A stretch of 64,000 bases of DNA from a virus. The stretch is from the IMG/VR virus record IMGVR_UViG_3300008261_000048, positions 1-64,000 of that record; one strand, written 5' to 3'. The position numbers and the translations under genes are program-made. Every line of letters begins with the position of its first letter. Position 1 is the first letter of the stretch. The notes beneath the pieces are model-generated. The model ran no database searches. It saw only the letters and a program-made list of their open reading frames with translations, and was not told where the DNA came from. Shown here piece after piece: positions 1 to 64,000 of this stretch.

Positions 1-2
1 AC

Positions 3-2597
3 AGTTTAATCTCTGACTTTATGGTAGATGTATTTGTCATTGAAGGTAACTTTGGTGGAAACTTCGGTTCTGCTACACCTTATGACAGATTTACTGCCGA
101 TCCTACATTCCAACAATATTTTAATCCAACTAAAGGTATTGAGAGAAAGAAATTTGCATCTGACACAACCGATACTAAATTACAAGAATTCTTTAATGAA
201 TCAGAAGTAAACCTAATTGCAACTTACACTGCATGTTTAATTCCTGATTTTGTAGATTTACTTGGTAATAACTTATTCATTGAGAAATTAATCAATGCTG
301 ATACTGCTACAACCGGATTATTCTGCGCTGTGAATGAAGATCTCTTCAGTGGAGATTTTCTAATCGATGGTGTAAAAGGTGGTATTGACCTAATTGGACA
401 TAACATCGAATATACTCAGGCTACTGGTATTCAGGATGATGTTAATTTCCTTTCATATAGCGAAGCAATTGTGGCTGACCTTCCTTATGCAAGAGCTGCA
501 CAAGGTGTAAACCTAGCAACTATTGCAACAGGTGACATAGTATCTGTTAATACTTTAACAGGAGGAAATATTCAGATCTCAGTAATTGGATCTGCGGGTA
601 ATCCTTTATATGATGCATTCGCAAGTATGTCTGCTAACTCTCCTACAACAGTAGGTTCTTACATTAAAGGTGCAATTAGCAATAAGTATGTTCCTGTACT
701 TTCTGTGAATGTTACCAATACCGTTGTTACTGTTGTTTTATCAGGAGTAGGTGGAATTGTATCTGGTGATTTTCCAACATCATTAGGAACTACATATACT
801 TATGTAAATGAAGAAGACTTAGGTTTTACCGTTCATGAATTTGAAACTTCAAATACTAATGCTAATATCATTGGTTCTTACGGAAGTGCTCTTTACAGTT
901 CATTCTCTAACGGAACTCTTACTGATGGTGATGAAGCAGTATGGGAAATCTCTGGTAATGAATATACATCTTACCTAGTATTTAATGCTACTAGTTACGG
1001 ATTTATTCATACTGGTGTACCTGCTACTGTAAGTACTAAGTTTGCAATCTCTGACCCTGCATATTACATACCAGGTGTTAGAATAACTCCTTATCAACAA
1101 GATACTTTTGTAAACGTTACTCCAAGATCTCAGTTTAATATGGATAGCGGTACAGGATACTTCTTAAATTCAAACGGAGGCTCTGTTGGATTAAACACGT
1201 TAGATATCCAAACACTTAAAGGATCTCTTAATCGTTCAATCGATATTATATCAGATTCTTCAACTGAACCACTTCTTAAACCTAACCAGGTACTTATTGC
1301 ATCAACTAACCCTGATGCTTCTACTGTGGTTGTAGGAAATTATCTTTTACATTTTGAAGGTAATGTTTCAGTACCTCACTCTAGATTAACTAGAATTAAT
1401 CAAGTTCAAGGTGGTAAAACGAATAATGAATTCCCTACTATCCCAGTAGGAACTACTGCATTACTTGTGACATGTCAATCTGAAATTAACGTTACTACTG
1501 TAAATTCTATTAAGAAGGTTGAACTTTATTACCCAATTGATACTTGGGTTGATTACCTAAACATCTTTACTCTTGACGGATTTGTATTGGATGTTAATAA
1601 ACACGTACCTAACGGAACCAATGATCGTCAGAATGCTATTCTTAATGGAACATTAAGTGGAACAAATTTATTTAAAGCATTAACTGATAGAGAAACTATT
1701 AACTTCCGTTACTTAATTGATACTTTTGGAAACGGTATTGAAAGTGGATCTAAGTCAATCTATACTAACTTATGTCAAACTAGAAAGAATGCATTTGCAA
1801 TTATTAATGCACCTTCTGCAAAAGACTTTAAGGCTAACGTAGACCCTTCATTCGTGGATGCAACTGGAGCCTTATCATCTAGATTTATTTCTACAGGTGG
1901 TGATCTTTCTAAGAACCCAACAGTTAGATACTCATTGCCTGCATCTACTCAAGGTGGAAGCTGGGGTGGATTCTATTATCCTTTTATTACTGTAAGGGAT
2001 TTAGGAAAGAACATTAACGTTCCTCCTGCTGCTTATGTATCAAATAACTTTATTGCAAAGTATGAAAATGCATTACCTTGGTCTTTGGTTGCAGGTGTTC
2101 GTAGAGGTGTTGTAGGTGGAACTGGTGTGGTAGGATTAGAAATTAATCTTGACCTATCAGATAGAGAATACTTAGAACCATTTGGATTGAATCCAATCAT
2201 TTTCCAAAGTGGAACTGGTCCAACTATCTTTGCAAATAAAACTGCTCAACAAACTCCTAAATCTGCATTAAGTTCAATTAATGTGAGAGAGGTTGTTATT
2301 TACATCCAGGATGGTATTGAGGCAATTCTTAAGAATTACTTATTTGAGTTCAATACTGCTCAAACAAGATTGGAAATTAAAACTCTTGCTGATAACTTCT
2401 TATCAACGGTCCAAAACGATGATGGTGTATATGACTTCAGAAACGTAATGGATGAAACTAATAATACGCCGGAAGTTATTGATCAAAATGTTGGTATCCT
2501 AGATACTTATATTGAACCAGTAAGAGGAATGGAAATTTTGGTTCAAAGAACCACTATTTTAAGAACTGGAGCAATTAGTTCAGGAAACTTCCAATAA
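3..2597 (+). CDS. Tail sheath protein (gp18-like), 5' partial
   Basis: Contractile tail sheath subunit, the polymer that surrounds the tail tube and shortens on infection. The frame stays open to the left edge of the window, so the ATG at 21 is probably internal and the true start lies outside. At least 864 residues are visible, longer than T4 gp18 (about 660), which suggests extra surface domains in the middle. The C-terminal third shows the sheath core: a segment with SSRFISTGGDLSKNP, then PFITVRDLGKN, and an end with YLFEFNTAQTR and EILVQRTTILRTG that matches the conserved sheath C-terminus. The tail tube gene follows after 40 nt, the T4 order. Confidence 0.9.
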   Translation, partial: SLISDFMVDVFVIEGNFGGNFGSATPYDRFTADPTFQQYFNPTKGIERKKFASDTTDTKLQEFFNESEVNLIATYTACLIPDFVDLLGNNLFIEKLINADTATTGLFCAVNEDLFSGDFLIDGVKGGIDLIGHNIEYTQATGIQDDVNFLSYSEAIVADLPYARAAQGVNLATIATGDIVSVNTLTGGNIQISVIGSAGNPLYDAFASMSANSPTTVGSYIKGAISNKYVPVLSVNVTNTVVTVVLSGVGGIVSGDFPTSLGTTYTYVNEEDLGFTVHEFETSNTNANIIGSYGSALYSSFSNGTLTDGDEAVWEISGNEYTSYLVFNATSYGFIHTGVPATVSTKFAISDPAYYIPGVRITPYQQDTFVNVTPRSQFNMDSGTGYFLNSNGGSVGLNTLDIQTLKGSLNRSIDIISDSSTEPLLKPNQVLIASTNPDASTVVVGNYLLHFEGNVSVPHSRLTRINQVQGGKTNNEFPTIPVGTTALLVTCQSEINVTTVNSIKKVELYYPIDTWVDYLNIFTLDGFVLDVNKHVPNGTNDRQNAILNGTLSGTNLFKALTDRETINFRYLIDTFGNGIESGSKSIYTNLCQTRKNAFAIINAPSAKDFKANVDPSFVDATGALSSRFISTGGDLSKNPTVRYSLPASTQGGSWGGFYYPFITVRDLGKNINVPPAAYVSNNFIAKYENALPWSLVAGVRRGVVGGTGVVGLEINLDLSDREYLEPFGLNPIIFQSGTGPTIFANKTAQQTPKSALSSINVREVVIYIQDGIEAILKNYLFEFNTAQTRLEIKTLADNFLSTVQNDDGVYDFRNVMDETNNTPEVIDQNVGILDTYIEPVRGMEILVQRTTILRTGAISSGNFQ

Positions 2598-2637
2598 AAG
2601 AAATAAAGAAAGAATAAATAAAAAAATAAGTTAAACT

Positions 2638-3201
2638 ATGCCATTACCACATTACACTCAATCAAGGGCAAGTAATAACAGATACGAACCTATTCAGCCT
2701 AACCTATTTGAGGTAACACTCTTTACCCCAAATGGTGATGATACTGGTTTGATCCTTGAACATGTTATATCTGTTGGAGGTTTAAATGCATTAAATCCTT
2801 CAGTAGATGCAATTGGTCAAAAATATAAATTTGCAGATCGTTCTTTTGCAGGTATGCCTGGTCAGACTTTCGTAGATCTTACTATCGCGTTTACACTGAA
2901 TCTAAATGATGCAAATGAAAACTACATTTACAATACCATGAGAAACTGGTATAAATTAATCTACGATCCATTGACTGGTGAAATGGGATTAAAGAAAGAC
3001 TATGTAGGAAGCATGATCATTGTTCAATATAACCGTGCAGGGGATATCTTCAGAAAGATTACTTGTAAGGACATCTTCCCAACTGGTGCACCTGATTTTA
3101 TTGATGCACTTGATTATGGAACAGCCGATGCTGCCCAGTTATCAATGACTTATCGTTGTGACCATTGGGTTGAAGAAAACGTTGGAGCTCCAAATAACTA
3201 A
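2638..3201 (+). CDS. Tail tube protein (gp19-like)
   Basis: Subunit of the inner tail tube that guides DNA into the cell. It has 187 residues, slightly longer than T4 gp19 (163). The beta-rich N-terminal part (PNLFEVTLFTP) and the C-terminal part (KDIFPTGAPDFIDALDYG, then LSMTYRCDHW) match the T4-type tube fold. It lies directly downstream of the sheath gene and is followed by a strong intrinsic terminator, so sheath and tube form the end of one transcription unit. The leader is A-rich with no Shine-Dalgarno sequence, as for nearly every gene here. Confidence 0.92.
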   Translation: MPLPHYTQSRASNNRYEPIQPNLFEVTLFTPNGDDTGLILEHVISVGGLNALNPSVDAIGQKYKFADRSFAGMPGQTFVDLTIAFTLNLNDANENYIYNTMRNWYKLIYDPLTGEMGLKKDYVGSMIIVQYNRAGDIFRKITCKDIFPTGAPDFIDALDYGTADAAQLSMTYRCDHWVEENVGAPNN

Positions 3202-3216
3202 ATCTAAACATTTAAC

Positions 3217-3244
3217 AAAAACTGGCCTTAGGGCCAGTTTTTTT
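3217..3244 (+). terminator. Rho-independent terminator after tail tube gene
   Basis: ACTGGCC and GGCCAGT form a 7-bp stem (221-227 with 232-238 of the 3 kb block) closed by a TTAG loop and followed by six T. An A run before the stem can extend pairing with the T run. Confidence 0.9.
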
Positions 3245-3288
3245 GTCTTATCTCTAATATATAATATAGAATACATAATCTATAGATC

Positions 3289-3759
3289 ATGATTATATTT
3301 AAAGTAGAAAATATATCCAATGGGAAAACCTATGTGGGATATGCAGTTAATGATAATCCTAATAATTTAGGTACCGGAAAATACATTAAGAGAGCCGTAA
3401 AGGATTTTGGCACAACATCCTTTAAGAGAGATGTGTTAGAAAGATTTGATGAAGAAGAATCTTTAGGTATTGTAATGGACCGGGTTGAATTTTGGATTAA
3501 AAAATTCAAATCTGACAATCCTAAATTTGGATATAATGAAAGCGTACAGGAAATGATTCCTCAAAAAAAGAAATTGACAAAAAAATTACAAGTTCTTTTA
3601 ACACCTGAGGATGAAGATAACTTAAATACTATTATCATTCAAAAATCAATGGAATCTGGTATTAGGCCAATTCCTATCTCAAGATATGTTAGAAACATTA
3701 TTGTTGAACATATTGTAGAAGAAACTACACCAGAAAAACAATTAACAAAAAACAAATAA
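3289..3759 (+). CDS. GIY-YIG-like endonuclease domain protein
   Basis: A 156-residue protein. The N-terminal 90 residues resemble a GIY-YIG domain: FKVENISNGKTYVGYA takes the place of the two hallmark strands, followed by a basic region with SFKRDVL and, near residue 68, VEFWIKKF with a Glu in the position of the catalytic helix. The canonical GIY and YIG are degenerate (IIF and YVG). The C-terminal part (about 100-150) is lysine-rich and looks like a ribbon-helix-helix or other DNA-binding tail. It sits between tail tube and baseplate genes, after a terminator, as a free-standing homing endonuclease would. Activity is uncertain. Confidence 0.55.
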   Translation: MIIFKVENISNGKTYVGYAVNDNPNNLGTGKYIKRAVKDFGTTSFKRDVLERFDEEESLGIVMDRVEFWIKKFKSDNPKFGYNESVQEMIPQKKKLTKKLQVLLTPEDEDNLNTIIIQKSMESGIRPIPISRYVRNIIVEHIVEETTPEKQLTKNK

Positions 3760-3760
3760 C

Positions 3761-4753
3761 ATGAGTAATCACGAAGAAAATATCAAAAAAGAGTTTGAAG
3801 CAGCAGAAGGCATTCAACCAGCAACAGTAGTTAATGATGGTAAAATTACAAATTTAGGTAAAGTTGATCCAACCAAAGGGATGGGACTTACTTCACCAGA
3901 CGATCCTGAGATTAGAAGAATTCAGGAGTTAACCGGTTATATGAAGTTAGATTTAGGAAATCTTCCTTCTGCTGGTAAATTTTATCGTGAAGATTTTGAA
4001 ATTCATATTAGAGCTGCAAGAGTTGGTGAGATTAGAGATTTCTCTACAATCGATGAAGAAAACATTAGAGACGTAGATGAAAAACTAAATTCTATTCTTG
4101 TAGGCTGTACTAAAATTATGTACGGTAACCAAAGAGGATCATATCGTGATATTCTTGAAGAAGACCGTATTTATGTTTTACTTTCAATCAGAGAGCTTAC
4201 ATTCAAAAATGGTGAAGCTAAATTAATGATGCCAGTAGGTAAAAAGAAATGTACTTCAGGTTCATGTAAGTCACAGGATAGTGTAGAATTAAAAACAGCC
4301 AATCTTCAGTTTAATGAAGTAGATGATCTTATTGAAAAGTATTATGATTCTGTAAATAAATGCTACACTATTCCAACCAAAAGCCACGGTGAATTAGTAT
4401 TAGCACCACCTACAATTGGTGTTATGAGAGCTATTACTGATTGGGCAAGAAAGAGAGAGGAAGAAAATAAATCGTGGGATAAATCTTCTCTTGGTATACT
4501 TCCTTATGTGCAAAGAGAATGGCGAGGATTTGATGAAAAGCAAATCTTCTCTGCTATGACATCATTCCAAGGATGGGATTCTGGTAAATATTCAATAATT
4601 TTTAGATTGGTGGAAAAAATGAAAATAGGTATTAAGCCTGAATTTGTTTACCCATGTCAATCTTGTGGCGCGGAGGTCACAGTTCCGCTTTCCTTTCCCG
4701 GCGGAATCAAATCTCTGTTCATTATTCAAGATATCTCTTCTGAACTTCTATAA
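3761..4753 (+). CDS. Baseplate hub assembly protein (gp26-like)
   Basis: A 330-residue protein that resembles the T4 baseplate family typified by gp26, which helps assemble the baseplate hub. The visible signs are the N-terminal GNLPSAGKFY segment, typical of these phage proteins, and a C-terminal zinc-ribbon half site, CQSCGAEVTVPLSFPGGI, near residues 302-319. A second cysteine group (CTSGSC) lies near 165-170. It starts 2 nt after the GIY-YIG-like gene and is followed by a short acidic helper gene, a pair common in contractile phages. The family call is by motif and position only. Confidence 0.6.
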   Translation: MSNHEENIKKEFEAAEGIQPATVVNDGKITNLGKVDPTKGMGLTSPDDPEIRRIQELTGYMKLDLGNLPSAGKFYREDFEIHIRAARVGEIRDFSTIDEENIRDVDEKLNSILVGCTKIMYGNQRGSYRDILEEDRIYVLLSIRELTFKNGEAKLMMPVGKKKCTSGSCKSQDSVELKTANLQFNEVDDLIEKYYDSVNKCYTIPTKSHGELVLAPPTIGVMRAITDWARKREEENKSWDKSSLGILPYVQREWRGFDEKQIFSAMTSFQGWDSGKYSIIFRLVEKMKIGIKPEFVYPCQSCGAEVTVPLSFPGGIKSLFIIQDISSELL

Positions 4754-4769
4754 GATCAGGGTATTACTT

Positions 4770-5012
4770 ATGGAAAAATTGCATGTTCAGCCTACCGAGC
4801 TGGACATGCTTCCATATTATGAATTTGAGTATACTCTTGAAATCTATAATGACATCATTAAAGAACGTAATGATGAAGAAAAGAAACAAAATCAAGATGC
4901 TGAAGATAAGTATAACATAGCTGGAATGCAGAAAAATGCTACCAATATGAATAAAAATATGTCTAGTTATAAGCAACCTTCTATGCCTAAGATAAGTATG
5001 CCAAGATTCTAA
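4770..5012 (+). CDS. Small tail/baseplate assembly chaperone-like protein
   Basis: An 80-residue protein. The segment LPYYEFEYTLEIYNDIIKER (about residues 13-32) followed by a charged helix matches short helper proteins encoded after gp26-like genes in T4-like phages (gp51-like or tail-chaperone T-domain-like). The frame is open far upstream into the previous gene, but the ATG at 4770 is the first start after its stop and gives the compact form. A translational frameshift fusion with the upstream gene is conceivable but I see no clear slippery site. Confidence 0.5.
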   Translation: MEKLHVQPTELDMLPYYEFEYTLEIYNDIIKERNDEEKKQNQDAEDKYNIAGMQKNATNMNKNMSSYKQPSMPKISMPRF

Positions 5013-5015
5013 ATA

Positions 5016-5023
5016 TATAAATA
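5016..5023 (+). promoter_or_regulatory. Late promoter TATAAATA
   Basis: An exact TATAAATA followed by AAG, 14 nt before the ATG at 5037. It matches the T4 late promoter -10 box and recurs ahead of many genes in this window. Confidence 0.7.
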
Positions 5024-5036
5024 AAGACAAAAGATA

Positions 5037-6011
5037 ATGGATAGACAACAAATTCTTAAAGATATTCAGGCAAAGAGCCAGGCTGCTTTTTCTGAAATTA
5101 GAACACAGGCATTACAAGAAGCGGTTAGAAATATGTCAGCTGTTGCTGCAACCGGAGACTCAAGTAGCGGTGGGGGTGGTAGAACACCTTCATTGGAATT
5201 TGTAGTAAATACCTTTGACAGTACTTACTTTGAATTTGATTTTACTTCTACTGGTGAACCTATTGAATTTACAATTGAATGGGGTGATGGTAATGTACAT
5301 GTGGATTCAGGTGGTGGTGGCTATTACAGCGAAAACCATACATATGATGAGATTGGCGATTACACAGTTAAAGTATACTTTGATGATCCTCTAAAAATCT
5401 TACAATTAAATTTTCCTGGTGATGGTGATGCACCTATTAAGTCAATATCACGTTTACAAACCCTTGCTAATTTACAAGAATTTAGGGCAGACTATAATGC
5501 GTTAGAAAGTGTAGATTTTTCTGGTTTAACAAACCTTACATATATTGATATAAGTGACTGTGATCTTGTTGATACAAACACACCATCATTAACTTCTGTT
5601 AATTTATCAGGTTGCTATAATTTAATTGAGCTTCGTGTAGACGATAGTGATTTTTCAGGTGGATTCCCAGATCTTGTAGGATTAGTTAATCTTGAATTTT
5701 TTGATGCTGACCAATCTCTTATTGCAGGTAGTCTTGACATATCAATGTTACCTTCATTAACTGGATTTGATCTTAATGGAAATACAGATTTAACCGAGAT
5801 AATTATTGATAGCAGTCAACCTCTAGGTAATGGCGGCTATGATGTAAATGCATATAACTGTGACCTAACGGAAGAAGCGGTAGATAACATCTTAGTTGCT
5901 CTTTCTACAAACGGTGTATCAGGTGGATATGTTGAGTTAAACGGAGGAACTAATGCTACTCCTAGCGCAACTGGTCTTGCTGCTAAAGCGGTCCTAGAAG
6001 GTAACGGCTGA
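5037..6011 (+). CDS. PKD-like and leucine-rich-repeat tail-associated protein
   Basis: A 324-residue protein. Residues 1-35 form an amphipathic helix, 40-50 a Ser/Gly linker. Residues 55-120 look like a PKD-type beta sandwich (FTIEWGDGNVHVDSGG, then YDEIGDYTVKVYF). From about 135 to 300 it has leucine-rich repeats (LTNLTYIDISDCDL, LTSVNLSGCYNL, PSLTGFDLNGNTDL). This arrangement is common in surface proteins of Bacteroidota. It lies between the baseplate and tape measure genes, so it may be a virion tail decoration or a host-recognition module. Function not known. Confidence 0.6.
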   Translation: MDRQQILKDIQAKSQAAFSEIRTQALQEAVRNMSAVAATGDSSSGGGGRTPSLEFVVNTFDSTYFEFDFTSTGEPIEFTIEWGDGNVHVDSGGGGYYSENHTYDEIGDYTVKVYFDDPLKILQLNFPGDGDAPIKSISRLQTLANLQEFRADYNALESVDFSGLTNLTYIDISDCDLVDTNTPSLTSVNLSGCYNLIELRVDDSDFSGGFPDLVGLVNLEFFDADQSLIAGSLDISMLPSLTGFDLNGNTDLTEIIIDSSQPLGNGGYDVNAYNCDLTEEAVDNILVALSTNGVSGGYVELNGGTNATPSATGLAAKAVLEGNG

Positions 6012-6026
6012 ACCTTAAAGGATCTT

Positions 6027-9000
6027 ATGGATCCTCTAACCAAGATAGCAAAGTCGACTGAAGAAACTGCATCAAAATTAGATGCTGTGGTTGCTGCTGT
6101 TGCCGGTGGAAGTAGTGGGCAGTTAAGTCAAGCAATTGTAGCCGAATTACAAGTACAGACAGATTTATTAAAACAGATTGCTACAAATACGAAAAATGGT
6201 GCAATATCCGTAGGAGGTAAACCTATGGATAAAGATAAACTTAAAGAAGGAGCAGAAGCCATCAAAATGTTAGGTGGTGGTGCTTCTTCTTTAGCGTTCG
6301 GTCTATTAACTTTTATGCTAGTACCTAAAGGTGCTATTAGAAAATTTTCATCAACCATTAAGGAAATAATGGCTGTCTTTGATGATTTAGATACAAAAAA
6401 GATTAAAGAAGGGTCAGAAGCATTTGAAAAAATAGCAGCAAACATAGGTAAATTTGCAAGAGGGCTGGCTGCGGCTGCATTCTTACTTATACCAGGATAT
6501 GTAGGTGCTCTTTTACTTAAAGCTACATTAAAGATATTACTTCCTACATTTGAAATGATAGGAAAGAAAAGTAAAGTGATAAGTAAAGGCGCCGATGCAT
6601 TAGGCCTAATGGGTGACTCATTAATTAAATTTGCAAAAGGGCTTGTAGTAGTTGCAATTGCTTCTATTATAGGTATTGTTATGGCTCCTGTTATATTACT
6701 GACCGTAGTATTATTTGCAGGAGCATTTGCACTATTAGGTAAATTTGATAGACCAATCAGACAGGGTGCCCGAGCTCTTTTATTAATGGGAAGATCATTA
6801 GTTTTCTTTAGTGCCGGATTAGTTCTATTTGCTTTAGCTTCTCTATTTATCTTATTAAACCCAATCATTCTGCTAGCAATGGTAGGAACTCTTGTTCTTA
6901 TAAGTGGAGCATTTGCTCTTATAGGATTATTTGATAAGCAAATCAGAAAGGGTGCGGTTGGTTTATTAATTATGGGATTGAGCTTAATAGTATTTTCTGT
7001 TGGGTACCTAGTGTTTGCAATGGTAACAAAAGATATAACTCTTGAAAGATTAGGTATACAATCAGCAATTTTAATTGGTGTCGGAGCTGCTGTTGCTGCG
7101 GCTGGATTACTTGCTAGTCAATTAATTAAAGGGGCTATAGGGGTTGCTGCTATGGGACTTGGATTACTTGTATTTAGTCTTGGATATTTACCGTTTGCCA
7201 AGGTAACAGAGGATATGACTCTGAAAGATGTAGGTGTACAATCAGGTATCCTATTAGCATTAGGTTTAGAATTTGCTGCGGCTGGTGCTGGGGCATTATT
7301 TATATTAGCTGGGTCTGCAGCATTTGCTGCAGTTGGAATATCTTTAGCTGTATTATCTGGTGGTTTGGCTTTATTTAAAGCAGTAGGTTTTACTGAGGAT
7401 GATGCTTCTGCTATGACAACTACTTTAGTTGGTATTAAATCAGCATTCTTAGGTAATGCCGATGCAGATGAAGGATTTTTTGCTAAATTAGGCGGAGCTA
7501 TTACTGGCGCAGTCGATGCTGTTAGGATGGTTGAAGCCGCTGCTGGTTTTACTGCTGCTGGTATTGCATTAACAACATTATCATTTGGTCTTAATAAGTT
7601 TAAAGAAGTTGGATGGAATGATGAGTTATCTAAAGAATTGGTAACAATGTTAAATGGTGTTACTACTGCATTTGCATTAGCAGGATCAAGCGAACAGGTA
7701 CCTAGTTCATCTTTCTTTGGTCAAATGTTTGGATTTAAGAGAACTGCGGTTGAAGAAGGTATTAATTCAGTGCTAGGCGCCGGTAGAGCATTAAAAGATA
7801 TTGCCAAAGGCCTAAAAGAATTCCAATCTCTTATTGATAGCGGAGTTAGTTTTGGCCAACCTGATGGTAATGGTAATTATGAAGAAGGTACATTAGGTTA
7901 TGCTGTTACAAACACAGTAGGATTTATTAGAACTGCTTTTGCCGCCGTAGCCAATGAAGGAAATGTCCAAGGTGGTGGTTTCTTTGATACTTTATTTAAT
8001 GTTAAACAGAATAAGGTACAGGAAGGTATCCAATCAGTTATGAGAACCGGTAAAGCGCTTAAAGACATCGCAGAGGGTCTTAAATCATTCCAGGCATTAA
8101 TTGATGGTGGTGTTCAATTTGGACAACCTGATGCAAACGGAAGATATGCTCCTGGTACATTAGGTTATGCTGTTACAAATACCGTAGGTTTTGTTAGCGA
8201 AGCTTTTGCTGCGGTTGCAAGTCAAGGTAATGTACAGGCAGGTGGAATTATGGGATCTCTTTTTGGAATTGAAAAGAATAAAGTTGCTGAAGGTATTGAT
8301 TCTGTAAAGGGTGCAGGTCAAGAACTTACTAATATTGCAACAGGTCTTAAAACATTCCAAGACATGGTTGATCAAAATATTAACTGGGATACATTAGCAG
8401 GTGCTGTTAAAAAATCAATTACCTTTGTAGGAGAAGCCTTTGCTTCAATAGGTGGAATGGAACAAGAGGATGGGTGGTTTATTTTTAGCTGGGATGAAAA
8501 CCTTGTCCAAAAGGGTGTCGAGAGTGTAAAGGGTGCTGGTGAGCAACTTAATTTAATTGCAAATGGTCTTAAGTCTTTTCAAGATATGATTTCTAATAAT
8601 GTTGATTTTGAAAAGTTAGGATATACGATTAAAAATACCCTTATGTTTGTAGGTGATGCATTTATGGCAATAGGTGGAAAAGAACAGGAAGATTCAACTG
8701 GATTAAGTTCTCTGTTTGGTATAAGCTGGGATGAAAACCTTGTTCAAAAAGGTATTGAGAATGTAAAGGGTGCAGGTAAAGAATTAGAAAATATTGCAAA
8801 AGGTTTACAGGCATTTACGGATCTTAAGAATCCACAAGCAATTGCAAAAAGCATTAAAGAGATCTTTACATCAATAGGTGATACATTTACATATTACTAT
8901 GAGAAACCTAAATTTAAGTCCCAGGTCGATCATATGCAAGGATTTATTTCTGAAATATCTAAGAATGCTGGAAAAGGACTTATTCATAAAGCTGCTGAAG

Positions 9001-9338
9001 GTATGGATAAAATGGCTGCCGCTATTAATAAGATAGATGCAGATAAAGCAGAATCATTTGCAAATCTATTTAAGGGCGCAGGTGAATTAAGTAACAATGC
9101 AGCTGCATATGCTCAATTACTTAGTGCCGTCGAAGACATTAGAGATGCGTTAAATCAAAGTAATACTTCTACTGCTACCACCACAACAACATCTGATGGT
9201 AATGCTGGCGGTGGAGGCGGAGATAAAGGTCTTTCAGTAACTCTTAGAAGTATTAATACTACTTTAGGTAACCTAAATTCTACAATGAGTGGTTTACCTG
9301 GAAAAATTGCCGTACTCATTCCTACCGAAGGTAATTAA
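6027..9338 (+). CDS. Tape-measure-like tail protein with internal repeats
   Basis: A 1103-residue protein, the longest in the window. Residues 1-60 are helical and hydrophilic. Residues 80-450 hold many long hydrophobic Ala/Leu/Ile-rich helices, as in phage tape measure proteins. From about 573 to 960 there are five repeats of roughly 75-90 residues, each opening with a V-x-x-G-I/V-x-S/N-V pattern and continuing ALKDIAKGLKEFQ-like, starting near 575, 664, 753, 828 and 906. The C-terminus is a coiled region ending in a Gly-rich linker. It follows the baseplate genes, fitting a T4 gp29-like role in setting tail length; no enzymatic domain is visible. Confidence 0.7.
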   Translation: MDPLTKIAKSTEETASKLDAVVAAVAGGSSGQLSQAIVAELQVQTDLLKQIATNTKNGAISVGGKPMDKDKLKEGAEAIKMLGGGASSLAFGLLTFMLVPKGAIRKFSSTIKEIMAVFDDLDTKKIKEGSEAFEKIAANIGKFARGLAAAAFLLIPGYVGALLLKATLKILLPTFEMIGKKSKVISKGADALGLMGDSLIKFAKGLVVVAIASIIGIVMAPVILLTVVLFAGAFALLGKFDRPIRQGARALLLMGRSLVFFSAGLVLFALASLFILLNPIILLAMVGTLVLISGAFALIGLFDKQIRKGAVGLLIMGLSLIVFSVGYLVFAMVTKDITLERLGIQSAILIGVGAAVAAAGLLASQLIKGAIGVAAMGLGLLVFSLGYLPFAKVTEDMTLKDVGVQSGILLALGLEFAAAGAGALFILAGSAAFAAVGISLAVLSGGLALFKAVGFTEDDASAMTTTLVGIKSAFLGNADADEGFFAKLGGAITGAVDAVRMVEAAAGFTAAGIALTTLSFGLNKFKEVGWNDELSKELVTMLNGVTTAFALAGSSEQVPSSSFFGQMFGFKRTAVEEGINSVLGAGRALKDIAKGLKEFQSLIDSGVSFGQPDGNGNYEEGTLGYAVTNTVGFIRTAFAAVANEGNVQGGGFFDTLFNVKQNKVQEGIQSVMRTGKALKDIAEGLKSFQALIDGGVQFGQPDANGRYAPGTLGYAVTNTVGFVSEAFAAVASQGNVQAGGIMGSLFGIEKNKVAEGIDSVKGAGQELTNIATGLKTFQDMVDQNINWDTLAGAVKKSITFVGEAFASIGGMEQEDGWFIFSWDENLVQKGVESVKGAGEQLNLIANGLKSFQDMISNNVDFEKLGYTIKNTLMFVGDAFMAIGGKEQEDSTGLSSLFGISWDENLVQKGIENVKGAGKELENIAKGLQAFTDLKNPQAIAKSIKEIFTSIGDTFTYYYEKPKFKSQVDHMQGFISEISKNAGKGLIHKAAEGMDKMAAAINKIDADKAESFANLFKGAGELSNNAAAYAQLLSAVEDIRDALNQSNTSTATTTTTSDGNAGGGGGDKGLSVTLRSINTTLGNLNSTMSGLPGKIAVLIPTEGN

Positions 9339-9423
9339 TAAATCTTTTTCTTAGAAACCTAAAACTAAGTTATCTGGTTACTATATAAAATTAACGGATT
9401 GTTCCACTAAAAGTATAGTAATT

Positions 9424-10218
9424 ATGGATAAGAGTATTGTTTGGTTTGATTTAGAAACTACTGGTGTTAACACAGCAACAGATAGGATTATTGAGATCTG
9501 TATGATCAAAACTGATTTTGAAGGTAATGAGATCTCATCTTTTTATACACTCGTAAATCCTGGGCCTGGTATTGAATGGCGCCAAGAAGCGATTGATAAA
9601 CATGGAATCACACCAGATATGCTCGAAGACCAGGATAGGTTTGAATATATTGCCAAAGAAGTTATGGACTTTATAGGTGATAGCGACCTCGGTGGTTATA
9701 ATGCACTTTACTTTGATATCCCAATGCTTACTGAAGAATTTATGCGAGCTGGTCTTGTATTTAATCCTCGCGGTAAGGCCGTTATTGATCCGTTCCTAAT
9801 CTATTCTAAATACGAAAGACGAGATCTTAGTACTGCATATACCAAGTACACAGGTAAAACTTTAGATGGTGCACACCGTGCAGAAGCAGATATTCGTGCA
9901 ACAATGGAAATCTTCCAGGCACAACGTAAACTATATGATATGCCAGGATCTGCTGCCGAAATTGACCAAGCGGTTAATGAGTCTCGTCAAACGCAAGTTG
10001 ACCTAAGCGGTAAGTTTAAGTTTGCCTATATTAACGGGAAAAAAGAAATCATCTTTAATTTTGGAAAATGGGCAGGTAAACCTTTTAAAGAAGTTTATGA
10101 AGCAGATTCCAGATATATTGAATGGATGATTGATAAAGGTGAATTTGCAAAAGAAACCAAAATCATTGCAAGAAAGCTTATAGAAAAGTTAAAGGCAGAG
10201 TCTCCAATGCCATTCTAA
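9424..10218 (+). CDS. DEDDh 3'-5' exonuclease with ExoX-like C-terminal domain
   Basis: A 264-residue DnaQ-superfamily exonuclease. Exo I is WFDLETTG with metal ligands D9 and E11, Exo II is GYNALYFDIPML with D98, and Exo III is AHRAEADIRAT with H151 and D156, so the catalytic set is complete and of the DEDDh type. Residues 205-255 (FNFGKWAGKPFKEV, then YIEWMIDKGEF) match the small C-terminal domain found in exonuclease X and related phage proteins. It probably acts on DNA ends in replication or repair. Its stop codon abuts the repeated early promoter element that drives the next small genes. Confidence 0.85.
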   Translation: MDKSIVWFDLETTGVNTATDRIIEICMIKTDFEGNEISSFYTLVNPGPGIEWRQEAIDKHGITPDMLEDQDRFEYIAKEVMDFIGDSDLGGYNALYFDIPMLTEEFMRAGLVFNPRGKAVIDPFLIYSKYERRDLSTAYTKYTGKTLDGAHRAEADIRATMEIFQAQRKLYDMPGSAAEIDQAVNESRQTQVDLSGKFKFAYINGKKEIIFNFGKWAGKPFKEVYEADSRYIEWMIDKGEFAKETKIIARKLIEKLKAESPMPF

Positions 10219-10297
10219 ATTGTTAATAACTTTTTTCATCTGGAGAGAAAAAAGTCTCCCAAATATTTTCAAATCCCAAAAATTTGTTTTATATTTA
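10219..10297 (+). promoter_or_regulatory. Early host-type promoter with upstream TTGTTAATAAC element
   Basis: ATTGTTAATAAC at 10219-10230, then a GAAAAAAGTCTCC segment, then -33 TTTC (10267-10270), exactly 19 nt, and -7 TATATTTA (10290-10297). AAACGGAT precedes the ATG at 10315. Four near copies of the whole block occur in the window. Confidence 0.75.
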
Positions 10298-10314
10298 TAT
10301 AAAATTAAACGGAT

Positions 10315-10521
10315 ATGGAAAATCAAATTAACAAAGGATCAATCGTAACATACCAAGGTGGATTCTACCGGGTATCAAACTGCACAAAGAATACGGTCAA
10401 TCTAAAGTCTGTCTTTGGAAACCGAGTCTACTTCAAAAGTATTAAGCTTACTGAAGTTACAGAATCTGCTGCCGCATTCTATGAATACTGGTCTAAGTCT
10501 GAAACTTATCAATGCATGTAA
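10315..10521 (+). CDS. Small early protein, unknown
   Basis: A 68-residue protein not recognised. It begins MENQINKGSIVTYQGGFYRV, which reads as a small beta barrel (KOW or SH3-like: GSIVTYQGGFYRVSN, then TVNLKSVFG). First gene after an early host-type promoter, followed after 1 nt by the next small gene, so it is probably made early in infection. No enzymatic motif. Confidence 0.65.
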   Translation: MENQINKGSIVTYQGGFYRVSNCTKNTVNLKSVFGNRVYFKSIKLTEVTESAAAFYEYWSKSETYQCM

Positions 10522-10522
10522 T

Positions 10523-10750
10523 ATGATACGAGAAAAACACGAAAGAACTGGCCCTATAGTAATTGATCTTACAGGCCCTGATGGAAATGCATTCGCACTA
10601 ATTGGTCTTGCACAAAACTTAGCAAAGCAATTAGGGTATCAACCGAATAGGCGCGGAGAACTTACCACTGAAATGATGAGTGGTGATTATGAACATCTCC
10701 TTCAAGTATTTGATCGCGAATTTGGTAACTTTGTAATTTTAGAAAGATGA
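10523..10750 (+). CDS. Small early protein, unknown
   Basis: A 75-residue protein starting at the ATG 10523; longer starts in the frame overlap the upstream gene and are unlikely. The segment IVIDLTGPDGNAFALIG followed by LAKQLGY is also seen in many small phage proteins of unknown function. Its stop overlaps the next start by 4 nt (ATGA), indicating translational coupling. Confidence 0.65.
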   Translation: MIREKHERTGPIVIDLTGPDGNAFALIGLAQNLAKQLGYQPNRRGELTTEMMSGDYEHLLQVFDREFGNFVILER

Positions 10751-11049
10751 AAATAGAAATTGAAAAACTCAAACAGATTGAAAATGCCTTAGGGCAATTC
10801 GAGGTATGCCGTATCTTTGGTGGCGGTAATCATAATTACCTTCGCTTTGGGTATTGGAGACCAACAGATTGGAAAACTCTTCAAGAAATCCTTGGTCATT
10901 CTATTGTGGTAGAAGAAGATTCTGACTATGATGATGACTGTGGGTGGAAGTATTCCTATGTTCTATATGATCGTATGGAATGGGATATGATTCAAAAGAA
11001 TCGCCGCGAACAAATGGAATCTTGGAGAGCTCCAGTAAACAATCGTTAA
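10747..11049 (+). CDS. Small early protein, unknown
   Basis: A 100-residue acidic protein, not recognised. Tryptophan and aspartate rich (YWRPTDWKTLQEILGHS, then EEDSDYDDDCGWKYSYVLYD). Third gene of the early unit begun at 10315 and translationally coupled to the gene before it. Confidence 0.6.
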   Translation: MKIEIEKLKQIENALGQFEVCRIFGGGNHNYLRFGYWRPTDWKTLQEILGHSIVVEEDSDYDDDCGWKYSYVLYDRMEWDMIQKNRREQMESWRAPVNNR

Positions 11050-11058
11050 CCGCGATTA

Positions 11059-11066
11059 TATAAATA
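11059..11066 (+). promoter_or_regulatory. Late-type promoter TATAAATA ahead of tmRNA
   Basis: Exact TATAAATA followed by AAGG, 30 nt before the mature 5' end of the tmRNA. Between them lies a boxA-like element. Confidence 0.6.
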
Positions 11067-11072
11067 AAGGTA

Positions 11073-11088
11073 CGTTCTTTAACATATT
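11073..11088 (+). promoter_or_regulatory. boxA-like antitermination leader before tmRNA
   Basis: CGTTCTTTAACATATTG resembles the rRNA leader boxA (E. coli core TGCTCTTTAACA), where NusB and ribosomal protein S10 bind to make polymerase resistant to termination. An almost identical copy with G for A lies at 11891-11907 before the tRNA array. Confidence 0.6.
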
Positions 11089-11470
11089 GGGGGTGACCAG
11101 GTTTTGACGATTAAGCTGAAATTAGGTTACTGATGCAAGCAGGGTTAGATGGAAACCCTTAAACACCTATCGCACAATAAAAGGCGAAGAGAAATCTTCA
11201 TTCACCTGGGAAGACGCAATGGCTTTCATTGGTGCTGATTACGCTGTAGCAGCCTAATCAGTCTCGCACTCATCGTGAGATATTAAAAAGAATGAGAATT
11301 CAAGGTCTCGTTCAGAGTACTACCTTATAAGTGAACTCGACATAGTTATTGGTAACGATGTCAAAATAGGAACCATTTATTTTGGCCATTAAGAAAAATG
11401 GCCTAAGCTTGTGAATGAGGGATTTAGGTTCCTTAGTCGGACATGGGTTCGAATCCCATCACCTCCACCA
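11089..11470 (+). ncRNA. ssrA: Transfer-messenger RNA (tmRNA)
   Basis: Phage-encoded tmRNA, which rescues stalled ribosomes and tags the unfinished protein for proteolysis. The 5' end GGGGGTGACCAGGTTTTGACG and the 3' end with GGTTCGAATCCC and CACCTCCACCA form the alanine-tRNA-like domain; GGGGGTG pairs with CACCTCC over 7 bp, and CCA is encoded. The tag frame runs 11183-11254 with stop TAA at 11255-11257. It has 24 codons, beginning GEEKSS and ending ADYAVAA, so the end carries the usual Ala-Ala degron but the tag is longer than the common 8-15 residues. Length 382 nt. The resume codon is inferred, not proven. Confidence 0.93.
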
Positions 11471-11473
11471 AAA

Positions 11474-11528
11474 AGGATGCATACAGCAACTTTGGACTAG
11501 ACTTGTAAACTACAACCCAATGCATCCT
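11474..11528 (+). ncRNA. Structured inter-RNA spacer, type 1 copy A
   Basis: AGGATGCAT (11474-11482) pairs perfectly with ATGCATCCT (11520-11528). The interior starts ACAGCAA. A related element, also closed by an AGGAT stem and followed by ACAGCAA, lies at 12163-12217. It lies between tmRNA and tRNA-Gly; it may be a processing spacer or a small RNA. Confidence 0.45.
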
Positions 11529-11534
11529 GTTTCT

Positions 11535-11607
<73 letters not shown>

Positions 11608-11647
11608 CAAATTCTCACACATGTGAAACAAACACAATGTGAGTATA

Positions 11648-11655
11648 TATAAATA
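11648..11655 (+). promoter_or_regulatory. Late-type promoter TATAAATA in the tRNA-Gly/tRNA-Ser gap
   Basis: Exact TATAAATA in the context TATATATAAATAAC. It precedes a possible 31-codon ORF and a terminator. The 310-nt gap 11608-11917 otherwise holds only a host-type promoter and a boxA. Confidence 0.5.
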
Positions 11656-11673
11656 ACAAATAAAACAATTTCA

Positions 11674-11769
11674 ATGCAACTGCACGGATGTACATATTGG
11701 ATTCTTAGTAATGTGGAAAAGAATTTTCCGCAGGCGGATTCAATTACACCAAGTCCAGGCAGGAGCTGA
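11674..11769 (+). CDS. Possible 31-residue small ORF
   Basis: ATG at 11674 opens a short frame beginning MQLHGCTYWILSNVEKNF and ending SPGRS before TGA at 11767. It lies 18 nt after a late-type promoter and 25 nt before a terminator, so the gap looks like a complete miniature transcription unit. The transcript could instead be a non-coding RNA: GGAAAA and TTTTCC form a hairpin around 11713-11727. Confidence 0.3.
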   Translation: MQLHGCTYWILSNVEKNFPQADSITPSPGRS

Positions 11770-11794
11770 TAAGATAAAACACTTATAATACTAA

Positions 11795-11829
11795 GCCTCC
11801 TGGATAAAAAATTCCGGGAGGCTTTTTTT
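11795..11829 (+). terminator. Rho-independent terminator
   Basis: GCCTCCTGGA (11795-11804) pairs with TCCGGGAGGC (11813-11822, one bulge or wobble) and is followed by seven T. It separates the tmRNA/tRNA-Gly unit from the main tRNA array. Confidence 0.88.
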
Positions 11830-11838
11830 ATGGGTCTC

Positions 11839-11869
11839 TTTCAGAAAAAGATTGAATGAGTTATATTTG
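11839..11869 (+). promoter_or_regulatory. Host-type promoter for the tRNA array
   Basis: -33 TTTC (11839-11842) within CTCTTTCAGAAA, exactly 19 nt, then -7 TATATTTG (11862-11869). Followed by a boxA-like element and the array of 21 tRNAs. Confidence 0.8.
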
Positions 11870-11890
11870 TTTAGAATAGAATTTCAAATT

Positions 11891-11907
11891 CGTTCTTTGA
11901 CATATTG
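11891..11907 (+). promoter_or_regulatory. boxA-like antitermination leader of the tRNA array
   Basis: CGTTCTTTGACATATTG, the form common in Bacteroidota rRNA leaders, 22 nt after the -7 box and 11 nt before tRNA-Ser. It would help polymerase read through the long structured array. Confidence 0.65.
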
Positions 11908-11917
11908 AGGTACCAAC

Positions 11918-12003
11918 GGAAAGATGGTAGAGTTGGTTGATTACACCGGTCTTGAAAACCGGCATACCGCGAGGTATCGGGGGTTCGAATCCCTCTCTTT
12001 CCG
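11918..12003 (+). tRNA. tRNA-Ser (TGA)
   Basis: Acceptor GGAAAGA/TCTTTCC, discriminator G. Anticodon stem CCGGT/ACCGG with loop CTTGAAA, anticodon TGA. Long variable arm (CATACCGCGAGGTATC), as expected for serine. Confidence 0.94.
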
Positions 12004-12011
12004 CTTTAAAT

Positions 12012-12082
12012 TGCCCTCTCGTCTAATGGCAGGACATGTGGTTTTGGTCCACAGTGTAGAGGTTCGAATCCTTTGGGGGCAA
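12012..12082 (+). tRNA. tRNA-Gln (TTG)
   Basis: Acceptor TGCCCTC/GGGGGCA with one G-T pair, discriminator A. Anticodon loop TTTTGGT in stem GTGG/CCAC, anticodon TTG. T loop TTCGAAT. Confidence 0.92.
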
Positions 12083-12087
12083 CATAT

Positions 12088-12160
12088 AGGGAAGTAGCGC
12101 AGTTGGTAGCGCACCTGGTTTGGGACCAGGGGGTCGCAGGTTCGAGCCCTGTCTTCCCTA
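12088..12160 (+). tRNA. tRNA-Pro (TGG)
   Basis: Acceptor AGGGAAG/CTTCCCT, discriminator A. Anticodon stem CCTGG/CCAGG, loop TTTGGGA with TGG. T loop TTCGAGC. Confidence 0.95.
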
Positions 12161-12162
12161 CA

Positions 12163-12217
12163 AGGATACATACAGCAAATTTTATCAAACTGCAACTTTG
12201 AAGCCAAAACGTATCCT
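12163..12217 (+). ncRNA. Structured inter-tRNA spacer, type 1 copy B
   Basis: AGGATAC (12163-12169) pairs with GTATCCT (12211-12217). The segment ATACAGCAA directly inside the 5' strand is shared with the element at 11474-11528, and both are followed by GT. The two look like diverged copies with compensatory stem change (G-C to A-T). Confidence 0.45.
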
Positions 12218-12224
12218 GTATTTT

Positions 12225-12297
12225 GCCTCTGTAGCTCAGTTGGTAGAGCTACTGATTTGTAATCAGTGGGTCGTAGGTTCGAATCCTATCGGAGGCT
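12225..12297 (+). tRNA. tRNA-Thr (TGT)
   Basis: Acceptor GCCTCTG/CGGAGGC, discriminator T. Anticodon stem ACTGA/TCAGT, loop TTTGTAA with TGT. T loop TTCGAAT. Confidence 0.95.
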
Positions 12298-12309
12298 CAA
12301 ACATTATTT

Positions 12310-12383
12310 GGTCCGTTCGTCTAATTGGTTAGGACATCTCCCTTTCACGGAGAAGCTTACGGGTTCGATCCCCGTACGGACTA
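12310..12383 (+). tRNA. tRNA-Glu (TTC)
   Basis: Acceptor GGTCCGT/ACGGACT (first pair G-T), discriminator A. Anticodon stem TCTCC/GGAGA, loop CTTTCAC with TTC. T loop TTCGATC. Confidence 0.94.
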
Positions 12384-12389
12384 CAACAT

Positions 12390-12464
12390 TGCGGGGTGGA
12401 CTGGAGATGGTTCCAGCTCGGTCTCATAAGCCGAACCACATGGGTTCGATTCCCATCCCCGCAA
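12390..12464 (+). tRNA. tRNA-Met (CAT), initiator-like
   Basis: Acceptor TGCGGGG/CCCCGCA, discriminator A. Anticodon stem TCGGT/GCCGA with loop CTCATAA. The GCGGGGTGGA start and loop resemble bacterial initiator tRNA, but the first pair is a normal T-A and the anticodon stem lacks the full three G-C pairs. Confidence 0.88.
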
Positions 12465-12468
12465 CAAA

Positions 12469-12563
12469 GGTGGTATCTAGACGAAAATGAAATTCCTGCT
12501 GTGAAGTCGACTTAATCAGCATATTCAGAAGTAGAAATGAAGGATCGCAAATCTTTCGCCACC
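12469..12563 (+). ncRNA. Structured inter-tRNA spacer C
   Basis: GGTGG (12469-12473) pairs with CCACC (12559-12563), and an inner CGAAA pairs with TTTCG just inside. No TTCRA T loop, so not a tRNA. Function unknown. Confidence 0.35.
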
Positions 12564-12571
12564 CTCTTATT

Positions 12572-12648
12572 GGCTCGTTAGTAGAGATGGTTACAATGTC
12601 GCCCTGTCACGGCGAAGGTCACGGGTTCGAGTCCCGTACGGGCCGCCA
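12572..12648 (+). tRNA. tRNA-Asp (GTC), CCA encoded
   Basis: Acceptor GGCTCGT/ACGGGCC, discriminator G, then encoded CCA (12646-12648). Anticodon loop CTGTCAC in stem CGCC/GGCG with GTC. T loop TTCGAGT. Confidence 0.94.
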
Positions 12649-12658
12649 AAAAATGCCG

Positions 12659-12715
12659 AGGTTAATGCATAACCTAAAGTAACACGTACGGTTACACAGT
12701 AGGAAGGCTACCTAC
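12659..12715 (+). ncRNA. Triple-hairpin spacer D, tRNA-like outline
   Basis: Three hairpins in a row: AGGTTA/TAACCT with a 5-nt loop, GTAAC/GTTAC with a 7-nt loop ACGTACG, and GTAGG/CCTAC with a 7-nt loop AAGGCTA. The last two have the dimensions of anticodon and T arms, but there is no TTCRA loop and no convincing acceptor stem. Confidence 0.4.
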
Positions 12716-12720
12716 ACTTT

Positions 12721-12794
12721 GGGGGTATAGCTCAGTTGGCTAGAGCATCTGCCTTGCACGCAGAGGGTCGTGGGTTCGAATCCCTCTACCTCCA
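12721..12794 (+). tRNA. tRNA-Ala (TGC)
   Basis: Acceptor GGGGGTA/TACCTCC (one G-T), discriminator A. Anticodon stem TCTGC/GCAGA, loop CTTGCAC with TGC. T loop TTCGAAT. Confidence 0.95.
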
Positions 12795-12798
12795 CTAA

Positions 12799-12871
12799 GA
12801 TCTCGTAGCTCAGTTGGTAGAGCAATACACTTTTAATGTATGGGCCGCGCGTTCGAGCCGCGCCGGGATCA
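12799..12871 (+). tRNA. tRNA-Lys (TTT)
   Basis: Acceptor GATCTCG/CGGGATC, discriminator A. Anticodon stem ATACA/TGTAT, loop CTTTTAA with TTT. T loop TTCGAGC. Confidence 0.95.
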
Positions 12872-12882
12872 CAAAAAAATCG

Positions 12883-12966
12883 TACATCATAGTTTTCCCG
12901 TTTAGGATGTAGCTATAAGATGTAAATGTGAAAGGCGCAATCACAGTAGGTTAAGCGATATCCTAC
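12883..12966 (+). ncRNA. Structured inter-tRNA spacer E
   Basis: Three hairpins: TACATC (12883-12888) with GATGTA (12906-12911), TGTGA (12927-12931) with TCACA (12941-12945), and GTAGG (12946-12950) with CCTAC (12962-12966). The last stem is identical in sequence to the last stem of spacer D. Confidence 0.38.
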
Positions 12967-12971
12967 AACTT

Positions 12972-13052
12972 GCCGAAGTGGTGGAATGGTATACACGCTG
13001 GTCTTAGGAACCAGTGCCTAACGGCTTAAGGGTTCGAGTCCCTTCTTCGGTA
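12972..13052 (+). tRNA. tRNA-Leu (TAG)
   Basis: Acceptor GCCGAAG/CTTCGGT (first pair G-T), discriminator A. Anticodon stem CTGGT/ACCAG, loop CTTAGGA with TAG. Long variable arm, as expected for leucine. Confidence 0.94.
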
Positions 13053-13057
13053 CTAAT

Positions 13058-13132
13058 GCACCCTTAGCTCAGTGGGAGAGCATCTGCCTTACATGCAGAG
13101 GGTCGGTGGTTCGAAACCATCAGGGTGCACCA
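13058..13132 (+). tRNA. tRNA-Val (TAC), CCA encoded
   Basis: Acceptor GCACCCT/AGGGTGC, discriminator A, encoded CCA (13130-13132). Anticodon stem TCTGC/GCAGA, loop CTTACAT with TAC. T loop TTCGAAA. Confidence 0.93.
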
Positions 13133-13249
13133 AGAGAGATAGTGAAGCTGTATGATATGGTCTTAATCCCGCTGACTGTCAAAAAGGCATTAGGAGATTC
13201 AGATGTGTTGATTATATCACAGAATGCCCGAAAGACCCGAAGTCTCTCT
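13133..13249 (+). ncRNA. Structured inter-tRNA spacer F
   Basis: AGAGAGA directly after tRNA-Val pairs with TCTCTCT at 13243-13249, closing about 117 nt. The interior has no T loop and no ORF of note. This is the longest spacer in the array. Confidence 0.38.
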
Positions 13250-13254
13250 TTTAT

Positions 13255-13337
13255 TGGAAGGTGGGTGAGTGGTTAAAACCGGCAGACTGTAAATCTGCTC
13301 TCTTCGGAGTACGGCGGTTCGAATCCGTCCCTTCCAA
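13255..13337 (+). tRNA. tRNA-Tyr (GTA)
   Basis: Acceptor TGGAAGG/CCTTCCA, discriminator A. Anticodon stem GCAGA/TCTGC, loop CTGTAAA with GTA. Long variable arm (CTCTTCGGAG) as in bacterial tRNA-Tyr. Confidence 0.94.
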
Positions 13338-13342
13338 CATTT

Positions 13343-13416
13343 GGACCTTTAGCTCAGTTGGTTAGAGCATCGGACTCATAATCCGCAGGTCGCAGGTTCG
13401 AGCCCTGCAAGGTCCA
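13343..13416 (+). tRNA. tRNA with CAT anticodon (elongator Met or Ile2)
   Basis: Acceptor GGACCTT/AAGGTCC, discriminator A. Anticodon stem CGGA/TCCG with loop CTCATAA. Sequence alone does not separate elongator Met from lysidine-modified Ile2, which would read ATA. Confidence 0.9.
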
Positions 13417-13421
13417 CATTT

Positions 13422-13494
13422 AGTCGATTAGTTCAATTGGATAGAACACTTGACTACGGATCAAGAGATAAGGGTTCGAGTCCTTTATTGACTA
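13422..13494 (+). tRNA. tRNA-Arg (ACG)
   Basis: Acceptor AGTCGAT/ATTGACT (one G-T), discriminator A. Anticodon stem CTTGA/TCAAG, loop CTACGGA with ACG, normally deaminated to ICG by host TadA. The phage itself mostly uses AGA. Confidence 0.92.
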
Positions 13495-13499
13495 CTAAT

Positions 13500-13572
13500 G
13501 GTGATGTAGCTCAGTTGGTAGAGCAAAGGACTGAAAATCCTTGTGTCGGCGGTTCGATTCCGTCCATCACCA
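13500..13572 (+). tRNA. tRNA-Phe (GAA)
   Basis: Acceptor GGTGATG/CATCACC, discriminator A. Anticodon stem AAGGA/TCCTT, loop CTGAAAA with GAA. T loop TTCGATT. Confidence 0.95.
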
Positions 13573-13575
13573 CTA

Positions 13576-13650
13576 AGTAATAGGTAAGCATCTAAGGGGT
13601 CTCCTATGTAATATTAGGGCGTGTCTAACCCAAAGCCTCTGCTTATTACT
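13576..13650 (+). ncRNA. Structured inter-tRNA spacer G
   Basis: AGTAAT (13576-13581) pairs with ATTACT (13645-13650), a 4-nt bulge follows, and AAGCA (13586-13590) pairs with TGCTT (13640-13644), an 11-bp interrupted stem. The T-rich stretch after it is short. Confidence 0.4.
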
Positions 13651-13655
13651 TTTAT

Positions 13656-13727
13656 TCCTCGGTAGCTCAGAGGCAGAGCACATGACTGTTAATCATGGGG
13701 TCGGGATATCGTAATTCCCCCGGGGAG
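13656..13727 (+). tRNA. tRNA-Asn (GTT), atypical T arm
   Basis: Acceptor TCCTCGG/CCGGGGA, discriminator G. D arm GCTC/GAGC, anticodon stem ATGA/TCAT with loop CTGTTAA and GTT. The T arm is GGGAT-ATCGTAA-TTCCC: the usual TTCRA is absent and the pair next to the loop is T-T. It may be a weakened tRNA or one that folds normally despite this. Confidence 0.8.
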
Positions 13728-13762
13728 CAAAAACGCTTAATAGAACAAAGTACAAGTTCAGA

Positions 13763-13780
13763 ACAGGGTGCGGGTCCTGT
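13763..13780 (+). ncRNA. Short hairpin spacer H
   Basis: ACAGG (13763-13767) pairs with CCTGT (13776-13780) around an 8-nt G-rich loop, in the 58-nt gap between tRNA-Asn and tRNA-Ile. Confidence 0.3.
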
Positions 13781-13785
13781 GACAT

Positions 13786-13859
13786 TGGAATATAGCTCAG
13801 TTGGTTAGAGCATTCGTCTGATACGCGAAGGGTCGGCAGTTCGAGTCTGCCTATTCCAA
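13786..13859 (+). tRNA. tRNA-Ile (GAT)
   Basis: Acceptor TGGAATA/TATTCCA, discriminator A. Anticodon stem TTCGT/GCGAA, loop CTGATAC with GAT. T loop TTCGAGT. Confidence 0.94.
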
Positions 13860-13864
13860 CACAT

Positions 13865-13939
13865 GGTGGTTATAGCTCAGTTGGTTAGAGCATCTGATTG
13901 TGGTTCAGAAGGTCGTGGGTTCGACTCCCATTAATCACC
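13865..13939 (+). tRNA. tRNA-His (GTG)
   Basis: Acceptor GTGGTTA/TAATCAC with an extra 5' G (13865) opposite discriminator C, the histidine identity pair. Anticodon loop TTGTGGT in stem TCTGA/TCAGA with GTG. Confidence 0.94.
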
Positions 13940-13945
13940 CATAAT

Positions 13946-14016
13946 GGCACTATGGCCGAGTGGTTAGGTGGAGGTCTGCAAAACCTTTCACACAGGTTCG
14001 ATTCCTGTTGGTGCCT
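13946..14016 (+). tRNA. tRNA-Cys (GCA)
   Basis: Acceptor GGCACTA/TGGTGCC, discriminator T as required for cysteine. Anticodon loop with GCA in CTGCAAA. T loop TTCGATT. Confidence 0.94.
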
Positions 14017-14024
14017 CAATAAAT

Positions 14025-14097
14025 GCGTCTGTAGCTCAGTTGGTAGAGCACTGGTCTCCAAAACCAGGTGTCGGTGGTTCGAACCCATCCAGGCGTG
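14025..14097 (+). tRNA. tRNA-Trp (CCA)
   Basis: Acceptor GCGTCTG/CAGGCGT with G-T pairs, discriminator G as usual for tryptophan. Anticodon stem CTGGT/ACCAG, loop CTCCAAA with CCA. Confidence 0.93.
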
Positions 14098-14114
14098 CGA
14101 AATACATAAAATGA

Positions 14115-14564
14115 ATGAAGGTGTTTAGAAAGACAAATGGAGTCAAGGTTAATGTGATAGATCACACCCTCGAGCAGTTAAAGAATTATCCTCATGCATC
14201 GATTCACATTGGAACCGATTCACAAAATCATGGTGATGTAACTATGTATAGCACAGTGATAGCATATCGCTTTGGATCATCAGGTGTACATTATATTTTT
14301 ACTAAACATAAAATGCCAAAGATCACTGATATGTGGACACGTCTTTGGAAAGAAGCCGAGATGAGTATTGAAACCGCTGAATGGCTTACACAACAGATTA
14401 ATGTTAAGGTTCAAATTGATATGGACTATAACGGAGATGAAGAACACAAATCATATAGAATTATTTCTGCGGCTAAAGGGTGGGCAAATTCTCTGGGCTA
14501 TAAAGTAAATGTAAAACCTAACGAGCAAATTGCAACTCGTGCAGCTGATTATTGCTGTAGATAA
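14115..14564 (+). CDS. YkuK-like (DUF458) RNase H-fold protein
   Basis: A 149-residue protein. The segment HIGTDSQNHGDVTMYSTVIAY (residues 32-52) and the later QIDMDYNGDEEHKSY with the final AADYCCR match the YkuK family, predicted RNase H-like nucleases; D35, D104 and D147 are candidate metal ligands. It lies inside the tRNA array: 17 nt after tRNA-Trp and 1 nt before tRNA-Ser(GCT), so it must be on the same transcript. A role in processing or protecting the array is a guess from position. The family's biochemical activity is not settled. Confidence 0.7.
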   Translation: MKVFRKTNGVKVNVIDHTLEQLKNYPHASIHIGTDSQNHGDVTMYSTVIAYRFGSSGVHYIFTKHKMPKITDMWTRLWKEAEMSIETAEWLTQQINVKVQIDMDYNGDEEHKSYRIISAAKGWANSLGYKVNVKPNEQIATRAADYCCR

Positions 14565-14565
14565 A

Positions 14566-14650
14566 GGAAGGTTACCCAAGTGGTGAAGGGGGCAGTTTGC
14601 TAAACTGTTAGGTCGGCAACGGCGCGAGGGTTCGATCCCCTCACCTTCCG
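14566..14650 (+). tRNA. tRNA-Ser (GCT)
   Basis: Acceptor GGAAGGT/ACCTTCC, discriminator G. Anticodon stem GCAGT/ACTGT (one G-T), loop TTGCTAA with GCT. Long variable arm. Last tRNA of the array. Confidence 0.94.
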
Positions 14651-14653
14651 CTC

Positions 14654-14684
14654 TTTCAGAAATCATATCTATGTATTATATTTG
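14654..14684 (+). promoter_or_regulatory. Host-type promoter
   Basis: -33 TTTC (14654-14657) in CTCTTTCAGAAA, 19 nt, -7 TATATTTG (14677-14684). The -33 region is nearly identical to that of the tRNA array promoter at 11839. Drives the 65-residue gene at 14701. Confidence 0.8.
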
Positions 14685-14700
14685 AATAAATAGTTTAGGT

Positions 14701-14898
14701 ATGAAAAAGGATTTTATTTGGGTACGCAGGGTTATCCTAAACAAAGACAACAAGACCGTTCATTACGAGTCTTTCGTTAAACTTATTCATTTGTTTTCAG
14801 CAAAATGGAAACATAATGAAAAAGATCCACGATTTAGGGAAGCCTATAATTCATATAAAGCCTTTCTGAAACTTACACTTAGACATCAATATAATTAA
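14701..14898 (+). CDS. Small basic early protein, unknown
   Basis: A 65-residue, strongly basic protein (KDFIWVRRVILNKDNKTVHY, then SAKWKHNEKDPRF). Not recognised. It has its own host-type promoter 17 nt upstream of the ATG, and a second promoter of the late type follows it, so it is probably expressed separately from the topoisomerase genes. Confidence 0.65.
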   Translation: MKKDFIWVRRVILNKDNKTVHYESFVKLIHLFSAKWKHNEKDPRFREAYNSYKAFLKLTLRHQYN

Positions 14899-14917
14899 AC
14901 CAAACAGAGTTTTAGCA

Positions 14918-14927
14918 TATAAAAATA
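14918..14927 (+). promoter_or_regulatory. Late-type promoter TATAAAAATA
   Basis: CATATAAAAATAAAA, 7 nt before the ATG at 14934. The same 14-nt block recurs before 19545, 45755 and 51484. Confidence 0.65.
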
Positions 14928-14933
14928 AAAGGT

Positions 14934-16811
14934 ATGGCCGTAAGTGTAGAAAAGAGGTATCAAAAACTTACTGACACTGAACACGTTCTCCTTCGTCCAG
15001 GTATGTACATCGGTTCAATTAAACCGCATACCGAGGAAGTATTTCTTCTTAACGAAAAGAAAGGTAAATTTGAACCTACGGAGATTACTTATAATCCAGG
15101 TTTCATAAAACTTTTTGACGAGATCGTATCAAATTCAGTTGATGAACATAAAAGAAATCCTCAACTTAACCAGATTAAAATTACTATTGATGAAGTATCT
15201 GGCAGAATATCAATCTGGGATAATGGAGGAATTCCTGTAGAGATCCATAAAGAGTACGGAGAATGGGTTCCAGAAATGATCTTTAGTAATCTTAAGACTG
15301 GTAGTAATTTTGATGATACTGAAGACCGTACTGTTGTAGGTACTAATGGTGTAGGTAGTACATTAACCAATATCTTTAGTAAAGAATTCAAAATTGAAAC
15401 ATGTGATGGTAAAAAATCATTTGTGCAGGTATTTTCAGATAACATGTCCAAAAAGACAGAACCTGTAATTAAATCACATAAGAAAGGCTATACTGAAATT
15501 TCTTATATTGCAGATTTTGAAAGATTTGGAATGAAGAAAATTGATAAGTCTTCTCTGCAAATGATTCAGAAAAGGCTTTATGATATTGCTGCATGTAATA
15601 CTTTGCTTAAGATCTATCTTAATGATACCTTAATATCGTTTAAGAACTTTAAAGAATATGCAGATCTTTATACTGATAATGTTTTCTATGAACAGTCTCC
15701 TAATTGGAAAATTGGTATAGGACATTCAACATCAGGATTTAAAGCAATATCATTCGTCAATTCGGTTGAAACAAAGGATGGTGGCACCCATGTTAATAAT
15801 GTTACATTTCAAATCATCCAATACCTTAGAGAAAAGATTAAGAAAAAATATCGGGTTGATGTAAAACCAACCGATCTAAAACAACACATCTTTCTCTTTA
15901 TTGATTGCACAGTTATTAATCCTGCATTCTCGTCTCAAACTAAGGAGAAACTCATTACTGAACCTAAAGACTTTGGGAGTATACATGAACTATCAGAAAA
16001 GATTCTTAAACAAGTATTTGCATCTGAAATCATCCAATCTGTTCTTGACTGGATTGAAAGAAAGCAGGCAGCCGAAGAAAGAGCAAAACTTAGAAAATTA
16101 AATAATAACCTCGATAAGTCAAAGGTAATTAAATTAATCGATGCTAAGAAAACCGGTGATAGAAAAAATTGTACTCTTGCAATATTTGAAGGTGACTCTG
16201 CATCCTCTGCGTTTCGTCGTTACCGTGATCCGCTAACGCAAGGTGCGTTTCCTCTTCGCGGTAAATTTATTAATGTAAGAGAGATTCCTGATTCAAAGGT
16301 GGTACAAAATAAAGAAGTACAATCTCTTATGGCTGCAATAGGATTAAAGATTGGTCATGAACCAAAGGACTTAAGATATGGTAAGATCTTATTCTATACT
16401 GATGCCGATGTTGATGGGAATTCAATTTCTGCATTGCTAATTAATTTCTTTGGTAAATATTGGCCTGAGTTATTTGAAGAAGGTAAAGTTCTTAAGGTAG
16501 AAACACCTCTTATGGTAGCAAAGAAAGGAAAGGAAACTTTAAGCTTTTATTCTGAAGAAGATTATAAAGAATGGGAGTTAAAACAAAAATCATTATCCTC
16601 ATGGAATATTGAATATAAGAAAGGATTGGCTGCATTGGAGGACGATGAATATCAGGAGATCATTAGAAGCCCTAGATCATACTTTCTTACCAGAGATAAT
16701 GGATTTAACAGTACATTAAATATCTGGTTTGCAGGTGACTCTAGCCCTCGTAAAAAGAAGATTCTAGGCGAATCTGTTGAAATTAAAACAAGCAATAAAT
16801 CTCTTTTCTAA
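14934..16811 (+). CDS. DNA topoisomerase II large subunit (gp39/gp60-like)
   Basis: A 625-residue ATPase plus TOPRIM subunit of a T4-type topoisomerase. The GHKL ATPase shows FDEIVSNSVDE (Bergerat N box), WDNGGIPV and GTNGVGSTLTN. The TOPRIM domain near residues 415-500 shows IFEGDSASSAF (catalytic Glu) and FYTDADVDGNS (DxDxD metal site). In T4 these parts are split between genes 39 and 60, here they are one polypeptide. It relieves supercoils during phage replication. The stop overlaps the start of the partner subunit (TAATGG), so the two are coupled. Confidence 0.95.
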   Translation: MAVSVEKRYQKLTDTEHVLLRPGMYIGSIKPHTEEVFLLNEKKGKFEPTEITYNPGFIKLFDEIVSNSVDEHKRNPQLNQIKITIDEVSGRISIWDNGGIPVEIHKEYGEWVPEMIFSNLKTGSNFDDTEDRTVVGTNGVGSTLTNIFSKEFKIETCDGKKSFVQVFSDNMSKKTEPVIKSHKKGYTEISYIADFERFGMKKIDKSSLQMIQKRLYDIAACNTLLKIYLNDTLISFKNFKEYADLYTDNVFYEQSPNWKIGIGHSTSGFKAISFVNSVETKDGGTHVNNVTFQIIQYLREKIKKKYRVDVKPTDLKQHIFLFIDCTVINPAFSSQTKEKLITEPKDFGSIHELSEKILKQVFASEIIQSVLDWIERKQAAEERAKLRKLNNNLDKSKVIKLIDAKKTGDRKNCTLAIFEGDSASSAFRRYRDPLTQGAFPLRGKFINVREIPDSKVVQNKEVQSLMAAIGLKIGHEPKDLRYGKILFYTDADVDGNSISALLINFFGKYWPELFEEGKVLKVETPLMVAKKGKETLSFYSEEDYKEWELKQKSLSSWNIEYKKGLAALEDDEYQEIIRSPRSYFLTRDNGFNSTLNIWFAGDSSPRKKKILGESVEIKTSNKSLF

Positions 16812-18154
16812 TGGAAAAAAGAACAGTAACATCATTCTTTGATAAAGAATATTTGGAGTATGCCAAATATGTTGTAGAAAATCGTGCAATCCCTAGCTGT
16901 ATTGACGGTCTTAAACCAACACAACGGAAGGTCGTTTTCGTGGCAAATAAAATCTGGAAAAATGGAGCAGAAAAGCCAATGAAACTATTCCAACTTGCAG
17001 GCCGTGTAGCGGCAGAGGCATATTATCATCATGGTAATACTTCCTTGGAATCTGCTATGGTTGGTATGGCACAGAAGTTTAAGAACTCTTTACCTCTTTT
17101 GGATGGCATTGGCCAATTTGGATCTTTACGTTCCCCTTCTGCCGGTGCACCTCGTTACATCAGTGCAAAATTACATCCTAATTTTAGATTAATTTATCAG
17201 GATTTTGACCTTCTTAATAATAAGATTGAAGAAGGTGTAGAAATTGAACCAGACTTCTTTCTTCCTATCGTTCCAACCGTTATCTTAAATGGATCTTCTG
17301 GTATTGCTGTAGGATTTGCAACTAACATTCTTAATCGTAATCCTAAAGATGTAGTTGAAGCATGTTTGGCCGTTCTTAAGGATAAGAAGATTAAAACACT
17401 TCCTCCTTGGTTAAGTGAATTTAAGGGATCATTTACTAGAGATCCTGGTAATCCTAATACGTGGAAGATTAGTGGATCATATGAAATAGTAAATAGTACA
17501 ACAGTAAAAGTAACAGAAATTCCACCTTCATTTACTTATGAGAGATATGAAGAGTGGTTAAACGCTCTGGTTGATAAAAAGATCATTGTTGATTATGAAG
17601 ATAATTCATCAGATAAAATTGAATACCTTCTTAAATTTCAACGAGCAATTCTTAAGGACTATATTTCAAAGGATAGACTAGAAAATCTGTTAAAGATTCA
17701 TTCACAAGAAACTGAAAACCTTACCACTATCGATGAGACTGGTAAATTAAAGATCTTTACCAAAGCTGAAGATATTGTAACCCACTTTGTTGGAATAAGA
17801 CTTCAGTATTATCATAAGAGAAAGGCCTATCTTCTTGATAAATTAGGAAGAGAGCTTCTTATCATATCAAATAAGGCAAGATTCATTAAAGATATTATTG
17901 AAGGAAAACTTAAGGTAAATAATGTAGCAAAAGATATCATTGTTAAATACCTGGAAGATAACAAATATGATAAGATTGATGGTTCATATACATACCTATT
18001 AAGTATGGCAATCTATTCATTAACTAAGGAGAGATTTGAAGAACTACTTAAACAAAAAACAGAAAAGGAATCTGAGGTAGAAGCCATTAAGAAAACTGAT
18101 CCTAAGGACATGTATATAACTGATCTTGAACAATTGAAAAAATCATTAGGGTAA
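16811..18154 (+). CDS. DNA topoisomerase II medium subunit (gp52-like)
   Basis: A 447-residue DNA-cleaving subunit homologous to GyrA/ParC without the C-terminal wrapping domain, as in T4 gp52 (442 residues). The N-terminal CIDGLKPTQRKVVF is the conserved breakage-domain opening, and APRYISAKL carries the catalytic Tyr (near residue 117) preceded by Arg. The PxxxxNGSSGIAVGFATNI segment is also typical. The end is a coiled-coil region. Works as a complex with the preceding large subunit. Confidence 0.95.
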   Translation: MEKRTVTSFFDKEYLEYAKYVVENRAIPSCIDGLKPTQRKVVFVANKIWKNGAEKPMKLFQLAGRVAAEAYYHHGNTSLESAMVGMAQKFKNSLPLLDGIGQFGSLRSPSAGAPRYISAKLHPNFRLIYQDFDLLNNKIEEGVEIEPDFFLPIVPTVILNGSSGIAVGFATNILNRNPKDVVEACLAVLKDKKIKTLPPWLSEFKGSFTRDPGNPNTWKISGSYEIVNSTTVKVTEIPPSFTYERYEEWLNALVDKKIIVDYEDNSSDKIEYLLKFQRAILKDYISKDRLENLLKIHSQETENLTTIDETGKLKIFTKAEDIVTHFVGIRLQYYHKRKAYLLDKLGRELLIISNKARFIKDIIEGKLKVNNVAKDIIVKYLEDNKYDKIDGSYTYLLSMAIYSLTKERFEELLKQKTEKESEVEAIKKTDPKDMYITDLEQLKKSLG

Positions 18155-18177
18155 TGAAACTTATTAAGATACTTCAA

Positions 18178-18188
18178 TATAAAAAATA
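18178..18188 (+). promoter_or_regulatory. Late-type promoter variant TATAAAAAATA
   Basis: One A longer than the usual block, 6 nt before the ATG at 18194. Confidence 0.45.
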
Positions 18189-18193
18189 AATCC

Positions 18194-18355
18194 ATGAAAA
18201 CATTTATTATAGTAGGTTCAGGAGTTAAGTGGACGTGTAAGGCAAATACCGAGGAAGAAGCATGGGAATCCTTATCTAAAATTAAAGTATTACCTATCAC
18301 AGAACTAAAGAAAATGTTTAAAGTATTAAACGGTGATCAATCAAAAAATCAATAA
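18194..18355 (+). CDS. Small protein, unknown (53 residues)
   Basis: ATG at 18194 follows a late-type promoter variant. The product begins MKTFIIVGSGVKWTCKANTE and continues EEAWESLSKIK, a beta hairpin plus helix pattern seen in many small phage proteins. It ends 1 nt before the KTSC gene starts at 18357. Not recognised. Confidence 0.6.
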   Translation: MKTFIIVGSGVKWTCKANTEEEAWESLSKIKVLPITELKKMFKVLNGDQSKNQ

Positions 18356-18356
18356 T

Positions 18357-18584
18357 ATGTTAATAGAACAAACCTCGATGACAGACTCATCAATGATTAA
18401 AAAAGCAGTTTATAATTTTTCTGCAAACACATTAAAAATTGAATTTAATTCAGGTACTATCTATGAATATTCAAATGTTGACTCTCAAACATATGAAGAA
18501 TTTTGTAGAGCAGAATCTCAAGGAAAATTCTTTAATGAAAAAATTAAAAACAATTTTCAAAACTCTAAACTTTTATTAGACTAA
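18357..18584 (+). CDS. KTSC-domain protein
   Basis: A 75-residue protein consisting of a KTSC domain: SSMIKKAVYNFSANTLKIEF, GTIYEYSNV, then the helix ending SQGKFFNEKIKNNF. KTSC domains are small, occur in phages and next to lysyl-tRNA synthetase-like genes, and are thought to bind nucleic acid or protein; the function is not established. The start at 18357 is chosen because the upstream ATG at 18333 would overlap the previous gene. Confidence 0.8.
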   Translation: MLIEQTSMTDSSMIKKAVYNFSANTLKIEFNSGTIYEYSNVDSQTYEEFCRAESQGKFFNEKIKNNFQNSKLLLD

Positions 18585-18586
18585 TT

Positions 18587-18823
18587 ATGGGACCAACTAA
18601 TGTAATGTATGATGCTCTCAAAGCACAATTTGAAGCACAAAAACAAAAGGCTCTTGCCACACTTACTATCTACTTAACAAATCCAGTAGGTATCGGTGAA
18701 CATCCACAGCATATAGATGAAATGATGACCTTAACAAGATCTCTTGCTGAGGCCAATGATTGCATTCAAACTTTAGAAAATACCTTTGAGGTAAAAAATG
18801 CAGCCAATGAAAACGGTAACTGA
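18587..18823 (+). CDS. Small helical protein, unknown
   Basis: A 78-residue, largely helical protein (ALKAQFEAQKQKALATLTIY, then DEMMTLTRSLAEANDCIQTL). It follows the KTSC gene by 2 nt and overlaps the next gene by 17-26 nt. Not recognised. Confidence 0.6.
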   Translation: MGPTNVMYDALKAQFEAQKQKALATLTIYLTNPVGIGEHPQHIDEMMTLTRSLAEANDCIQTLENTFEVKNAANENGN

Positions 18824-19058
18824 GATAGTACAAAGACTTCTTGATGAAAGACATATTACTGCAGAGGAAGCCATAGTACTTTTACAAGCCGAGGTAAATA
18901 GAAATCAGCCTTTTTACATACCTAGCCCTACGCCAACCATTCAACCTTATTCTCCGCCTTATAAACCAGGCGATCTTTGGTATAGTTTTTCATCAACCTC
19001 ACCAGGCACAACCGTAAACACTCCTATTGCAGGTTCAAAATCAGAAGATAATGAATAA
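18798..19058 (+). CDS. Small proline-rich protein, unknown
   Basis: An 86-residue protein: a helical N-terminus (EIVQRLLDERHITAEEAIVLL) resembling a short three-helix fold, then a proline-rich tail (IPSPTPTIQPYSPPYKPGDL). The start could be 18798 or 18807; both overlap the previous gene. Its stop overlaps the next gene's ATG at 19051. Function unknown. Confidence 0.55.
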   Translation: MQPMKTVTEIVQRLLDERHITAEEAIVLLQAEVNRNQPFYIPSPTPTIQPYSPPYKPGDLWYSFSSTSPGTTVNTPIAGSKSEDNE

Positions 19059-19530
19059 AGTAATCCTAGTAGGTAAAGCCGCTGCAGGTAAAGATCACAT
19101 GAGAAAGGTAATGGAAGGCCGTGGATTTATCTACGGTATTTCTTATACCACTCGACCACCGAGAGAAGGTGAGATTGACGGCCAAGATTATTACTTTATG
19201 TCAAAAGAACAATTTGATGATGGTATTAAGAATAACTTTTGGTATGAATGGGTTGAATTTAATGGTTGGTATTATGGAACAAGTTATAAACAGTTCAAGG
19301 AACAGTGTAACTTATTTATAATGACACCTAAAGGCATTTCTCATATCAATCCAATTGATCGTAAAGAATGTACAATCATTTATCTCAATATGCCAATTGA
19401 AGTAAGACGCCAAAGACTTATTAGCCGCAATATGCCAGGTGATACATTGGAACGTAGAATTCAGGCAGATGAAAATGACTTTGCTAATTTTACAGATTTT
19501 GACATTGAGATAAACAATCATAACTTCTAA
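19051..19530 (+). CDS. Guanylate kinase-like nucleoside monophosphate kinase
   Basis: A 159-residue P-loop kinase of the guanylate kinase fold, predicted to phosphorylate (d)GMP or a related nucleotide. Walker A is GKAAAGKD, ending in Asp where Ser/Thr is usual, the same GKD ending as in the neighbouring kinase and in T4 dNMP kinase. SYTTRPPREGEIDGQDYYF matches the GMP-binding loop, and EWVEFNGWYYGTSY the second GMP-binding strand. Part of a nucleotide gene group with 19545 and 20306. Exact substrate uncertain. Confidence 0.85.
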   Translation: MNKVILVGKAAAGKDHMRKVMEGRGFIYGISYTTRPPREGEIDGQDYYFMSKEQFDDGIKNNFWYEWVEFNGWYYGTSYKQFKEQCNLFIMTPKGISHINPIDRKECTIIYLNMPIEVRRQRLISRNMPGDTLERRIQADENDFANFTDFDIEINNHNF

Positions 19531-19532
19531 CA

Positions 19533-19542
19533 TATAAAAATA
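19533..19542 (+). promoter_or_regulatory. Late-type promoter TATAAAAATA
   Basis: CATATAAAAATAAA, directly before the ATG at 19545 (2 nt). Confidence 0.6.
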
Positions 19543-19544
19543 AA

Positions 19545-20144
19545 ATGAGTAAGTTCATTATCATTGAAGGCACCGATAATACCGGTAAAGATACACAGCA
19601 AAATCTTATTATTAAGAATCTTAAAGATACTGTCTTTCATAAGATTCATTATTCGTCTTTACCCTTTAAAGATGATATTGAAATGCATACTTCATATTCA
19701 AAGAAAATGTATGAAGACATGTTTAAGATGATGGTTCTCTGTAAAGATCAAGATATTAATATCATCTTTAATCGTTCTCATTTAGGTGAAAGTATTTACT
19801 CTCCACTTTACCGTGGATATTCCGGTGATTATGTTTTTGATATTGAAAAAGGTTTTGTAAATACATTAAGAGAAAATCTTTATCTTATTACGTTAACAAA
19901 TGACCCTCATACCATTTGGAGCAGAGATGATGGAAAATCATTTTATAAAAATGAAGAAGGTATTAAAGCCGAGGTTGATGGATTCCAACGTGCTCATCGT
20001 TTGAGTAAGATTAAAAATAAACTTCTTCTTAATGTAGGTACTATGGGTGCCGATGAAGTCTCCAAAATTATTATTGAGTTTTTATCCCATGAAAATACAA
20101 TAACCGGAGATCCTAAACAATTATCTATGTTTAGTCATGAGTAA
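19545..20144 (+). CDS. Deoxynucleoside monophosphate (thymidylate-like) kinase
   Basis: A 199-residue P-loop kinase. Walker A is EGTDNTGKDTQ as in thymidylate kinases, and the substrate-binding DR(Y/S) region appears as FNRSHLGESIYSPLYRGYSG. It would convert a dNMP to dNDP. Because it sits one small gene away from the hydroxymethylase-like gene, hydroxymethyl-dCMP is a plausible substrate, as for T4 gene 1 kinase; that link is inference. Confidence 0.85.
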   Translation: MSKFIIIEGTDNTGKDTQQNLIIKNLKDTVFHKIHYSSLPFKDDIEMHTSYSKKMYEDMFKMMVLCKDQDINIIFNRSHLGESIYSPLYRGYSGDYVFDIEKGFVNTLRENLYLITLTNDPHTIWSRDDGKSFYKNEEGIKAEVDGFQRAHRLSKIKNKLLLNVGTMGADEVSKIIIEFLSHENTITGDPKQLSMFSHE

Positions 20145-20325
20145 GTGGAGAGAAGAACGCATGTATGAGATAATGAATCATCTCTGGGATAATCCTAAGT
20201 TGATGGAATTATATGAACTCGAAATGAAAAAGGCACAAGCCGAAAAATACGTAGAAGAGTTCTTTCCTAAAATGGAAAAATGTTACGAAAAAGCTTTAAA
20301 AGAATATGAGAATTTACAAAGGTGA
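20137..20325 (+). CDS. Small coiled protein, unknown
   Basis: A 62-residue charged, helical protein overlapping the kinase stop by 8 nt and the hydroxymethylase start by 20 nt. Its tight overlap on both sides supports real translation. Not recognised. Confidence 0.55.
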   Translation: MSKWREERMYEIMNHLWDNPKLMELYELEMKKAQAEKYVEEFFPKMEKCYEKALKEYENLQR

Positions 20326-21187
20326 AACATTTGCTGATGTGTATCAAACTGCACTAACTGATGTACTCCAAAATCCTGAATATGTTACCTCTCCAAGAGG
20401 TATGAAAATTAATGAAGTTACTAATGCTGCGTTAGTTATCGAAGATCCTACATTTCCTCTTTATGAAAATAATAGAAGGAGTAGTCAATTCAAATATATT
20501 GCAGCCGAATTAGTTTGGTACTTTACTGGCCGTAGAGATACTAATTTTATTTCAAAATTTGCAAAGTTCTGGGAACAAATTGATAACGGAAACGGTACGG
20601 TAAATTCTGCTTACGGTAATCTTATCTTTACGGATAAGAATCCTCATGGTATTAATCAGTACCAATGGGCATTACAGTCTTTAATTGAAGATAAAGATTC
20701 TCGTCAAGCTATTCTTCATTTTAATATGCCTTCACATCAGTGGAAAGGTAATAAAGATTTTGTATGTACTCTTACAGGCGTATTTCAAATTCGTGATAAT
20801 CATCTTAACTTTACCATTGATATGAGATCAAACGATCTTATTCTAGGTACACCGACTGACATTGCATTTTTCTGTCTTCTTCAACAGCAGATGTATGAGC
20901 ATCTTAAAAAGTATTACCCAGATCTAGAATTAGGTACATATACACATATTGTACATTCTCTTCATATTTATGAAAGGCACTTTGGCTTAATAGATGAAAT
21001 GTTAGATCATTCTTTTGAACCAATGAGTTTTCCAGAGATAAGAGAATTCTTAATCGATCCTAATGGTAATCCTTTAGAAGGTATTAAAGAAATTGAATCT
21101 GAAATAGAATCAGATTCCGAGGTTATAAGAGTTAAAGATGATCCTTTACATGTGTGGATATCCGATGCGGTTTTCATGGATATATAA
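20306..21187 (+). CDS. dCMP hydroxymethylase-like thymidylate synthase homologue
   Basis: A 293-residue member of the thymidylate synthase superfamily, closest in motif to T4 gp42. ELVWYFTG (68-75) and SAYG lie in the N-terminal half, the catalytic Cys is C154 in DFVCTLTG, and MRSNDLILG (173-181) binds phosphate. The residue that distinguishes uracil from cytosine is Asp (D185 in TPTDIAFF) where thymidylate synthases have Asn; this is the dCMP-specific state. It is predicted to make 5-hydroxymethyl-dCMP from dCMP and methylene-tetrahydrofolate. A true thymidylate synthase is encoded separately at 49348. Confidence 0.82.
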   Translation: MRIYKGETFADVYQTALTDVLQNPEYVTSPRGMKINEVTNAALVIEDPTFPLYENNRRSSQFKYIAAELVWYFTGRRDTNFISKFAKFWEQIDNGNGTVNSAYGNLIFTDKNPHGINQYQWALQSLIEDKDSRQAILHFNMPSHQWKGNKDFVCTLTGVFQIRDNHLNFTIDMRSNDLILGTPTDIAFFCLLQQQMYEHLKKYYPDLELGTYTHIVHSLHIYERHFGLIDEMLDHSFEPMSFPEIREFLIDPNGNPLEGIKEIESEIESDSEVIRVKDDPLHVWISDAVFMDI

Positions 21188-21204
21188 TAAAATCATCTAT
21201 AACA

Positions 21205-22155
21205 ATGAAGTATGTCAAACTTTTTGAAGAGTTCTTAAATGAAGCCGTTGAAGATAACGGATTAAAGAAAGTATATTTAGCCACCCGCCGAGATAGTGGA
21301 CAGAGATGGTGGTCTTATAAAGGTTTTGCCGGTGATAAGTTTTTTATTCAGGTTACCGAAAATAATATTGATAAGTTAGACATTAATCCTGAGTACCCTG
21401 TACTTAATTATCATAGTACTATAGTTGATGAATTACTAAAAAGAAAATTGATTAAAGAGGAAAACATCTATAATCATCCTAAGTATATTCCACTATCTGG
21501 ATCAAAGAAAGAGTTTCATAAACTTGTAGGTGAAGATGAAAATGTACCTAAGACCGTTTACTCAAAAAACGAGGCTTTAGAGAAATTAAACTTTCCTATC
21601 ATTGCAAAGCCTGCAAATGGTCATAGCGGTATTGGAATTCAGGTTATTAAGAAGCCTGAATTAATGGAAGAACTTGATGAAAAGATATTTGACACTTTTT
21701 CTGAATATGTAGATAAGGTAGAGGAAATGAGATTCTTTAACTTTAAAGGTCAACCTATTTTTTGGATGGAAAGAACACCTGCAAACAGTAAGGCAAAATC
21801 TGGTGATGGTAAGACCGATGAGGAAATGGAATTTAATTATGCTAAGAGAAATGTTGATAATATTCCAGAAGACTATAAAAAGGTTTTAGAAAAATACTGC
21901 AAAATATTTGAAAAGTTTCCTTACATCTGTTTTGATATGATGAAGGATAAAGAAGGTAAGATCTATGTTATTGAGTCAAATGCCCAGCCCGGTGTACCTT
22001 TCGATAGCACAGTTGAAATCTATAAGAAAGTATATGAAGACTTCTATGGTAAACCCCTAGATGAAAAATCTCTTCAAAAACTAGACGAATACTCAAAGGA
22101 AATGATTGAAAGAACACTGGAACGCGATAAGAAAAGATTTTCTGTAAAAAAGTAG
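21205..22155 (+). CDS. ATP-grasp enzyme with capsid-targeting-like N-terminus
   Basis: A 316-residue protein. The first residues MKYVKLFEEFLNE are a T4-type capsid-targeting peptide, with predicted cleavage after LNE. The body is an ATP-grasp fold: FPIIAKPANGHSGIGIQVIKK (ATP-binding lysine and glycine loop) and DMMKDKEGKIYVIESNAQPG (acidic metal-binding residues and Asn), as in RimK and D-Ala-D-Ala ligase relatives. Such enzymes join a carboxylate to an amine. The start at 21205 is chosen because it gives the targeting peptide and clears the upstream stop. If packaged, it could modify host molecules on entry. Confidence 0.8.
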   Translation: MKYVKLFEEFLNEAVEDNGLKKVYLATRRDSGQRWWSYKGFAGDKFFIQVTENNIDKLDINPEYPVLNYHSTIVDELLKRKLIKEENIYNHPKYIPLSGSKKEFHKLVGEDENVPKTVYSKNEALEKLNFPIIAKPANGHSGIGIQVIKKPELMEELDEKIFDTFSEYVDKVEEMRFFNFKGQPIFWMERTPANSKAKSGDGKTDEEMEFNYAKRNVDNIPEDYKKVLEKYCKIFEKFPYICFDMMKDKEGKIYVIESNAQPGVPFDSTVEIYKKVYEDFYGKPLDEKSLQKLDEYSKEMIERTLERDKKRFSVKK

Positions 22156-22174
22156 AAAAAAGTCTACGAAAAAT

Positions 22175-22205
22175 TTTCAAATCTCGTTTTTTTGTTTTAT
22201 ATTTG
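22175..22205 (+). promoter_or_regulatory. Host-type early promoter before phosphoesterase and sigma genes
   Basis: -33 TTTC (22175-22178), 19 nt, -7 TATATTTG (22198-22205). Part of the same block as the promoter at 10267 (AAAAAAGTCT, then ATTTTCAAATC) but without the TTGTTAATAAC element. Confidence 0.75.
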
Positions 22206-22242
22206 TACTGATGGTATTTTTATACTGTCTTAAAACAATGAT

Positions 22243-22788
22243 ATGTCTGAAGAACAATTAAGAGAAATCTCTGATTTTTACATTACATCGGATACGTGGT
22301 TTGGAAGGCCACAAATCCTTGATATTGCAAGGCGTACCCAGTTTTCAAGTATTGATGATATGAATGATCAATTCATCAAAAACTGGAATAAGCAGGTCAA
22401 ATCATCTGACCTCGTTTTTCACTTAGGTAATTTTGCGTGGGATCCACATACCGCAAGAACTGTTTTGAAAAAGCTTAAAGGCAAAATCTTTTTCATGATT
22501 GGAAATTCTGATGAATCTCTACTGGAAGTAGCCGATGAGTTTGAAAACGTTGAGGTTCTTGATCAACAAATTATTGAACTTCCTCAATTTGATTCTATTC
22601 TCTGTCACTATCCGTTGGAAGTATGGAATGGAAAATCATCAGGGACTATTCATTTTCATGGACATACCGTCTTTTCACATAAGACAGATCTAAGATCATC
22701 CAATCGTGTAAACGTTTGCATTGATTTTTGGAATTATTCACCAATTAAATTTTCGGCAATTAAAGAATTTACAAATGGCAAAATCTAA
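22243..22788 (+). CDS. Calcineurin-like phosphoesterase homologue with altered active site
   Basis: A 181-residue protein of the metallophosphoesterase fold common in phages. All landmarks are present but key residues differ: SDTWFG (17-21) has Trp19 where the DxH His belongs, HLGNFAW has Asn63 for the GD Asp, and GNSD (87-90) has Ser for the GNH His. CHYPLEVWNG and HFHGH, the C-terminal metal ligands, are kept. It is therefore likely to have lost or changed catalysis. It is the first gene after an early promoter and overlaps the sigma factor gene by 14 nt, so the two are expressed together. Confidence 0.75.
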   Translation: MSEEQLREISDFYITSDTWFGRPQILDIARRTQFSSIDDMNDQFIKNWNKQVKSSDLVFHLGNFAWDPHTARTVLKKLKGKIFFMIGNSDESLLEVADEFENVEVLDQQIIELPQFDSILCHYPLEVWNGKSSGTIHFHGHTVFSHKTDLRSSNRVNVCIDFWNYSPIKFSAIKEFTNGKI

Positions 22789-23401
22789 AACCTACAAAGA
22801 ACTGGCAATTGAGTTTAAGAAAACTCGCTCAGAAAGAATTTACAATGAACTTTACAAAAAGATGAGACCAGGATTATGGTCTTATGTAAATAACATCGTA
22901 AGAGATCCGGCGGTGGCTGATGATATTGTATCAACCACATTAACAAATGTTTACTTAAAGATTGATCAATATGATGAATCTTACCAAATAACTACATGGG
23001 CCTATCGTATTGCATATAATGAATGCATTGGATGGATTAGGTTCCGCAATAAAAAGATAAGTATTAATGTATTTACCGATGCAGGTGTTGAACCTCCGGC
23101 AAGAGATGGTTTCCTTGAACCAGAAATGCATGTAAAAACCGAGGATGATTTCTGGGCAGAGGAAGATATCTTAACCGAACAGGTAAGACTAACTAAAGAA
23201 GCGATTAATGCATTACCTCCAATGTATAAGAGATACATGATAGAGAGATTCCTTAATCATAAATCATATAACGATATTCTTGATATCATGGTAGAACATG
23301 AAAAAGATATCAATCTACAGACGGTAAAGAATCGCATTTTCCGAGGTAGAAAAATAATTCAGAAACAGTTAGAGAAAATGAAACTCTTTTCTGAAGCATA
23401 A
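22775..23401 (+). CDS. ECF-like RNA polymerase sigma factor
   Basis: A 208-residue sigma-70 family protein. Region 2 spans about 30-95: LWSYVNNIVRDPAVADDIVS, then TTWAYRIAYNECIGWIRF. Region 4 spans about 140-200: KEAINALPPMYKRYMIERF, then TVKNRIFRGRKIIQKQLEK as the recognition helix. No region 1 or 3 is visible. T4 gp55 (185 residues) is a reduced sigma that reads TATAAATA, and this window has many such sites, so this is the natural candidate for the late factor. The start at 22775 (MAKSK) is preferred over the upstream ATG inside the previous gene. Confidence 0.83.
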   Translation: MAKSKTYKELAIEFKKTRSERIYNELYKKMRPGLWSYVNNIVRDPAVADDIVSTTLTNVYLKIDQYDESYQITTWAYRIAYNECIGWIRFRNKKISINVFTDAGVEPPARDGFLEPEMHVKTEDDFWAEEDILTEQVRLTKEAINALPPMYKRYMIERFLNHKSYNDILDIMVEHEKDINLQTVKNRIFRGRKIIQKQLEKMKLFSEA

Positions 23402-23420
23402 ATAGATAAAATAAAGAACT

Positions 23421-23861
23421 ATGTATATTTTTAATCTCATCAATGAAATAAACATCTGGCGAAAGGTAAGAGCTATTGCATTGGAAAATGAGGGGCTCCT
23501 AAAAGAAAATGGCTTTAGGGTAGATTGGGTCGGTAGAATTTATACCGTTATTAATCTGCCTGAAGAAGTGGTTAATCAACCATTTTCCAGAGAAGGTTAT
23601 GTACTTATGAAACTTCGTGAATATGACTCGATGTTTCTTAATATGGGAATAGCCGATGCTATTGCACCAGAACTAGTTGATTTACAAGATGCTGAAGCAT
23701 ATCTTTTAATCCTATCACCCGATAGAGACTATATTAAGCTTTGGCCATTTCTTATATCATTATTTAAGACAGGCGGACTTTTCTTATTATTAAGATTAGT
23801 ATATCTTTTACTTTCCAGTTATTGGGGCAGCATTACTTCTGCCTTTAATTGGTTATTCTAA
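23421..23861 (+). CDS. Membrane-anchored protein, unknown
   Basis: A 146-residue protein. Residues 1-100 are soluble (WVGRIYTVINLPEEV, LREYDSMFLNMG) and residues 108-140 hold a long hydrophobic stretch (FLISLFKTGGLFLLLRLVYL), probably one or two membrane segments. It follows the sigma gene by 19 nt. Not recognised. Confidence 0.6.
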   Translation: MYIFNLINEINIWRKVRAIALENEGLLKENGFRVDWVGRIYTVINLPEEVVNQPFSREGYVLMKLREYDSMFLNMGIADAIAPELVDLQDAEAYLLILSPDRDYIKLWPFLISLFKTGGLFLLLRLVYLLLSSYWGSITSAFNWLF

Positions 23862-23865
23862 AAAC

Positions 23866-24609
23866 ATGGCAACAAAAGAATCTCTTTTACAGACCGAGAC
23901 AATAAATGGAAAACGATACTATGTTATAGGTGAACATAAGTACCCATCAGTTACAACCATCTTAGGATCAATGACAGATTCATCTGGACTTGATAAGTGG
24001 AGAAAAAACATTGGTGAAGCCGAGGCAGATAAGATCTCTAAGTTTTCTGCTAATCGTGGTACAATCATGCATCAAATGATTGAATATTATTTAGGTTCAG
24101 AAAAAGAAACTCAAAAAGAAAGGCTTAGAGAAGCACAGGAAAAAATCATTACTTTTGTTGAAGCAGAAGGTTTTACTGAAGATGAATTAGAGGTTGGCAG
24201 AAAATTATTCTATAGTTTTTATAATAATGATCTCTTCAGTAAGATTGGTAAGGTTATAAGTATCGAGGAGACGATCTACTCCCACCAGATGGGAGGGTAT
24301 GCAGGTAGAGTAGATAATATTTACGAGAATGTTTTATCTCATCTACTCATTCTAGACTTTAAGACATCTCGTAAGAGAAAGAAAAAAGAATGGATAGAAA
24401 ACTATTTTATGCAGATTGCTGCATATTTTCTAGCATATTGGGAAATGACCGGTAAAAAACCGGACGGTGGAGAAATCTGGATAGGTGTAGAAAATGATGA
24501 GCCTCAGGTTTTTGAACTTACCTGGGATGATATTCAAGAATATGGTAAGAAATTCTTATCCCTAGTAAAGGAGTATCATAAACTCAATCCATTACCTCAG
24601 AATATATAA
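23866..24609 (+). CDS. PD-(D/E)XK exonuclease (RecB/MGME1-like)
   Basis: A 247-residue nuclease of the RecB-like PD-(D/E)XK superfamily. The core reads RGTIMHQMIEYYL (conserved His), GYAGRVDNIY with the metal-binding Asp, LLILDFKTSRK with the D-x-K pair, and MQIAAYFLAYWE, the Q-x-x-x-Y helix. The N-terminal YPSVTTILG is typical of the MGME1/phage exonuclease group. Likely acts on single-stranded DNA ends in replication, recombination or host DNA breakdown. Lies between a membrane protein gene and two capsid-targeted genes. Confidence 0.85.
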   Translation: MATKESLLQTETINGKRYYVIGEHKYPSVTTILGSMTDSSGLDKWRKNIGEAEADKISKFSANRGTIMHQMIEYYLGSEKETQKERLREAQEKIITFVEAEGFTEDELEVGRKLFYSFYNNDLFSKIGKVISIEETIYSHQMGGYAGRVDNIYENVLSHLLILDFKTSRKRKKKEWIENYFMQIAAYFLAYWEMTGKKPDGGEIWIGVENDEPQVFELTWDDIQEYGKKFLSLVKEYHKLNPLPQNI

Positions 24610-24625
24610 AAAAACAAAATAATGA

Positions 24626-25459
24626 ATGAAACACATACAAACATTCGAGAGCTTCTTAAATGAAAGCATATTAAATGAAGCAGTGTCTGGAGGACCATAC
24701 TTCCTTCAGATCAATTTGAGACAACAATACGGAGGAGGCCACAGCCTGGAAGCTGCAGTAGCTCCTTCGGATAAACAAGATTTTGCCGACATTCGCGACA
24801 AAGACAGCTTCTTGAGATCTCCCGAAATAGACAAAGCAATTCGGAATTTGACTAACTGGAAACGCGGAGATAAGAGCGGAAAGATTGACGCGTCTTTCCT
24901 CAAAGAGTTCGAAAGGGCAATGGAAGGTATAGGGTTCAAGCTTGTTAAGTTTAGATACTCTCATCCTCTTGTAATGCAAGTATCAAATGAATCTGAAGCA
25001 GTTGCAGCAATCAACAAGACAATTGCATTGCTAGATAAACTTTACGATTCTTACACACCTGAACTGATACCTGTACAACCAGGTCCTGCTTCTTCTGTAA
25101 GAGCTTTTGCTGACCGACTTGTGAATGATTATGTAAGTGGGAGAGGTGATGTTGTAAGAGAACTTGCAAGTTTTATTGAATCTGTGGTTGGTGCCAAGGT
25201 TACTAAATACCTTAAGCACGGACCCGATGACAACACTGCAATTGACGCTGTTAGAGACCAATACAGAAAAGAGAGCCCTGTAAAGGAAGAAACTTGGGGA
25301 GTATTGAAAGCATGCGCATATAAAGACGGTGTGGTAATTGTGTGGATCGAAGATCCTGCTAAAACATCTACTCCAGAATACAACACAGACTATTCAGCCA
25401 AAAATCTTAAATATGGTGGTGTAGAACCTGGAGATGCCGCATTGGTAGTAAAAAAGTAA
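24626..25459 (+). CDS. Capsid-targeted protein, unknown body
   Basis: A 277-residue protein beginning MKHIQTFESFLNE, with a second site SILNE five residues on, both matching the T4 protease consensus (I/L-x-E). The body is not recognised; its middle (LVNDYVSGRGDVVRELASFI, then VRDQYRKESP) is helical. Codon use differs somewhat from its neighbours, with more G and C at third positions in the first half, which may mean recent acquisition of the body. Confidence 0.65.
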   Translation: MKHIQTFESFLNESILNEAVSGGPYFLQINLRQQYGGGHSLEAAVAPSDKQDFADIRDKDSFLRSPEIDKAIRNLTNWKRGDKSGKIDASFLKEFERAMEGIGFKLVKFRYSHPLVMQVSNESEAVAAINKTIALLDKLYDSYTPELIPVQPGPASSVRAFADRLVNDYVSGRGDVVRELASFIESVVGAKVTKYLKHGPDDNTAIDAVRDQYRKESPVKEETWGVLKACAYKDGVVIVWIEDPAKTSTPEYNTDYSAKNLKYGGVEPGDAALVVKK

Positions 25460-25466
25460 ACGTAAT

Positions 25467-25772
25467 ATGAAACATATTCAGACATTCGAGACTTTTTTTG
25501 CTAGATTTCTATCTGAGGAATTAGACCAAACTAGACATAAGGCAGCTAAGCATATTGAGGACATTGAAACTGATAATGAATCAGATAAAAAGACCGAAAA
25601 GGATGCACAAGATTACTTAGACGATAAATCTGATTATTGCCCACGATGCAGTGAACATAAAGACGATTGTCAATGTCAGGAAGATGATCCTTGGTCAACT
25701 CAAAATTACCATAGAGTACCTCCAGGTAAAAAAGAGAAGAGTAAAGCAAAACAAGAATTCAAAACAAAGTAA
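25467..25772 (+). CDS. Capsid-targeted protein with zinc-binding motif
   Basis: A 101-residue protein beginning MKHIQTFETFFARFLSE, a longer form of the targeting peptide. The rest is very acidic and then basic, with CPRCSEHKDDCQC (residues 53-65), a likely zinc-binding cluster. Seven nt after the previous capsid-targeted gene. A small DNA-binding internal head protein is possible; no family match. Confidence 0.6.
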   Translation: MKHIQTFETFFARFLSEELDQTRHKAAKHIEDIETDNESDKKTEKDAQDYLDDKSDYCPRCSEHKDDCQCQEDDPWSTQNYHRVPPGKKEKSKAKQEFKTK

Positions 25773-25776
25773 AGAT

Positions 25777-26064
25777 ATGGAAAAGATTAATTTATTTTTT
25801 GCAAAAAATGGATCAAAAGTTATCACAGTTCTTTTGATTCTTTTGTACTTTAAATCATGCGGAGTTGATAGCGAATTAGAGAGACTTAAAAAGGAATCTA
25901 AAGCAAACACTGAATTGATTAATAAGCTTCCCTCTGCGGCTGATGTAAAGATTGAAGGCTTAAATGCAGAGAAAAGAATGATCCAAGCAACAGATCGTAA
26001 GATGTTGGATGTACAGCGTCAAAACGAAATTGAAAAAGAGATCAAAATATTACAAGGTAAATAA
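25777..26064 (+). CDS. Small membrane-anchored coiled-coil protein
   Basis: A 95-residue protein. A hydrophobic segment ([14 protein letters not shown], residues 14-27) is followed by a charged coiled coil ([18 protein letters not shown]). The topology fits a spanin-like or other envelope protein. The frame is open further upstream but the ATG at 25777 lies just past the previous stop. Its stop overlaps the next start by 1 nt. Confidence 0.55.
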
Positions 26065-28322
26065 TGGCAAATATCATACCAGGTGTACCAACGCCAAGTG
26101 ATCCATCGTGTGCTCTTACCATTTGCGGTAGAATTATAGCACAAGTAGATTGCATTAAGTATATAATGCAAGGTACATCCGCGTGTATTGATATTCAGTT
26201 TTTTGGTGCTGATGGTCAACCTCTTGACCTAGATCGTTTTTGCGAAATGCAAATTCAATTAACGAATGAATTTGAATGCGTTGTTGCAAATTTTTGGTAT
26301 CCTGGTGTTCCTACTGGATCAAAAGGATTTGATATTGAGATTTTACAATACACTACAACAGGTGGTCATATTGTAAATAAGGGTCTTGTTAGAATATGCT
26401 TATCAACTAACTGTACATTAACTTCACCTGGTGCTGTTTCTGCAGAGATCATATTAAAGGAATGTTTATTAACAGGTGAGCAAGGAATTTTAACTGGAGT
26501 ACCTACACCAACCGGAGCGGATGGTGAAACGTTTGGCATTCCATGTTTACTAATTGCAAATATTCTTAATTCAAAAATTGCAAAAAACGGTGGAGATAGC
26601 GGATGTTTTCCTGGATACATTCCACCTCAGCCTGGTAGTAGTGGTATAGGATACGCAATAGGATCAACTGGAGCAACAGGTATTCACGGGGCAACTGGTG
26701 TGCAAGGTTTGGCTGGAGAAGGCTCAACTGGTGCAACAGGAACACAAGGATTTACTGGTTCAACCGGATCGCAAGGTAATCAAGGATTTACTGGTTCAAC
26801 TGGTGCAACAGGAACTCAAGGATTTACTGGTTCAACCGGATCGCAAGGTAATCAAGGATTTACTGGTTCAACCGGATCGCAAGGTAATCAAGGATTTATT
26901 GGTGCAACCGGTATAGGTGCAACCGGCCCCCAAGGTGCAGGTGGTACATTAGGTTATTGGGGTAGTTTTTGGAGTACACAAACACAAACCAATCCAACAC
27001 CTAATGCCGTTAATGTAATGTCATTTAATAACACTGACCCAGATTCAAATGGTGTTTCTATTCAAAATAACACGGAACTAACATTTGCATATGAAGGTGT
27101 TTATAATATACAATTTTCTGCACAGGTTAATAGAATACTTGCCGCTCCTTTAGCGGCAGAGGTTGATATTTGGTTTGCAAAAAATGGAGTATCAATCCCT
27201 GACTCTAACACCATTTTGTTCATTTCAGGACCGAGCTCTGGGGCAAAGGATGTTGCTGCATGGAATTATCAACTAAAACTAAATGCAGGAGACTACATTG
27301 AACTCTATTGGTCATGTCCTAATACTGATATTGAACTTACGTACATACCCGTAACATTTAGTCCTACTCGCCCAGCTGTACCATCTGTAATTTTAACTGC
27401 TCAACAAGTAACATATACGCAAAAAGGTGCAACCGGCGCAACTGGCACACAGGGCGATCCTGGTGCAACTGGAACCCAGGGTGATCCAGGTTTTATTGGA
27501 GCAACAGGTTTAGGTTCTACTGGCGCAACTGGTGCTCAAGGTGACCCAGGTCTAATTGGAGCAACTGGAATGGGTTTTATTGGAGCAACTGGAATGGGTT
27601 CTACTGGGGCCACTGGAACCCAAGGGGATCCGGGTCTAATTGGAGCAACTGGAACAGGTTTTACTGGAGCCACTGGAACGGGTTTTACTGGAGCCAACGG
27701 TGCAACTGGCACATCCGGTTTAAACGGAATACCTGGCCCAACTGGTCCGCAAGGTTTTATAGGATCAACTGGATTTATTGGATCAACTGGCCCACAGGCA
27801 AGTTCCAGCGCAGGCCTATTTTCACAGATAGCAAACTCAACTCCAGTTACAGCCACTACAACGGAGTTGAGTATTTTAGGCAGTGGGGTTGGAACTTTAT
27901 CTGTTCCTGCTAATGGATTTGCAGTAGGTGATAGTTTTACCGCAAATATGAGTGGTATTATGTCTGCCCAAAATGGTAATACACTTAGACTTAGAATTAA
28001 AAGTGGAAGTGTGGTTCTTGCAGATAGCGGGCCATTAACTATGCCTGGTAGCGGTATAACTAACCAGGTGTGGAATCTAACAATAGATTTTACAATTAGA
28101 GCTATAGGTGGTGCTGGTACTGCTGGAATAGCAACATTAGGTCAAATGCATATTCTTAAACTTGCAAGCGGTTCACAAGAAGGTTTTGGTTTTAATACAA
28201 TTAATACTACAACATTTGATACCACAACATCTAATACTCTGGATGTAACCGCACAGTGGTCTAGCAACAATGCAAATAATAGTATTTACACCGATATATT
28301 CGTGCTAACTAAAATTTATTAA
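26064..28322 (+). CDS. Collagen-like fibre protein
   Basis: A 752-residue surface fibre. Residues 1-190 form a globular N-terminal domain, probably the virion attachment part. About 195-290 and 455-575 are Gly-X-Y repeats ([20 protein letters not shown]), which form a triple helix. Between and after them lie beta-rich domains: 295-450 ([18 protein letters not shown], a C1q/TNF-like jelly-roll pattern) and 580-752. Trimeric collagen-like fibres are common host-binding or decoration proteins of phages. Repeats at DNA level can drive length change. Confidence 0.85.
26652..26928 (+). repeat. Tandem repeats coding Gly-X-Y, block 1
   Basis: Imperfect 9-nt units organised in larger units; GGATTTACTGGTTCAACCGG recurs with GGATCGCAAGGTAATCAA between copies. 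Lies within the fibre gene. Confidence 0.8.
27426..27795 (+). repeat. Tandem repeats coding Gly-X-Y, block 2
   Basis: Second block of 9-nt-periodic GGAGCAACTGG-like units within the fibre gene, more diverged than block 1. Confidence 0.75.
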
Positions 28323-28417
28323 TATAGATGAATAATTTTGAATGGAAAGGTGGTTGGTTAAATAGTATATTACGGATACACACAGATTTAATCTGAAATA
28401 AATATTAAAACTAAGTC

Positions 28418-29083
28418 ATGAAAAATAAACTCGTTCATTATTTTATCATAGGTATCTTTTGTAGTCTTTATTTCTTAGTAGCTACAATCTCTATGATTAA
28501 CTCTGTTGCATTTTTTGACCTAGCTCATAATGGCATTATGAACTGGGCTCTTGCTATTGGATTTGAATTGGGTGCAGCTGCTTCTCTTGCTGCTATTATT
28601 ATCTTGGATAAGACAAATAAAACAATGGTATGGACTCTATTCCTACTTTTAACCGGATTCCAAATGATGGCAAATTCATTTCATGCATTTGTAAATCTTG
28701 AAAACTATATGCCTTGGATAGAACTGTTTGGTCTTGAAGAGGAAGAGCCTATATTCCAAAAAAGAATTCTCTCAATTGTGAGTGGAGCCGTATTACCTAT
28801 TGTGGCTCTAGGATTCATTAAATCATTGGTTGATTATATTAGACCTGAAAAAACTGAGGAACCTCTACAGGCGGCAATTGAAAATAAACCGGCCGAGGTA
28901 CCTACAGAACCACAAATAGAAGCCCTTACTGTAGTGGAAGAAAAAGTGGAAGCCTCATCTATCATAGGTGATTCAAAGGTAGGTCATGTTACCATAACAC
29001 CTGAAGTCACTGAAACTAAAGAAGATGTAGTGGCGTCCAAACAAGAAATCTCCCCAGTTAAACATTACAATCCTAAGCCATAA
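28418..29083 (+). CDS. Four-helix membrane protein, unknown
   Basis: A 221-residue protein with four predicted membrane segments: about 6-30 (FIIGIFCSLYFLVATISMI), 43-63 (LAIGFELGAAASLAAIII), 69-90 (MVWTLFLLLTGFQMMANSF) and 120-142. The C-terminal 80 residues are hydrophilic, rich in Glu, Pro and Val, probably cytoplasmic. The 95-nt leader contains a palindrome CAGATTTAATCTG. Function unknown; a role at the host membrane is possible. Confidence 0.65.
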   Translation: MKNKLVHYFIIGIFCSLYFLVATISMINSVAFFDLAHNGIMNWALAIGFELGAAASLAAIIILDKTNKTMVWTLFLLLTGFQMMANSFHAFVNLENYMPWIELFGLEEEEPIFQKRILSIVSGAVLPIVALGFIKSLVDYIRPEKTEEPLQAAIENKPAEVPTEPQIEALTVVEEKVEASSIIGDSKVGHVTITPEVTETKEDVVASKQEISPVKHYNPKP

Positions 29084-29125
29084 GTATATACTTATGAACT
29101 TATTAACTCAAAAAAATAAAAAGGT

Positions 29126-29839
29126 ATGCCAGCTAGAACCTATGATGATGAAGTGTTTCGTGAAAAACGAACTATAAAAAACCCAATAAAATTTAAGATA
29201 CCTCTAAACGAAGAACAAAAATCTGCAAAAGATATAATCTTAGCAAATACTATAACACTCCTTGCTGGTAAAGCAGGTAGTGGTAAAACGCTATTAGCAT
29301 GTCAAATTGCCCTTGACGGTTTATTCCGTAGGCATTTTGAAAAAGTAATTATTACAAGACCTACTGTATCAAAAGAAGAAATAGGATTCCTACCAGGTGA
29401 TCTTCACCAAAAGATGGATCCATGGGTACAACCAATTTATCAAAACATGTATCTTTTGTACGGTAAGGATAAAATAGATCCCTTTATTCAAAGTGGTCAA
29501 ATTGAAATTGTGCCAGTTTCATTTATGAGAGGCCGAACATTTCTTGACTCGTGTGTTATTGTTGACGAAGCACAAAACGTTACCAATGAACAAATGGAAA
29601 TGATTGTTACTAGGGTAGGTCTTCGTTCCAAAATGATTATCTGTGGAGATGATGGCCAGGTTGACTTAAAGAACAAGAGTGACTCTGGCTTTAGATTTTT
29701 GTACAATTGCGCAAAGAAAATAAAGAATCTTGCTGCAATTACTCTATTTCAAAATCACAGAGATCCTATTGTTGATACTCTTATTGATATTTATGAAGAA
29801 GAGAATTTAAGAAGAAATGGCGGAAAGCCTAATAAATAG
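29126..29839 (+). CDS. phoH: PhoH-like P-loop ATPase
   Basis: A 237-residue PhoH family ATPase. Walker A is GKAGSGKT (48-55), followed by FEKVIITRPTV, GFLPGDLHQKMDPW, Walker B CVIVDEAQN and the arginine-rich MIICGDDGQVDL segment. The helicase superfamily 1-like core is complete. PhoH is widespread in phages, and bacterial versions have been linked to phosphate stress and RNA metabolism, but its role in phage infection is not known. It lies directly before the endolysin remnant. Confidence 0.93.
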   Translation: MPARTYDDEVFREKRTIKNPIKFKIPLNEEQKSAKDIILANTITLLAGKAGSGKTLLACQIALDGLFRRHFEKVIITRPTVSKEEIGFLPGDLHQKMDPWVQPIYQNMYLLYGKDKIDPFIQSGQIEIVPVSFMRGRTFLDSCVIVDEAQNVTNEQMEMIVTRVGLRSKMIICGDDGQVDLKNKSDSGFRFLYNCAKKIKNLAAITLFQNHRDPIVDTLIDIYEEENLRRNGGKPNK

Positions 29840-29854
29840 AAAAAATGAACCATT

Positions 29855-30614
29855 ATGATATTAAAGAAAGGCTCCAAGGGAAATGATGTTAAAGAATTAC
29901 AAAGATTCCTTGGTATTAAAGATGACGGGAATTTTGGACCAGGAACTGAAGCCGCTGTTAAAAAATGGCAAGCCGCAAATGGTCTTACCGCTGATGGTAT
30001 TGTGGGTCCTGCCACTTGGAACGCTATGGGTGTTGCTACTACTGATGCTTCGGAAAAAGTTTATACGACATCAAATGGATTAATAGTTAATCCGTGGAAA
30101 AATCGCAACTGAATTTGTTCTAGGAGGCCCTTCGGTTAGAGGTAATGACGATAAGTACGATGGTGTAATGGTCCAAGCATTTCCTGAAGGAAATTATGGA
30201 TGGCACTTAGGTCAATGTGGATCTCAAAAAATGCATAAGAATTCAGTAGGAATTGAGGTATGTAATTTTGGGTATGTAGTAAATGGTAAAACATATGCAG
30301 GTACTCAAGTTACACAATCACAAACTGTTGAATTAGCAAAGCCGTTCCGTGGTCATAAAATATGGCATCGCTATTCAGACGCTCAAATTGAATCATTAAG
30401 ACTTTGGATTCTTTGGATTGCTGAAAGAGACAACATTGATGTTAGATCAGGATTACCTGCTTTAATTAAGGAGAATGGTGCTGCCGCATTTGAATGGAAT
30501 GAAGATGCTTATTATGGTAAAGCCAAAGGACTTTGGACTCATACCAATACAAGAAAAGATAAAGTTGATATGTTCCCTCAGCAAGAATTGATGGATATGT
30601 TAACAAGCCTCTAA
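29855..30614 (+). pseudogene. Endolysin (N-acetylmuramoyl-L-alanine amidase) broken by a deletion
   Basis: Codons 29855-30112 encode an intact peptidoglycan-binding domain (GSKGNDVKELQRFLGI, FGPGTEAAVKKWQAANGL, GIVGPATWNAMG). The frame then runs into TGA. In another frame, open at the junction, RGKIATEFVLGG continues into an amidase-2 body (GWHLG, NSVGIEVCNFG, and the zinc-ligand region GLWTHTNTRKDKVDMFP) ending at 30614. Between IVN and RGKIATEF, relatives have about 30-40 residues with LHHTAGWHNPY, which carry the first zinc-binding His. Those are missing here. The simplest reading is an out-of-frame deletion near 30090. An assembly error is possible. Confidence 0.75.
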
Positions 30615-30631
30615 AAAATAGAAAATATGAA

Positions 30632-30775
30632 ATGGCAAAAGCTAAAGCCGGTGTAACAAATTCTTTCAAAAGTAAACCTAAGGTATGTAGACCTGGGGTT
30701 CAGGCTAAGACTAAACAGTCTAAGAATAAGAAATCAAAGAATTACGTTAAGCCATATAGAGGTCAAGGTCGCTGA
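30632..30775 (+). CDS. Small lysine-rich protein
   Basis: A 47-residue protein, very basic (QAKTKQSKNKKSKNYVKPYR, ending GQGR). It starts 17 nt after the endolysin remnant. Its composition suggests nucleic acid binding or a virion interior role. Not recognised, but short basic proteins of this kind recur in phages. The 150 nt after it are AT-rich with no gene. Confidence 0.5.
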   Translation: MAKAKAGVTNSFKSKPKVCRPGVQAKTKQSKNKKSKNYVKPYRGQGR

Positions 30776-30926
30776 CTTATTGTCATAGACACTTTTGAGT
30801 TTTCATGAAATCCATGACATTTTTTGTAGTGTTTTCTTAAAAATATAGTTTTGCATGGTTTTTATAGTTATAATAAACAAATAGGGGAAACTCTATTATA
30901 ATAAAAAACTAAAAAAAAATTAAGCT

Positions 30927-31289
30927 ATGTTTTATTACAATTCAAATCATTTTGATGATCTGCTAAAGGACACATTTAAAGATTGGCCTACATGGTCAAC
31001 AACAGTAACTTCATTAGGTAATCACTATTCAGAAAAAACTGATGATGGTTATAAGTTGGAAATTGCAGTACCTGGTTTAACTAAAGAAGACCTAAAGGTT
31101 AAGATCATCAAAGGCCGTCTTAATGTTATCTGTGAAAAAGAAAATCATTGGACTTCTGCTTTTGACAAAACATTTACTCTACCAGAAGATGCTGATGTTA
31201 AAAAAGTAAAGGCATCTGTTGAGAATGGTATCTTATCAATTGTAGTTCCTATTGGTAAAGATCCTGAAAACATTATTGAAATTATTTGA
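30927..31289 (+). CDS. Small heat shock protein (Hsp20/alpha-crystallin)
   Basis: A 120-residue protein with one alpha-crystallin domain: YKLEIAVPGLTKEDLKVKI, then FDKTFTLPEDADVKKVKASV and the hallmark ENGILSIVVPIGK. Hsp20 chaperones hold unfolded proteins in an ATP-independent way. T4-like cyanophages also carry Hsp20. It may aid folding of virion proteins and pairs in theme with the ClpC-like ATPase at 43677. Confidence 0.92.
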   Translation: MFYYNSNHFDDLLKDTFKDWPTWSTTVTSLGNHYSEKTDDGYKLEIAVPGLTKEDLKVKIIKGRLNVICEKENHWTSAFDKTFTLPEDADVKKVKASVENGILSIVVPIGKDPENIIEII

Positions 31290-31310
31290 AACAAGATAAG
31301 TAAACTTGTA

Positions 31311-31318
31311 TATAAATA
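31311..31318 (+). promoter_or_regulatory. Late promoter TATAAATA
   Basis: Exact match in TATATAAATAAA, 13 nt before the ATG at 31332. Confidence 0.65.
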
Positions 31319-31331
31319 AAAAACAATAGAT

Positions 31332-31556
31332 ATGGAAAATCAAAATCCTCAGGAATTAACCCAAGCACAGGCAGTCAATGTTTTAATCCAGGCCGCTCGT
31401 ATTGCACAGTCAAAAGGAGCATTCACGCTTGAAGATGCAGAATTAGTTTCTAAAGCAATTAAAGCGTTTGTACCGGTTAACCAAGAAAATGGCCAGGATC
31501 CTGTTATTAATGAAACTCAAGAAGAGACTATTCAACCGGTAGTAGAAAAAGCATAA
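31332..31556 (+). CDS. Small acidic protein, unknown
   Basis: A 74-residue protein with a helical core (LTQAQAVNVLIQAARIAQSK, then DAELVSKAIKAF) and an acidic tail. It has its own late promoter and terminator, so it forms a single-gene unit, and may be an abundant late protein. Not recognised. Confidence 0.65.
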   Translation: MENQNPQELTQAQAVNVLIQAARIAQSKGAFTLEDAELVSKAIKAFVPVNQENGQDPVINETQEETIQPVVEKA

Positions 31557-31581
31557 GGTGGTTAAGATCTTAGTTTTGATC

Positions 31582-31613
31582 GAGGATCTGAGTAATCAGA
31601 TCCTCTTTTTTTG
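31582..31613 (+). terminator. Strong Rho-independent terminator
   Basis: GAGGATCTGA (31582-31591) and TCAGATCCTC (31596-31605) form a perfect 10-bp stem with loop GTAA, followed by seven T. Confidence 0.95.
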
Positions 31614-31619
31614 CTTACA

Positions 31620-31627
31620 GATAAATA
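31620..31627 (+). promoter_or_regulatory. Late-type promoter variant GATAAATA
   Basis: One mismatch to TATAAATA, directly after the terminator and 20 nt before the ATG at 31648, where a new promoter is needed. Confidence 0.45.
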
Positions 31628-31647
31628 ATAAAATTAAGAACCTGCAG

Positions 31648-33123
31648 ATGAAAAGGAGAATTCCTAAAATAATTGTTAACCCAACTAGAGTACAACCCAA
31701 TAGGCCAATACAGGTTACAAACCAGGTACAACCACAAAGGCAAGTACCACAAATAAATAATGGACCTAGTGTACCTATAAATAAGAGAACAAGTTTTTCT
31801 GCAAAGAGTTCTACAAGAGTTTTTATTCTAGGCGGTGGTCCTTCAATTAAAGATGTAAATCTTTCATTTCTAAATGGTGAAGATGTTATTTGTGTAAATA
31901 AGTCAATCGATCTGGTAAGAAATCCTACATTCTTTATCACAATGGATTATAGCTTTTTTGGCAAGGTTGGTGCACCTGTACAAAATATTACATCCAAGGC
32001 AAAGAGTAGCCATTTTATAATTAATAAGGGACATAAGTATATCCAGGAGATAAATGGATCTTATGTTGATGTTAGGAATAACCTTAGGTATGCTGGGCTT
32101 GAACACTTTACATCTATTATTGAGTCAGACGTTAGTACACATGATAGAACAGGGTTTGGTCTTTCTCTTAAGGAATTTTGTCATGGGGATAATAGTGGGT
32201 ATTGTGCAATTCAATTTGCAATCCTGGCGGGATATCGTGAAATCTACTTATTAGGATTTGATTTAGGAAATACTAATATTCATGCAGAAACTCATTTTCA
32301 TGGAGCATATCCTAAAGTTCCATCAGAAACATTTAGACAAAGATTAGGTACATATACAGCAAATCTTGTAGCCTCTATCTCTAAATTATCTTCAAAGAGT
32401 TCAACCAAGATAATGACAATGACACCTACTCCATTAGAGGCGGTGATACCTTTGGTAAAAACTGTGCGTGGTGTTGATAAAGTAGAACTACAAGAACCAC
32501 CTAAAGAAGTCATTAACACAACATCTTCTCTATCTGATCTGGTAATTGTTGCATACTATACACTTAACACTCCGTATGAAGATGAAGCCAAAAAATTAAT
32601 CAGATCTCTTAGTAGATTAGGTCTTAATCACGACGTAGTAGGTGTTAAGAATCTTGGTGATTGGCAGGCAAACACCAGATTTAAGGCTAAGTTTATGGAA
32701 GACATGTTAAATAAGCATCAAGGAAAAAATCTTTTATACGTTGACTCTGATGCCATAGTACACAGTAAACCGGTTCTTTTTGAAAACTATAACTATGATA
32801 TTGCAGTTAGGTGGCAAGACTTTAGATGGAGAAAGGATGAATGCCTAAGCGGTACTATTTTTATGGCAAATAATAATAAGACCAGAGAACTCTGTAAAAG
32901 ATGGCAGAGAATTAACATAAGCGAAGGTCCTAATGCAAAAACATTTGAACAATGGAACTTAGGCGCAGTGATTAAAGAAATGGAAAGTGAAGGAAAGATT
33001 AAGACTGATAATCTACCTGCCGAATACACATTTATATTTGATAGTATGAGAGCATTATATCCTAATGCAGTACCTATTATTGAACATTTTCAGGCTAGTA
33101 GAAAATTAAGAAATAAGATATAA
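31648..33123 (+). CDS. Two-domain glycan protein: DUF115-like plus GT-A glycosyltransferase
   Basis: A 491-residue protein; the start at 31648 is chosen because earlier starts fall before the terminator. A basic proline/glutamine linker (1-60) precedes a DUF115-like Rossmann domain (FILGGGPSIKDVNL, then DVICVNKSIDL, GFDLGNTNIHAETHFHG), which in relatives builds or modifies sugars. From about 310 it has a GT-A-like domain with the DxD motif in LLYVDSDAIVHSKPV. First gene of a five-gene sugar cluster. Possible targets: phage DNA, virion proteins or host surface. Confidence 0.75.
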   Translation: MKRRIPKIIVNPTRVQPNRPIQVTNQVQPQRQVPQINNGPSVPINKRTSFSAKSSTRVFILGGGPSIKDVNLSFLNGEDVICVNKSIDLVRNPTFFITMDYSFFGKVGAPVQNITSKAKSSHFIINKGHKYIQEINGSYVDVRNNLRYAGLEHFTSIIESDVSTHDRTGFGLSLKEFCHGDNSGYCAIQFAILAGYREIYLLGFDLGNTNIHAETHFHGAYPKVPSETFRQRLGTYTANLVASISKLSSKSSTKIMTMTPTPLEAVIPLVKTVRGVDKVELQEPPKEVINTTSSLSDLVIVAYYTLNTPYEDEAKKLIRSLSRLGLNHDVVGVKNLGDWQANTRFKAKFMEDMLNKHQGKNLLYVDSDAIVHSKPVLFENYNYDIAVRWQDFRWRKDECLSGTIFMANNNKTRELCKRWQRINISEGPNAKTFEQWNLGAVIKEMESEGKIKTDNLPAEYTFIFDSMRALYPNAVPIIEHFQASRKLRNKI

Positions 33124-33129
33124 TTATTT

Positions 33130-33804
33130 ATGAAAATTAATGAATACTTCGATAAAGTAATCTGTATCAATCTCGCTAAGCGTAATGATAGATGGGAAGA
33201 AATGCAGAAACAATTTAAGAAACATAACATTAAGGTAAGTAGATTTAATGCGATTGATGGAAATCCTATGGGATGGAAAAGTGATAACTTTGAAGGTAAA
33301 GAAACATCGTTTGCCGGCGCTATGGGTTGTATTGCAAGTCATGTTAATGTTTATAGTTTAGCAAAACAAAACGGTTGGAAAAATGTTTTAATCATCGAAG
33401 ATGATTGCGATTTTATAGACGATTTGAATAAAATGTTTGAAGAGTCTATAAAAACATTACCTAATAAATGGGATCTTTTATACTTTGGTGGTGTTCATGA
33501 AACACGTGGTGGTAAATTTGTTCCTGAAAAATTTAATAAGTTTTTTGTTAAGGCAAAAAGAATTATAACAACTACATGTTATGCAGTGAATCATACTGCG
33601 TATGATTTGATTTTAGATACTGTATTGGAAAAGAAGCCGTATTTTGATTGTCCTATTGATACATATCTAGGTGCATATATTCAACCTAATCTAGAAACAT
33701 ACGCATATCATCCTCCGATTGCTTGGCAAAGACCAAGTCATAGCGATATCCAAAATGCACATCGTGATTATTCTGAAATGATGAAAAATAATAATGTAAA
33801 GTAG
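33130..33804 (+). CDS. Glycosyltransferase family 25-like protein
   Basis: A 224-residue protein matching LPS-type GT25 enzymes: FDKVICINLAKRNDRWEEM at the N-terminus, AGAMGCIASHVNVYSLA, then the acidic motif VLIIEDDCDF with the metal-binding Asp residues, and the later YFGGVHE. GT25 enzymes transfer galactose or glucose. Part of the sugar cluster 31648-35688. Confidence 0.85.
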   Translation: MKINEYFDKVICINLAKRNDRWEEMQKQFKKHNIKVSRFNAIDGNPMGWKSDNFEGKETSFAGAMGCIASHVNVYSLAKQNGWKNVLIIEDDCDFIDDLNKMFEESIKTLPNKWDLLYFGGVHETRGGKFVPEKFNKFFVKAKRIITTTCYAVNHTAYDLILDTVLEKKPYFDCPIDTYLGAYIQPNLETYAYHPPIAWQRPSHSDIQNAHRDYSEMMKNNNVK

Positions 33805-33808
33805 TAAT

Positions 33809-34372
33809 ATGAAGATTGATTATATTATTCCAACTTTACATAGAGATACGTTAGATAGAGCTATAAAATCTATAACAGATGAAGGCACAAATCATAATAT
33901 TTTTGCCATTAGTCATGTTAAGGATGGTAGAGGTTGTGGTAATAGAAATGCAGGATTATCTCAAGTTAAAGATAGTGATTGGATTATTTTTCTAGATGAC
34001 GACGACTATTTAGTTAAAGGATTTAGTAAACAGCTTGATAATAATTTCGATGTTGTTGTTTTTAGAATGTCACAGGATGCGTCTAACCCATATTATCCAC
34101 CTAAGGTGATTCCTAGGGTATGTAATAAATGTTCTGAAACTACATCAAAGGGGTGCTGTTTACATAGCGGAAATGTTGGTTGTAATTTTGCAATAAAGAC
34201 TTCATTTTATCTTCAATATAAATGGTTATTTGACTGTTCTGTTAAAACACCTGATTGGCATTTCTTAGAAAGAGTAATTAATAAAACCGATAGAATAAAG
34301 GTTACAAAAGATATTTTTTATGTTGCTCCAATGGGAGGATATAATAAAGTAAAACCTAATGGAAAAAAATAA
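33809..34372 (+). CDS. Glycosyltransferase family 2-like protein
   Basis: A 187-residue GT-A protein: DYIIPTLHRDTLDRAIKSI at the N-terminus, GRGCGNRNAGLS, then the metal-binding WIIFLDDDDYLV. Cysteines in CNKCSETTSKGCC (about 108-120) may bind zinc. Shorter than typical GT2 enzymes. Follows the GT25 gene by 4 nt. Confidence 0.8.
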   Translation: MKIDYIIPTLHRDTLDRAIKSITDEGTNHNIFAISHVKDGRGCGNRNAGLSQVKDSDWIIFLDDDDYLVKGFSKQLDNNFDVVVFRMSQDASNPYYPPKVIPRVCNKCSETTSKGCCLHSGNVGCNFAIKTSFYLQYKWLFDCSVKTPDWHFLERVINKTDRIKVTKDIFYVAPMGGYNKVKPNGKK

Positions 34373-34378
34373 AAGAAT

Positions 34379-34972
34379 ATGATAATAACTGTTTATAATG
34401 ATGTTATTCCACATGAAGTTGTAGAAAACCAAAGAAAGGTATTCGAAAAATTTGGAGAAAAGATTATACAAATTAAACCTAAAGTATGGGAGGGTCATGC
34501 CCATACGGTAGATTCTCATTTAAGAAATAGTAATTGGGAATATGCAATAGTATTTGATATTGATTGCATTCCTCTAAATAAAGATGTGATTAAAGAAGCA
34601 CGAGACTGGGCATTAAAGAATATGGGATTATATTCAGTAGCACAAAATCCTAATCATATACCAGGTGCGCCTGATTATGCAAGCCCGGCCTTTATTGCTT
34701 TTTCAAAAAAGACATATGAAGAGTTAGGAAGACCTAGTTTTCAAGGAACTAAAATTTGGGATGTTGGTGGAGAATTAACCTATAGAGCAAGAGAAAAGAA
34801 TATGCCAGTAGTGTTAATGTACCCAAGCCACGTTGAAATTCCTAAATGGAAATTTAAAGATGGTAAAATGTTTGGTATAGGAACTACTTATGCAAATAAA
34901 ATATATCATCATTTTGAAGGAAGAAGAGTAACAAAAAGTTTTTTAGATAAATGTAAACAAATTTTATTATGA
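34379..34972 (+). CDS. Glycosyltransferase-like protein
   Basis: A 197-residue protein with a GT-A-like core: NWEYAIVFDIDCIPLNKDV carries a D-x-D, and GHAHTVDSHLRN precedes it. No precise family recognised. Stop overlaps the next start (ATGA), so it is coupled to the CMP-Kdo synthetase gene. Confidence 0.6.
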   Translation: MIITVYNDVIPHEVVENQRKVFEKFGEKIIQIKPKVWEGHAHTVDSHLRNSNWEYAIVFDIDCIPLNKDVIKEARDWALKNMGLYSVAQNPNHIPGAPDYASPAFIAFSKKTYEELGRPSFQGTKIWDVGGELTYRAREKNMPVVLMYPSHVEIPKWKFKDGKMFGIGTTYANKIYHHFEGRRVTKSFLDKCKQILL

Positions 34973-35688
34973 AAAAGACAATTATAATTATCCCTGCAAG
35001 ATGGGGATCAACTAGACTACCTGCAAAACCACTTGTTAAGATCTTAGATAAAATAATGATCCAATGGGTTTATGAAGAATGTAAAAAATCATTGGCAGAT
35101 GAAGTCTATGTGGCAACAGACGATGAAAGAATCCGCACTAAGGTTAATGAATTTGGTGGTAAATGTATAATGACAGGTGAATGTAAAACCGGCACAGATC
35201 GCGTATTAGAAGCTGCTAAAGATCTATCATATGATATTCTTATAAACATACAAGGCGATGAACCTGGTATATCATTTAGAGATATTAACTCTCTTATTAA
35301 TCTGGCAAATAGAAACACACAATCAGTTTCTACATTATCATCTCTTTTATCCAAAGAAGAACTAACCAATAGAAATGTAGTAAAACTCATTAAGTCTGGT
35401 AAAAAGGTTGTAATGTTTACCAGGAGCAGTTCTTATCTTTTTAGTCCTGATGTAGAAAAGCATATTGGGGCATATGCATTTCCTAAGGAGATTGTAGAAA
35501 AGATAGTAAAGCTTAAAACACAAACAGAAAATGAGATTGCAGAATCTTTAGAACAGTTAAGATGGGCAGATTCTGGAATATCATTTGTATGTAATACAGT
35601 TCTTCATGCTGCTAAAGGTGTTGATACACCAGAAGACTTAAAAATGATTGAAACATATCTTAAACAAAATAGAAAACAATCAATATAA
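34969..35688 (+). CDS. kdsB: CMP-Kdo synthetase (3-deoxy-manno-octulosonate cytidylyltransferase)
   Basis: A 239-residue nucleotidyltransferase. IIPARWGSTRLPAKPLVKI is the signature CTP-binding loop, DEVYVATDDERI and INIQGDEPGI follow in the family order, and HIGAYAFPKEIVEKI near residue 165 matches the Kdo-binding region. It activates Kdo with CTP for transfer to lipid A. In a phage it points to synthesis of a Kdo-like glycan, perhaps to alter the host surface or decorate the virion or DNA. The adjacent glycosyltransferases are candidate users of the product. Confidence 0.9.
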   Translation: MKKTIIIIPARWGSTRLPAKPLVKILDKIMIQWVYEECKKSLADEVYVATDDERIRTKVNEFGGKCIMTGECKTGTDRVLEAAKDLSYDILINIQGDEPGISFRDINSLINLANRNTQSVSTLSSLLSKEELTNRNVVKLIKSGKKVVMFTRSSSYLFSPDVEKHIGAYAFPKEIVEKIVKLKTQTENEIAESLEQLRWADSGISFVCNTVLHAAKGVDTPEDLKMIETYLKQNRKQSI

Positions 35689-35704
35689 AACTAAATACTG
35701 TATT

Positions 35705-35932
35705 ATGCAACAGCAAATGAACTTAGATATTAATAACACAACGGAAGTTGTTTGTGAAAGCTGTGGTAACAATACATTTAGACCAATCTTCTTTTTAAGA
35801 AGATTAAGTCCACTTATTTCACCTGATGGCAACGCTCGTTTAATTCCGATGGATACACTTGCATGTTTAAAATGCGATCATGTAAATAAAGACTTTAACC
35901 CAATTCCTCCACAAATTCAAACAGAAAAATAA
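35705..35932 (+). CDS. Small zinc-ribbon protein
   Basis: A 75-residue protein with two CxxC pairs, CESCGNNTF (residues 18-26) and CLKCDHVNK (54-62), forming a zinc ribbon. The start at 35705 is the first ATG past the upstream stop. Such small ribbons can act in transcription or as structural proteins; no specific match. Confidence 0.7.
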   Translation: MQQQMNLDINNTTEVVCESCGNNTFRPIFFLRRLSPLISPDGNARLIPMDTLACLKCDHVNKDFNPIPPQIQTEK

Positions 35933-35934
35933 AC

Positions 35935-36510
35935 ATGGAAAACAACGAAGAAACAGTAGTACAAGAGCCTTTAAAGAAAAGCGAATTAATTGCTAAACAA
36001 AAGGAACTTATGGAGCTTAATGAAAAGCTTCTTAAAGAAATGCAGGAAAGAGAGTATACCATTGATCTTAACAACAAAAAGATTTTTGATCGTCTTGTTA
36101 AATTTCTTGAAAAGGATGCTCCTTGGGGTCATACCACTGCAACTGGCTTGGTTATGTTATATCATAATCTTCGCGAGCAGAAAGATATCATTATTAAGAC
36201 AAAGGATTGGGATGGTAAGATCCAATTAAGATCTGCCAATGTAACTATTCTTTGGTCAATGGTTACTAAAATGACCGGAAATGGATTCCATGAAGCCAAA
36301 GCCTTTATTGAATTAATGGCTGTATGTGGAGAAACTTTGGCCGGTGCTGTACAACGTGCCCACCAAGATAATCAACAACTTCGTGAAAATCATGCTAAGC
36401 TATCTCAAATTGATGATCAATTAGCAGATCCTAATATCATCAATGATATTGAAGAATCTACAGAGACTGTATCTATTGCTAATGAAGTAGACCCAGTAAC
36501 TGAAGCATAA
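35935..36510 (+). CDS. Helical protein, unknown
   Basis: A 191-residue protein with an N-terminal coiled coil (ELIAKQKELMELNEKLLKEM), a helical middle (WGHTTATGLVMLYHNL) and an acidic tail. Two nt after the zinc-ribbon gene, and its stop overlaps the next start by 1 nt. Not recognised. Confidence 0.6.
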   Translation: MENNEETVVQEPLKKSELIAKQKELMELNEKLLKEMQEREYTIDLNNKKIFDRLVKFLEKDAPWGHTTATGLVMLYHNLREQKDIIIKTKDWDGKIQLRSANVTILWSMVTKMTGNGFHEAKAFIELMAVCGETLAGAVQRAHQDNQQLRENHAKLSQIDDQLADPNIINDIEESTETVSIANEVDPVTEA

Positions 36511-36758
36511 TGGGATTCCATAAAAGATACATAGATAATCAACAGGTTATTCGCCTATTTAATGAAGGCGGGTCTGACCGGGTTATTAAATGGTATACCG
36601 GTAAGGTTGACTCTTTAATCCTAGAAACCGGACTAGCATCTGACATTAATAAGATTTTATCAGATGGTGAATGGACAATGTTTGGTCAGGCAAAAATTGC
36701 CGAAGAAGTTACCAAACGGATTCATCAAGAATTAGGAATAGAAGAAATTAAAAAATAA
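36510..36758 (+). CDS. Small protein, unknown
   Basis: An 82-residue protein (RYIDNQQVIRLFNEGGSDRV, then FGQAKIAEEVTKRIHQELG), helical and not recognised. Last gene of the unit begun near 31648; a terminator with a TTCG loop overlaps its stop. Confidence 0.6.
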   Translation: MGFHKRYIDNQQVIRLFNEGGSDRVIKWYTGKVDSLILETGLASDINKILSDGEWTMFGQAKIAEEVTKRIHQELGIEEIKK

Positions 36759-36778
36759 GGGACTTCGGTCCCTTTTTA
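36758..36778 (+). terminator. Rho-independent terminator with TTCG tetraloop
   Basis: AGGGAC and GTCCCT form the stem around TTCG, followed by a T run (36773-36778). Ends the sugar/zinc-ribbon unit before the capsid-targeted block. Confidence 0.88.
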
Positions 36779-36821
36779 TTTCTCTATGTTATGATGAATA
36801 AATAAAAAAAGATATCCTAAC

Positions 36822-37544
36822 ATGAAATTTATTAAAACGTTTGTTAACTTCTTAACTGAAAAGAAAGAAGAAAAAGACTTCGAGGATAAAATAAAAGGCC
36901 ACGGATACTTTAAAGGTATATCAACCTCAACTGCCCGCAAGAAAGTGGATCAAATGAAAGACCAGGCTGCTAAACCTGATAATGATCCTTCTGCTTATAA
37001 AGAATTACCAGGCGACACCAAAGGAAAGAAACTCCTAAAACCTTCTAAACATACTAAGAATTATCAGGATATCTATGCTGATGATGAAAAGGACACTAAA
37101 AATGAATCTATCATTAATTGGGAACTCTATCAAAAGCTTAAAGAAAATGATCTTAAAATAGAAAAAGAGATCAAGGATTTTAGTATTCTTCCATTTATGA
37201 TTAATGAGGATGACGCAGGTGGGGATCGTTCGCCGATTGATAATGATGCTATTGAAACTGGGTTAAAGAAAAAGAGCGAGGAAACAGGTGTTCCTTTACC
37301 GCTTCTTAGAATAGTAATGCGTCGTGGAATGGCTGCATGGAAAAGTGGTCATAGACCTGGTGCAGGACAAGAACAGTGGGGTTATGCTAGAGTTAATTCA
37401 TTTTTAACTCAAGCACCAGGAACATGGGGTCGTCCTATTAAAGATCCTCAAAAGAATGGACCTAAAGGCGCTTATGGTGCCGATGCTGATGTAGCACAAG
37501 AAGTAATTAAAGGTGGTCATGATAAAAATCTAAAAAAAGGATAA
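36822..37544 (+). CDS. Capsid-targeted protein with DUF5824-like C-terminus
   Basis: A 240-residue protein. MKFIKTFVNFLTE is the targeting peptide. Residues 25-95 (YFKGISTSTARKKVDQMKDQ, then KHTKNY) form a basic helical domain recurrent in phage proteins. FMINE near residue 127 is a possible second protease site. From 145 onward LLRIVMRRGMAAWKSGHRPG and GYARVNSFLT match the phage DUF5824-type domain. First of eight consecutive targeted genes. Function of the domain unknown; a virion interior role is inferred. Confidence 0.65.
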   Translation: MKFIKTFVNFLTEKKEEKDFEDKIKGHGYFKGISTSTARKKVDQMKDQAAKPDNDPSAYKELPGDTKGKKLLKPSKHTKNYQDIYADDEKDTKNESIINWELYQKLKENDLKIEKEIKDFSILPFMINEDDAGGDRSPIDNDAIETGLKKKSEETGVPLPLLRIVMRRGMAAWKSGHRPGAGQEQWGYARVNSFLTQAPGTWGRPIKDPQKNGPKGAYGADADVAQEVIKGGHDKNLKKG

Positions 37545-37990
37545 TGAAAACAATAAAACTATTTGAAGAATTTAAAGAAGCTACTTCATGTCCTGTACCA
37601 ACTAAAGATTTAGAAGTTAATACCAAAAATCGTGATAGAGCAATTCATGCAGATTTTATTGATTATGGACCTCTTAATGTAGATGAACCTGCAGGTTATT
37701 GGGAACATTTAGCAGATCATTGGAATACCAGTGTTGATGCAGCTAAAGCATCTACATGTGGAAATTGTGTGGCTTTTGACATATCTCCTCGTATGTTAGA
37801 ATGTATGCCAGGTGAAATTAGTGATGGCGATGGAAGATTAGGTTATTGTTGGATGCATCACTTTAAATGCCATTCTGCCCGCTCTTGTTATACATGGGCA
37901 AAGGGTGGTCCTATAACCGATGATAAGATATCTTACGGATGGCAAGAAAAAAATCTGGATGCTGCAAACAATCCAAACCCTATTAAGTAA
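37544..37990 (+). CDS. Capsid-targeted cysteine-rich protein (HiPIP-like pattern)
   Basis: A 148-residue protein with a shortened targeting peptide MKTIKLFEEFKEA. CGNC (residues 66-69), a later GYCWMHHFKCHSARSCYTW and GGP give a pattern C-x2-C ... G-x-C ... C-x2-W that resembles high-potential iron-sulfur proteins, though spacing differs. It could bind an Fe-S cluster or zinc. Similar Cys-rich phage proteins exist without known function. Coupled by a 1-nt overlap to the previous gene. Confidence 0.55.
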   Translation: MKTIKLFEEFKEATSCPVPTKDLEVNTKNRDRAIHADFIDYGPLNVDEPAGYWEHLADHWNTSVDAAKASTCGNCVAFDISPRMLECMPGEISDGDGRLGYCWMHHFKCHSARSCYTWAKGGPITDDKISYGWQEKNLDAANNPNPIK

Positions 37991-37992
37991 TT

Positions 37993-38535
37993 ATGAAATT
38001 TGTAAAAAACTTTAATGATTATCATAAAGTCTCCGAGGGACTTAAATATCATATAGAAAATGGTTTGGATTTAACAAACAGTGTTTATCGCTTAGGTTCA
38101 GATTCATATGCCAATCTATTTGAAGAAGTAAAACAATATTGGGATAAAGGAAATATCATCCTAAACGGAAAGAGCGGTTGGATGGCAAAAAATCTCGAGG
38201 TTGGAAAACCCGCTGTTTATACTGACCGTAAAACCGGAAGAACTACTAAGGTAAAACTCGATTCACCAGAAAGAGGTGGAAATAAAAAGTTTATCGTTTA
38301 TCGTAATACTGGTAGAACTAATGAAAATGGCGATGTGGTTGCAAGAAAGATTGAATGGGGTGATCCTAATCTTACTGTAAAGAATGATGATCCAGGTCGG
38401 GCTGCATCTTTTTGGGCAAGGCATGGTTGCGATAAAGCAGAAAAGATGGATCCTAATAAGGCAGGTTTCTGGGCATGTTATGGTCCAAGCTTGTTTGGAA
38501 AACAGTTAGGTTTAAGTAGCACTGAACCTTGGTAA
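37993..38535 (+). CDS. Capsid-targeted protein, unknown
   Basis: A 180-residue protein. MKFVKNFNDYHKVSE is a divergent targeting peptide with a candidate VSE cut. The body holds VYTDRKTGRTTKVKLDSPER, a basic beta region, and a C-terminal ARHGCDKAEKM then GFWACYGP, a Cys/Trp motif seen in other phage virion-associated proteins. It follows the Cys-rich gene by 2 nt. Confidence 0.6.
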   Translation: MKFVKNFNDYHKVSEGLKYHIENGLDLTNSVYRLGSDSYANLFEEVKQYWDKGNIILNGKSGWMAKNLEVGKPAVYTDRKTGRTTKVKLDSPERGGNKKFIVYRNTGRTNENGDVVARKIEWGDPNLTVKNDDPGRAASFWARHGCDKAEKMDPNKAGFWACYGPSLFGKQLGLSSTEPW

Positions 38536-38562
38536 ATAAATAAACAAATAATAAAAAAAGAT

Positions 38563-39918
38563 ATGAGACATATTCCTAATTATTCGGAATTTAAGAAAAT
38601 TAATGAAGCTTTTGCTACTTCAATGACAACAGTTCAAAATGATGCCAAATTGAATCAGGCCGCTGATATTATTACAAACTTCTTAAATAAGAAAACCGGT
38701 AAGGCATTTAAGAAATTCCCGTTCCTGGTATATTCAAATGGAACCCCGGGCATTATGCTTTATAGTGATAAAGATAGTTCTGCGGTTAGAATTAGCGGCG
38801 GGGCTGGTCGTTTTCCTGGTGTAGTTGGTCAATTGGACTATTTTTCTGATGCTGCTTCACAAACGGCTGATTTTTCTGTTAGTAGTGAAACATTCCCAAT
38901 TGTTGCATTACTTAATGAATTTGTTAAATTAGTCAATGAACCTTCATATGCAACAGAAGTAGAATCATTAACTGAATCTACTCTTAATGAAGCAACTAAA
39001 TCTTTCTCACCAGCTGAGCAGAAAACAATCTTAAGCAGATTGGATAAAGGCGAAAGCGGCGCTGCTATTGCAAGAGATATGGGAGTATCATACGGTATGA
39101 TCCTACAACTTAAGAGAAATGTAAATGTTCCTCAAGATGAGAATCCTGCAGTAAAGGCAAACGAATTAACTTTGCAAGATAAGGTTAAACTATTGGATGA
39201 AACATTAGATGACCTTTATGAAATTACTAGAAGACTTGCTGCTGGTGCATTTACTTCCCTAATGGTTTCAGGTAGAGCAGGTACTGGTAAAACATTCTCT
39301 GTTACTAAAGCATTAAAAGATGAAGGTCTTATTGAGGATGATGACTTTATCGTTGTGTCCGGAGCAGTATCAGTTATTATGATGTATAAGAAAATGTATC
39401 AATACAGAAATCAAGTTCTTGTATTTGATGACTGTGATGCTGTATTCCGTGATGAAAATGGTCGTAACATCTTAAAGGCCGCTCTTGATACTAAAAAGAC
39501 CAGAAGAATTTCTTATCTTAAGAAGAGTGGATTAGTATTTGACCCTAAAGATTTTGAAAATAATCCAGAAGGTGAATTTAATGCAATTGAAAATGGATTA
39601 GTTCCTGCATATTTTGATTTTGCCGGTAGAGTGGTATTTATCTCAAACCTTCCTAAAGATAAAGCTGACCCTGATGGAGCTATTCGTTCAAGATCAATCT
39701 TAATTGACGTTAATCCTGATGATATGACTCTAATGGAAAGAATTAAGATTCTTTTACCAGATCTTGAACCAAGAGATATGCCTCTCAAAGATAAAGAAGA
39801 AATTTTTGAATTTATGAAACGCGCAAAAGACGTCTCAATGAGAACCTTTGTTAAGGCTGCAGGTTTCAAACAGGCAGGTCTAAACAATTGGGAAAGAATG
39901 GCACAAAGATATCTATAA
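38563..39918 (+). CDS. Capsid-targeted AAA+ ATPase
   Basis: A 451-residue protein. MRHIPNYSEFKKINE is the targeting peptide; SLTE (to E138) and TLNE (to E143) are further candidate protease sites that would free the C-terminal part. Residues 150-185 contain a helix-turn-helix (GESGAAIARDMGVSYGMILQ). The ATPase has Walker A GRAGTGKT (237-244), Walker B VLVFDDCD (285-292) and a sensor-like VVFISNLP near 364. Its sequence recalls phage ATPases of unknown role. If packaged, it would enter with the DNA and act before transcription. Confidence 0.75.
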   Translation: MRHIPNYSEFKKINEAFATSMTTVQNDAKLNQAADIITNFLNKKTGKAFKKFPFLVYSNGTPGIMLYSDKDSSAVRISGGAGRFPGVVGQLDYFSDAASQTADFSVSSETFPIVALLNEFVKLVNEPSYATEVESLTESTLNEATKSFSPAEQKTILSRLDKGESGAAIARDMGVSYGMILQLKRNVNVPQDENPAVKANELTLQDKVKLLDETLDDLYEITRRLAAGAFTSLMVSGRAGTGKTFSVTKALKDEGLIEDDDFIVVSGAVSVIMMYKKMYQYRNQVLVFDDCDAVFRDENGRNILKAALDTKKTRRISYLKKSGLVFDPKDFENNPEGEFNAIENGLVPAYFDFAGRVVFISNLPKDKADPDGAIRSRSILIDVNPDDMTLMERIKILLPDLEPRDMPLKDKEEIFEFMKRAKDVSMRTFVKAAGFKQAGLNNWERMAQRYL

Positions 39919-39921
39919 TAT

Positions 39922-41400
39922 ATGAAACATTTTAGATCATACAGTGAGTTTAAACTCCAGGAAAAATACGAAGGTGTAGAGGTTAGTACTAGACGCTACG
40001 AAAGAGTACATGGTAAAAAACCGCGTGGAAATGGAATGTGGGCATTTTACCTTGATCCAATTGGTGATGAACCTATTTTTACTCCTTCTGCAATGAACTA
40101 TACCGATGCTGTTAAATGGGCATCTCTTAAAGCCAGAAACATGGGTAAGAAAGTTATCTATGTTGGTGAATCGGTTAATGAAGAAGTAAATCCTAAAATT
40201 AAAGATGAAGTTATTTCAAGACTATCTGACTTCTTTAGAGTTTCCCCTAATGCCTTAAAGAAATTTAATTTTGATGGAAACGATAACATTAAAGAACTTA
40301 CAAAGGCTCTTAATTCAACTAGTGATCAAGGCACTAAGCTTTATTATGATACTGCAATTAAACTTGCAAAAGAAGATCTTGGTATCAGAGAATCGGTTAA
40401 TGAAGCCTATAACGGTAATATGTCAGACTTCAAATATGATTTGGAAATGGCAGTTGAAGAACTGGGTATATCTGGTAATGCAATAAAAAAGGTTTCAAAA
40501 TCTGGTAAAGGATATGAAGTTAGAATGTCCAGTTATATGAGTCAACGTGGTACTTGGGAAAAGATTGGGGAACTTATTGGGGCTACTCTTGTAGATTTTA
40601 AAGCAGATAAATCAATCAATGTTGGAATTTATGAAAGGGAAACATCCATCACTGAAGGTGAAGCTCTTATCTTTGATATAGTAGAACCTGAGTTTAATGA
40701 TCTTAAGAATAAGATATCTGATCTTAATAAAAAGACAGTTGACCTAAAATGGAGAAAGGCATTAGATCAAATTCAAAGAGAGGTTGAAAAACTTGAGTTC
40801 TTTATATCTAAATACGATAAACAATTAGGTGCGATTGAAACTAATGAATCTCTTAACGAACGTGAATACTCTGATGAAGAAAGAAAAGATATGGCTGATA
40901 AAGGCTTAGCCTTACCTGATGGTTCATTTCCAATTAAAGACTTAGAGGATCTTAAAAATGCTATTCAGGCATACGGCCGCTCAAAGGATCAATCCGCTAC
41001 TGCTAAATTTATTGTTAAGAGAGCAAAGGCACTAAGTGCCGAGGATCTTATTCCTGATACTGAAGATTTTCAAAAGGCTTTAAAGGAAACTATTACTGAA
41101 GGTAATGCATTCCTTGCTGCCCGTGCAAAAGCAATTGATGAAGATGCCGAGGAGTTTGAATTTAATGGTAAAAAATATCCAGTATTAAATAGACCTAAGA
41201 AACTTAATGAAGAGCTTTCTGATAATGATGCATATAAGATTATAGATATAGGTTCAAAGTTTTCTAAGGAAGTAGGCGGACATTTACTTGCAACCCAGAC
41301 ATTTGATACAGCCAATGATTTTGTTGATTACCTTCTTTCTGAATTTATTCCAAAGAAAGATCATCCAAAATTCTTAAAGTCTGTTAAATCATTAATGTAA
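39922..41400 (+). CDS. Capsid-targeted multi-site polyprotein
   Basis: A 492-residue protein. MKHFRSYSEFKLQE is the targeting peptide. Six internal sites fit a gp21-like protease: SVNE87, SVNE161, SITE244, SLNE313, TITE393 and KLNE430, dividing the chain into pieces of roughly 40-85 residues. Within it, residues 325-380 (MADKGLALPDGSFPIKDLED, then AIQAYGRSKDQ) match a small domain often fused to phage head maturation proteins. No enzyme domain is visible. It may be cut into several internal head peptides. Confidence 0.6.
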   Translation: MKHFRSYSEFKLQEKYEGVEVSTRRYERVHGKKPRGNGMWAFYLDPIGDEPIFTPSAMNYTDAVKWASLKARNMGKKVIYVGESVNEEVNPKIKDEVISRLSDFFRVSPNALKKFNFDGNDNIKELTKALNSTSDQGTKLYYDTAIKLAKEDLGIRESVNEAYNGNMSDFKYDLEMAVEELGISGNAIKKVSKSGKGYEVRMSSYMSQRGTWEKIGELIGATLVDFKADKSINVGIYERETSITEGEALIFDIVEPEFNDLKNKISDLNKKTVDLKWRKALDQIQREVEKLEFFISKYDKQLGAIETNESLNEREYSDEERKDMADKGLALPDGSFPIKDLEDLKNAIQAYGRSKDQSATAKFIVKRAKALSAEDLIPDTEDFQKALKETITEGNAFLAARAKAIDEDAEEFEFNGKKYPVLNRPKKLNEELSDNDAYKIIDIGSKFSKEVGGHLLATQTFDTANDFVDYLLSEFIPKKDHPKFLKSVKSLM

Positions 41401-41401
41401 T

Positions 41402-41995
41402 ATGAAATACTTTAAAAAATATAATGAATTTATCACTGAAAAGATTGCATATCCTGATGGAGACAAAACTACCGGTGATAAGATTCTTGATAAGTTTGCT
41501 AAATTAATTAATAGTCCATCAAGTACTGTTAATATTATGTCATGGGCAGTTCAGGGTAGAAGTATACCTTTTATGACTGGTGCCGAATCTTTTTCTGTAA
41601 ATGCTAATCCATCACAAGACTATTTTTGGATTAATACATCAAAGGGAAAATTTAGACTACCTAAGAAGGATATTAAAAAGGCCGAGGAATTATATGATGA
41701 GGTAGAATCTATTATACAAACTGGAAAGCCTAAAAGAAGTGTTGAAGAATCTCTTAATGAATCTACTTCATTAAAGAATGCAATTGCTATTCTTAAGAAA
41801 GAAAACATTATGGCATATCCTAACCCAGAAGATTTGGCAAAAGCAATTCACAAACACTATAAAGAAATTACAGGAGATAAGTACGAAGATGCTGTTGAAA
41901 TGTCAATGAACGATAAGGTAGCTGATATCGTATCATATTTCAAAATCGACGGTTCAGACTTTATGTCAGCCTGGGATAAAACAATAAAAGACTAA
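41402..41995 (+). CDS. Capsid-targeted protein, unknown
   Basis: A 197-residue protein. MKYFKKYNEFITE is the targeting peptide, and ESLNE near residue 119 is a second candidate site. The first half is beta-rich (YFWINTSKGKFRLPKKD), the second helical (LAKAIHKHYKEITGDKYEDA). Not recognised. One nt after the previous gene. Confidence 0.6.
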   Translation: MKYFKKYNEFITEKIAYPDGDKTTGDKILDKFAKLINSPSSTVNIMSWAVQGRSIPFMTGAESFSVNANPSQDYFWINTSKGKFRLPKKDIKKAEELYDEVESIIQTGKPKRSVEESLNESTSLKNAIAILKKENIMAYPNPEDLAKAIHKHYKEITGDKYEDAVEMSMNDKVADIVSYFKIDGSDFMSAWDKTIKD

Positions 41996-41998
41996 ACT

Positions 41999-42415
41999 AT
42001 GATTACATCATTTAATAATTTCTTAAACGAAAACTTCGGAGAAGCACAAGACATTTATGGCTCATTCTTTGTTGCTATGTTAGGACTTAGAGATCAGGCC
42101 CATATATTTCATTGGCAAACAGAATCATTTGCACAACATAGCGCATTTGGTGGATTTTATGATACCTATCTTACATTAGTTGATAAGTTATCAGAATCTT
42201 TAATTGGTATTCATGGAAGACCTTCTTTTATGGAAGCTGAAATTGAATTATCTGGTTATAGTGAAGAAAACATTGCGATATTTTTAGAAAAAGCATATGC
42301 TTTATTCTTAGGGCAAGGAACTGAATTGGCTGGCGGTAATACCGAAATTAAGAATATCATCGATGAGATTATTGCTGAACTTGATAAGTTAAAGTATCTT
42401 CTTACTCTTAAATAA
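41999..42415 (+). CDS. Capsid-targeted ferritin/Dps-like protein
   Basis: A 138-residue protein. MITSFNNFLNE is a compact targeting peptide. The body is a four-helix pattern with QAHIFHWQTESFAQHSAFGG and FYDTYLTLVDKLSESLIGI, which resembles the Dps motif of a His/Trp-containing first helix followed by D-x-x-x-E. It may also belong to a phage family of ferritin-like proteins. A packaged Dps-like protein could protect or condense DNA. Iron binding is not proven by sequence. Confidence 0.65.
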   Translation: MITSFNNFLNENFGEAQDIYGSFFVAMLGLRDQAHIFHWQTESFAQHSAFGGFYDTYLTLVDKLSESLIGIHGRPSFMEAEIELSGYSEENIAIFLEKAYALFLGQGTELAGGNTEIKNIIDEIIAELDKLKYLLTLK

Positions 42416-42717
42416 TGAAATTCATTAAGGCATACGAATCGTTCCTATTTGAAGGAAAACCTAAAGGTGCTCCTGATTGGCATGATTCAGATGCTCCTGA
42501 TGCAGAAGGTCGTTTTAAAGATCTTTCACCAAAGGACCTCGCCGCTTGGCTTATTAAGTCAAGAAAAGGCGATCTAAAAAGAATAAGCGGTTCACTCACA
42601 CAGCAGGTTGTTTTTAATCGTAATGATGATCCTGCATATGCGGAAAAGATGGAAAAGACTCGTAAAGAAGTTTATAAACAATTAGGGAGAGAAGACCTAT
42701 TAAATAAAAAGGATTAG
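42415..42717 (+). CDS. Capsid-targeted small protein
   Basis: A 100-residue protein. MKFIKAYESFLFE then GKPKGAPDWHDSDAP, with a basic helical C-terminus (DLAAWLIKSRKGDLKRIS, then KTRKEVYKQLGR). It overlaps the previous stop by 1 nt. Last of the eight-gene targeted block; not recognised. Confidence 0.6.
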   Translation: MKFIKAYESFLFEGKPKGAPDWHDSDAPDAEGRFKDLSPKDLAAWLIKSRKGDLKRISGSLTQQVVFNRNDDPAYAEKMEKTRKEVYKQLGREDLLNKKD

Positions 42718-43269
42718 ATGAAAAACATTATCTTAGATAATTTACAAACAAATTTTTGGTTTAACTATCCTAATTTTTATACCGAGGTTTCACAAAAAGA
42801 TTATAAGATATTTGTGGAGGTTGGGGTTTGGAAAGGTCATTCAATTTCTTATCTTGCAAAAAAGCTAAAAGAATCTAAAAAAGATTTTAAAGTTTATGCA
42901 GTTGATTTATTTGAAAATACCTCAAAAGAAGATTGGGGTTATCTAAAAGAAGTTCCTTATATTTATGAAATCTATAATGAAGTTCTGAAGAGAGAAGGCG
43001 TTAGAGATGTCATAACAGATATTAAAGGTTGTTCTTGGGATATGGCATCTAAATTCGAAGATCATAGCATAGACTTTGTTTTTATAGATGCAGGTCATGA
43101 TTATGAATCTGTTAGTAAAGATATTAAAAATTGGCTACCAAAGATCAAACCGGGTGGTATGATATCTGGTCATGATTTTTATAATTCTTCTGGTGTAGCT
43201 CAAGCAGTTAAGGAGTTAGTTCCAGACTTTAAGATTAGTTCAGAAAAAATTTGGTTTAAGCAAATCTAA
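42718..43269 (+). CDS. Class I SAM-dependent methyltransferase
   Basis: A 183-residue methyltransferase. Motif I is FVEVGVWKGHSISYLA, and DFVFIDAGHDYESVSKDI with a His after the Asp is typical of the methyltransferase_24-like, sugar or O-methyl group. LPKIKPGGMISGHDF follows. The acceptor is unknown; sugar modification would fit the other glycan genes. No targeting peptide. Confidence 0.8.
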   Translation: MKNIILDNLQTNFWFNYPNFYTEVSQKDYKIFVEVGVWKGHSISYLAKKLKESKKDFKVYAVDLFENTSKEDWGYLKEVPYIYEIYNEVLKREGVRDVITDIKGCSWDMASKFEDHSIDFVFIDAGHDYESVSKDIKNWLPKIKPGGMISGHDFYNSSGVAQAVKELVPDFKISSEKIWFKQI

Positions 43270-43280
43270 AAAAGTATTAA

Positions 43281-43622
43281 ATGTGTTGTAAAAATTGTAA
43301 ATGTAAAGATCTAACTGCGTCCAGAATTATTGAGCAGATGGATGATACAAGAAAACCTTTCGTTGATACGAAAGTTGATAAGAACACAAGAATACGAAAT
43401 TTCCACCCACAATATGAAGACCACTTATTTAAGTGGCATTGGGATGATGAAGATCGTTGGATTGAAGCAACTGGCGAAAATGATTGGCAGTTTCAATTTG
43501 ATGATGAGTTACCCCAATCATTGGAGCCAAATAAAATAATTATGATTCCAAAAGGAATTTATCATAGATTAATCAAAGGTTCAAATATCCTGACTATCAA
43601 AATATCAGCTGTTCCTAATTAA
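43281..43622 (+). CDS. Cupin-like protein
   Basis: A 113-residue protein. An N-terminal Cys cluster (CCKNCKCKD, residues 2-10) is followed by a cupin-like core: HLFKWHWDDEDRW, then NKIIMIPKGIYHRLIKGS with the conserved Pro-Gly-x-x-His. It may bind a metal and a small ligand. Twelve nt after the methyltransferase gene. Confidence 0.65.
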   Translation: MCCKNCKCKDLTASRIIEQMDDTRKPFVDTKVDKNTRIRNFHPQYEDHLFKWHWDDEDRWIEATGENDWQFQFDDELPQSLEPNKIIMIPKGIYHRLIKGSNILTIKISAVPN

Positions 43623-43676
43623 AAGTCTTTCTTAAACCATTTTCAATCCATGGGTATAATTAATATACATTGAAAC

Positions 43677-45701
43677 ATGGGCGAAATATATCCAGAAGAT
43701 AATACGGAAAGAGAACCTATTAAACAACAAAAGTTTAAGAGATCTTCTCTACAGGTTCTAGAGGCATACGGAACCAATATTACTAAGCTTGCCACAGAAG
43801 GTAAGTTAGATCCAGTTATTGGTAGAGAAGATGAAATTCTTAGAGTTATCCAAATACTTGGTAGACGTAGAAAAAATAACCCGGTCCTGGTTGGAGAACC
43901 TGGTGTTGGTAAAACTGCAATTGTTGAAGGCTTGGCAATGAGAATGATTGAAGGTAATGTTCCTGCTTCTCTCCAAGGAAAAATCATTTATACATTAGAG
44001 TTAACAACTATAGTTGCTGGTACTAAATACCGTGGTCAGTTTGAAGAAAGAATGAAGGCCATCGTTGATGAATTAGTTGCTAATCCTCATGTAATTATTT
44101 TCATAGATGAACTTCATACCCTCGTAGGGGCAGGTGGAACTTCAGGATCCTTGGATGCATCAAACATTATTAAACCGGCATTGGCTCGTGGAGAAATCCG
44201 CTGTATTGGTGCAACCACATTTGATGAGTTTAGAGAAAATATCGAAAAGGATGGTGCATTGGATCGTAGGTTTCAAAAGGTCGTTATAGAACCTGCATCA
44301 ACAGACGAAACGGTTACTATCTTAACTAATATTAAGCATAAATATGAATCATTTCATAATGTTTCATATTCAGAGGAAATCATTTCTTTAATTGTTAAAT
44401 TAGCCGACCAATATATCATGGAAAGATTTTTACCTGATAAAGCGGTGGATATTCTTGATGAAGTTGGTTCCTTTAAGCACTTAAATAATATGAAGATTCC
44501 TAAAAAGATTAAGAGTCTTGAGGAAAAACTTCATAAAAAAGAAGCAGATAAAAATGAAGCAGTAGGGCGGCAAGATTATGAAGCCGCGGCTCGTGAAAGA
44601 GATGTCTGTATACAACTTAAAGACCAGATTCAAAAAGAATACACAATCTGGAAAAAAGAAATCTCTGAAAGTAAACTTGAAATTACAACCGATGATGTTC
44701 TTAAGGTGGTTTCAAAAGGCACAGGAATTCCTTTAGAAAAAATTAATGATAAGGAAAATAAAAATCTGATTGGTCTTAATGATCATCTTTCTTCCAGAGT
44801 CATTGGACAAAAAGAAGCCATTGATAAAATTTCAATAACAATTCAAAGAAATCGCGTAGGTATTAGAAAGAGAGATCGTACCGTAGGTAACTTTATCTTT
44901 TTAGGACCAACTGGGGTTGGTAAAACTCAATTGGCAAAAGAGATCGCAAATTACATGTACGGTTCAGAAGACAGTCTTATTAGAGTAGATATGTCAGAGT
45001 ATATGGAACCTCATTCTATCTCCAAGTTAATTGGATCCCCTCCTGGATATGTTGGACACGAGTCTGGTGGGTTTCTAACGGAGCAGGTAAAGAGAAAACC
45101 ACACTCTGTTATATTATTTGATGAAGTAGAAAAAGCTCATCCAGAAGTGTTTAATGTGCTCTTGCAAATGTTAGATGATGGGAGGCTTACCGATTCTCTT
45201 GGTAGGACTATTGATTTTAGAAACTGTTTAGTTATCTTAACATCAAATACAGGAAGTAGAAAACTTGAAGAGTTTGGTGAAGGCATTGGTTTTAGACCAT
45301 CTACGACTATTGCTGAAAAGTCTCATGCTGAAAAGGAAGTTTTAAAGAAAGCACTTAATCATAAATTTTCGCCAGAGTTCTTAAATCGTATAGATGAAAT
45401 CATTATCTTTAATAAGTTAAGTAAGGAAGATGTATTTTACATTCTAAATAATGAATGTAATGATCTTAAAGATAACCTATTTGAAGTAGGTGAATATGAT
45501 TTTAAGATAAGTAAAGCAGCCAAGGAGATCATTATCAATGAAGGATACGATCCTAAGTTTGGAGCCCGTCCACTGAAAAGAACCTTAGAAAGACTGATTG
45601 AAAATCCTATTGCAGAAATGATTCTAAAAGGAGAATTAAAACCTGGAGATACTATCAAGGCTGGAGTCTCCAAAGAATCAATAAAGATTGAAAAGGGTTA
45701 A
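43677..45701 (+). CDS. ClpC/ClpB-like two-domain AAA+ ATPase
   Basis: A 674-residue Hsp100 ATPase without the N-terminal Clp domain. First AAA: GEPGVGKT (73-80), then the Walker B FIDELHTLVGAGG and pore loop KYRGQFEERM. A UVR-like helical middle (residues 275-325, YEAAARERDVCIQL). Second AAA: GPTGVGKT near 415, GSPPGYVGHESGG pore loop, VILFDEVEKAHPEV, and the C-terminal GARPLKRTLERLIENPIAE. It may unfold host or phage proteins or feed a host ClpP. An LGF/IGF ClpP-binding loop is not obvious. Confidence 0.92.
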   Translation: MGEIYPEDNTEREPIKQQKFKRSSLQVLEAYGTNITKLATEGKLDPVIGREDEILRVIQILGRRRKNNPVLVGEPGVGKTAIVEGLAMRMIEGNVPASLQGKIIYTLELTTIVAGTKYRGQFEERMKAIVDELVANPHVIIFIDELHTLVGAGGTSGSLDASNIIKPALARGEIRCIGATTFDEFRENIEKDGALDRRFQKVVIEPASTDETVTILTNIKHKYESFHNVSYSEEIISLIVKLADQYIMERFLPDKAVDILDEVGSFKHLNNMKIPKKIKSLEEKLHKKEADKNEAVGRQDYEAAARERDVCIQLKDQIQKEYTIWKKEISESKLEITTDDVLKVVSKGTGIPLEKINDKENKNLIGLNDHLSSRVIGQKEAIDKISITIQRNRVGIRKRDRTVGNFIFLGPTGVGKTQLAKEIANYMYGSEDSLIRVDMSEYMEPHSISKLIGSPPGYVGHESGGFLTEQVKRKPHSVILFDEVEKAHPEVFNVLLQMLDDGRLTDSLGRTIDFRNCLVILTSNTGSRKLEEFGEGIGFRPSTTIAEKSHAEKEVLKKALNHKFSPEFLNRIDEIIIFNKLSKEDVFYILNNECNDLKDNLFEVGEYDFKISKAAKEIIINEGYDPKFGARPLKRTLERLIENPIAEMILKGELKPGDTIKAGVSKESIKIEKG

Positions 45702-45720
45702 ACCTTTTGCTTATTTTGCA

Positions 45721-45730
45721 TATAAAAATA
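45721..45730 (+). promoter_or_regulatory. Late-type promoter TATAAAAATA
   Basis: CATATAAAAATAAATG, 24 nt before the ATG at 45755. Confidence 0.6.
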
Positions 45731-45754
45731 AATGACAATTTTACCTTTTAATTA

Positions 45755-46807
45755 ATGAATCCTACTTACCTTACTTACGATGACATTCAACTTGTACCAA
45801 AGTTTTCAAACATTAGGTCAAGAAATCAAATATCATTAAGAACCAAACTAAGTAAAAGATATGACCTACTTATTCCTATTGTAGCATCACCTATGGATAC
45901 TGTTTGTGAAGTTGATATGGCGGTGAAAATGTTTCGTATGGGTGGCGTTGGATGTATTCATCGCTTTAACTCCATAGATGAACAAGTTATGATGGTTAGA
46001 AAAACTGTTTATCAATGTTTTGGGGAAAATGGTGAAGGGCACTTAATGACAGATTGGGACAATGAAGATAATATCCCAATCATGGCTGCAATTGGTGTTA
46101 GCGAAAATGATAAGGAAAGAGCCTTAAAACTTACTGATGCAGGAGCAAACGTATTACTTATTGATGTTGCTCATGGAGATCATCAGAATGTAATTGATAT
46201 GATTAAGTGGTGTAAAGCTAACTTACATTATAGTATTGATATTATTGCAGGTAACATCGCAACAGTTGAAGCCGCTGAAAGACTACAAGATGCTGGTGCA
46301 GATGGGTTAAGAGTAGGTATTGGTGGAGGGTCACTTTGCACTACAAGAATTAAGACAGGGTTTGGAATTCCTAATGTAACCTGCATTGAAGATATCGCAG
46401 CAGTTTCATCGGTACCAATTATGGCAGATGGAGGTATTCGTGAGAGCGGTGATATTGCAAAAGCATTGGCCGTAGGTGCAGATAATGTTATGCTAGGATC
46501 TCTTATTGCCGGTACTGATGAATCACCTGGTAATATTATTGAAAGCAGAAAAGGATTGTATAAAAGATATAGAGGATCTGCATCATTGGAAACAAAATCG
46601 GCACACGGCCAAGAACAAAGAAATGTTGAAGGTGAATCAACAGTTATTCCTTATAAAGGTGGTGTTAAGTTTATTGTTAAGGGATTACTTGAAGGTATTC
46701 GTTCTGCCTTTTCATATGCAGGTGCTGATTCAATTAAAACATACCACCCAGATTATGTTGTTGTAACTAACTCTGGTATTAACGAAGCAAAACCACATCT
46801 ATTATGA
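45755..46807 (+). CDS. IMP dehydrogenase-like enzyme (no CBS domains)
   Basis: A 350-residue TIM-barrel enzyme of the IMP dehydrogenase/GMP reductase family. Hallmarks: LTYDDIQLVPKFS, IPIVASPMDTV, VLLIDVAHGDH, the catalytic loop GGGSLCTTR with C195, and IMADGGIRESGDIAKALAVG. The flap YRGSAS is nearer IMP dehydrogenase than GMP reductase. CBS domains are absent, so host allosteric control would not apply. It would raise GMP supply, in line with the guanylate kinase-like gene. GMP reductase activity cannot be excluded. Confidence 0.88.
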   Translation: MNPTYLTYDDIQLVPKFSNIRSRNQISLRTKLSKRYDLLIPIVASPMDTVCEVDMAVKMFRMGGVGCIHRFNSIDEQVMMVRKTVYQCFGENGEGHLMTDWDNEDNIPIMAAIGVSENDKERALKLTDAGANVLLIDVAHGDHQNVIDMIKWCKANLHYSIDIIAGNIATVEAAERLQDAGADGLRVGIGGGSLCTTRIKTGFGIPNVTCIEDIAAVSSVPIMADGGIRESGDIAKALAVGADNVMLGSLIAGTDESPGNIIESRKGLYKRYRGSASLETKSAHGQEQRNVEGESTVIPYKGGVKFIVKGLLEGIRSAFSYAGADSIKTYHPDYVVVTNSGINEAKPHLL

Positions 46808-47085
46808 ATTTAATTCAACGTATTACTTCAACTAAAGAAAATACTCTAAGTATTAATCTTGATGATCAATTTATTGCTGTTCATCACTTAGGATTATATG
46901 AAGACCAAAGATGGTACTCATGGTCAAGCTGGGGTCCAACTGAAGGACTTATTCCAGATTATGATAGTCACATTGTAACAGAAAAAGAAATCATAGAAAG
47001 AATTGAATTACTCTTAGGTGATGACGAACCAGATTCTGTACAAAAACATGCAATTAATGTATTTTTTGGAAAGTCTATTTTATGA
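46804..47085 (+). CDS. Small acidic protein, unknown
   Basis: A 93-residue protein (WYSWSSWGPTEGLIPDYDSH, then IIERIELLLGDD). Coupled to the IMP dehydrogenase-like gene by ATGA overlap and to the next gene likewise. Not recognised. Confidence 0.6.
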   Translation: MNLIQRITSTKENTLSINLDDQFIAVHHLGLYEDQRWYSWSSWGPTEGLIPDYDSHIVTEKEIIERIELLLGDDEPDSVQKHAINVFFGKSIL

Positions 47086-47312
47086 GTAGCTTTAAAGAAA
47101 AATTAGATGCATTTCATTATCATGAAGCATTAGATAGATCCGCCATGATATGTGATATGATAGATACCTTTTTAATACATCACCCTGTGACTAAGGCAGA
47201 AAAAGAATTTGCAGAAAAATTAGAAGAAGCAAATATGAAATTATATGAAGCATACCAAATAATTGGAAGTATTTGCCACAATAAAGAAAACAGATATGAA
47301 AACAAACCCTAG
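47082..47312 (+). CDS. Small helical protein, unknown
   Basis: A 76-residue, histidine- and glutamate-rich helical protein (FHYHEALDRSAMICDMIDTF). Overlaps both neighbours, ending 17 nt inside the carbamoyltransferase gene. Not recognised. Confidence 0.55.
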   Translation: MSSFKEKLDAFHYHEALDRSAMICDMIDTFLIHHPVTKAEKEFAEKLEEANMKLYEAYQIIGSICHNKENRYENKP

Positions 47313-49164
47313 ACCTAATAAGATTACTAAAATGACAGAGGAAGAATTTTTAGCAGCTGCAATGAAAACCCCAAGAGATCCAATGAAACCTGGTATTGCA
47401 TTAGGTTTTTCCGTTGGGCATGATAAAGGAGCAGTACTTATCATCAATGGAAGTATTTCGGTTGGTATCTCCGAGGAAAGATTATCACGACTTAAACATG
47501 ATAAGCCTTGGGATCATTCAATTCCGTTGGCATCAATTAATTACTGTCTTGATTATGCAGGACTAAGCTACGACGATGTTGATATGTATGCATATAACAC
47601 AGCCGAGGTTGGAGCACAACCTATTGCAGACATTGAAAATGAATTTCAATACTTATTAAGACAGCCATTAAGTAAACTAAAATTCTTAAATCATCATGAA
47701 GCTCATGCATATTCAACTTTCTTTAGTTCAGGATTGGATGAAGCTGCAGTGGTTGTTGCTGATGCAAACGGAAATGGAATTATACCAGGTACACCTGCAT
47801 ATGAAGGGTTTGTAAAAAATAACCCAGAGTATTTAAGTAATGCTCCTAAAGATAGATTTTGGGCAGAAGGAACTTCTATATATCATTTTACCTTAAATGG
47901 GTTTAAGGAATTAGAAAAAGACTTTGTTCTTCAGCCACATCCACCACTTAATGACTTTAAGAATAAAGAAAGATTTAATATTGGCCATGTTTATGCATAT
48001 GCCACTATGAAACTTGTTTATAAGTACAATGAAAAAGATCCTAATAATAACTGGCCTGCATCAAGTGCAGGAAAGCTAATGGGATTGGCTTCATTTGGTA
48101 ATAAAGACTGGGTTGAAACTCAACCATACTTATGTAAATATGATGATCTTAATCATACATTTACCAACGAGGCCGGTGAAATCTATAAAGTATATCCTGG
48201 AGTAAGTACAGATTCAAATTTTGCAGAAAAAGCAAATATTGCAGCAGTATTTCAACGTGAACAGGAAAGGATGTGTTTAACTGTTGCAAAAAGAGCCAAA
48301 AAATTATCAGGATCAAAAAACATCTGCCTGTCTGGTGGCTCATTCCTAAACTGTAATTCAAATGAACTTATCATTAACAGTGGAGAATTTGATAATTGTT
48401 ATTTTGTACCACCTGCTGATGATAGCGGTATTCCATTAGGATGCGCATGGTATGCATATCAACAGGTTATGGAGATAACAAACAACTATTTTCTTTCCCC
48501 TTATTTAGGAAAGACATATACCCAACTTGAAATAGAAAGAGACTTCCAAAGGTTTGTTAAAGAAGATCATACTAGAATTAATCATTTTACTGTTTTTGAT
48601 CATACTGATGAAAATGTATTAATTACTCATATCACAGATTTATTAAATGCTAATAAAGTAATTGGTATGCACAGAGAAGGATCTGAAATTGGCCCTCGTG
48701 CATTAGGTAATCGTTCTATTTTGGCATCTCCAATTAAACCTTGGATGCAGAATTATGTAAATATGCATATTAAGAGCAGGGAATGGTTTAGACCTTTTGC
48801 ACCATCTGTTTTAGCAGAAAGAGTATCTTCTATATTTGATATAACTGCATTCTCTCCCTACATGTTAGTCACCTGTAATGTTAAAGAAGAGTGGAGGGAA
48901 AAGATTCCTGCTGTAGTTCATATTGATAATACTTCAAGAATACAAGCAGTAAGAGAAGACATTAATCCTTTCTATCATAAGCTTATAACTAAATTTGAAG
49001 AGTGGACTGGAGTCCCTGTGATTCTGAATACATCATTTAATGGTGCACATGAACCTGTGGTTGAAACACCATACGATGCGTTAAAAACTTTTTGGACATG
49101 TAATCTTGATGCTGTATGTATTGGTAATAAATTAATAATTAGAAATTCATACTTTAATAGGTAA
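47296..49164 (+). CDS. NodU/CmcH-family carbamoyltransferase
   Basis: A 622-residue O-carbamoyltransferase that moves a carbamoyl group from carbamoyl phosphate to a hydroxyl via an adenylate. The N-terminal Kae1-like domain has GFSVGHDKGAVLI and the metal-binding LNHHEAHAYS (133-137 HHEAH), then VVVADANGNG. The C-terminal YrdC-like domain has GPRALGNRSILASP and REWFRPFAPS. Known family members act on sugars and antibiotics; in phages homologues were proposed to modify hydroxymethylated DNA bases. The start at 47296 is chosen over 47263, which lies deeper in the previous gene. Confidence 0.88.
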   Translation: MKTNPRPNKITKMTEEEFLAAAMKTPRDPMKPGIALGFSVGHDKGAVLIINGSISVGISEERLSRLKHDKPWDHSIPLASINYCLDYAGLSYDDVDMYAYNTAEVGAQPIADIENEFQYLLRQPLSKLKFLNHHEAHAYSTFFSSGLDEAAVVVADANGNGIIPGTPAYEGFVKNNPEYLSNAPKDRFWAEGTSIYHFTLNGFKELEKDFVLQPHPPLNDFKNKERFNIGHVYAYATMKLVYKYNEKDPNNNWPASSAGKLMGLASFGNKDWVETQPYLCKYDDLNHTFTNEAGEIYKVYPGVSTDSNFAEKANIAAVFQREQERMCLTVAKRAKKLSGSKNICLSGGSFLNCNSNELIINSGEFDNCYFVPPADDSGIPLGCAWYAYQQVMEITNNYFLSPYLGKTYTQLEIERDFQRFVKEDHTRINHFTVFDHTDENVLITHITDLLNANKVIGMHREGSEIGPRALGNRSILASPIKPWMQNYVNMHIKSREWFRPFAPSVLAERVSSIFDITAFSPYMLVTCNVKEEWREKIPAVVHIDNTSRIQAVREDINPFYHKLITKFEEWTGVPVILNTSFNGAHEPVVETPYDALKTFWTCNLDAVCIGNKLIIRNSYFNR

Positions 49165-49355
49165 TGAAAAGATTTGTTGAATTCACTCTTATCTGGATAA
49201 GTCAAAACATGGCCATACCGTTTTGGATGGTTGGTCACATTCACCTTATGACATCCATTTATGAAGACATTCATGAAATCATTATGAGCATAGGTATGAA
49301 TATTATTGTAGGTATAGGATTTTACTTAGATTGGAAAAAGAACAAAAATGAATAA
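49164..49355 (+). CDS. Small membrane protein, unknown
   Basis: A 63-residue protein with two hydrophobic segments (FTLIWISQNMAIPFWMVGHI and IGMNIIVGIGFYLDW). Overlaps the carbamoyltransferase stop by 1 nt and the thymidylate synthase start by 8 nt, which supports real translation. Not recognised. Confidence 0.6.
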   Translation: MKRFVEFTLIWISQNMAIPFWMVGHIHLMTSIYEDIHEIIMSIGMNIIVGIGFYLDWKKNKNE

Positions 49356-50466
49356 TTTAGATAAACAATATCAGGATCTTCTTAAAACGATTTTGGAACA
49401 TGGTGTTACAAAAGAAGACCGGACCGGCGTAGGAACCAAGTCAATTTTTGGTTATACTATTCGTCATAATATGGCGGATGGGTTTCCTCTTTTAACTACA
49501 AAGAAAATGTATTGGAAAGGAATTGTAACTGAGCTCATCTGGTTTCTTCGTGGTGATACTAATATTAAGTTCTTAATTGATAATGACTGTAATATTTGGA
49601 ACGGCGATGCATATAAAGGATATGAAAAGGAATGTATTGCACATGGCGTAGATCCAATGTCGATGGAACAATTTATCCAAGGAATTAAGAACTATAAAGA
49701 TGATCGAGATTGGATTGAGAAGATTAAAAATCCCGCTACTCATTTTATTCCAGATTTAACAGGTTACCAACTCGGAGATTTAGGTCCAGTTTATGGTAAA
49801 CAATGGAGACAATGGCAAGGTTGGATGAAATATAAAAATGATGATGGTAAAACTGGACATGGTTCCCTTTGGTATGATCAGATTCGTCGTCTTCTTAATG
49901 ATCTTGAACGTAATCCAGATTCTAGACGATTAATGGTTAACTCATGGAATGTTGCAGAAATTGATCAAATGGTTCTTCCACCTTGTCATTATGGGTTTCA
50001 AGTTTATACAAGACCAACTACACGTGAAGAAAAGATTGTTAATCCTGGAAAATACAGAGCAATCTCTCTTATGTGGAATCAACGTTCAGTAGATACATTC
50101 TTAGGTTTACCGTTTAATATTGCTTCTTATGGTCTTTTATTAGAGATCATTGCAAAATTAATGAACATGGTACCTGACCAATTAATAGGCAATCTTGGAG
50201 ATACACATCTCTATCTAAATCATATTGAAGCAGCAGAAAAACAAATCACCAGAGAATCATTTGAATTACCTAAACTAAATATTAACACGGAATGGTGGCC
50301 TACTGTTGGCGGTGAATGTGGGGAAGGCCCAATTAGTTGGCAATCATTCATGGATGGATTAAATAAATTCAACAGTAATTCATTCTGTAAGTGTCTTATT
50401 GAAGAAGATATTCAACTAGGTAAATATGAATCGCAGCCTGGTATTAAGGCACCGTTAAATAATTAA
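49348..50466 (+). CDS. thyA: Thymidylate synthase
   Basis: A 372-residue ThyA enzyme that makes dTMP from dUMP. RTGVGTKSIFG, TTKKMYWKGI and ELIWFLRGDTN begin the fold; the catalytic Cys is C213 in LPPCHYGFQVY; QRSVDTFLGLPFNIASYGLL holds the phosphate-binding Arg and N257, the Asn that selects dUMP. It is about 100 residues longer than E. coli ThyA because of insertions around 95-165 and 222-238. Presence of both this and the Asp-type paralogue at 20306 implies separate dUMP and dCMP routes. Confidence 0.95.
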   Translation: MNNLDKQYQDLLKTILEHGVTKEDRTGVGTKSIFGYTIRHNMADGFPLLTTKKMYWKGIVTELIWFLRGDTNIKFLIDNDCNIWNGDAYKGYEKECIAHGVDPMSMEQFIQGIKNYKDDRDWIEKIKNPATHFIPDLTGYQLGDLGPVYGKQWRQWQGWMKYKNDDGKTGHGSLWYDQIRRLLNDLERNPDSRRLMVNSWNVAEIDQMVLPPCHYGFQVYTRPTTREEKIVNPGKYRAISLMWNQRSVDTFLGLPFNIASYGLLLEIIAKLMNMVPDQLIGNLGDTHLYLNHIEAAEKQITRESFELPKLNINTEWWPTVGGECGEGPISWQSFMDGLNKFNSNSFCKCLIEEDIQLGKYESQPGIKAPLNN

Positions 50467-50467
50467 T

Positions 50468-51445
50468 ATGACCCAAAATACATTAGGCATACATACCGTT
50501 TATACTCCAACTAATAGGCGAGGTACTACTAAGATTCATGATATGATGAGATTTGAATCAATTACAATGATTCTATCTTGTCTTTATTGGAAAAAGTTTC
50601 AAGGACCTATAAAGTTATATTGTGACAGTAATTTTTATGACTACATAAAGAAGTTAGGATTACTTGGTCTGTGGGATGAAATTGATACAAAGACAGTCAC
50701 TGAAGGTTTTGCAAAAGATATAAATCATGATACCTTCTGGGCATATGCAAAAATGTATGTTAACTCATTGCAGAAAACTCCATTTGTTAGTGTTGATCTT
50801 GACCTGTTTCAAAATGAACCGTATGATTACACAACCCATGATATTATATGCTCTCATATTGAACATTCTGATTTTATAAATGATAATGTACAAAATCGAA
50901 CCACACCTGTCTATTATCCTAACTATTTTAATTGGGATATGTTTAAGGATAGGTTTGTAAAGTATCCTGATTTAAGATTCTTAAATCATTCATTGAATGT
51001 GGCAGTACTTGCTGTTAATAAACCTGAATTTTGTAAAGAAGTTTTTGATATTGCAACTTCATTTGCTAGGAATAATAACTTTGATCCACAGAATGTTAGT
51101 ACACATGGTTTTGAAAGATATGCATATACGATTCATTCATCTTCATTAATAACATTTATTGAACAAAGGGTTGCTGCAGCTGTTGCAAATACTAGAGGTT
51201 ATTCCGTAAAGTCCATAATGGATTTAGAATATGACGCAGGCTTGCAAGGATGGATTGGTGATTCATCAAAAATGAAAAATCCTGGTATTACTCATCTTTG
51301 GGGATGGAAGGCTACTATGAAGCTTCCAGAAAACGAAAAAAGCAGAATCGATTTAACGAAAGAATTAGACGCGCAGTTTGCTGAAAATTTTCCAAAAGAA
51401 TATGAAAGATATATGCCAACTATTCTAAAATATTGTAATGAATAA
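50468..51445 (+). CDS. Glycosyltransferase-like protein (DUF6734-like)
   Basis: A 325-residue protein with a GT-A-like layout: a Rossmann-like N-terminus (IHTVYTPTNRRGTTK, then GPIKLYCDSNFYDYI), and TPFVSVDLDLFQNEP carrying a D-x-D. It resembles proteins of unknown function in Bacteroidota glycan loci. Ends 20 nt before a late promoter block. Substrate unknown. Confidence 0.55.
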   Translation: MTQNTLGIHTVYTPTNRRGTTKIHDMMRFESITMILSCLYWKKFQGPIKLYCDSNFYDYIKKLGLLGLWDEIDTKTVTEGFAKDINHDTFWAYAKMYVNSLQKTPFVSVDLDLFQNEPYDYTTHDIICSHIEHSDFINDNVQNRTTPVYYPNYFNWDMFKDRFVKYPDLRFLNHSLNVAVLAVNKPEFCKEVFDIATSFARNNNFDPQNVSTHGFERYAYTIHSSSLITFIEQRVAAAVANTRGYSVKSIMDLEYDAGLQGWIGDSSKMKNPGITHLWGWKATMKLPENEKSRIDLTKELDAQFAENFPKEYERYMPTILKYCNE

Positions 51446-51464
51446 ACAAATTAGAAAAACTACA

Positions 51465-51474
51465 TATAAAAATA
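51465..51474 (+). promoter_or_regulatory. Late-type promoter TATAAAAATA
   Basis: CATATAAAAATAAAAT, 9 nt before the ATG at 51484. Confidence 0.6.
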
Positions 51475-51483
51475 AAATAAAGT

Positions 51484-52464
51484 ATGCATTCGTGTTCAAT
51501 TGAAAAGGTAAAGTTTTATTTAGATGAAAATGAATACATTTCGTATGAATCTTACCTCTTAAGAGGATGGATTTTTGGTGAAGAAACAAAAATTGATGAT
51601 TTAAGATTGGTATCATTAGATAGAAAAACTGTTTATGACGCCTCTATCAAATATCCTATCTTAAGATCAGATGTCGGTTCTGTGTATTCGGACTTTACTC
51701 CTAACTCAAGTAATTCAGGTTTTAGTATAACATTTAAATCTGATATAGAAGGAGAGGTTATTCTTGAGGCAAAGATTAAAGGTAAATGGGTATTAGTTGA
51801 AAAAATACCTATTGCAGATTATCGGATCGTAACTAAAGGACCTTTAACTAAAGTAAATGATAATGCTCACCCTGCTATAGTTGCAATAGATAACTTTTAT
51901 GAAAATCCTGATATCATTCGTGAGTTGGCGTTAACTCTTGATTTTAATCCTAGTGGTTATCATAAAGGAAAGAGAACAGAATTAAAATACATAGTAGAAG
52001 GCACTCGTGAAAAAATAGAACAAGTTTTAGGAAAGAAGATTCGTAATTGGACAAGCCAACCTCATAATGGTGTATTTCAATATTGCACCCCAACCGATCC
52101 TATTGTTTATCATTATGACTCACAAAGATTTGCAGGTGTAGTTTTCTTAACACCTGATGCACCACCTGAAGCAGGTACATCTTTTTATCGCCACAGAAAA
52201 GAAACTTGGTTGGATAAGAATCCTGCAAAATATGGTGGGTGGAAGAGCGAAGAAGAAATGAGAGACTTCGATAAAAGAGTTGTAGGTGGAGAACATGATG
52301 ACTTTTTAGATCCTTCTAAATGGGAAGAAATTGATAGAATCGGTAATAAGTACAATCGATTTGCTATGTGGGATGCAAGCCTAATACATGCAGCCACATC
52401 ATACTTTGGAAAATCAAAAGAATCAGGAAGACTATTTCATATGTTCTTCTTTGACGCATATTAA
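51484..52464 (+). CDS. 2OG-Fe(II) oxygenase with N-terminal beta domain
   Basis: A 326-residue protein. Residues 1-115 are a beta-sandwich-like domain (GWIFGEETKIDDLRLVSL, then SGFSITFKSD) often found with glycan enzymes. Residues 120-326 look like a DUF6445-type oxygenase: PIVYHYDSQRFAGVVFL with the H-x-D, AGTSFYRHR, and the distal His in AMWDASLIHAATSYFG with Arg in ESGRLFHMFFF. It would hydroxylate a substrate using 2-oxoglutarate. Substrate unknown. Confidence 0.7.
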   Translation: MHSCSIEKVKFYLDENEYISYESYLLRGWIFGEETKIDDLRLVSLDRKTVYDASIKYPILRSDVGSVYSDFTPNSSNSGFSITFKSDIEGEVILEAKIKGKWVLVEKIPIADYRIVTKGPLTKVNDNAHPAIVAIDNFYENPDIIRELALTLDFNPSGYHKGKRTELKYIVEGTREKIEQVLGKKIRNWTSQPHNGVFQYCTPTDPIVYHYDSQRFAGVVFLTPDAPPEAGTSFYRHRKETWLDKNPAKYGGWKSEEEMRDFDKRVVGGEHDDFLDPSKWEEIDRIGNKYNRFAMWDASLIHAATSYFGKSKESGRLFHMFFFDAY

Positions 52465-52476
52465 TAAAATAAATTT

Positions 52477-53736
52477 ATGAAATTTAGTATAATAACACCT
52501 ACACACAGACCTACTTTTATTAAAGAGCTGTATGATTCAATAAAAGAGCAGACCTATAAAGATTGGGAGTGGATTCTTTATCTTAATGGTTCTGTTTCTA
52601 AATCTGATTTACCTGAAGAAATTACTTCTGATGGTAAAGTAAAAATCTACATTGATAAGAAATGTGACCTTAGTCCTAATGTAGGTTATCAAAAGAATAA
52701 AGCATTTCATTTAGGTACAGGCGATGTATTAGTTGAAGTTGATCATGACGATATTCTATTACCTAATTGCCTAGATGAATTGGCCAAAGCATATAAAGAA
52801 AATCCTGATGTAGGATTTGTTTATAGCGATGATGCAATCTTAGGAGATAACACTATTCCCTTTAATCAGGCAATGGGTTGGACTTACCGTGAATTTGATT
52901 GGAAGGGTAAAAAGTTAATTGCACATGATGGGTTCCCCGCGGACGGCGGTGCAATATCAATGATCTTTTTTGCACCAGATCATGTAAGAACATGGAAAGC
53001 CGATGTTTATCGTCAGATCGGCGGCCATGATGTAAATCTTTCTATTCTTGATGACCAGGACTTAATGATTAGAACATACCTAGTTACTAAGTTTAAACAT
53101 ATCCCAAAGGTTCTCTACATCTATAGGGTTCATGGAGATAATACTTGGTTAGAAAGAAATAAAGCTATCCAAGATGGTACCTGGCAAATGTTTAATCAAT
53201 GGCAACAAAGATTAGCAGAAAGAGATGCCGATCTAAAAGGACTTAGAAAAATTGATATTGGCGGCGGTCTTTATCCTCGTCCAGGTTATGAATCTGTTGA
53301 TATTACAAACGGTGACATTACGGCTGACTTAAATAAAAAATGGCCATTTAAAGATGGTGAGATTGGGGTAATTAATGCGTCCCATGTAATTGAACATCTT
53401 GTAGACAAGCATCATACAATGTCAGAAATTCATAGAGTACTTGCTGATGGTGCATGGGCATTTATTGAGGTACCTTCAACTGATGGCCGAGGTGCATGGC
53501 AGGATCCTACACATGTTAGTTATTGGAATCAAAATAGTTTTTGGTATTACACAAGACAGCAACAAATGGACTATATCTATAATAAAGATATAAAGTTTCA
53601 AGCTAGGGATTTGCAAACTGCATATCCTACTCAATTTTTTGCAGATAATAACATTTATGTAACGAGAGCCTGGTTAAGAGCAATTAAGAGTTCAAATAGA
53701 AAGAACTATCCAGGCGAACTATTATGTGACTTATGA
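52477..53736 (+). CDS. Glycosyltransferase GT2 fused to a SAM methyltransferase-like domain
   Basis: A 419-residue fusion. Residues 1-240 are a GT2 domain: FSIITPTHRPTFIKELYDSI, DVLVEVDHDDILLPN with the D-x-D, and ILDDQDLMIRTYL. Residues 260-419 resemble a class I methyltransferase: LRKIDIGGGLYPRPGYESVD for motif I, then INASHVIEHLVDKHHTMSEI, the usual post-motif helix. It could add and then methylate a sugar. Its stop overlaps the next small gene (ATGA). Confidence 0.82.
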   Translation: MKFSIITPTHRPTFIKELYDSIKEQTYKDWEWILYLNGSVSKSDLPEEITSDGKVKIYIDKKCDLSPNVGYQKNKAFHLGTGDVLVEVDHDDILLPNCLDELAKAYKENPDVGFVYSDDAILGDNTIPFNQAMGWTYREFDWKGKKLIAHDGFPADGGAISMIFFAPDHVRTWKADVYRQIGGHDVNLSILDDQDLMIRTYLVTKFKHIPKVLYIYRVHGDNTWLERNKAIQDGTWQMFNQWQQRLAERDADLKGLRKIDIGGGLYPRPGYESVDITNGDITADLNKKWPFKDGEIGVINASHVIEHLVDKHHTMSEIHRVLADGAWAFIEVPSTDGRGAWQDPTHVSYWNQNSFWYYTRQQQMDYIYNKDIKFQARDLQTAYPTQFFADNNIYVTRAWLRAIKSSNRKNYPGELLCDL

Positions 53737-53840
53737 AAAAAGGAGGCTTCTTAGGAATATCCTGGGTGGGTTGGTTTTGGATTGCGGCATTTATAACCGG
53801 CATATCTTTTTGGGTTTGGGTAATAAGATTGTTTATCTAA
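53733..53840 (+). CDS. Tiny membrane peptide (35 residues)
   Basis: ATG at 53733 overlaps the previous stop. The product begins MKKGGFLGISWVGWFWIAAF and is one hydrophobic, Trp-rich segment ending WVIRLFI. A membrane peptide such as a holin-like or inhibitory peptide is possible but not shown. Directly before an early promoter. Confidence 0.45.
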   Translation: MKKGGFLGISWVGWFWIAAFITGISFWVWVIRLFI

Positions 53841-53843
53841 AAC

Positions 53844-53874
53844 TTTCAGATATGCCAAACCTTGTTTATATTTA
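53844..53874 (+). promoter_or_regulatory. Host-type promoter for UV endonuclease gene
   Basis: -33 TTTC (53844-53847) in ACTTTCAGATA, 19 nt, -7 TATATTTA (53867-53874). The ATG follows at 53890. Confidence 0.75.
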
Positions 53875-53889
53875 ATTAAACAAAGAGTA

Positions 53890-54828
53890 ATGGCAACAAA
53901 TTTAGGATATTGCTGTATCAACCTAAACCTTCGACCTAAAAGGGTTTCGGTCAATAACAGCTGCATACGTCGCACGTATGATGAGAAGGGATTGGAACAT
54001 GTAAGTCAATTGGCTTTACTTAATGCTCGCAACCTAGTAGAGATCATCAAATGGAATGATCAAAACGGTTTCAAGGTTTATCGCATGTCTTCTGATATGT
54101 TTCCTTGGATGTCAGAGTACGAAATCAAAGACCTTCCAGATTATCGTAAAATTTCAATTCTTCTTCGTGGAGCAGGTAATCTTGCTCTTAAGTATGGCCA
54201 AAGGCTATCCTTTCATCCAGGCCCATTCAATGTTTTAGGTTCTCCTAATCCAACACTTGTACGGAAAACAATCAAAGAACTTAACCAACATGCGGAGATC
54301 ATGGATCTAATGGGTCTCCCTCAATCTCACCTGTATCCCATCAACATCCACTGTAATGGTGTATATAACAGTAAGATAGATACACTGTCTAGATGGGCGA
54401 GTAATTATCTACTACTCTCGGATTCGGCACAATCCCGCCTGGTTGTGGAGAATGACGATAAGGGAAGTATGTATTCAGTAAAAGATCTTTATGACGGCAT
54501 CTTTCAGGCGGTAAAGGTACCTATTACATTTGACTACCACCATCACCGTTTCAATGACGGTGGTCTTTCAGAAAGAGAAGCCTTTGAATTGGCAATGTCT
54601 ACATGGCATCATCATGGTATCAAACCGCTCTTTCACTATTCTTCATGCCGACGTACCTTTGAGAACAATGAGGCTAAAGCACAGGCACATGCTGACTTTA
54701 TCTATGAACAGATCAATGACTACGGTCATGATGTTGATATCGAGGTAGAGGCAAAAGCCAAAGAAGTGGCTGTCTTACGATACAAAGAAACACATCATCA
54801 ATTACTAACCGAATACTTACCATTCTAA
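53890..54828 (+). CDS. uvsE: UV damage endonuclease (UvsE/UVDE)
   Basis: A 312-residue TIM-barrel nuclease that nicks DNA 5' to UV photoproducts. LGYCCINLN at the N-terminus, the metal-site segments RLSFHPGPFNVLGS, PINIHCNGVY, RLVVENDDKG, and ITFDYHHHRFN match the UVDE family, with the expected set of His, Glu and Asp ligands. Codon use is richer in C-ending codons than neighbours. It has its own early-type promoter. In T4 the unrelated DenV covers this need. Confidence 0.92.
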   Translation: MATNLGYCCINLNLRPKRVSVNNSCIRRTYDEKGLEHVSQLALLNARNLVEIIKWNDQNGFKVYRMSSDMFPWMSEYEIKDLPDYRKISILLRGAGNLALKYGQRLSFHPGPFNVLGSPNPTLVRKTIKELNQHAEIMDLMGLPQSHLYPINIHCNGVYNSKIDTLSRWASNYLLLSDSAQSRLVVENDDKGSMYSVKDLYDGIFQAVKVPITFDYHHHRFNDGGLSEREAFELAMSTWHHHGIKPLFHYSSCRRTFENNEAKAQAHADFIYEQINDYGHDVDIEVEAKAKEVAVLRYKETHHQLLTEYLPF

Positions 54829-54836
54829 ATTCATTT

Positions 54837-55268
54837 ATGAAAACACTATCACCTTATTACTATCACACTAGTAAAAGAGTTTTACAAAAACTTGCAATAA
54901 AAGTTATTAAAGCCCTTGATCCTAGTAAGAATCAGCCTAAGCATGGAGAATATGAATCTGAGGCAGTTTCAATTTGTAGAAAACTAATATCAAAAGAAGA
55001 TACAGTTCTTCTCATATCTCCAATCTCAGGAAAAAGATATATTAAGAGTGATGATAATCAACTCTTTATCATTATAGAGGATCTTCGAATGACTATTGTA
55101 AATCATTCATATAGTTATAACATACCTCTTGAAGCCAAGGCATTTGGTAGAGTTTCAAAAATATTTGATAATGAAGTTGAAAAACGCAGAATGCAAATGG
55201 AAACTGAAATCCGCTCAAATGTGAAACATTCACTATCAAACATATATAAAAATATCGTAAATGAATAA
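54837..55268 (+). CDS. Hypothetical protein
   Basis: A 143-residue protein with a helical basic N-terminus (RVLQKLAIKVIKALDPSK), a beta core (TVLLISPISGKRYIKSDDNQ) and a helical basic C-terminus. Eight nt after the UvsE gene. Not recognised. Confidence 0.6.
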   Translation: MKTLSPYYYHTSKRVLQKLAIKVIKALDPSKNQPKHGEYESEAVSICRKLISKEDTVLLISPISGKRYIKSDDNQLFIIIEDLRMTIVNHSYSYNIPLEAKAFGRVSKIFDNEVEKRRMQMETEIRSNVKHSLSNIYKNIVNE

Positions 55269-55530
55269 GTTTAGAGTCCTATTTATCTTTGGTTTAGGCA
55301 TGATTACATTGCCTATAACTATGGTCATTTTTGCATACATTTGGCATATAGGATCAAATCGCGTAGAGAAGAGTTTTTTACAGAAAGATGATAAAGTTAT
55401 TTATGATACTATTGAGGTAAAGAAAACTGTGGTTGATACGATAAAAATTAAAGTCTATGAAAAAGTGCCTCAGATAGATACAAAAAGAGTAGAAACCCAG
55501 TCTTTACCTATAAAAGATACCTTAAAATAA
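55261..55530 (+). CDS. Small single-pass membrane protein
   Basis: An 89-residue protein with an N-terminal membrane segment (VLFIFGLGMITLPITMVIFA, residues 6-25) and a polar beta-rich tail (VIYDTIEVKKTVVDTIKIKV). Overlaps the previous gene by 8 nt. The tail is probably outside the cytoplasm. Unknown function. Confidence 0.6.
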   Translation: MNKFRVLFIFGLGMITLPITMVIFAYIWHIGSNRVEKSFLQKDDKVIYDTIEVKKTVVDTIKIKVYEKVPQIDTKRVETQSLPIKDTLK

Positions 55531-55535
55531 AAGAC

Positions 55536-56171
55536 ATGGAAGTCAAATTTGCAGATAGTTTTAGTAAATCAATAGAAAAGATAATTAGAGCCAATAGGTG
55601 GTATAATAAAGCATGGTCTTGGATTTGCTATGATGTTCCTCATTTTTGGAAAAATGTTTGGAAATTCAGAGCAGCTCTTTCTAAGCATTATTGGTGGGAT
55701 TATAGTGGAACTTTAAAGTTCATGGAAATTGCAATTAATGACATTGTAACTAATGTTGAATTAAAGGGGCTCGAGATTGATGAATCTCGACTAAAGAAGG
55801 TTACAGCAATGAAACGAGTTGTTGAAATCTTAAAACATATTAGTGAAGACAGTTATATTGAAATGTCTGAGGCTAAACACGGTAAAGTAATATTTCATGG
55901 ATTTGAATTTGAAGATGCCAAAGATCACCCAGGATATTACCAATTAGTTGATAATGAAACCCCGAAAGAAAGGAATCATAACAGCAAGGTTTATGAGTAT
56001 GCTAGAAAACTTGAAGAACAAGAATGGAAAGAACTTTGGAAACTTTTAGAAGGTCAATATTATAAAGATTACGAAAAAACAGTAAAACATTTAACACCAG
56101 AAGAAAGACGAAAGGATGATCACTATTATAAGTGGTTTGACGGTAGCGGCCTTAAAGGATGGTGGGACTAA
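55536..56171 (+). CDS. Phage hypothetical protein with aromatic-rich N-terminus
   Basis: A 211-residue protein. The N-terminal half is Trp-rich (WYNKAWSWICYDVPHFWKNV, then KHYWWDYSGTLKF); the remainder is helical and charged. Proteins with this DVPxFWKN...WW pattern occur in many phages without known function. Not assigned. Confidence 0.65.
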   Translation: MEVKFADSFSKSIEKIIRANRWYNKAWSWICYDVPHFWKNVWKFRAALSKHYWWDYSGTLKFMEIAINDIVTNVELKGLEIDESRLKKVTAMKRVVEILKHISEDSYIEMSEAKHGKVIFHGFEFEDAKDHPGYYQLVDNETPKERNHNSKVYEYARKLEEQEWKELWKLLEGQYYKDYEKTVKHLTPEERRKDDHYYKWFDGSGLKGWWD

Positions 56172-56184
56172 ATAAATACTATAT

Positions 56185-56772
56185 ATGATTAAATTTCAAA
56201 AACCCGTTTCTCCTGATCCTACCAATTGGTATTGGTTTGATGGAGGATTTACTGATGAAGAGATCACTCGTATAGAGAGAATGTCGTCTTCATTCAATTT
56301 GGAAAATGCAACTGTTAGTGATAGCGGTATCATTAATGAGGCAATGCGAAAGAGTGCAGTTGGATGGATCCCTTTTGATGATAAGTATAGGTGGATCTAC
56401 GAAAAACTTGCCCACATGGTTTCTGAAGCCAATGATGTACTTTGGCATTTTGAATTAGGTGAGTTAAAGGAGCAAATCCAATACACGGAATACTATGAAG
56501 ACGGTGGCCATTACGATTTTCACCTTGATGTAGGTGGTGGTGATCCTCTTAATCAAAGAAAGATAAGTATTACAGTTCAATTGTCAGATGGTTCTGAATA
56601 TGAAGGTGGAGATTTTCAAATGTTAAGAGGTGGTATTGAACCAGAAACTCTTCCTAAGAAGAAAGGTGCTGTAATCATTTTTCCATCCTACATTTTACAT
56701 AGGGTTACTCCAGTTACTGCCGGTACGAGAAAATCTCTCGTTTTATGGATAGGTGGTGGGAGTTATAAGTAA
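56185..56772 (+). CDS. 2OG-Fe(II) oxygenase (PKHD/prolyl 4-hydroxylase-like)
   Basis: A 195-residue oxygenase. YYEDGGHYDFHLDVGGGD holds the H-x-D iron ligands (His115, Asp117 by count), SITVQLSDGSEYEGGDFQM is the central strand pair, and IIFPSYILHRVTPVTAGTRKSLVLW holds the distal His and the 2-oxoglutarate-binding Arg. Such enzymes occur in many T4-like phages and may hydroxylate a protein or a modified nucleotide. Substrate unknown. Confidence 0.88.
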   Translation: MIKFQKPVSPDPTNWYWFDGGFTDEEITRIERMSSSFNLENATVSDSGIINEAMRKSAVGWIPFDDKYRWIYEKLAHMVSEANDVLWHFELGELKEQIQYTEYYEDGGHYDFHLDVGGGDPLNQRKISITVQLSDGSEYEGGDFQMLRGGIEPETLPKKKGAVIIFPSYILHRVTPVTAGTRKSLVLWIGGGSYK

Positions 56773-56801
56773 GAGGTGTACCCGGTGTGGGTGATTTTCA
56801 A

Positions 56802-56891
56802 ATTGTTAATAACTTTTTTCAGTTTTTTTCACTCTAGAGAGAAAAAAGTTTCCTAAAAATTTTTTTATCCCAATTATTTGTATTATATTTA
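56802..56891 (+). promoter_or_regulatory. Early host-type promoter with upstream TTGTTAATAAC element
   Basis: ATTGTTAATAAC (56802-56813), GAAAAAAGTTTCC, then TTTT in the -33 place (56861-56864), 19 nt and -7 TATATTTA (56884-56891). AAACGGAT precedes the ATG at 56909. Drives a run of six or more small genes. Confidence 0.75.
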
Positions 56892-56908
56892 TATAAAATA
56901 AAACGGAT

Positions 56909-57112
56909 ATGGAAAACAAAATCAAAATCAACCGCAACCCTCTAATTCTGAGTATCGTATCATTTACTGTGGCCTATATGACTGCAACTGGTAAGATTCT
57001 ATCCTACATCGAATTTGCCGATGTACTTAATGAAATTGCATTCTTCGGTATAGCTGTAATGCTTGGTACCATAGGATTATTCGCATCTTTTGAAAAATCT
57101 CAATCTAAATAA
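56909..57112 (+). CDS. Small membrane protein, early
   Basis: A 67-residue protein with two hydrophobic segments (ILSIVSFTVAYMTATGKILS and FGIAVMLGTIGLFASF). First gene after an early promoter. Not recognised. Confidence 0.65.
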   Translation: MENKIKINRNPLILSIVSFTVAYMTATGKILSYIEFADVLNEIAFFGIAVMLGTIGLFASFEKSQSK

Positions 57113-57113
57113 T

Positions 57114-57332
57114 ATGACACCTCTTGTAATCCGGGCATGGGCCCAACAACGCACTGCGGCCGATTTTATTCAACTAATTGAAGACTATAACATTGACCTA
57201 GAGTTGATAACCATTGACAACTTATTAGACTATAACGAAGGTATGGCCTTAGTAAGAGTCAATGATCTTCTGATTGAATTCTGTGATGGTAATCTTTTTG
57301 AAATCTCTGAATATAACTTTGACTGCATATGA
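57114..57332 (+). CDS. Small acidic early protein, unknown
   Basis: A 72-residue acidic protein (DFIQLIEDYNIDLELITIDN). The ATG at 57114 lies 1 nt after the previous stop and is preferred over 57090. Overlaps the next gene by 4 nt. Not recognised. Confidence 0.6.
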   Translation: MTPLVIRAWAQQRTAADFIQLIEDYNIDLELITIDNLLDYNEGMALVRVNDLLIEFCDGNLFEISEYNFDCI

Positions 57333-57580
57333 CAAATACAAAGTACATAACTAAAGATTCTTTGGATGCATTCCTAATTGGAATGAGTAAATATGAAACC
57401 ACCGAACTCTTACATGATCTTAATGTATTGGAACTTCTTGATGGTAAAGTACCAAAAGATCCAAACAGAGACTTTAACGATGTTAAGATCGCCGAGGCTT
57501 TTCTCTATCTGTTCCAAGAAAGAGAAGATTATGAACTATGCGAAATGTTAATTAAAAACTGGCCTCAACTCCGAAAATAA
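57329..57580 (+). CDS. Small acidic early protein, unknown
   Basis: An 83-residue acidic helical protein (ETTELLHDLNVLELLDGKVP, then EREDYELCEMLIKNW). Coupled by overlaps to both neighbours. Not recognised; acidic small early proteins often bind host proteins, but nothing here shows a target. Confidence 0.6.
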   Translation: MTNTKYITKDSLDAFLIGMSKYETTELLHDLNVLELLDGKVPKDPNRDFNDVKIAEAFLYLFQEREDYELCEMLIKNWPQLRK

Positions 57581-57825
57581 TGCAAGTATACCACGCAACT
57601 CAAGCAGCTGCTCTGATAGAAGCCGAACAGTATGCAAAGAAAAAAGGTTACTCTGTAATCTATGAAGACCGCCTATGGACTGAACATGTTGGATATGGGC
57701 ACACGGTGAAGTATTCATTCCCACTTACTTTAGACCGCACTGGCAATGAAGCAAAATTTTGGTTACACATTCAACTCTACCGCATGGGAAACGGTGGGTA
57801 TGAACTTAATTGTTACTTATCATGA
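57580..57825 (+). CDS. Small early protein, unknown
   Basis: An 81-residue protein (ALIEAEQYAKKKGYSVIYED, then HVGYGHTVKYSFPLTL). The alpha-beta pattern is compact. Overlaps the next gene by 4 nt. Not recognised. Confidence 0.6.
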   Translation: MQVYHATQAAALIEAEQYAKKKGYSVIYEDRLWTEHVGYGHTVKYSFPLTLDRTGNEAKFWLHIQLYRMGNGGYELNCYLS

Positions 57826-57998
57826 ATCTAGCACAACTTAAAGAAAAGACAAAAGAATTAATCACAAAGAATCCCGAACTTAAGGATGACCTTATGGAGT
57901 TTTATTACTTGGCAGTATCAGAGATTGAGGAAGGTGGATCTGAAAGCCATGAATGTGAACTTGCATATAGTGATATGATGGACCTTATAGAAAAGTAA
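57822..57998 (+). CDS. Small acidic early protein, unknown
   Basis: A 58-residue acidic helical protein (AQLKEKTKELITKNPELKDD, then ESHECELAYSDMMDLIEK). The start at 57822 overlaps the previous stop (ATGA). Not recognised. Confidence 0.55.
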   Translation: MNLAQLKEKTKELITKNPELKDDLMEFYYLAVSEIEEGGSESHECELAYSDMMDLIEK

Positions 57999-58000
57999 TT

Positions 58001-58573
58001 ATGGGAGCAGATATTCATATGTACGTTGAGTACAGAAACAAAAAACAAGCTAAAGAGCGAGATGCTCGAGGTGAAAAGCCTTATTGGTTGGCTTATGGTA
58101 ACCGAGTAAATCCTGGTCGTAACTATATCATGTTTGCCATCTTGGCAGGCGTCCGCGGTGAGTATGACGAATCGTTTCATCCCAAAGGTAAATTACCTAA
58201 AGACATGATGAGTTGGACTACAGCCAGTGATGCATTTATGCACATCTATCCTAAGAAGCATGAAGACAAAGAATGGGAAGGTTTCGTAACTCTTGAAAAG
58301 GCAACTAAATGGGAAACCTGGGGTAGACAAATCATCATTAATGAAAATGGTGAACCTACGCATATTGAACATCCAGATTGGCACTCACACACATGGATGA
58401 GTATAGAAGAGCTTAAGAAGGCTTATAAGATCTATGCTAAAAAAGCATCTAAAGAATGGGATCAAAAGATCACCAAACCACCAGTTGAATGGATGGCTTT
58501 ATTGGCTTCAATGAAAGCCTTAGAGGATGAAGGTGAAAACGAGGTTCGTGTAGTATTTTGGTTTGATAATTAA
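58001..58573 (+). CDS. Phage conserved hypothetical (MGADIH family)
   Basis: A 190-residue protein beginning MGADIHMYVEYRN, with NYIMFAILAGVRGEY and later HTWMSIEELKKAY. Proteins with this opening and the AGVR segment are frequent in phages, always of unknown function. Early transcription unit. Confidence 0.75.
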   Translation: MGADIHMYVEYRNKKQAKERDARGEKPYWLAYGNRVNPGRNYIMFAILAGVRGEYDESFHPKGKLPKDMMSWTTASDAFMHIYPKKHEDKEWEGFVTLEKATKWETWGRQIIINENGEPTHIEHPDWHSHTWMSIEELKKAYKIYAKKASKEWDQKITKPPVEWMALLASMKALEDEGENEVRVVFWFDN

Positions 58574-58579
58574 AAGAGC

Positions 58580-58780
58580 ATGAACTTCTCTGACTTACAA
58601 AACTCCAATGCATTTAAGTATGCAAAGAATGTGGTTATTCCAACTGAAAGGGCTATTAAAGAAGTTACCGAAATCGAGAAGTATGACTCTGATTATGTGC
58701 TCTATATGACAGATAAGACATCTTATGGAATATCACAATGCCAATCAATAGAAGAAACTTTTCGTCAAGAATTTTATTAA
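58580..58780 (+). CDS. Small early protein, unknown
   Basis: A 66-residue protein (FKYAKNVVIPTERAIKEVTE, then YDSDYVLYMTDKTSYG), beta-rich. Last gene of the early unit from 56909; the next early promoter begins at its stop. Not recognised. Confidence 0.6.
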   Translation: MNFSDLQNSNAFKYAKNVVIPTERAIKEVTEIEKYDSDYVLYMTDKTSYGISQCQSIEETFRQEFY

Positions 58781-58781
58781 A

Positions 58782-58848
58782 TTGTTAATAACTTTTTGAA
58801 AAAAGTCACTAAAATATTTTTTTATCCCAATTATTTGTATTAAATTTA
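58782..58848 (+). promoter_or_regulatory. Early host-type promoter with upstream TTGTTAATAAC element
   Basis: TTGTTAATAAC (58782-58792), GAAAAAAGTCACT, TTTT in the -33 place (58818-58821), 19 nt, -7 TAAATTTA (58841-58848). AAACGGAT precedes the ATG at 58871. Confidence 0.72.
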
Positions 58849-58870
58849 TACTATAATTAAATAAACGGAT

Positions 58871-59137
58871 ATGGTACACAGAGAATACAAGTTAAAAGTC
58901 GTAGAGGATATAGTAATCCACTCAGGCCGCGAGGTAACCCCAGTACATTACGCCGCAGCCCAGGAGATCTCAGTAGACCAGGATACATGGGAAAGACTAA
59001 AAAAGGGGGAGACTATAGAAAAACCGGTCTATGATGGTTTTATCCGCTACAACAAAAAGAACTTCGCTAATGAAGTACAATGGACCGAGGTGGCGGTAAG
59101 CTATGGAATCGCTAAACTGGGTTTACGAAATTGTTAA
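58871..59137 (+). CDS. Small early protein with unusual codon use
   Basis: An 88-residue protein (YKLKVVEDIVIHSGREVTPV, then DQDTWERLKKGETIEKPVYD). It uses more GAG, CAG, CGC and CCC codons than its neighbours. It sits alone between two copies of the early promoter block, and its stop codon is part of the TTGTTAATAAC motif of the next copy. Not recognised; a transferred cassette is possible. Confidence 0.6.
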   Translation: MVHREYKLKVVEDIVIHSGREVTPVHYAAAQEISVDQDTWERLKKGETIEKPVYDGFIRYNKKNFANEVQWTEVAVSYGIAKLGLRNC

Positions 59138-59197
59138 TAACTTTTTGAAAAAAGTTCCCAAACTATTTTCAAATCCCAATTATTTGTATTATATTTA
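59130..59197 (+). promoter_or_regulatory. Early host-type promoter with upstream TTGTTAATAAC element
   Basis: ATTGTTAATAAC (59130-59141), GAAAAAAGTTCCC, -33 TTTC (59167-59170), 19 nt, -7 TATATTTA (59190-59197). AACGGAAAT precedes the ATG at 59218. Confidence 0.75.
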
Positions 59198-59217
59198 TAT
59201 AAATTAAAAACGGAAAT

Positions 59218-59514
59218 ATGGATACAACCATTCGCATCACAACCCAGTATTACGAGAACTACGGTGATTCTACTAGTCCTCATTGGAAACCTAAAGGCGG
59301 TTTTGAATTTATGATCAAGGCCGACGCTGACCTTGTTATGTATGTGCCTAATCTTAAGGCGGTTCTCGCTGACATGGTGGCTAATGAATCAAACGGCCAC
59401 GAGAAGTTTGAATACATCGACCACGAAGTCCTCTTTACTGAACCTTTTCAACTATCCACCGAGGATTTTGAAAATCGTGTACGTGCTCAATATGAACAAA
59501 CCCAATATGCATAA
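59218..59514 (+). CDS. Small early protein, unknown
   Basis: A 98-residue protein (TIRITTQYYENYGDSTSPHW, then KPKGGFEFMIKADADLVMYV). The TQYxENYG opening occurs in other small phage proteins of unknown role. First gene of an early unit. Confidence 0.65.
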   Translation: MDTTIRITTQYYENYGDSTSPHWKPKGGFEFMIKADADLVMYVPNLKAVLADMVANESNGHEKFEYIDHEVLFTEPFQLSTEDFENRVRAQYEQTQYA

Positions 59515-59515
59515 T

Positions 59516-59854
59516 ATGAATACTTTCACTCACCAATTCCGCGAAGCGGTAGAATCTGTGGCCGAAGAGATTGGCCTTCTTAATGCAACCAACTCTCGCC
59601 ATGAGAAGAATGGTACAATTGCATATATTGACCCGGTAACATCTGCCATGTACACACTACACACAAATGGTTACATTCGTCGTACTCATCGTCGTAGAAT
59701 GTGGTACAGGGGTACAATGCAGAATGTAACATATCAACTAAATCCAGTGAAAAGAACCCAAGGCCGTAATGAACGAGTTATGATGAGTCATTGGGAACAG
59801 CTTGGAAAGTTAACAACTTCTGTAATTTCTTATCGTAAGAACAATGGGAACTAA
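59516..59854 (+). CDS. Small basic early protein, unknown
   Basis: A 112-residue protein, basic in its middle (YIRRTHRRRMWYRGTMQNVT). The start at 59516 lies 1 nt after the previous stop; earlier in-frame ATGs are inside that gene. Nucleic acid binding is possible. Not recognised. Confidence 0.6.
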   Translation: MNTFTHQFREAVESVAEEIGLLNATNSRHEKNGTIAYIDPVTSAMYTLHTNGYIRRTHRRRMWYRGTMQNVTYQLNPVKRTQGRNERVMMSHWEQLGKLTTSVISYRKNNGN

Positions 59855-60347
59855 TTACTATCGTATACCTCTTGCCTCTGAAGTGGAGGAGAGAAAAGCC
59901 CTTCTTATGAAAAGAGTAGCAGAGATGGAAATGACACCAGGTAACATTGAACGAGGATTTAATACAATACCAACTCATGACTCTGATTATTCATGGGAAT
60001 ATGACAGTCCTTGGTCAGAGTTTACAGAAGGTATGAGTGTCCATTTAGGCAAGAGATCATGTGGATGGAAGTTCTGTTGGAATTTTCATAAGAACCGCCA
60101 TTATCATCATAAAGAATCTCTATTGGAATTTATTCGCGCAGGCCGTGTTGTTAATGAGTACGGCGAAGAGATTCCCACTGAAGAGTTTATTCAAATGGCT
60201 CTTGATTGGGGACAACCTGACGGTTGGGTACATAATGCAGAATATGAAAAACACCAACGAGAATTAGGACATAAAACATGGGGACCTTCATATTATGATA
60301 CAATTATAGATGGTCTCCGAGTATCAACTTCAACTGAATTTTCTTAA
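59844..60347 (+). CDS. Phage conserved hypothetical (MGTNYY family)
   Basis: A 167-residue protein beginning MGTNYYRIPL, with SVHLGKRSCGWKFCWNFHKN and a His-rich stretch RHYHHKES. This MGTNYY ... HLGKRSxGW pattern recurs in many phages; the paired Cys and His residues may bind zinc. Overlaps the previous gene by 11 nt. Function unknown. Confidence 0.75.
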   Translation: MGTNYYRIPLASEVEERKALLMKRVAEMEMTPGNIERGFNTIPTHDSDYSWEYDSPWSEFTEGMSVHLGKRSCGWKFCWNFHKNRHYHHKESLLEFIRAGRVVNEYGEEIPTEEFIQMALDWGQPDGWVHNAEYEKHQRELGHKTWGPSYYDTIIDGLRVSTSTEFS

Positions 60348-60366
60348 ACAGCTAAAAATAGAAACT

Positions 60367-60840
60367 ATGGGATTAGACATGTATCTTACCAAAAAACATT
60401 ACGTTAAAAACTGGGATCATACTCCAGAAGAAAAACAACACACAGTGACCGTCACGCAGGGTGGAGAAACCCCTTCATACATTGACACGACCAAAATCAA
60501 ATACCTTGAGGAAGAGGCTGGTTATTGGCGTAAAGCAAATCATATTCATAATTGGTTTGTCGATAATGTACAAGAAGGTAAGGATGAATGCCAAAAGGCA
60601 TGGGTTTCACCTAGACAGTTAGAAGAGTTATCCACGGCCTGTAAAGAAGTCTTGGCAGATAATTCTAAAGCAGGAGAACTTTTACCTACCGCTGATGGAT
60701 TCTTTTTTGGTGGGACTGAATATGATGAGTATTACTTTAGAGATATTGAAGATACTCTCAAATTCATTGAACCTATCCTAGCCGATATGGATCAAGGTGG
60801 TAATCTACCTTATGATGTTTATTACCAATCTTCTTGGTAA
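60367..60840 (+). CDS. Phage conserved hypothetical (MGLDMYL family)
   Basis: A 157-residue protein beginning MGLDMYLTKKHYVK, with GYWRKANHIHNWFVDNVQEG and FFFGGTEYDEYYFRDIEDT. This family is very common in phages and small plasmids; role unknown. The start at 60367 matches the conserved family start, so the earlier ATG at 60310 is rejected. Confidence 0.78.
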   Translation: MGLDMYLTKKHYVKNWDHTPEEKQHTVTVTQGGETPSYIDTTKIKYLEEEAGYWRKANHIHNWFVDNVQEGKDECQKAWVSPRQLEELSTACKEVLADNSKAGELLPTADGFFFGGTEYDEYYFRDIEDTLKFIEPILADMDQGGNLPYDVYYQSSW

Positions 60841-60842
60841 TC

Positions 60843-60873
60843 TTTCAGAACATAAAGAAACTTGTTATTATTT
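60843..60873 (+). promoter_or_regulatory. Host-type promoter, weaker -7
   Basis: -33 TTTC (60843-60846) in TCTTTCAGAAC, 19 nt, -7 TATTATTT (60866-60873). The -33 region matches those at 11839 and 14654. ATG at 60890. Confidence 0.6.
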
Positions 60874-60889
60874 TATAAATTAAAACAAA

Positions 60890-61177
60890 ATGAAATTCTC
60901 TGATATTATCTTTACACCCCACCCACACGGAGGAGTGAAGTCTCGTACATTCTTTCCTAACGGATATGAACTATCTGTTGTGGCAGGTCAATTCGCATAT
61001 TCAACTCCTAGAACCGATTTTGATTCTGCTGATGATTATGAAGCATTTGAAATTGCTGTTTTTGACCAGGACGGTGAATTCGTTACTAATCAATTTGGAT
61101 TCGGTGATGATGTCCAAGGTTGGTTAAGCAGAAAAGAGATTGAAGAATTGATGAAAACCATATCCGAACATGCCTAA
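60890..61177 (+). CDS. Small early protein, unknown
   Basis: A 95-residue protein (SRTFFPNGYELSVVAGQFAY, then SADDYEAFEIAVFDQDGEFV), beta-rich, similar in style to small phage proteins that follow MGLDMYL genes. Overlaps the next gene by 8 nt. Not recognised. Confidence 0.62.
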   Translation: MKFSDIIFTPHPHGGVKSRTFFPNGYELSVVAGQFAYSTPRTDFDSADDYEAFEIAVFDQDGEFVTNQFGFGDDVQGWLSRKEIEELMKTISEHA

Positions 61178-61475
61178 GAAATACAGATACCGCATTGAAC
61201 ACATTTATCCACCGGCATTTGCAGTGGTAGGTGGTCAGCGGTATCTGTTTCCTGGCTGGATTCCTGTCGAAGATGATGTTACATTCGAAGATGTGGAACA
61301 TATTAATCCTTATGCAAATCTAAAAAAGGAAACCTTCACGGTGACAGGATCCACTGGAAATACATACACGGTGACACGGCGAGAAAACGCACTCACTTGT
61401 GACTGCCCAGCCGGAAAATTCCGCGGTCAATGTAAACATATAACCCAAATTAAAACCGAACTGTCATTGTCCTAA
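61170..61475 (+). CDS. SWIM zinc-finger protein
   Basis: A 101-residue protein. The C-terminal part has VTRRENALTCDCPAGKFRGQ then CKHI, the C-x-C ... C-x-H pattern of a SWIM zinc finger, which binds DNA or proteins. The N-terminal half is beta-rich. Last early gene before the next late-type promoter. Confidence 0.75.
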   Translation: MPKKYRYRIEHIYPPAFAVVGGQRYLFPGWIPVEDDVTFEDVEHINPYANLKKETFTVTGSTGNTYTVTRRENALTCDCPAGKFRGQCKHITQIKTELSLS

Positions 61476-61477
61476 TA

Positions 61478-61486
61478 TATAAAATA
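61478..61486 (+). promoter_or_regulatory. Late-type promoter TATAAAATA
   Basis: AATATATAAAATAAATT, 11 nt before the ATG at 61498. Marks the switch back to virion-type genes. Confidence 0.55.
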
Positions 61487-61497
61487 AATTAGTACAA

Positions 61498-61800
61498 ATG
61501 AATACAGTTCTTATTATTTTATTGATTGCAGCTGTTATTGCAACAATATATACTACGTTTAGTGGTAAAAAGAGTTCAACATTAGTAGGATATTCCGAAC
61601 CACATAAACCAAGCGGTATCTCTGGGTTTAAACCGAGCGGTACATCTGGTATCTCTGGAACTAAACCGAGCGGTACATCTGGTATCTCTGGAACTAAACC
61701 AAAGCCAAAACCGAGCGGTACATCTGGTATTAAAGGTGTTAAAAAACCTGGAAGACCAAAGAAGACGAGTGGCAATAGCGGAATTAAAGGAATTAAATAA
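61498..61800 (+). CDS. Membrane-anchored Gly/Ser/Pro repeat protein
   Basis: A 100-residue protein. One membrane segment (VLIILLIAAVIATIYTTF, residues 4-21) is followed by repeats of KPSGTSGISGT and a lysine-rich end. It resembles a short flexible surface spike or linker. Overlaps the next start by 1 nt. Function unknown. Confidence 0.6.
   Translation: MNTVLIILLIAAVIATIYTTFSGKKSSTLVGYSEPHKPSGISGFKPSGTSGISGTKPSGTSGISGTKPKPKPSGTSGIKGVKKPGRPKKTSGNSGIKGIK
61630..61695 (+). repeat. Two tandem 33-nt repeats
   Basis: A 33-nt unit starting AAACCGAGCGGTACATCTGG occurs at 61630-61662 and 61663-61695, with a partial third copy near 61709. It encodes the KPSGTSGISGT repeat. Confidence 0.85.
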
Positions 61801-62186
61801 TGAAAAGCTATAAAGACTTCATATCAGAATCATTTGTACAAAATGTAGTACAAAACGATAAGGATCCAAACTTTGATGGTGCAGATCCTTCCTCTATTGA
61901 AATTCATAATAGGGGTATTGGTGGAGTAAATTCTCTACAAGGTCATCGTGATCAAATTGTAAGACTTTTGGAACAAATGCTTGCTGATGCTAAAATGGCT
62001 CAAAAGAACCATAAATTAGCTCATTACTCTATTGCAAAGATTTTATCTTTGGCTGATCCTGATCGTATAACAGGTGTGTTACTCACTTACCTAAAGAACC
62101 ATCAGACTGCAATTGAAGAATTAGAAGCAATTCGTAGAAAAGGTGGAAGTGGAGCCGGAAAATCAATTCCTAAAGGATTGATCTAA
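61800..62186 (+). CDS. Capsid-targeted protein, unknown
   Basis: A 128-residue protein. MKSYKDFISE is almost the T4 internal-protein peptide MKTYQEFIAE and has the same I-x-E cleavage position. The body is helical (REQ-like: GHRDQIVRLLEQMLADAKMA, then YSIAKILSLADPDRI). Not recognised. This is the clearest match to the T4 signal in the window. Confidence 0.7.
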   Translation: MKSYKDFISESFVQNVVQNDKDPNFDGADPSSIEIHNRGIGGVNSLQGHRDQIVRLLEQMLADAKMAQKNHKLAHYSIAKILSLADPDRITGVLLTYLKNHQTAIEELEAIRRKGGSGAGKSIPKGLI

Positions 62187-62201
62187 AAATAAAATTACAT
62201 A

Positions 62202-62972
62202 ATGGCATTAAGATTTAACAGCATTCAAGAATACGGTGAGTATATCTATAATGAATGTATTAAGCAAAACAAGCAAAAAGATGTTTGTAATAGTGGAAAA
62301 GGTGGTACAAAAACAAAAGTAACTGACTCCGATCCTGATGGTTTTAGTTTAACTTATTCTTCAAGTAACCTAGATGCTAAATCACAGGAATATCTAAACA
62401 CCCACACGGTGATAAGTAAGGCACCACCGCAAAATGCCCCAGCCCATATAGAAATTGTTGAAGGTGAAATCTGGAAGCAAACTATTCACAAGTATGATAA
62501 AAATGTTTATGCAAACAAAACTGTAGTTGATAATTCAACTGACTTTTCTGTTTCTGCTGATGCATCTTATAAAGAAGCTAATGTAAGTGCCAATTACGAA
62601 CAGGTTTATTCTGAAGAAGATACTAATGTAAGTGAAGAAGTTTCAAAAGATGCATCACAATATGATTTGGAATTTCACGGCATTCAAGGAAAGCATTATG
62701 CTGTAGATTTTTATACAAATAAGTATACGTGCTCTGACCGCCCAACTTTAGAAATTACTTATACTTTTAAGTCAATAACATTTAGAGCGGTATGCGATTA
62801 TTCAGACGGAGCTGCATTACATTGGAATAATGAACATTATCATAAAACATATGATATAGTATCTTTAGGTCTTGACCCTATTGTTACAATTCCACAAACT
62901 GTGGTATTTGATGTTAATTATGATAACCCATGGCCTAGTTACACAATAACAAACATAATTGATAACATATGA
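62202..62972 (+). CDS. Hypothetical beta-rich protein
   Basis: A 256-residue protein: helical N-terminus (FNSIQEYGEYIYNECIKQNK), then mainly beta (TDFSVSADASYKEANVSANY). No targeting peptide of the usual form, though SIQEYGEYIYNE is faintly similar. It lies between two targeted genes and overlaps the next by 4 nt, so a virion role is possible. Not recognised. Confidence 0.6.
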   Translation: MALRFNSIQEYGEYIYNECIKQNKQKDVCNSGKGGTKTKVTDSDPDGFSLTYSSSNLDAKSQEYLNTHTVISKAPPQNAPAHIEIVEGEIWKQTIHKYDKNVYANKTVVDNSTDFSVSADASYKEANVSANYEQVYSEEDTNVSEEVSKDASQYDLEFHGIQGKHYAVDFYTNKYTCSDRPTLEITYTFKSITFRAVCDYSDGAALHWNNEHYHKTYDIVSLGLDPIVTIPQTVVFDVNYDNPWPSYTITNIIDNI

Positions 62973-63556
62973 AACATATTAGAGAATACGAAGAATTTCT
63001 AAACGAAAACACAAACGCAAGGCGATTCCAAAATAAAGGAAAACTGCGCTATAGTGATCAATTTAGTGGTAATATTAGTCTTTCTAAAACAATTGGTACT
63101 GAACTAGGATTTGATCCAAAAAAAGGATCATCGGGTGTTGGATTTGATAATGTATCTATGTATGATAATGAATCGAGTAAAACTATCGTAGGTGATGCAC
63201 TTACCGGTAAATACACATACGATGAACTGGTTAAACTTGCCAAAGAATGGTACGATAAAAATGAATCTATGATTGGTGAAGCCGCAAGTGTACCTTCAAA
63301 TATCATGGATTTTGCAAAGAGAAAGGGTTCTTATGCAGTTAGTCTTGTAAAGAAAGCTGCAACCTGGGCAGAGAAAGCCGGTAAAAGAATCTCGGGTGGT
63401 ACTGCAATTGGAAAGAATTATGATACAATTATTCTTGATATGAAACACCAAGGATCTGAGATTTATATCAATCTTAATGATGAAACAATTGAACTATTTG
63501 GAGAAGAGGTAACTGATGCTAAATCGTTTGCCAAGGTACTTCAGGATAACGAATAA
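62969..63556 (+). CDS. Capsid-targeted protein, unknown
   Basis: A 195-residue protein with MKHIREYEEFLNE as targeting peptide. The body contains YTYDELVKLAKEWYDKNESM and a Lys-rich middle (MDFAKRKGSYAVSLVKKAA), possibly membrane- or DNA-interacting. Not recognised. Coupled to the previous gene by ATGA overlap. Confidence 0.65.
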   Translation: MKHIREYEEFLNENTNARRFQNKGKLRYSDQFSGNISLSKTIGTELGFDPKKGSSGVGFDNVSMYDNESSKTIVGDALTGKYTYDELVKLAKEWYDKNESMIGEAASVPSNIMDFAKRKGSYAVSLVKKAATWAEKAGKRISGGTAIGKNYDTIILDMKHQGSEIYINLNDETIELFGEEVTDAKSFAKVLQDNE

Positions 63557-63566
63557 ATATTTTACC

Positions 63567-64000
63567 ATGAAGCACATACAAACATTTGAAAGTTTCTTAA
63601 ATGAAGCCGTTAAATTAAAAATTGCATATACTCCGATTGATAAGAAAGCGTATACTACGCAAAGGCAAGGTATTAAGTTTTCTGTAAAAATTAACAATCA
63701 AACGGCAACCGGAATTTGGGTTCCGAAGTATGGTGATATAAGTAACGGTGTTGATGTAAATGAATTAGAAGGATCTGACAGAAAAAGATTCTACATATTT
63801 TCTTCTGGCGGATCTTCTAGATCTTTTCCTATTAGTGTTCAACTCGAGGAATTGGATAAACAGCCAAAAGATCTAAGTTTCACTGGGCCGTATCTTGATA
63901 TTAGCAAACTAAAAAGTGCGTTTATTGATAAGATAACACAAGCTATAGAAAAACCTACAAAAGAAGAACAACTTTCACCAGAGTTTTTGGAGTACTTTGG
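63567..64000 (+). CDS. Capsid-targeted protein, 3' partial
   Basis: ATG at 63567 opens a frame that runs to the window end without a stop (144 codons seen). It begins MKHIQTFESFLNE, identical over 13 residues to the protein at 24626, but the DNA differs at several third positions and the following residues (AVKLKIAYTPIDKKAY) are unrelated. The body is beta-rich. The C-terminus lies outside the window. Confidence 0.7.
   Translation, partial: MKHIQTFESFLNEAVKLKIAYTPIDKKAYTTQRQGIKFSVKINNQTATGIWVPKYGDISNGVDVNELEGSDRKRFYIFSSGGSSRSFPISVQLEELDKQPKDLSFTGPYLDISKLKSAFIDKITQAIEKPTKEEQLSPEFLEYF

What the first reader, a model, noticed from the sequence alone, without database searches (positions are those of the whole stretch)
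21205..64000. At least 14 proteins share a T4-like capsid-targeting N-terminus: a candidate injected-effector repertoire
Genes at 21205, 24626, 25467, 36822, 37544, 37993, 38563, 39922, 41402, 41999, 42415, 61800, 62969 and 63567 begin with variants of MKxIxxFExFLNE. The bodies are unrelated. T4 internal proteins IPI-III and Alt carry MKTYQEFIAE-type peptides that target them into the prohead and are cut by gp21 after I/L-x-E; MKSYKDFISE at 61800 is nearly the same. The inference is that these proteins are packaged, trimmed and injected with the DNA. The set is large compared with T4 and includes enzymes.
Basis: partly seen in the sequence, partly recalled or inferred. Interest (0 to 1): 0.92.

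Follow-up and report, generated by a model that had tools for sequence, protein, structure and literature searches.

The report
Phage proteins tagged for packaging and injection
A large bacterial virus starts at least 14 mostly unrelated proteins with the same short peptide, very probably so that they are loaded into its head, cut by its head protease and injected with its DNA; several look like chains of small proteins meant to be cut apart.

Summary
Confirmed, and larger than reported. All 14 N-termini exist. A leave-one-out profile recovers 12 of 13 long tags, 0 of 8,396 internal methionines and 0 of 1,677 ORFs in random viral loci; 41999 and 61800 are shorter variants it misses. The 78-kb record is a fragment with two more carriers after the window. 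A near-identical 140-kb contig has the head cluster: gp20-type portal, gp21-type protease in a long fused frame, gp23-type capsid protein. [LIV]NE|[SAG]-type sites, like the tag ends, are conserved in protease and capsid proteins. The tag is widespread: 109 bodies form 87 families. A tagged cytidylyltransferase of cyanophage S-CREM2 was reported in virions (PMC10665884 passages). New: several carriers look like polyproteins, with domains gained, lost or moved between ES(x)NE sites. Against: those internal sites are not enriched in LR756500.1, only in strict form in the survey; some homologues lack tags. Packaging, cutting and injection are inferred. A new variant of the T4 capsid-targeting/internal-protein system.

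The parts
21205..22155 (+). Carrier: MKYVKLFEEFLNE| + ATP-grasp enzyme (316 aa)
   Evidence: Pfam ATPgrasp_YheCD E 9.4e-7; fused behind the 42415 body in G005
24626..25459 (+). Carrier: MKHIQTFESFLNE|SILNE| + body without Pfam family
25467..25772 (+). Carrier: MKHIQTFETFFARFLSE| + small Cys-containing body, no Pfam family
   Evidence: G005 homologue begins MSIKSFKDFINE
36822..37544 (+). Carrier: MKFIKTFVNFLTE| + DUF5824 domain, preceded by an internal MINE
   Evidence: DUF5824 E 1.7e-14; same domain inside L222 and L256 fusions
37544..37990 (+). Carrier: MKTIKLFEEFKE|A, no Pfam family; tag end is not L/I-x-E
37993..38535 (+). Carrier: MKFVKNFNDYHKVSE, weakest tag; homologues clearly tagged; related domain inside a Melnitz phage 650-aa protein
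38563..39918 (+). Carrier: MRHIPNYSEFKKINE| + internal ESLTESTLNE (cut predicted after nt 38991) + AAA-type ATPase related to T4 nrdC.10
   Evidence: phrog_1250 E 1.1e-41
39922..41400 (+). Carrier and probable polyprotein: MKHFRSYSEFKLQE|; predicted internal cuts after nt 40182 (ESVNE), 40404 (ESVNE), 40656 (SITE), 40860 (ESLNE), 41211 (KKLNE)
41402..41995 (+). Carrier: MKYFKKYNEFITE|; internal ESLNE, cut predicted after nt 41761; two extra domains sit at this site in G003
41999..42415 (+). Carrier: MITSFNNFLNE| (short tag) + DUF5856 body
   Evidence: DUF5856 E 7.2e-13, phrog_858; related domain inside the MA9V-2 protease ORF
42415..42717 (+). Carrier: MKFIKAYESFLFE| + 87-aa body that is the first unit of longer carriers elsewhere
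61800..62186 (+). Carrier: MKSYKDFISE|, T4-length tag
   Evidence: G003 homologue MKSYKDFIHE
62969..63556 (+). Carrier: MKHIREYEEFLNE|; related domain occurs twice in tandem in an L267 protein
63567..64000 (+). Carrier: MKHIQTFESFLNE|; gene continues to 64016
   Evidence: next to the 64033 orthologue G003 has the same tag on a different body

Best explanation
The shared N-terminal peptide is a T4-type capsid-targeting sequence. Late in infection it docks the carriers to the prohead core; the gp21-type protease (in one frame with a coiled-coil, presumably scaffold part) cuts after the Glu of [LIV]-x-E, mostly [LIV]NE|[SAG], freeing the bodies inside the head, and they enter the next host with the DNA. 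Several carriers (39922, 41402, 64033, probably 38563) are polyproteins: the same protease cuts at internal ES(x)NE sites and releases units of mostly 70-130 aa. Shown here: tags, protease gene, conserved sites in protease and capsid proteins, tagged proteins at core-gene positions in relatives, domain shuffling at internal sites. Inferred: docking, cutting, packaging, injection and effector roles.
For: Tag statistics. Peptidase_S77 in 14 of 16 tail-sheath-relative contigs, G001 among them. Sites in aligned head proteins of 8 contigs and LR756500.1: RVNE[SA] after the protease domain 9 of 9, [IL]NE in an otherwise variable linker 8 of 9, [IL]NESK 8 of 9, L[VI]NESF 8 of 9, capsid LINE[AS] 9 of 9 and NLNES 8 of 9; motif density in those two proteins 44/8,185 residues vs 94/146,614 elsewhere in seven contigs. 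The protein after the capsid gene has a tag the window-trained PSSM scores 7 bits or more in 5 of 7 other contigs, though about 0 or below in G001, G003 and G010. Six distinct tagged ~115-aa proteins directly precede the protease frame among 21 protease loci read, where T4 has gp67/gp68. S-CREM2 gp154, MKNFSSFLTE + cytidylyltransferase, is in a published virion proteome (PMC10665884 passages). Homology ends between carriers lie near strict internal sites 37 of 253 vs 13.8 expected (sd 3.4, maximum 25 in 2,000 draws).
Against: No virion of this phage has been seen. Internal-site enrichment is absent in LR756500.1 and for the loose motif in the survey (1.59 vs 2.0 per 1,000); the strict motif was first noticed in the window's own proteins. 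In seven contigs tagged bodies beat others only at p 0.011, 8 of the 9 hits in close relative G003. Protease presence in tag-bearing contigs >=100 kb, 19 of 25, does not significantly exceed random contigs, 3 of 7 (p 0.17). Homologues of 38563 and 41999 in T4-like phages, and nucleotidyltransferases of S-H9-2, Moby, X1 and LR756500.1, lack the tag. HTVC008M has cargo homologues whose starts do not match the tag-like regex.
Confidence: 0.82

Rival explanations
1. The tag is a core-docking and protease signal, but most carriers are head-core or DNA-condensing parts that stay in the head or are degraded; few are injected.
For: Tagged proteins sit beside capsid and protease genes in relatives; T4 gp22 and two other core proteins are cut into fragments by gp21 (PMC9026906 passages).
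Against: Carriers include an ATP-grasp enzyme, an AAA-type ATPase, nucleotidyltransferases and an LRR protein, and 109 bodies fall into 87 families, unlike a fixed set of structural proteins.
Confidence: 0.1
2. The peptide targets the proteins to some other intracellular phage site or controls their stability; resemblance to T4 tags is convergent.
For: No direct packaging data; untagged homologues exist in T4-like phages.
Against: Tag ends equal the conserved sites of protease and capsid proteins; a tagged homologue is reported in S-CREM2 virions.
Confidence: 0.05
3. The shared start is a recombination by-product: a common 5' DNA cassette spread by duplication without function.
For: Same tag on different bodies in two close phages (63567 vs G003 104763).
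Against: Codons vary synonymously (85 of 182 pairs) and upstream DNA differs; 12 of 12 G003 homologues keep a tag-like start.
Confidence: 0.02
4. The internal ES(x)NE segments are only flexible linkers copied with the domains; multi-domain carriers are packaged uncut.
For: Domains are repeated together with their linkers (L216, L267); phage N4 RNA polymerase is packaged unprocessed (PMC5512222 passages).
Against: The linkers carry the protease-type motif; a whole tag with its site lies inside L222's 730-aa protein; one domain occurs tag-adjacent, internal and alone.
Confidence: 0.3

Closest known systems
T4 capsid-targeting sequence with internal proteins IPI-III and Alt, processed by gp21
   Same: Short N-terminal peptide on unrelated bodies, L/I-x-E end, gp21-family protease; two T4 proteins with MKTYQEFIAE found in the T4 record
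   Different: 17 carriers in G001's 140 kb (14 + 2 + 1) and 29-31 in LR756500.1; tag usually 13 instead of 10 residues; protease in a long fused frame (a known architecture, phrog_207); multi-domain carriers with internal sites
phiKZ/SPN3US inner-body and ejection proteins
   Same: Giant phages with many head proteins cut after a Glu by a related protease (PMC5694885 passages)
   Different: Propeptides there are mostly over 100 residues; here a 10-20 residue tag on unrelated bodies
Polyvalent proteins (Iyer et al. 2017, PMC5512222)
   Same: Multi-domain proteins thought to be delivered with phage or plasmid DNA
   Different: The passages read describe neither a shared N-terminal tag nor prohead-protease sites between domains
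Virion NMNAT/cytidylyltransferases of cyanomyoviruses (S-CREM2, S-SCSM1, S-SM1)
   Same: Related enzyme in virions; T4-like tag on S-CREM2 gp154
   Different: The passages read name no tag, and the S-CREM2 authors leave co-purification open

Membership tests
T4-type capsid-targeting/internal protein system | Same N-terminal peptide on otherwise unrelated proteins | tested here: met
T4-type capsid-targeting/internal protein system | Peptide ends in L/I-x-E (rule from PMC9026906 passages) | tested here: met
   12 of 14 window carriers; 37544 and 37993 do not (read)
T4-type capsid-targeting/internal protein system | gp21-family protease in the same phage | tested here: met
   No hit in the 78-kb fragment; present in near-identical G001
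T4-type capsid-targeting/internal protein system | Head-core proteins carry the same peptide | tested here: inconclusive
   Met at core-gene positions in relatives; in G001 itself the capsid-adjacent protein has only a diverged start (score about 0), and neither protein matches a named core family
T4-type capsid-targeting/internal protein system | Proteins present in virions, trimmed | not testable with these tools
   Indirect: tagged S-CREM2 gp154 reported in virions (PMC10665884 passages)
T4-type capsid-targeting/internal protein system | Injected with DNA | not testable with these tools
   Inferred from T4 (PMC12373910 passages)
Polyprotein cut by a viral protease | Protease motif between separately folding units | tested here: inconclusive
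   37 of 253 homology ends vs 13.8 expected; 5 of 6 predicted sites of 39922 in low-confidence linkers of a weak model, pLDDT 63.8; no enrichment in LR756500.1
Polyvalent proteins | Known polyvalent domain architecture | not tested
   Only Pfam and PHROGs were scanned

The most novel reading that the evidence does not exclude
A large group of T4-like phages, probably of Bacteroidota, delivers effectors as capsid-targeted polyproteins: one tag imports a string of small units, and the head protease, doubling as a polyprotein protease, cuts them apart inside the prohead into pieces small enough to pass the portal. Units are gained, lost, duplicated and exchanged between strings; in Chryseobacterium phage MA9V-2 a cargo-type DUF5856 domain even lies within the protease protein.
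Probability: 0.6. Interest if true: 0.9.

Novelty: new variant of a known kind. Interest (0 to 1): 0.82.

Why it matters
If right, a 13-residue peptide reads out the injected repertoire of uncultured large phages from sequence alone: 17 candidates in this 140-kb stretch, about 30 in a 462-kb relative, most in no known family (15 Pfam families at E<=0.001 among 106 survey carriers). It turns many small hypothetical genes into a testable class, suggests a delivery tag for these phages, and adds a prohead-processed polyprotein strategy to phage biology.

Tried and rejected
DNA-level explanation for the shared start: rejected. Protease co-occurrence as proof: weak, 19 of 25 (17 of 25 over Pfam's cut-off) vs 3 of 7; only frame length differs (560 aa or more in 18 of 19 protease-positive tag contigs vs 1 of 6 random ones of any size, p 0.0006). 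The 25 are all but one of the tag contigs >=100 kb listed; the other is G002, which has the protease. Enrichment of [LIVMFT]NE in carrier bodies: holds in the window's record (15 vs 26 hits, p 0.0006), not in LR756500.1 (p 0.6) nor, in similar form, in survey loci. A broader tag regex also gives hits in T4 that are not known tags, so its counts are not used as carriers. Rows dropped: of 38 regex hits in LR756500.1 29 were used, five removed by hand as likely false, the rest by length, overlap or lack of a near Glu; one G003 hit is a 58-aa ORF. MaF61 was read for 80 of 168 kb and gave no convincing carrier. Pfam and PHROGs named no function for most bodies.
Full report
WHAT IS THERE. The window is part of a 77,937-base IMG/VR record. 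All 14 claimed starts are present with the quoted peptides. Twelve end in L/I-x-E; 37544 and 37993 do not. Two further carriers lie beyond the window at 64033 (MKHIKHIDSFINE) and 70864 (VKHIKTYEKFQLVE). A position matrix from 13 long tags was tested leaving each out: 12 score 13 to 30 bits, 37993 scores 4.7. With all 13 in, it passes 14 ORFs of the record at 8 bits (the 13 and 70864), 13 in contig G003 and 31 at 10 bits in LR756500.1, and none of 8,396 internal methionines of 13 sequences, none of 1,677 ORFs in 637 kb of random viral loci. The short tags 41999 and 61800 score below zero.

THE MISSING HEAD GENES. Tail-sheath relatives were sought in viral contigs (190 confirmed, best 80 kept). 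G001 (139,776 bases) matches the record along its length (37 of 39 sampled 40-mers exact) and adds 57.9 kb upstream: portal 39024-40673, a 576-aa protein 40719-42449 with Peptidase_S77 followed by a coiled-coil-like part, major capsid protein 42533-44248, and a 385-aa protein 45843-47000 with a diverged tag. Names: the portal orthologue in G008 matches Portal_T4 (E 1.9e-74), the capsid protein Gp23 (E 4.8e-28), the protease phrog_207 head maturation protease over residues 8-479 (E 7.7e-38); the 385-aa protein matches nothing. That the second half of the protease protein is the scaffold is inferred. The protease is found in 14 of 16 relative contigs searched. GELDHP and ISSRA align with GELNHP and VSSRG of T4 gp21; the His and the first Ser of SS are kept in 12 of 12 sequences, the second Ser in 11. 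That these are the catalytic residues is recalled. The profile matches solved prohead core protease 5JBL at E 2.5e-4.

THE CUTTING RULE. In the aligned proteins of eight contigs plus LR756500.1 the sequence [LIV]NE followed mostly by S, A or G recurs at fixed places: after the protease domain (9 of 9), in a hypervariable linker where N and E are the retained letters (8 of 9), twice near the C-terminus (8 of 9 each), and twice in the capsid protein N-terminus (9 of 9; 8 of 9). Density in these two proteins is 44 in 8,185 residues against 94 in 146,614 elsewhere (seven contigs). T4 gp21 has ITES at the matching place after its protease domain. This resembles the tag end, FLNE|[SA]. That these are cut is inferred; the T4 rule L/I-x-E is from PMC9026906 (passages).

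TAGGED PROTEINS AT CORE-GENE POSITIONS. The protein after the capsid gene carries tags in other dialects (MKRVKSYNEFIAE, MRKVKSYDEFVNE) and scores 7 bits or more with the window-trained matrix in G005, G006, G007, G008 and G013, but about 0 or below in G001, G003 and G010. Among 21 loci read around protease hits, six distinct ~115-aa tagged proteins directly precede the protease frame (starts about 1,013-1,042, protease frames from about 1,425-1,446), where T4 has gp67 and gp68. The one scanned matches no PHROG.

DISTRIBUTION. 112 tags were read, 108 within 30 codons of an upstream in-frame stop; Shine-Dalgarno-like sequences are rare, 11 of 112, as expected for Bacteroidota hosts (recalled); named relatives by tail sheath include phages of Flavobacterium, Tenacibaculum, Prevotella and Chryseobacterium. 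109 bodies form 87 families. Of 25 tag-bearing contigs of 100 kb or more 19 have the protease; of 7 random contigs of that size 3 have it (p 0.17). The protease frame is 560 aa or longer in 18 of the 19, and in 1 of 6 protease-positive random contigs of any size.

CARGO. In the window: ATP-grasp (21205), DUF5824 (36822), AAA-type ATPase akin to T4 nrdC.10 (38563; Pfam below cut-off, phrog_1250 strong), DUF5856 (41999); the others have no Pfam family above cut-off. In the survey: nucleotidyltransferases, LRR, KTSC, cREC and others, one or two members each. Homologues of 36822 and 37993 occur in marine Kyanoviridae under T4-like starts (MITFKKYLEE, MKKFKQYIDE; C48C1) and inside one 650-aa Melnitz protein starting MKKFSEIIEA; in HTVC008M their starts do not match. 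S-CREM2 gp154 (MKNFSSFLTEADEK..., cytidylyltransferase) is listed in the virion proteome of PMC10665884, whose authors also allow co-purification (passages; sequence). S-SM1 and S-SCSM1 virions contained such enzymes (PMC3037559, PMC9602691 passages); their N-termini were not read.

POLYPROTEINS. Window-record and G003 orthologues differ by whole domains placed between ES(x)NE-like sites: three such differences in 39922, two domains at the ESLNE/ESLSE site of 41402, one in 64033, where G003 joins its tag directly to the second unit. The first unit of 64033 (VGDVISFKDGEDWKVTK) is the one inserted in G003's 41402 orthologue and a free-standing 91-aa carrier in L215. G005 fuses the 42415 body to the 21205 ATP-grasp; L256 fuses 42415 to 36822; L222 (730 aa) has 70864-like and 36822-like units and an internal complete tag. 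L216 (805 aa) and L267 (792 aa), with looser tag-like starts, contain repeated units closed by NE sites, in tandem in L267. Over 244 carriers, 253 homology ends that are not protein ends lie within 8 residues of a strict site 37 times; random places give 13.8 (sd 3.4), never above 25 in 2,000 draws; related pairs are not independent. 25 of 244 carriers have a strict site more than 30 residues past the tag; their 62 pieces have median 92.5 aa. An AlphaFold model of 39922 (weak, pLDDT 63.8, pTM 0.24, five sequences) puts 5 of 6 predicted sites in low-confidence linkers between folded parts; the sixth (residue 393) lies in a helix. In MA9V-2 the 1,207-aa protease ORF contains a DUF5856-related domain (E 3.4e-6) among 22 matches to a loose x[NTS]E motif.

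LIMITS. The strict internal motif was noticed in the window's own proteins (7 in 15 carriers, 0 in 94 other genes); in LR756500.1 it is 0 in 29 carriers against 11 in 606 others; in survey loci the loose motif is not enriched, the strict one is (23 vs 78 hits, 0.79 vs 0.43 per 1,000, p 0.014; beyond residue 60 21 hits, p 0.001). Untagged homologues exist. No protein of this group has been seen in a virion.

LITERATURE. T4 internal proteins are varied anti-defence proteins sharing only the targeting peptide (PMC3012670, PMC12373910 passages); related phages have at least 10. SPN3US uses mostly long propeptides (PMC5694885 passages). IPI is small enough to pass the portal folded (PMC9026906 passages), which would fit small units. 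Searches for six tag strings (0 papers), 'capsid targeting' (40 of 60 listed), polyprotein with prohead protease (4 of 4 listed) or with internal/ejection proteins (12 of 71 listed), and jumbo/huge phage with injection terms (25 of 95,583, 7 of 7) listed no title or abstract reporting this tag in large phages of this kind or prohead-cut cargo polyproteins. Only open-licence papers are held; of the listings I opened passages of the papers named here and of PMC13282480.

Noticed in passing
window 11089-14651: A tmRNA gene and 22 tRNA genes in one cluster.
   Followed up: no
window 21-2597: The first ORF is the C-terminal 858 aa of a 1,071-aa tail sheath protein that begins upstream of the window (G001 57284-60499).
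   Followed up: yes
L019-L042 (LR756500.1) 13446, 180972, 198758: Several tagged proteins of the 462-kb relative look like leucine-rich repeat proteins (by eye); one of 106 survey carriers hits Pfam LRR models. Unusual candidates for injected proteins.
   Followed up: partly
L064-L074 (MA9V-2) 166979-170602: Protease ORF of 1,207 aa with 22 loose x[NTS]E sites and an embedded DUF5856-related domain.
   Followed up: partly
L505 (S-CREM2): The paper lists a CRISPR-Cas9 nuclease and a SAM hydrolase among virion proteins (PMC10665884 passage).
   Followed up: no
T4 record and L473, L474: DUF5856 homologues of T4-like phages start MKFSDF, MKFNEFIKDG or MKFEDFAKGG: tag-like but without the cleavage Glu.
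   Followed up: no
window 61498-61800: Low-complexity protein with PSGTSGISGT repeats after a hydrophobic start, directly before carrier 61800.
   Followed up: no
L019-L042 (LR756500.1) 182153-193238: Several long ORFs with similar C-terminal ends (KFEW...) interrupt the tail gene cluster; possibly homing endonucleases (by eye).
   Followed up: no
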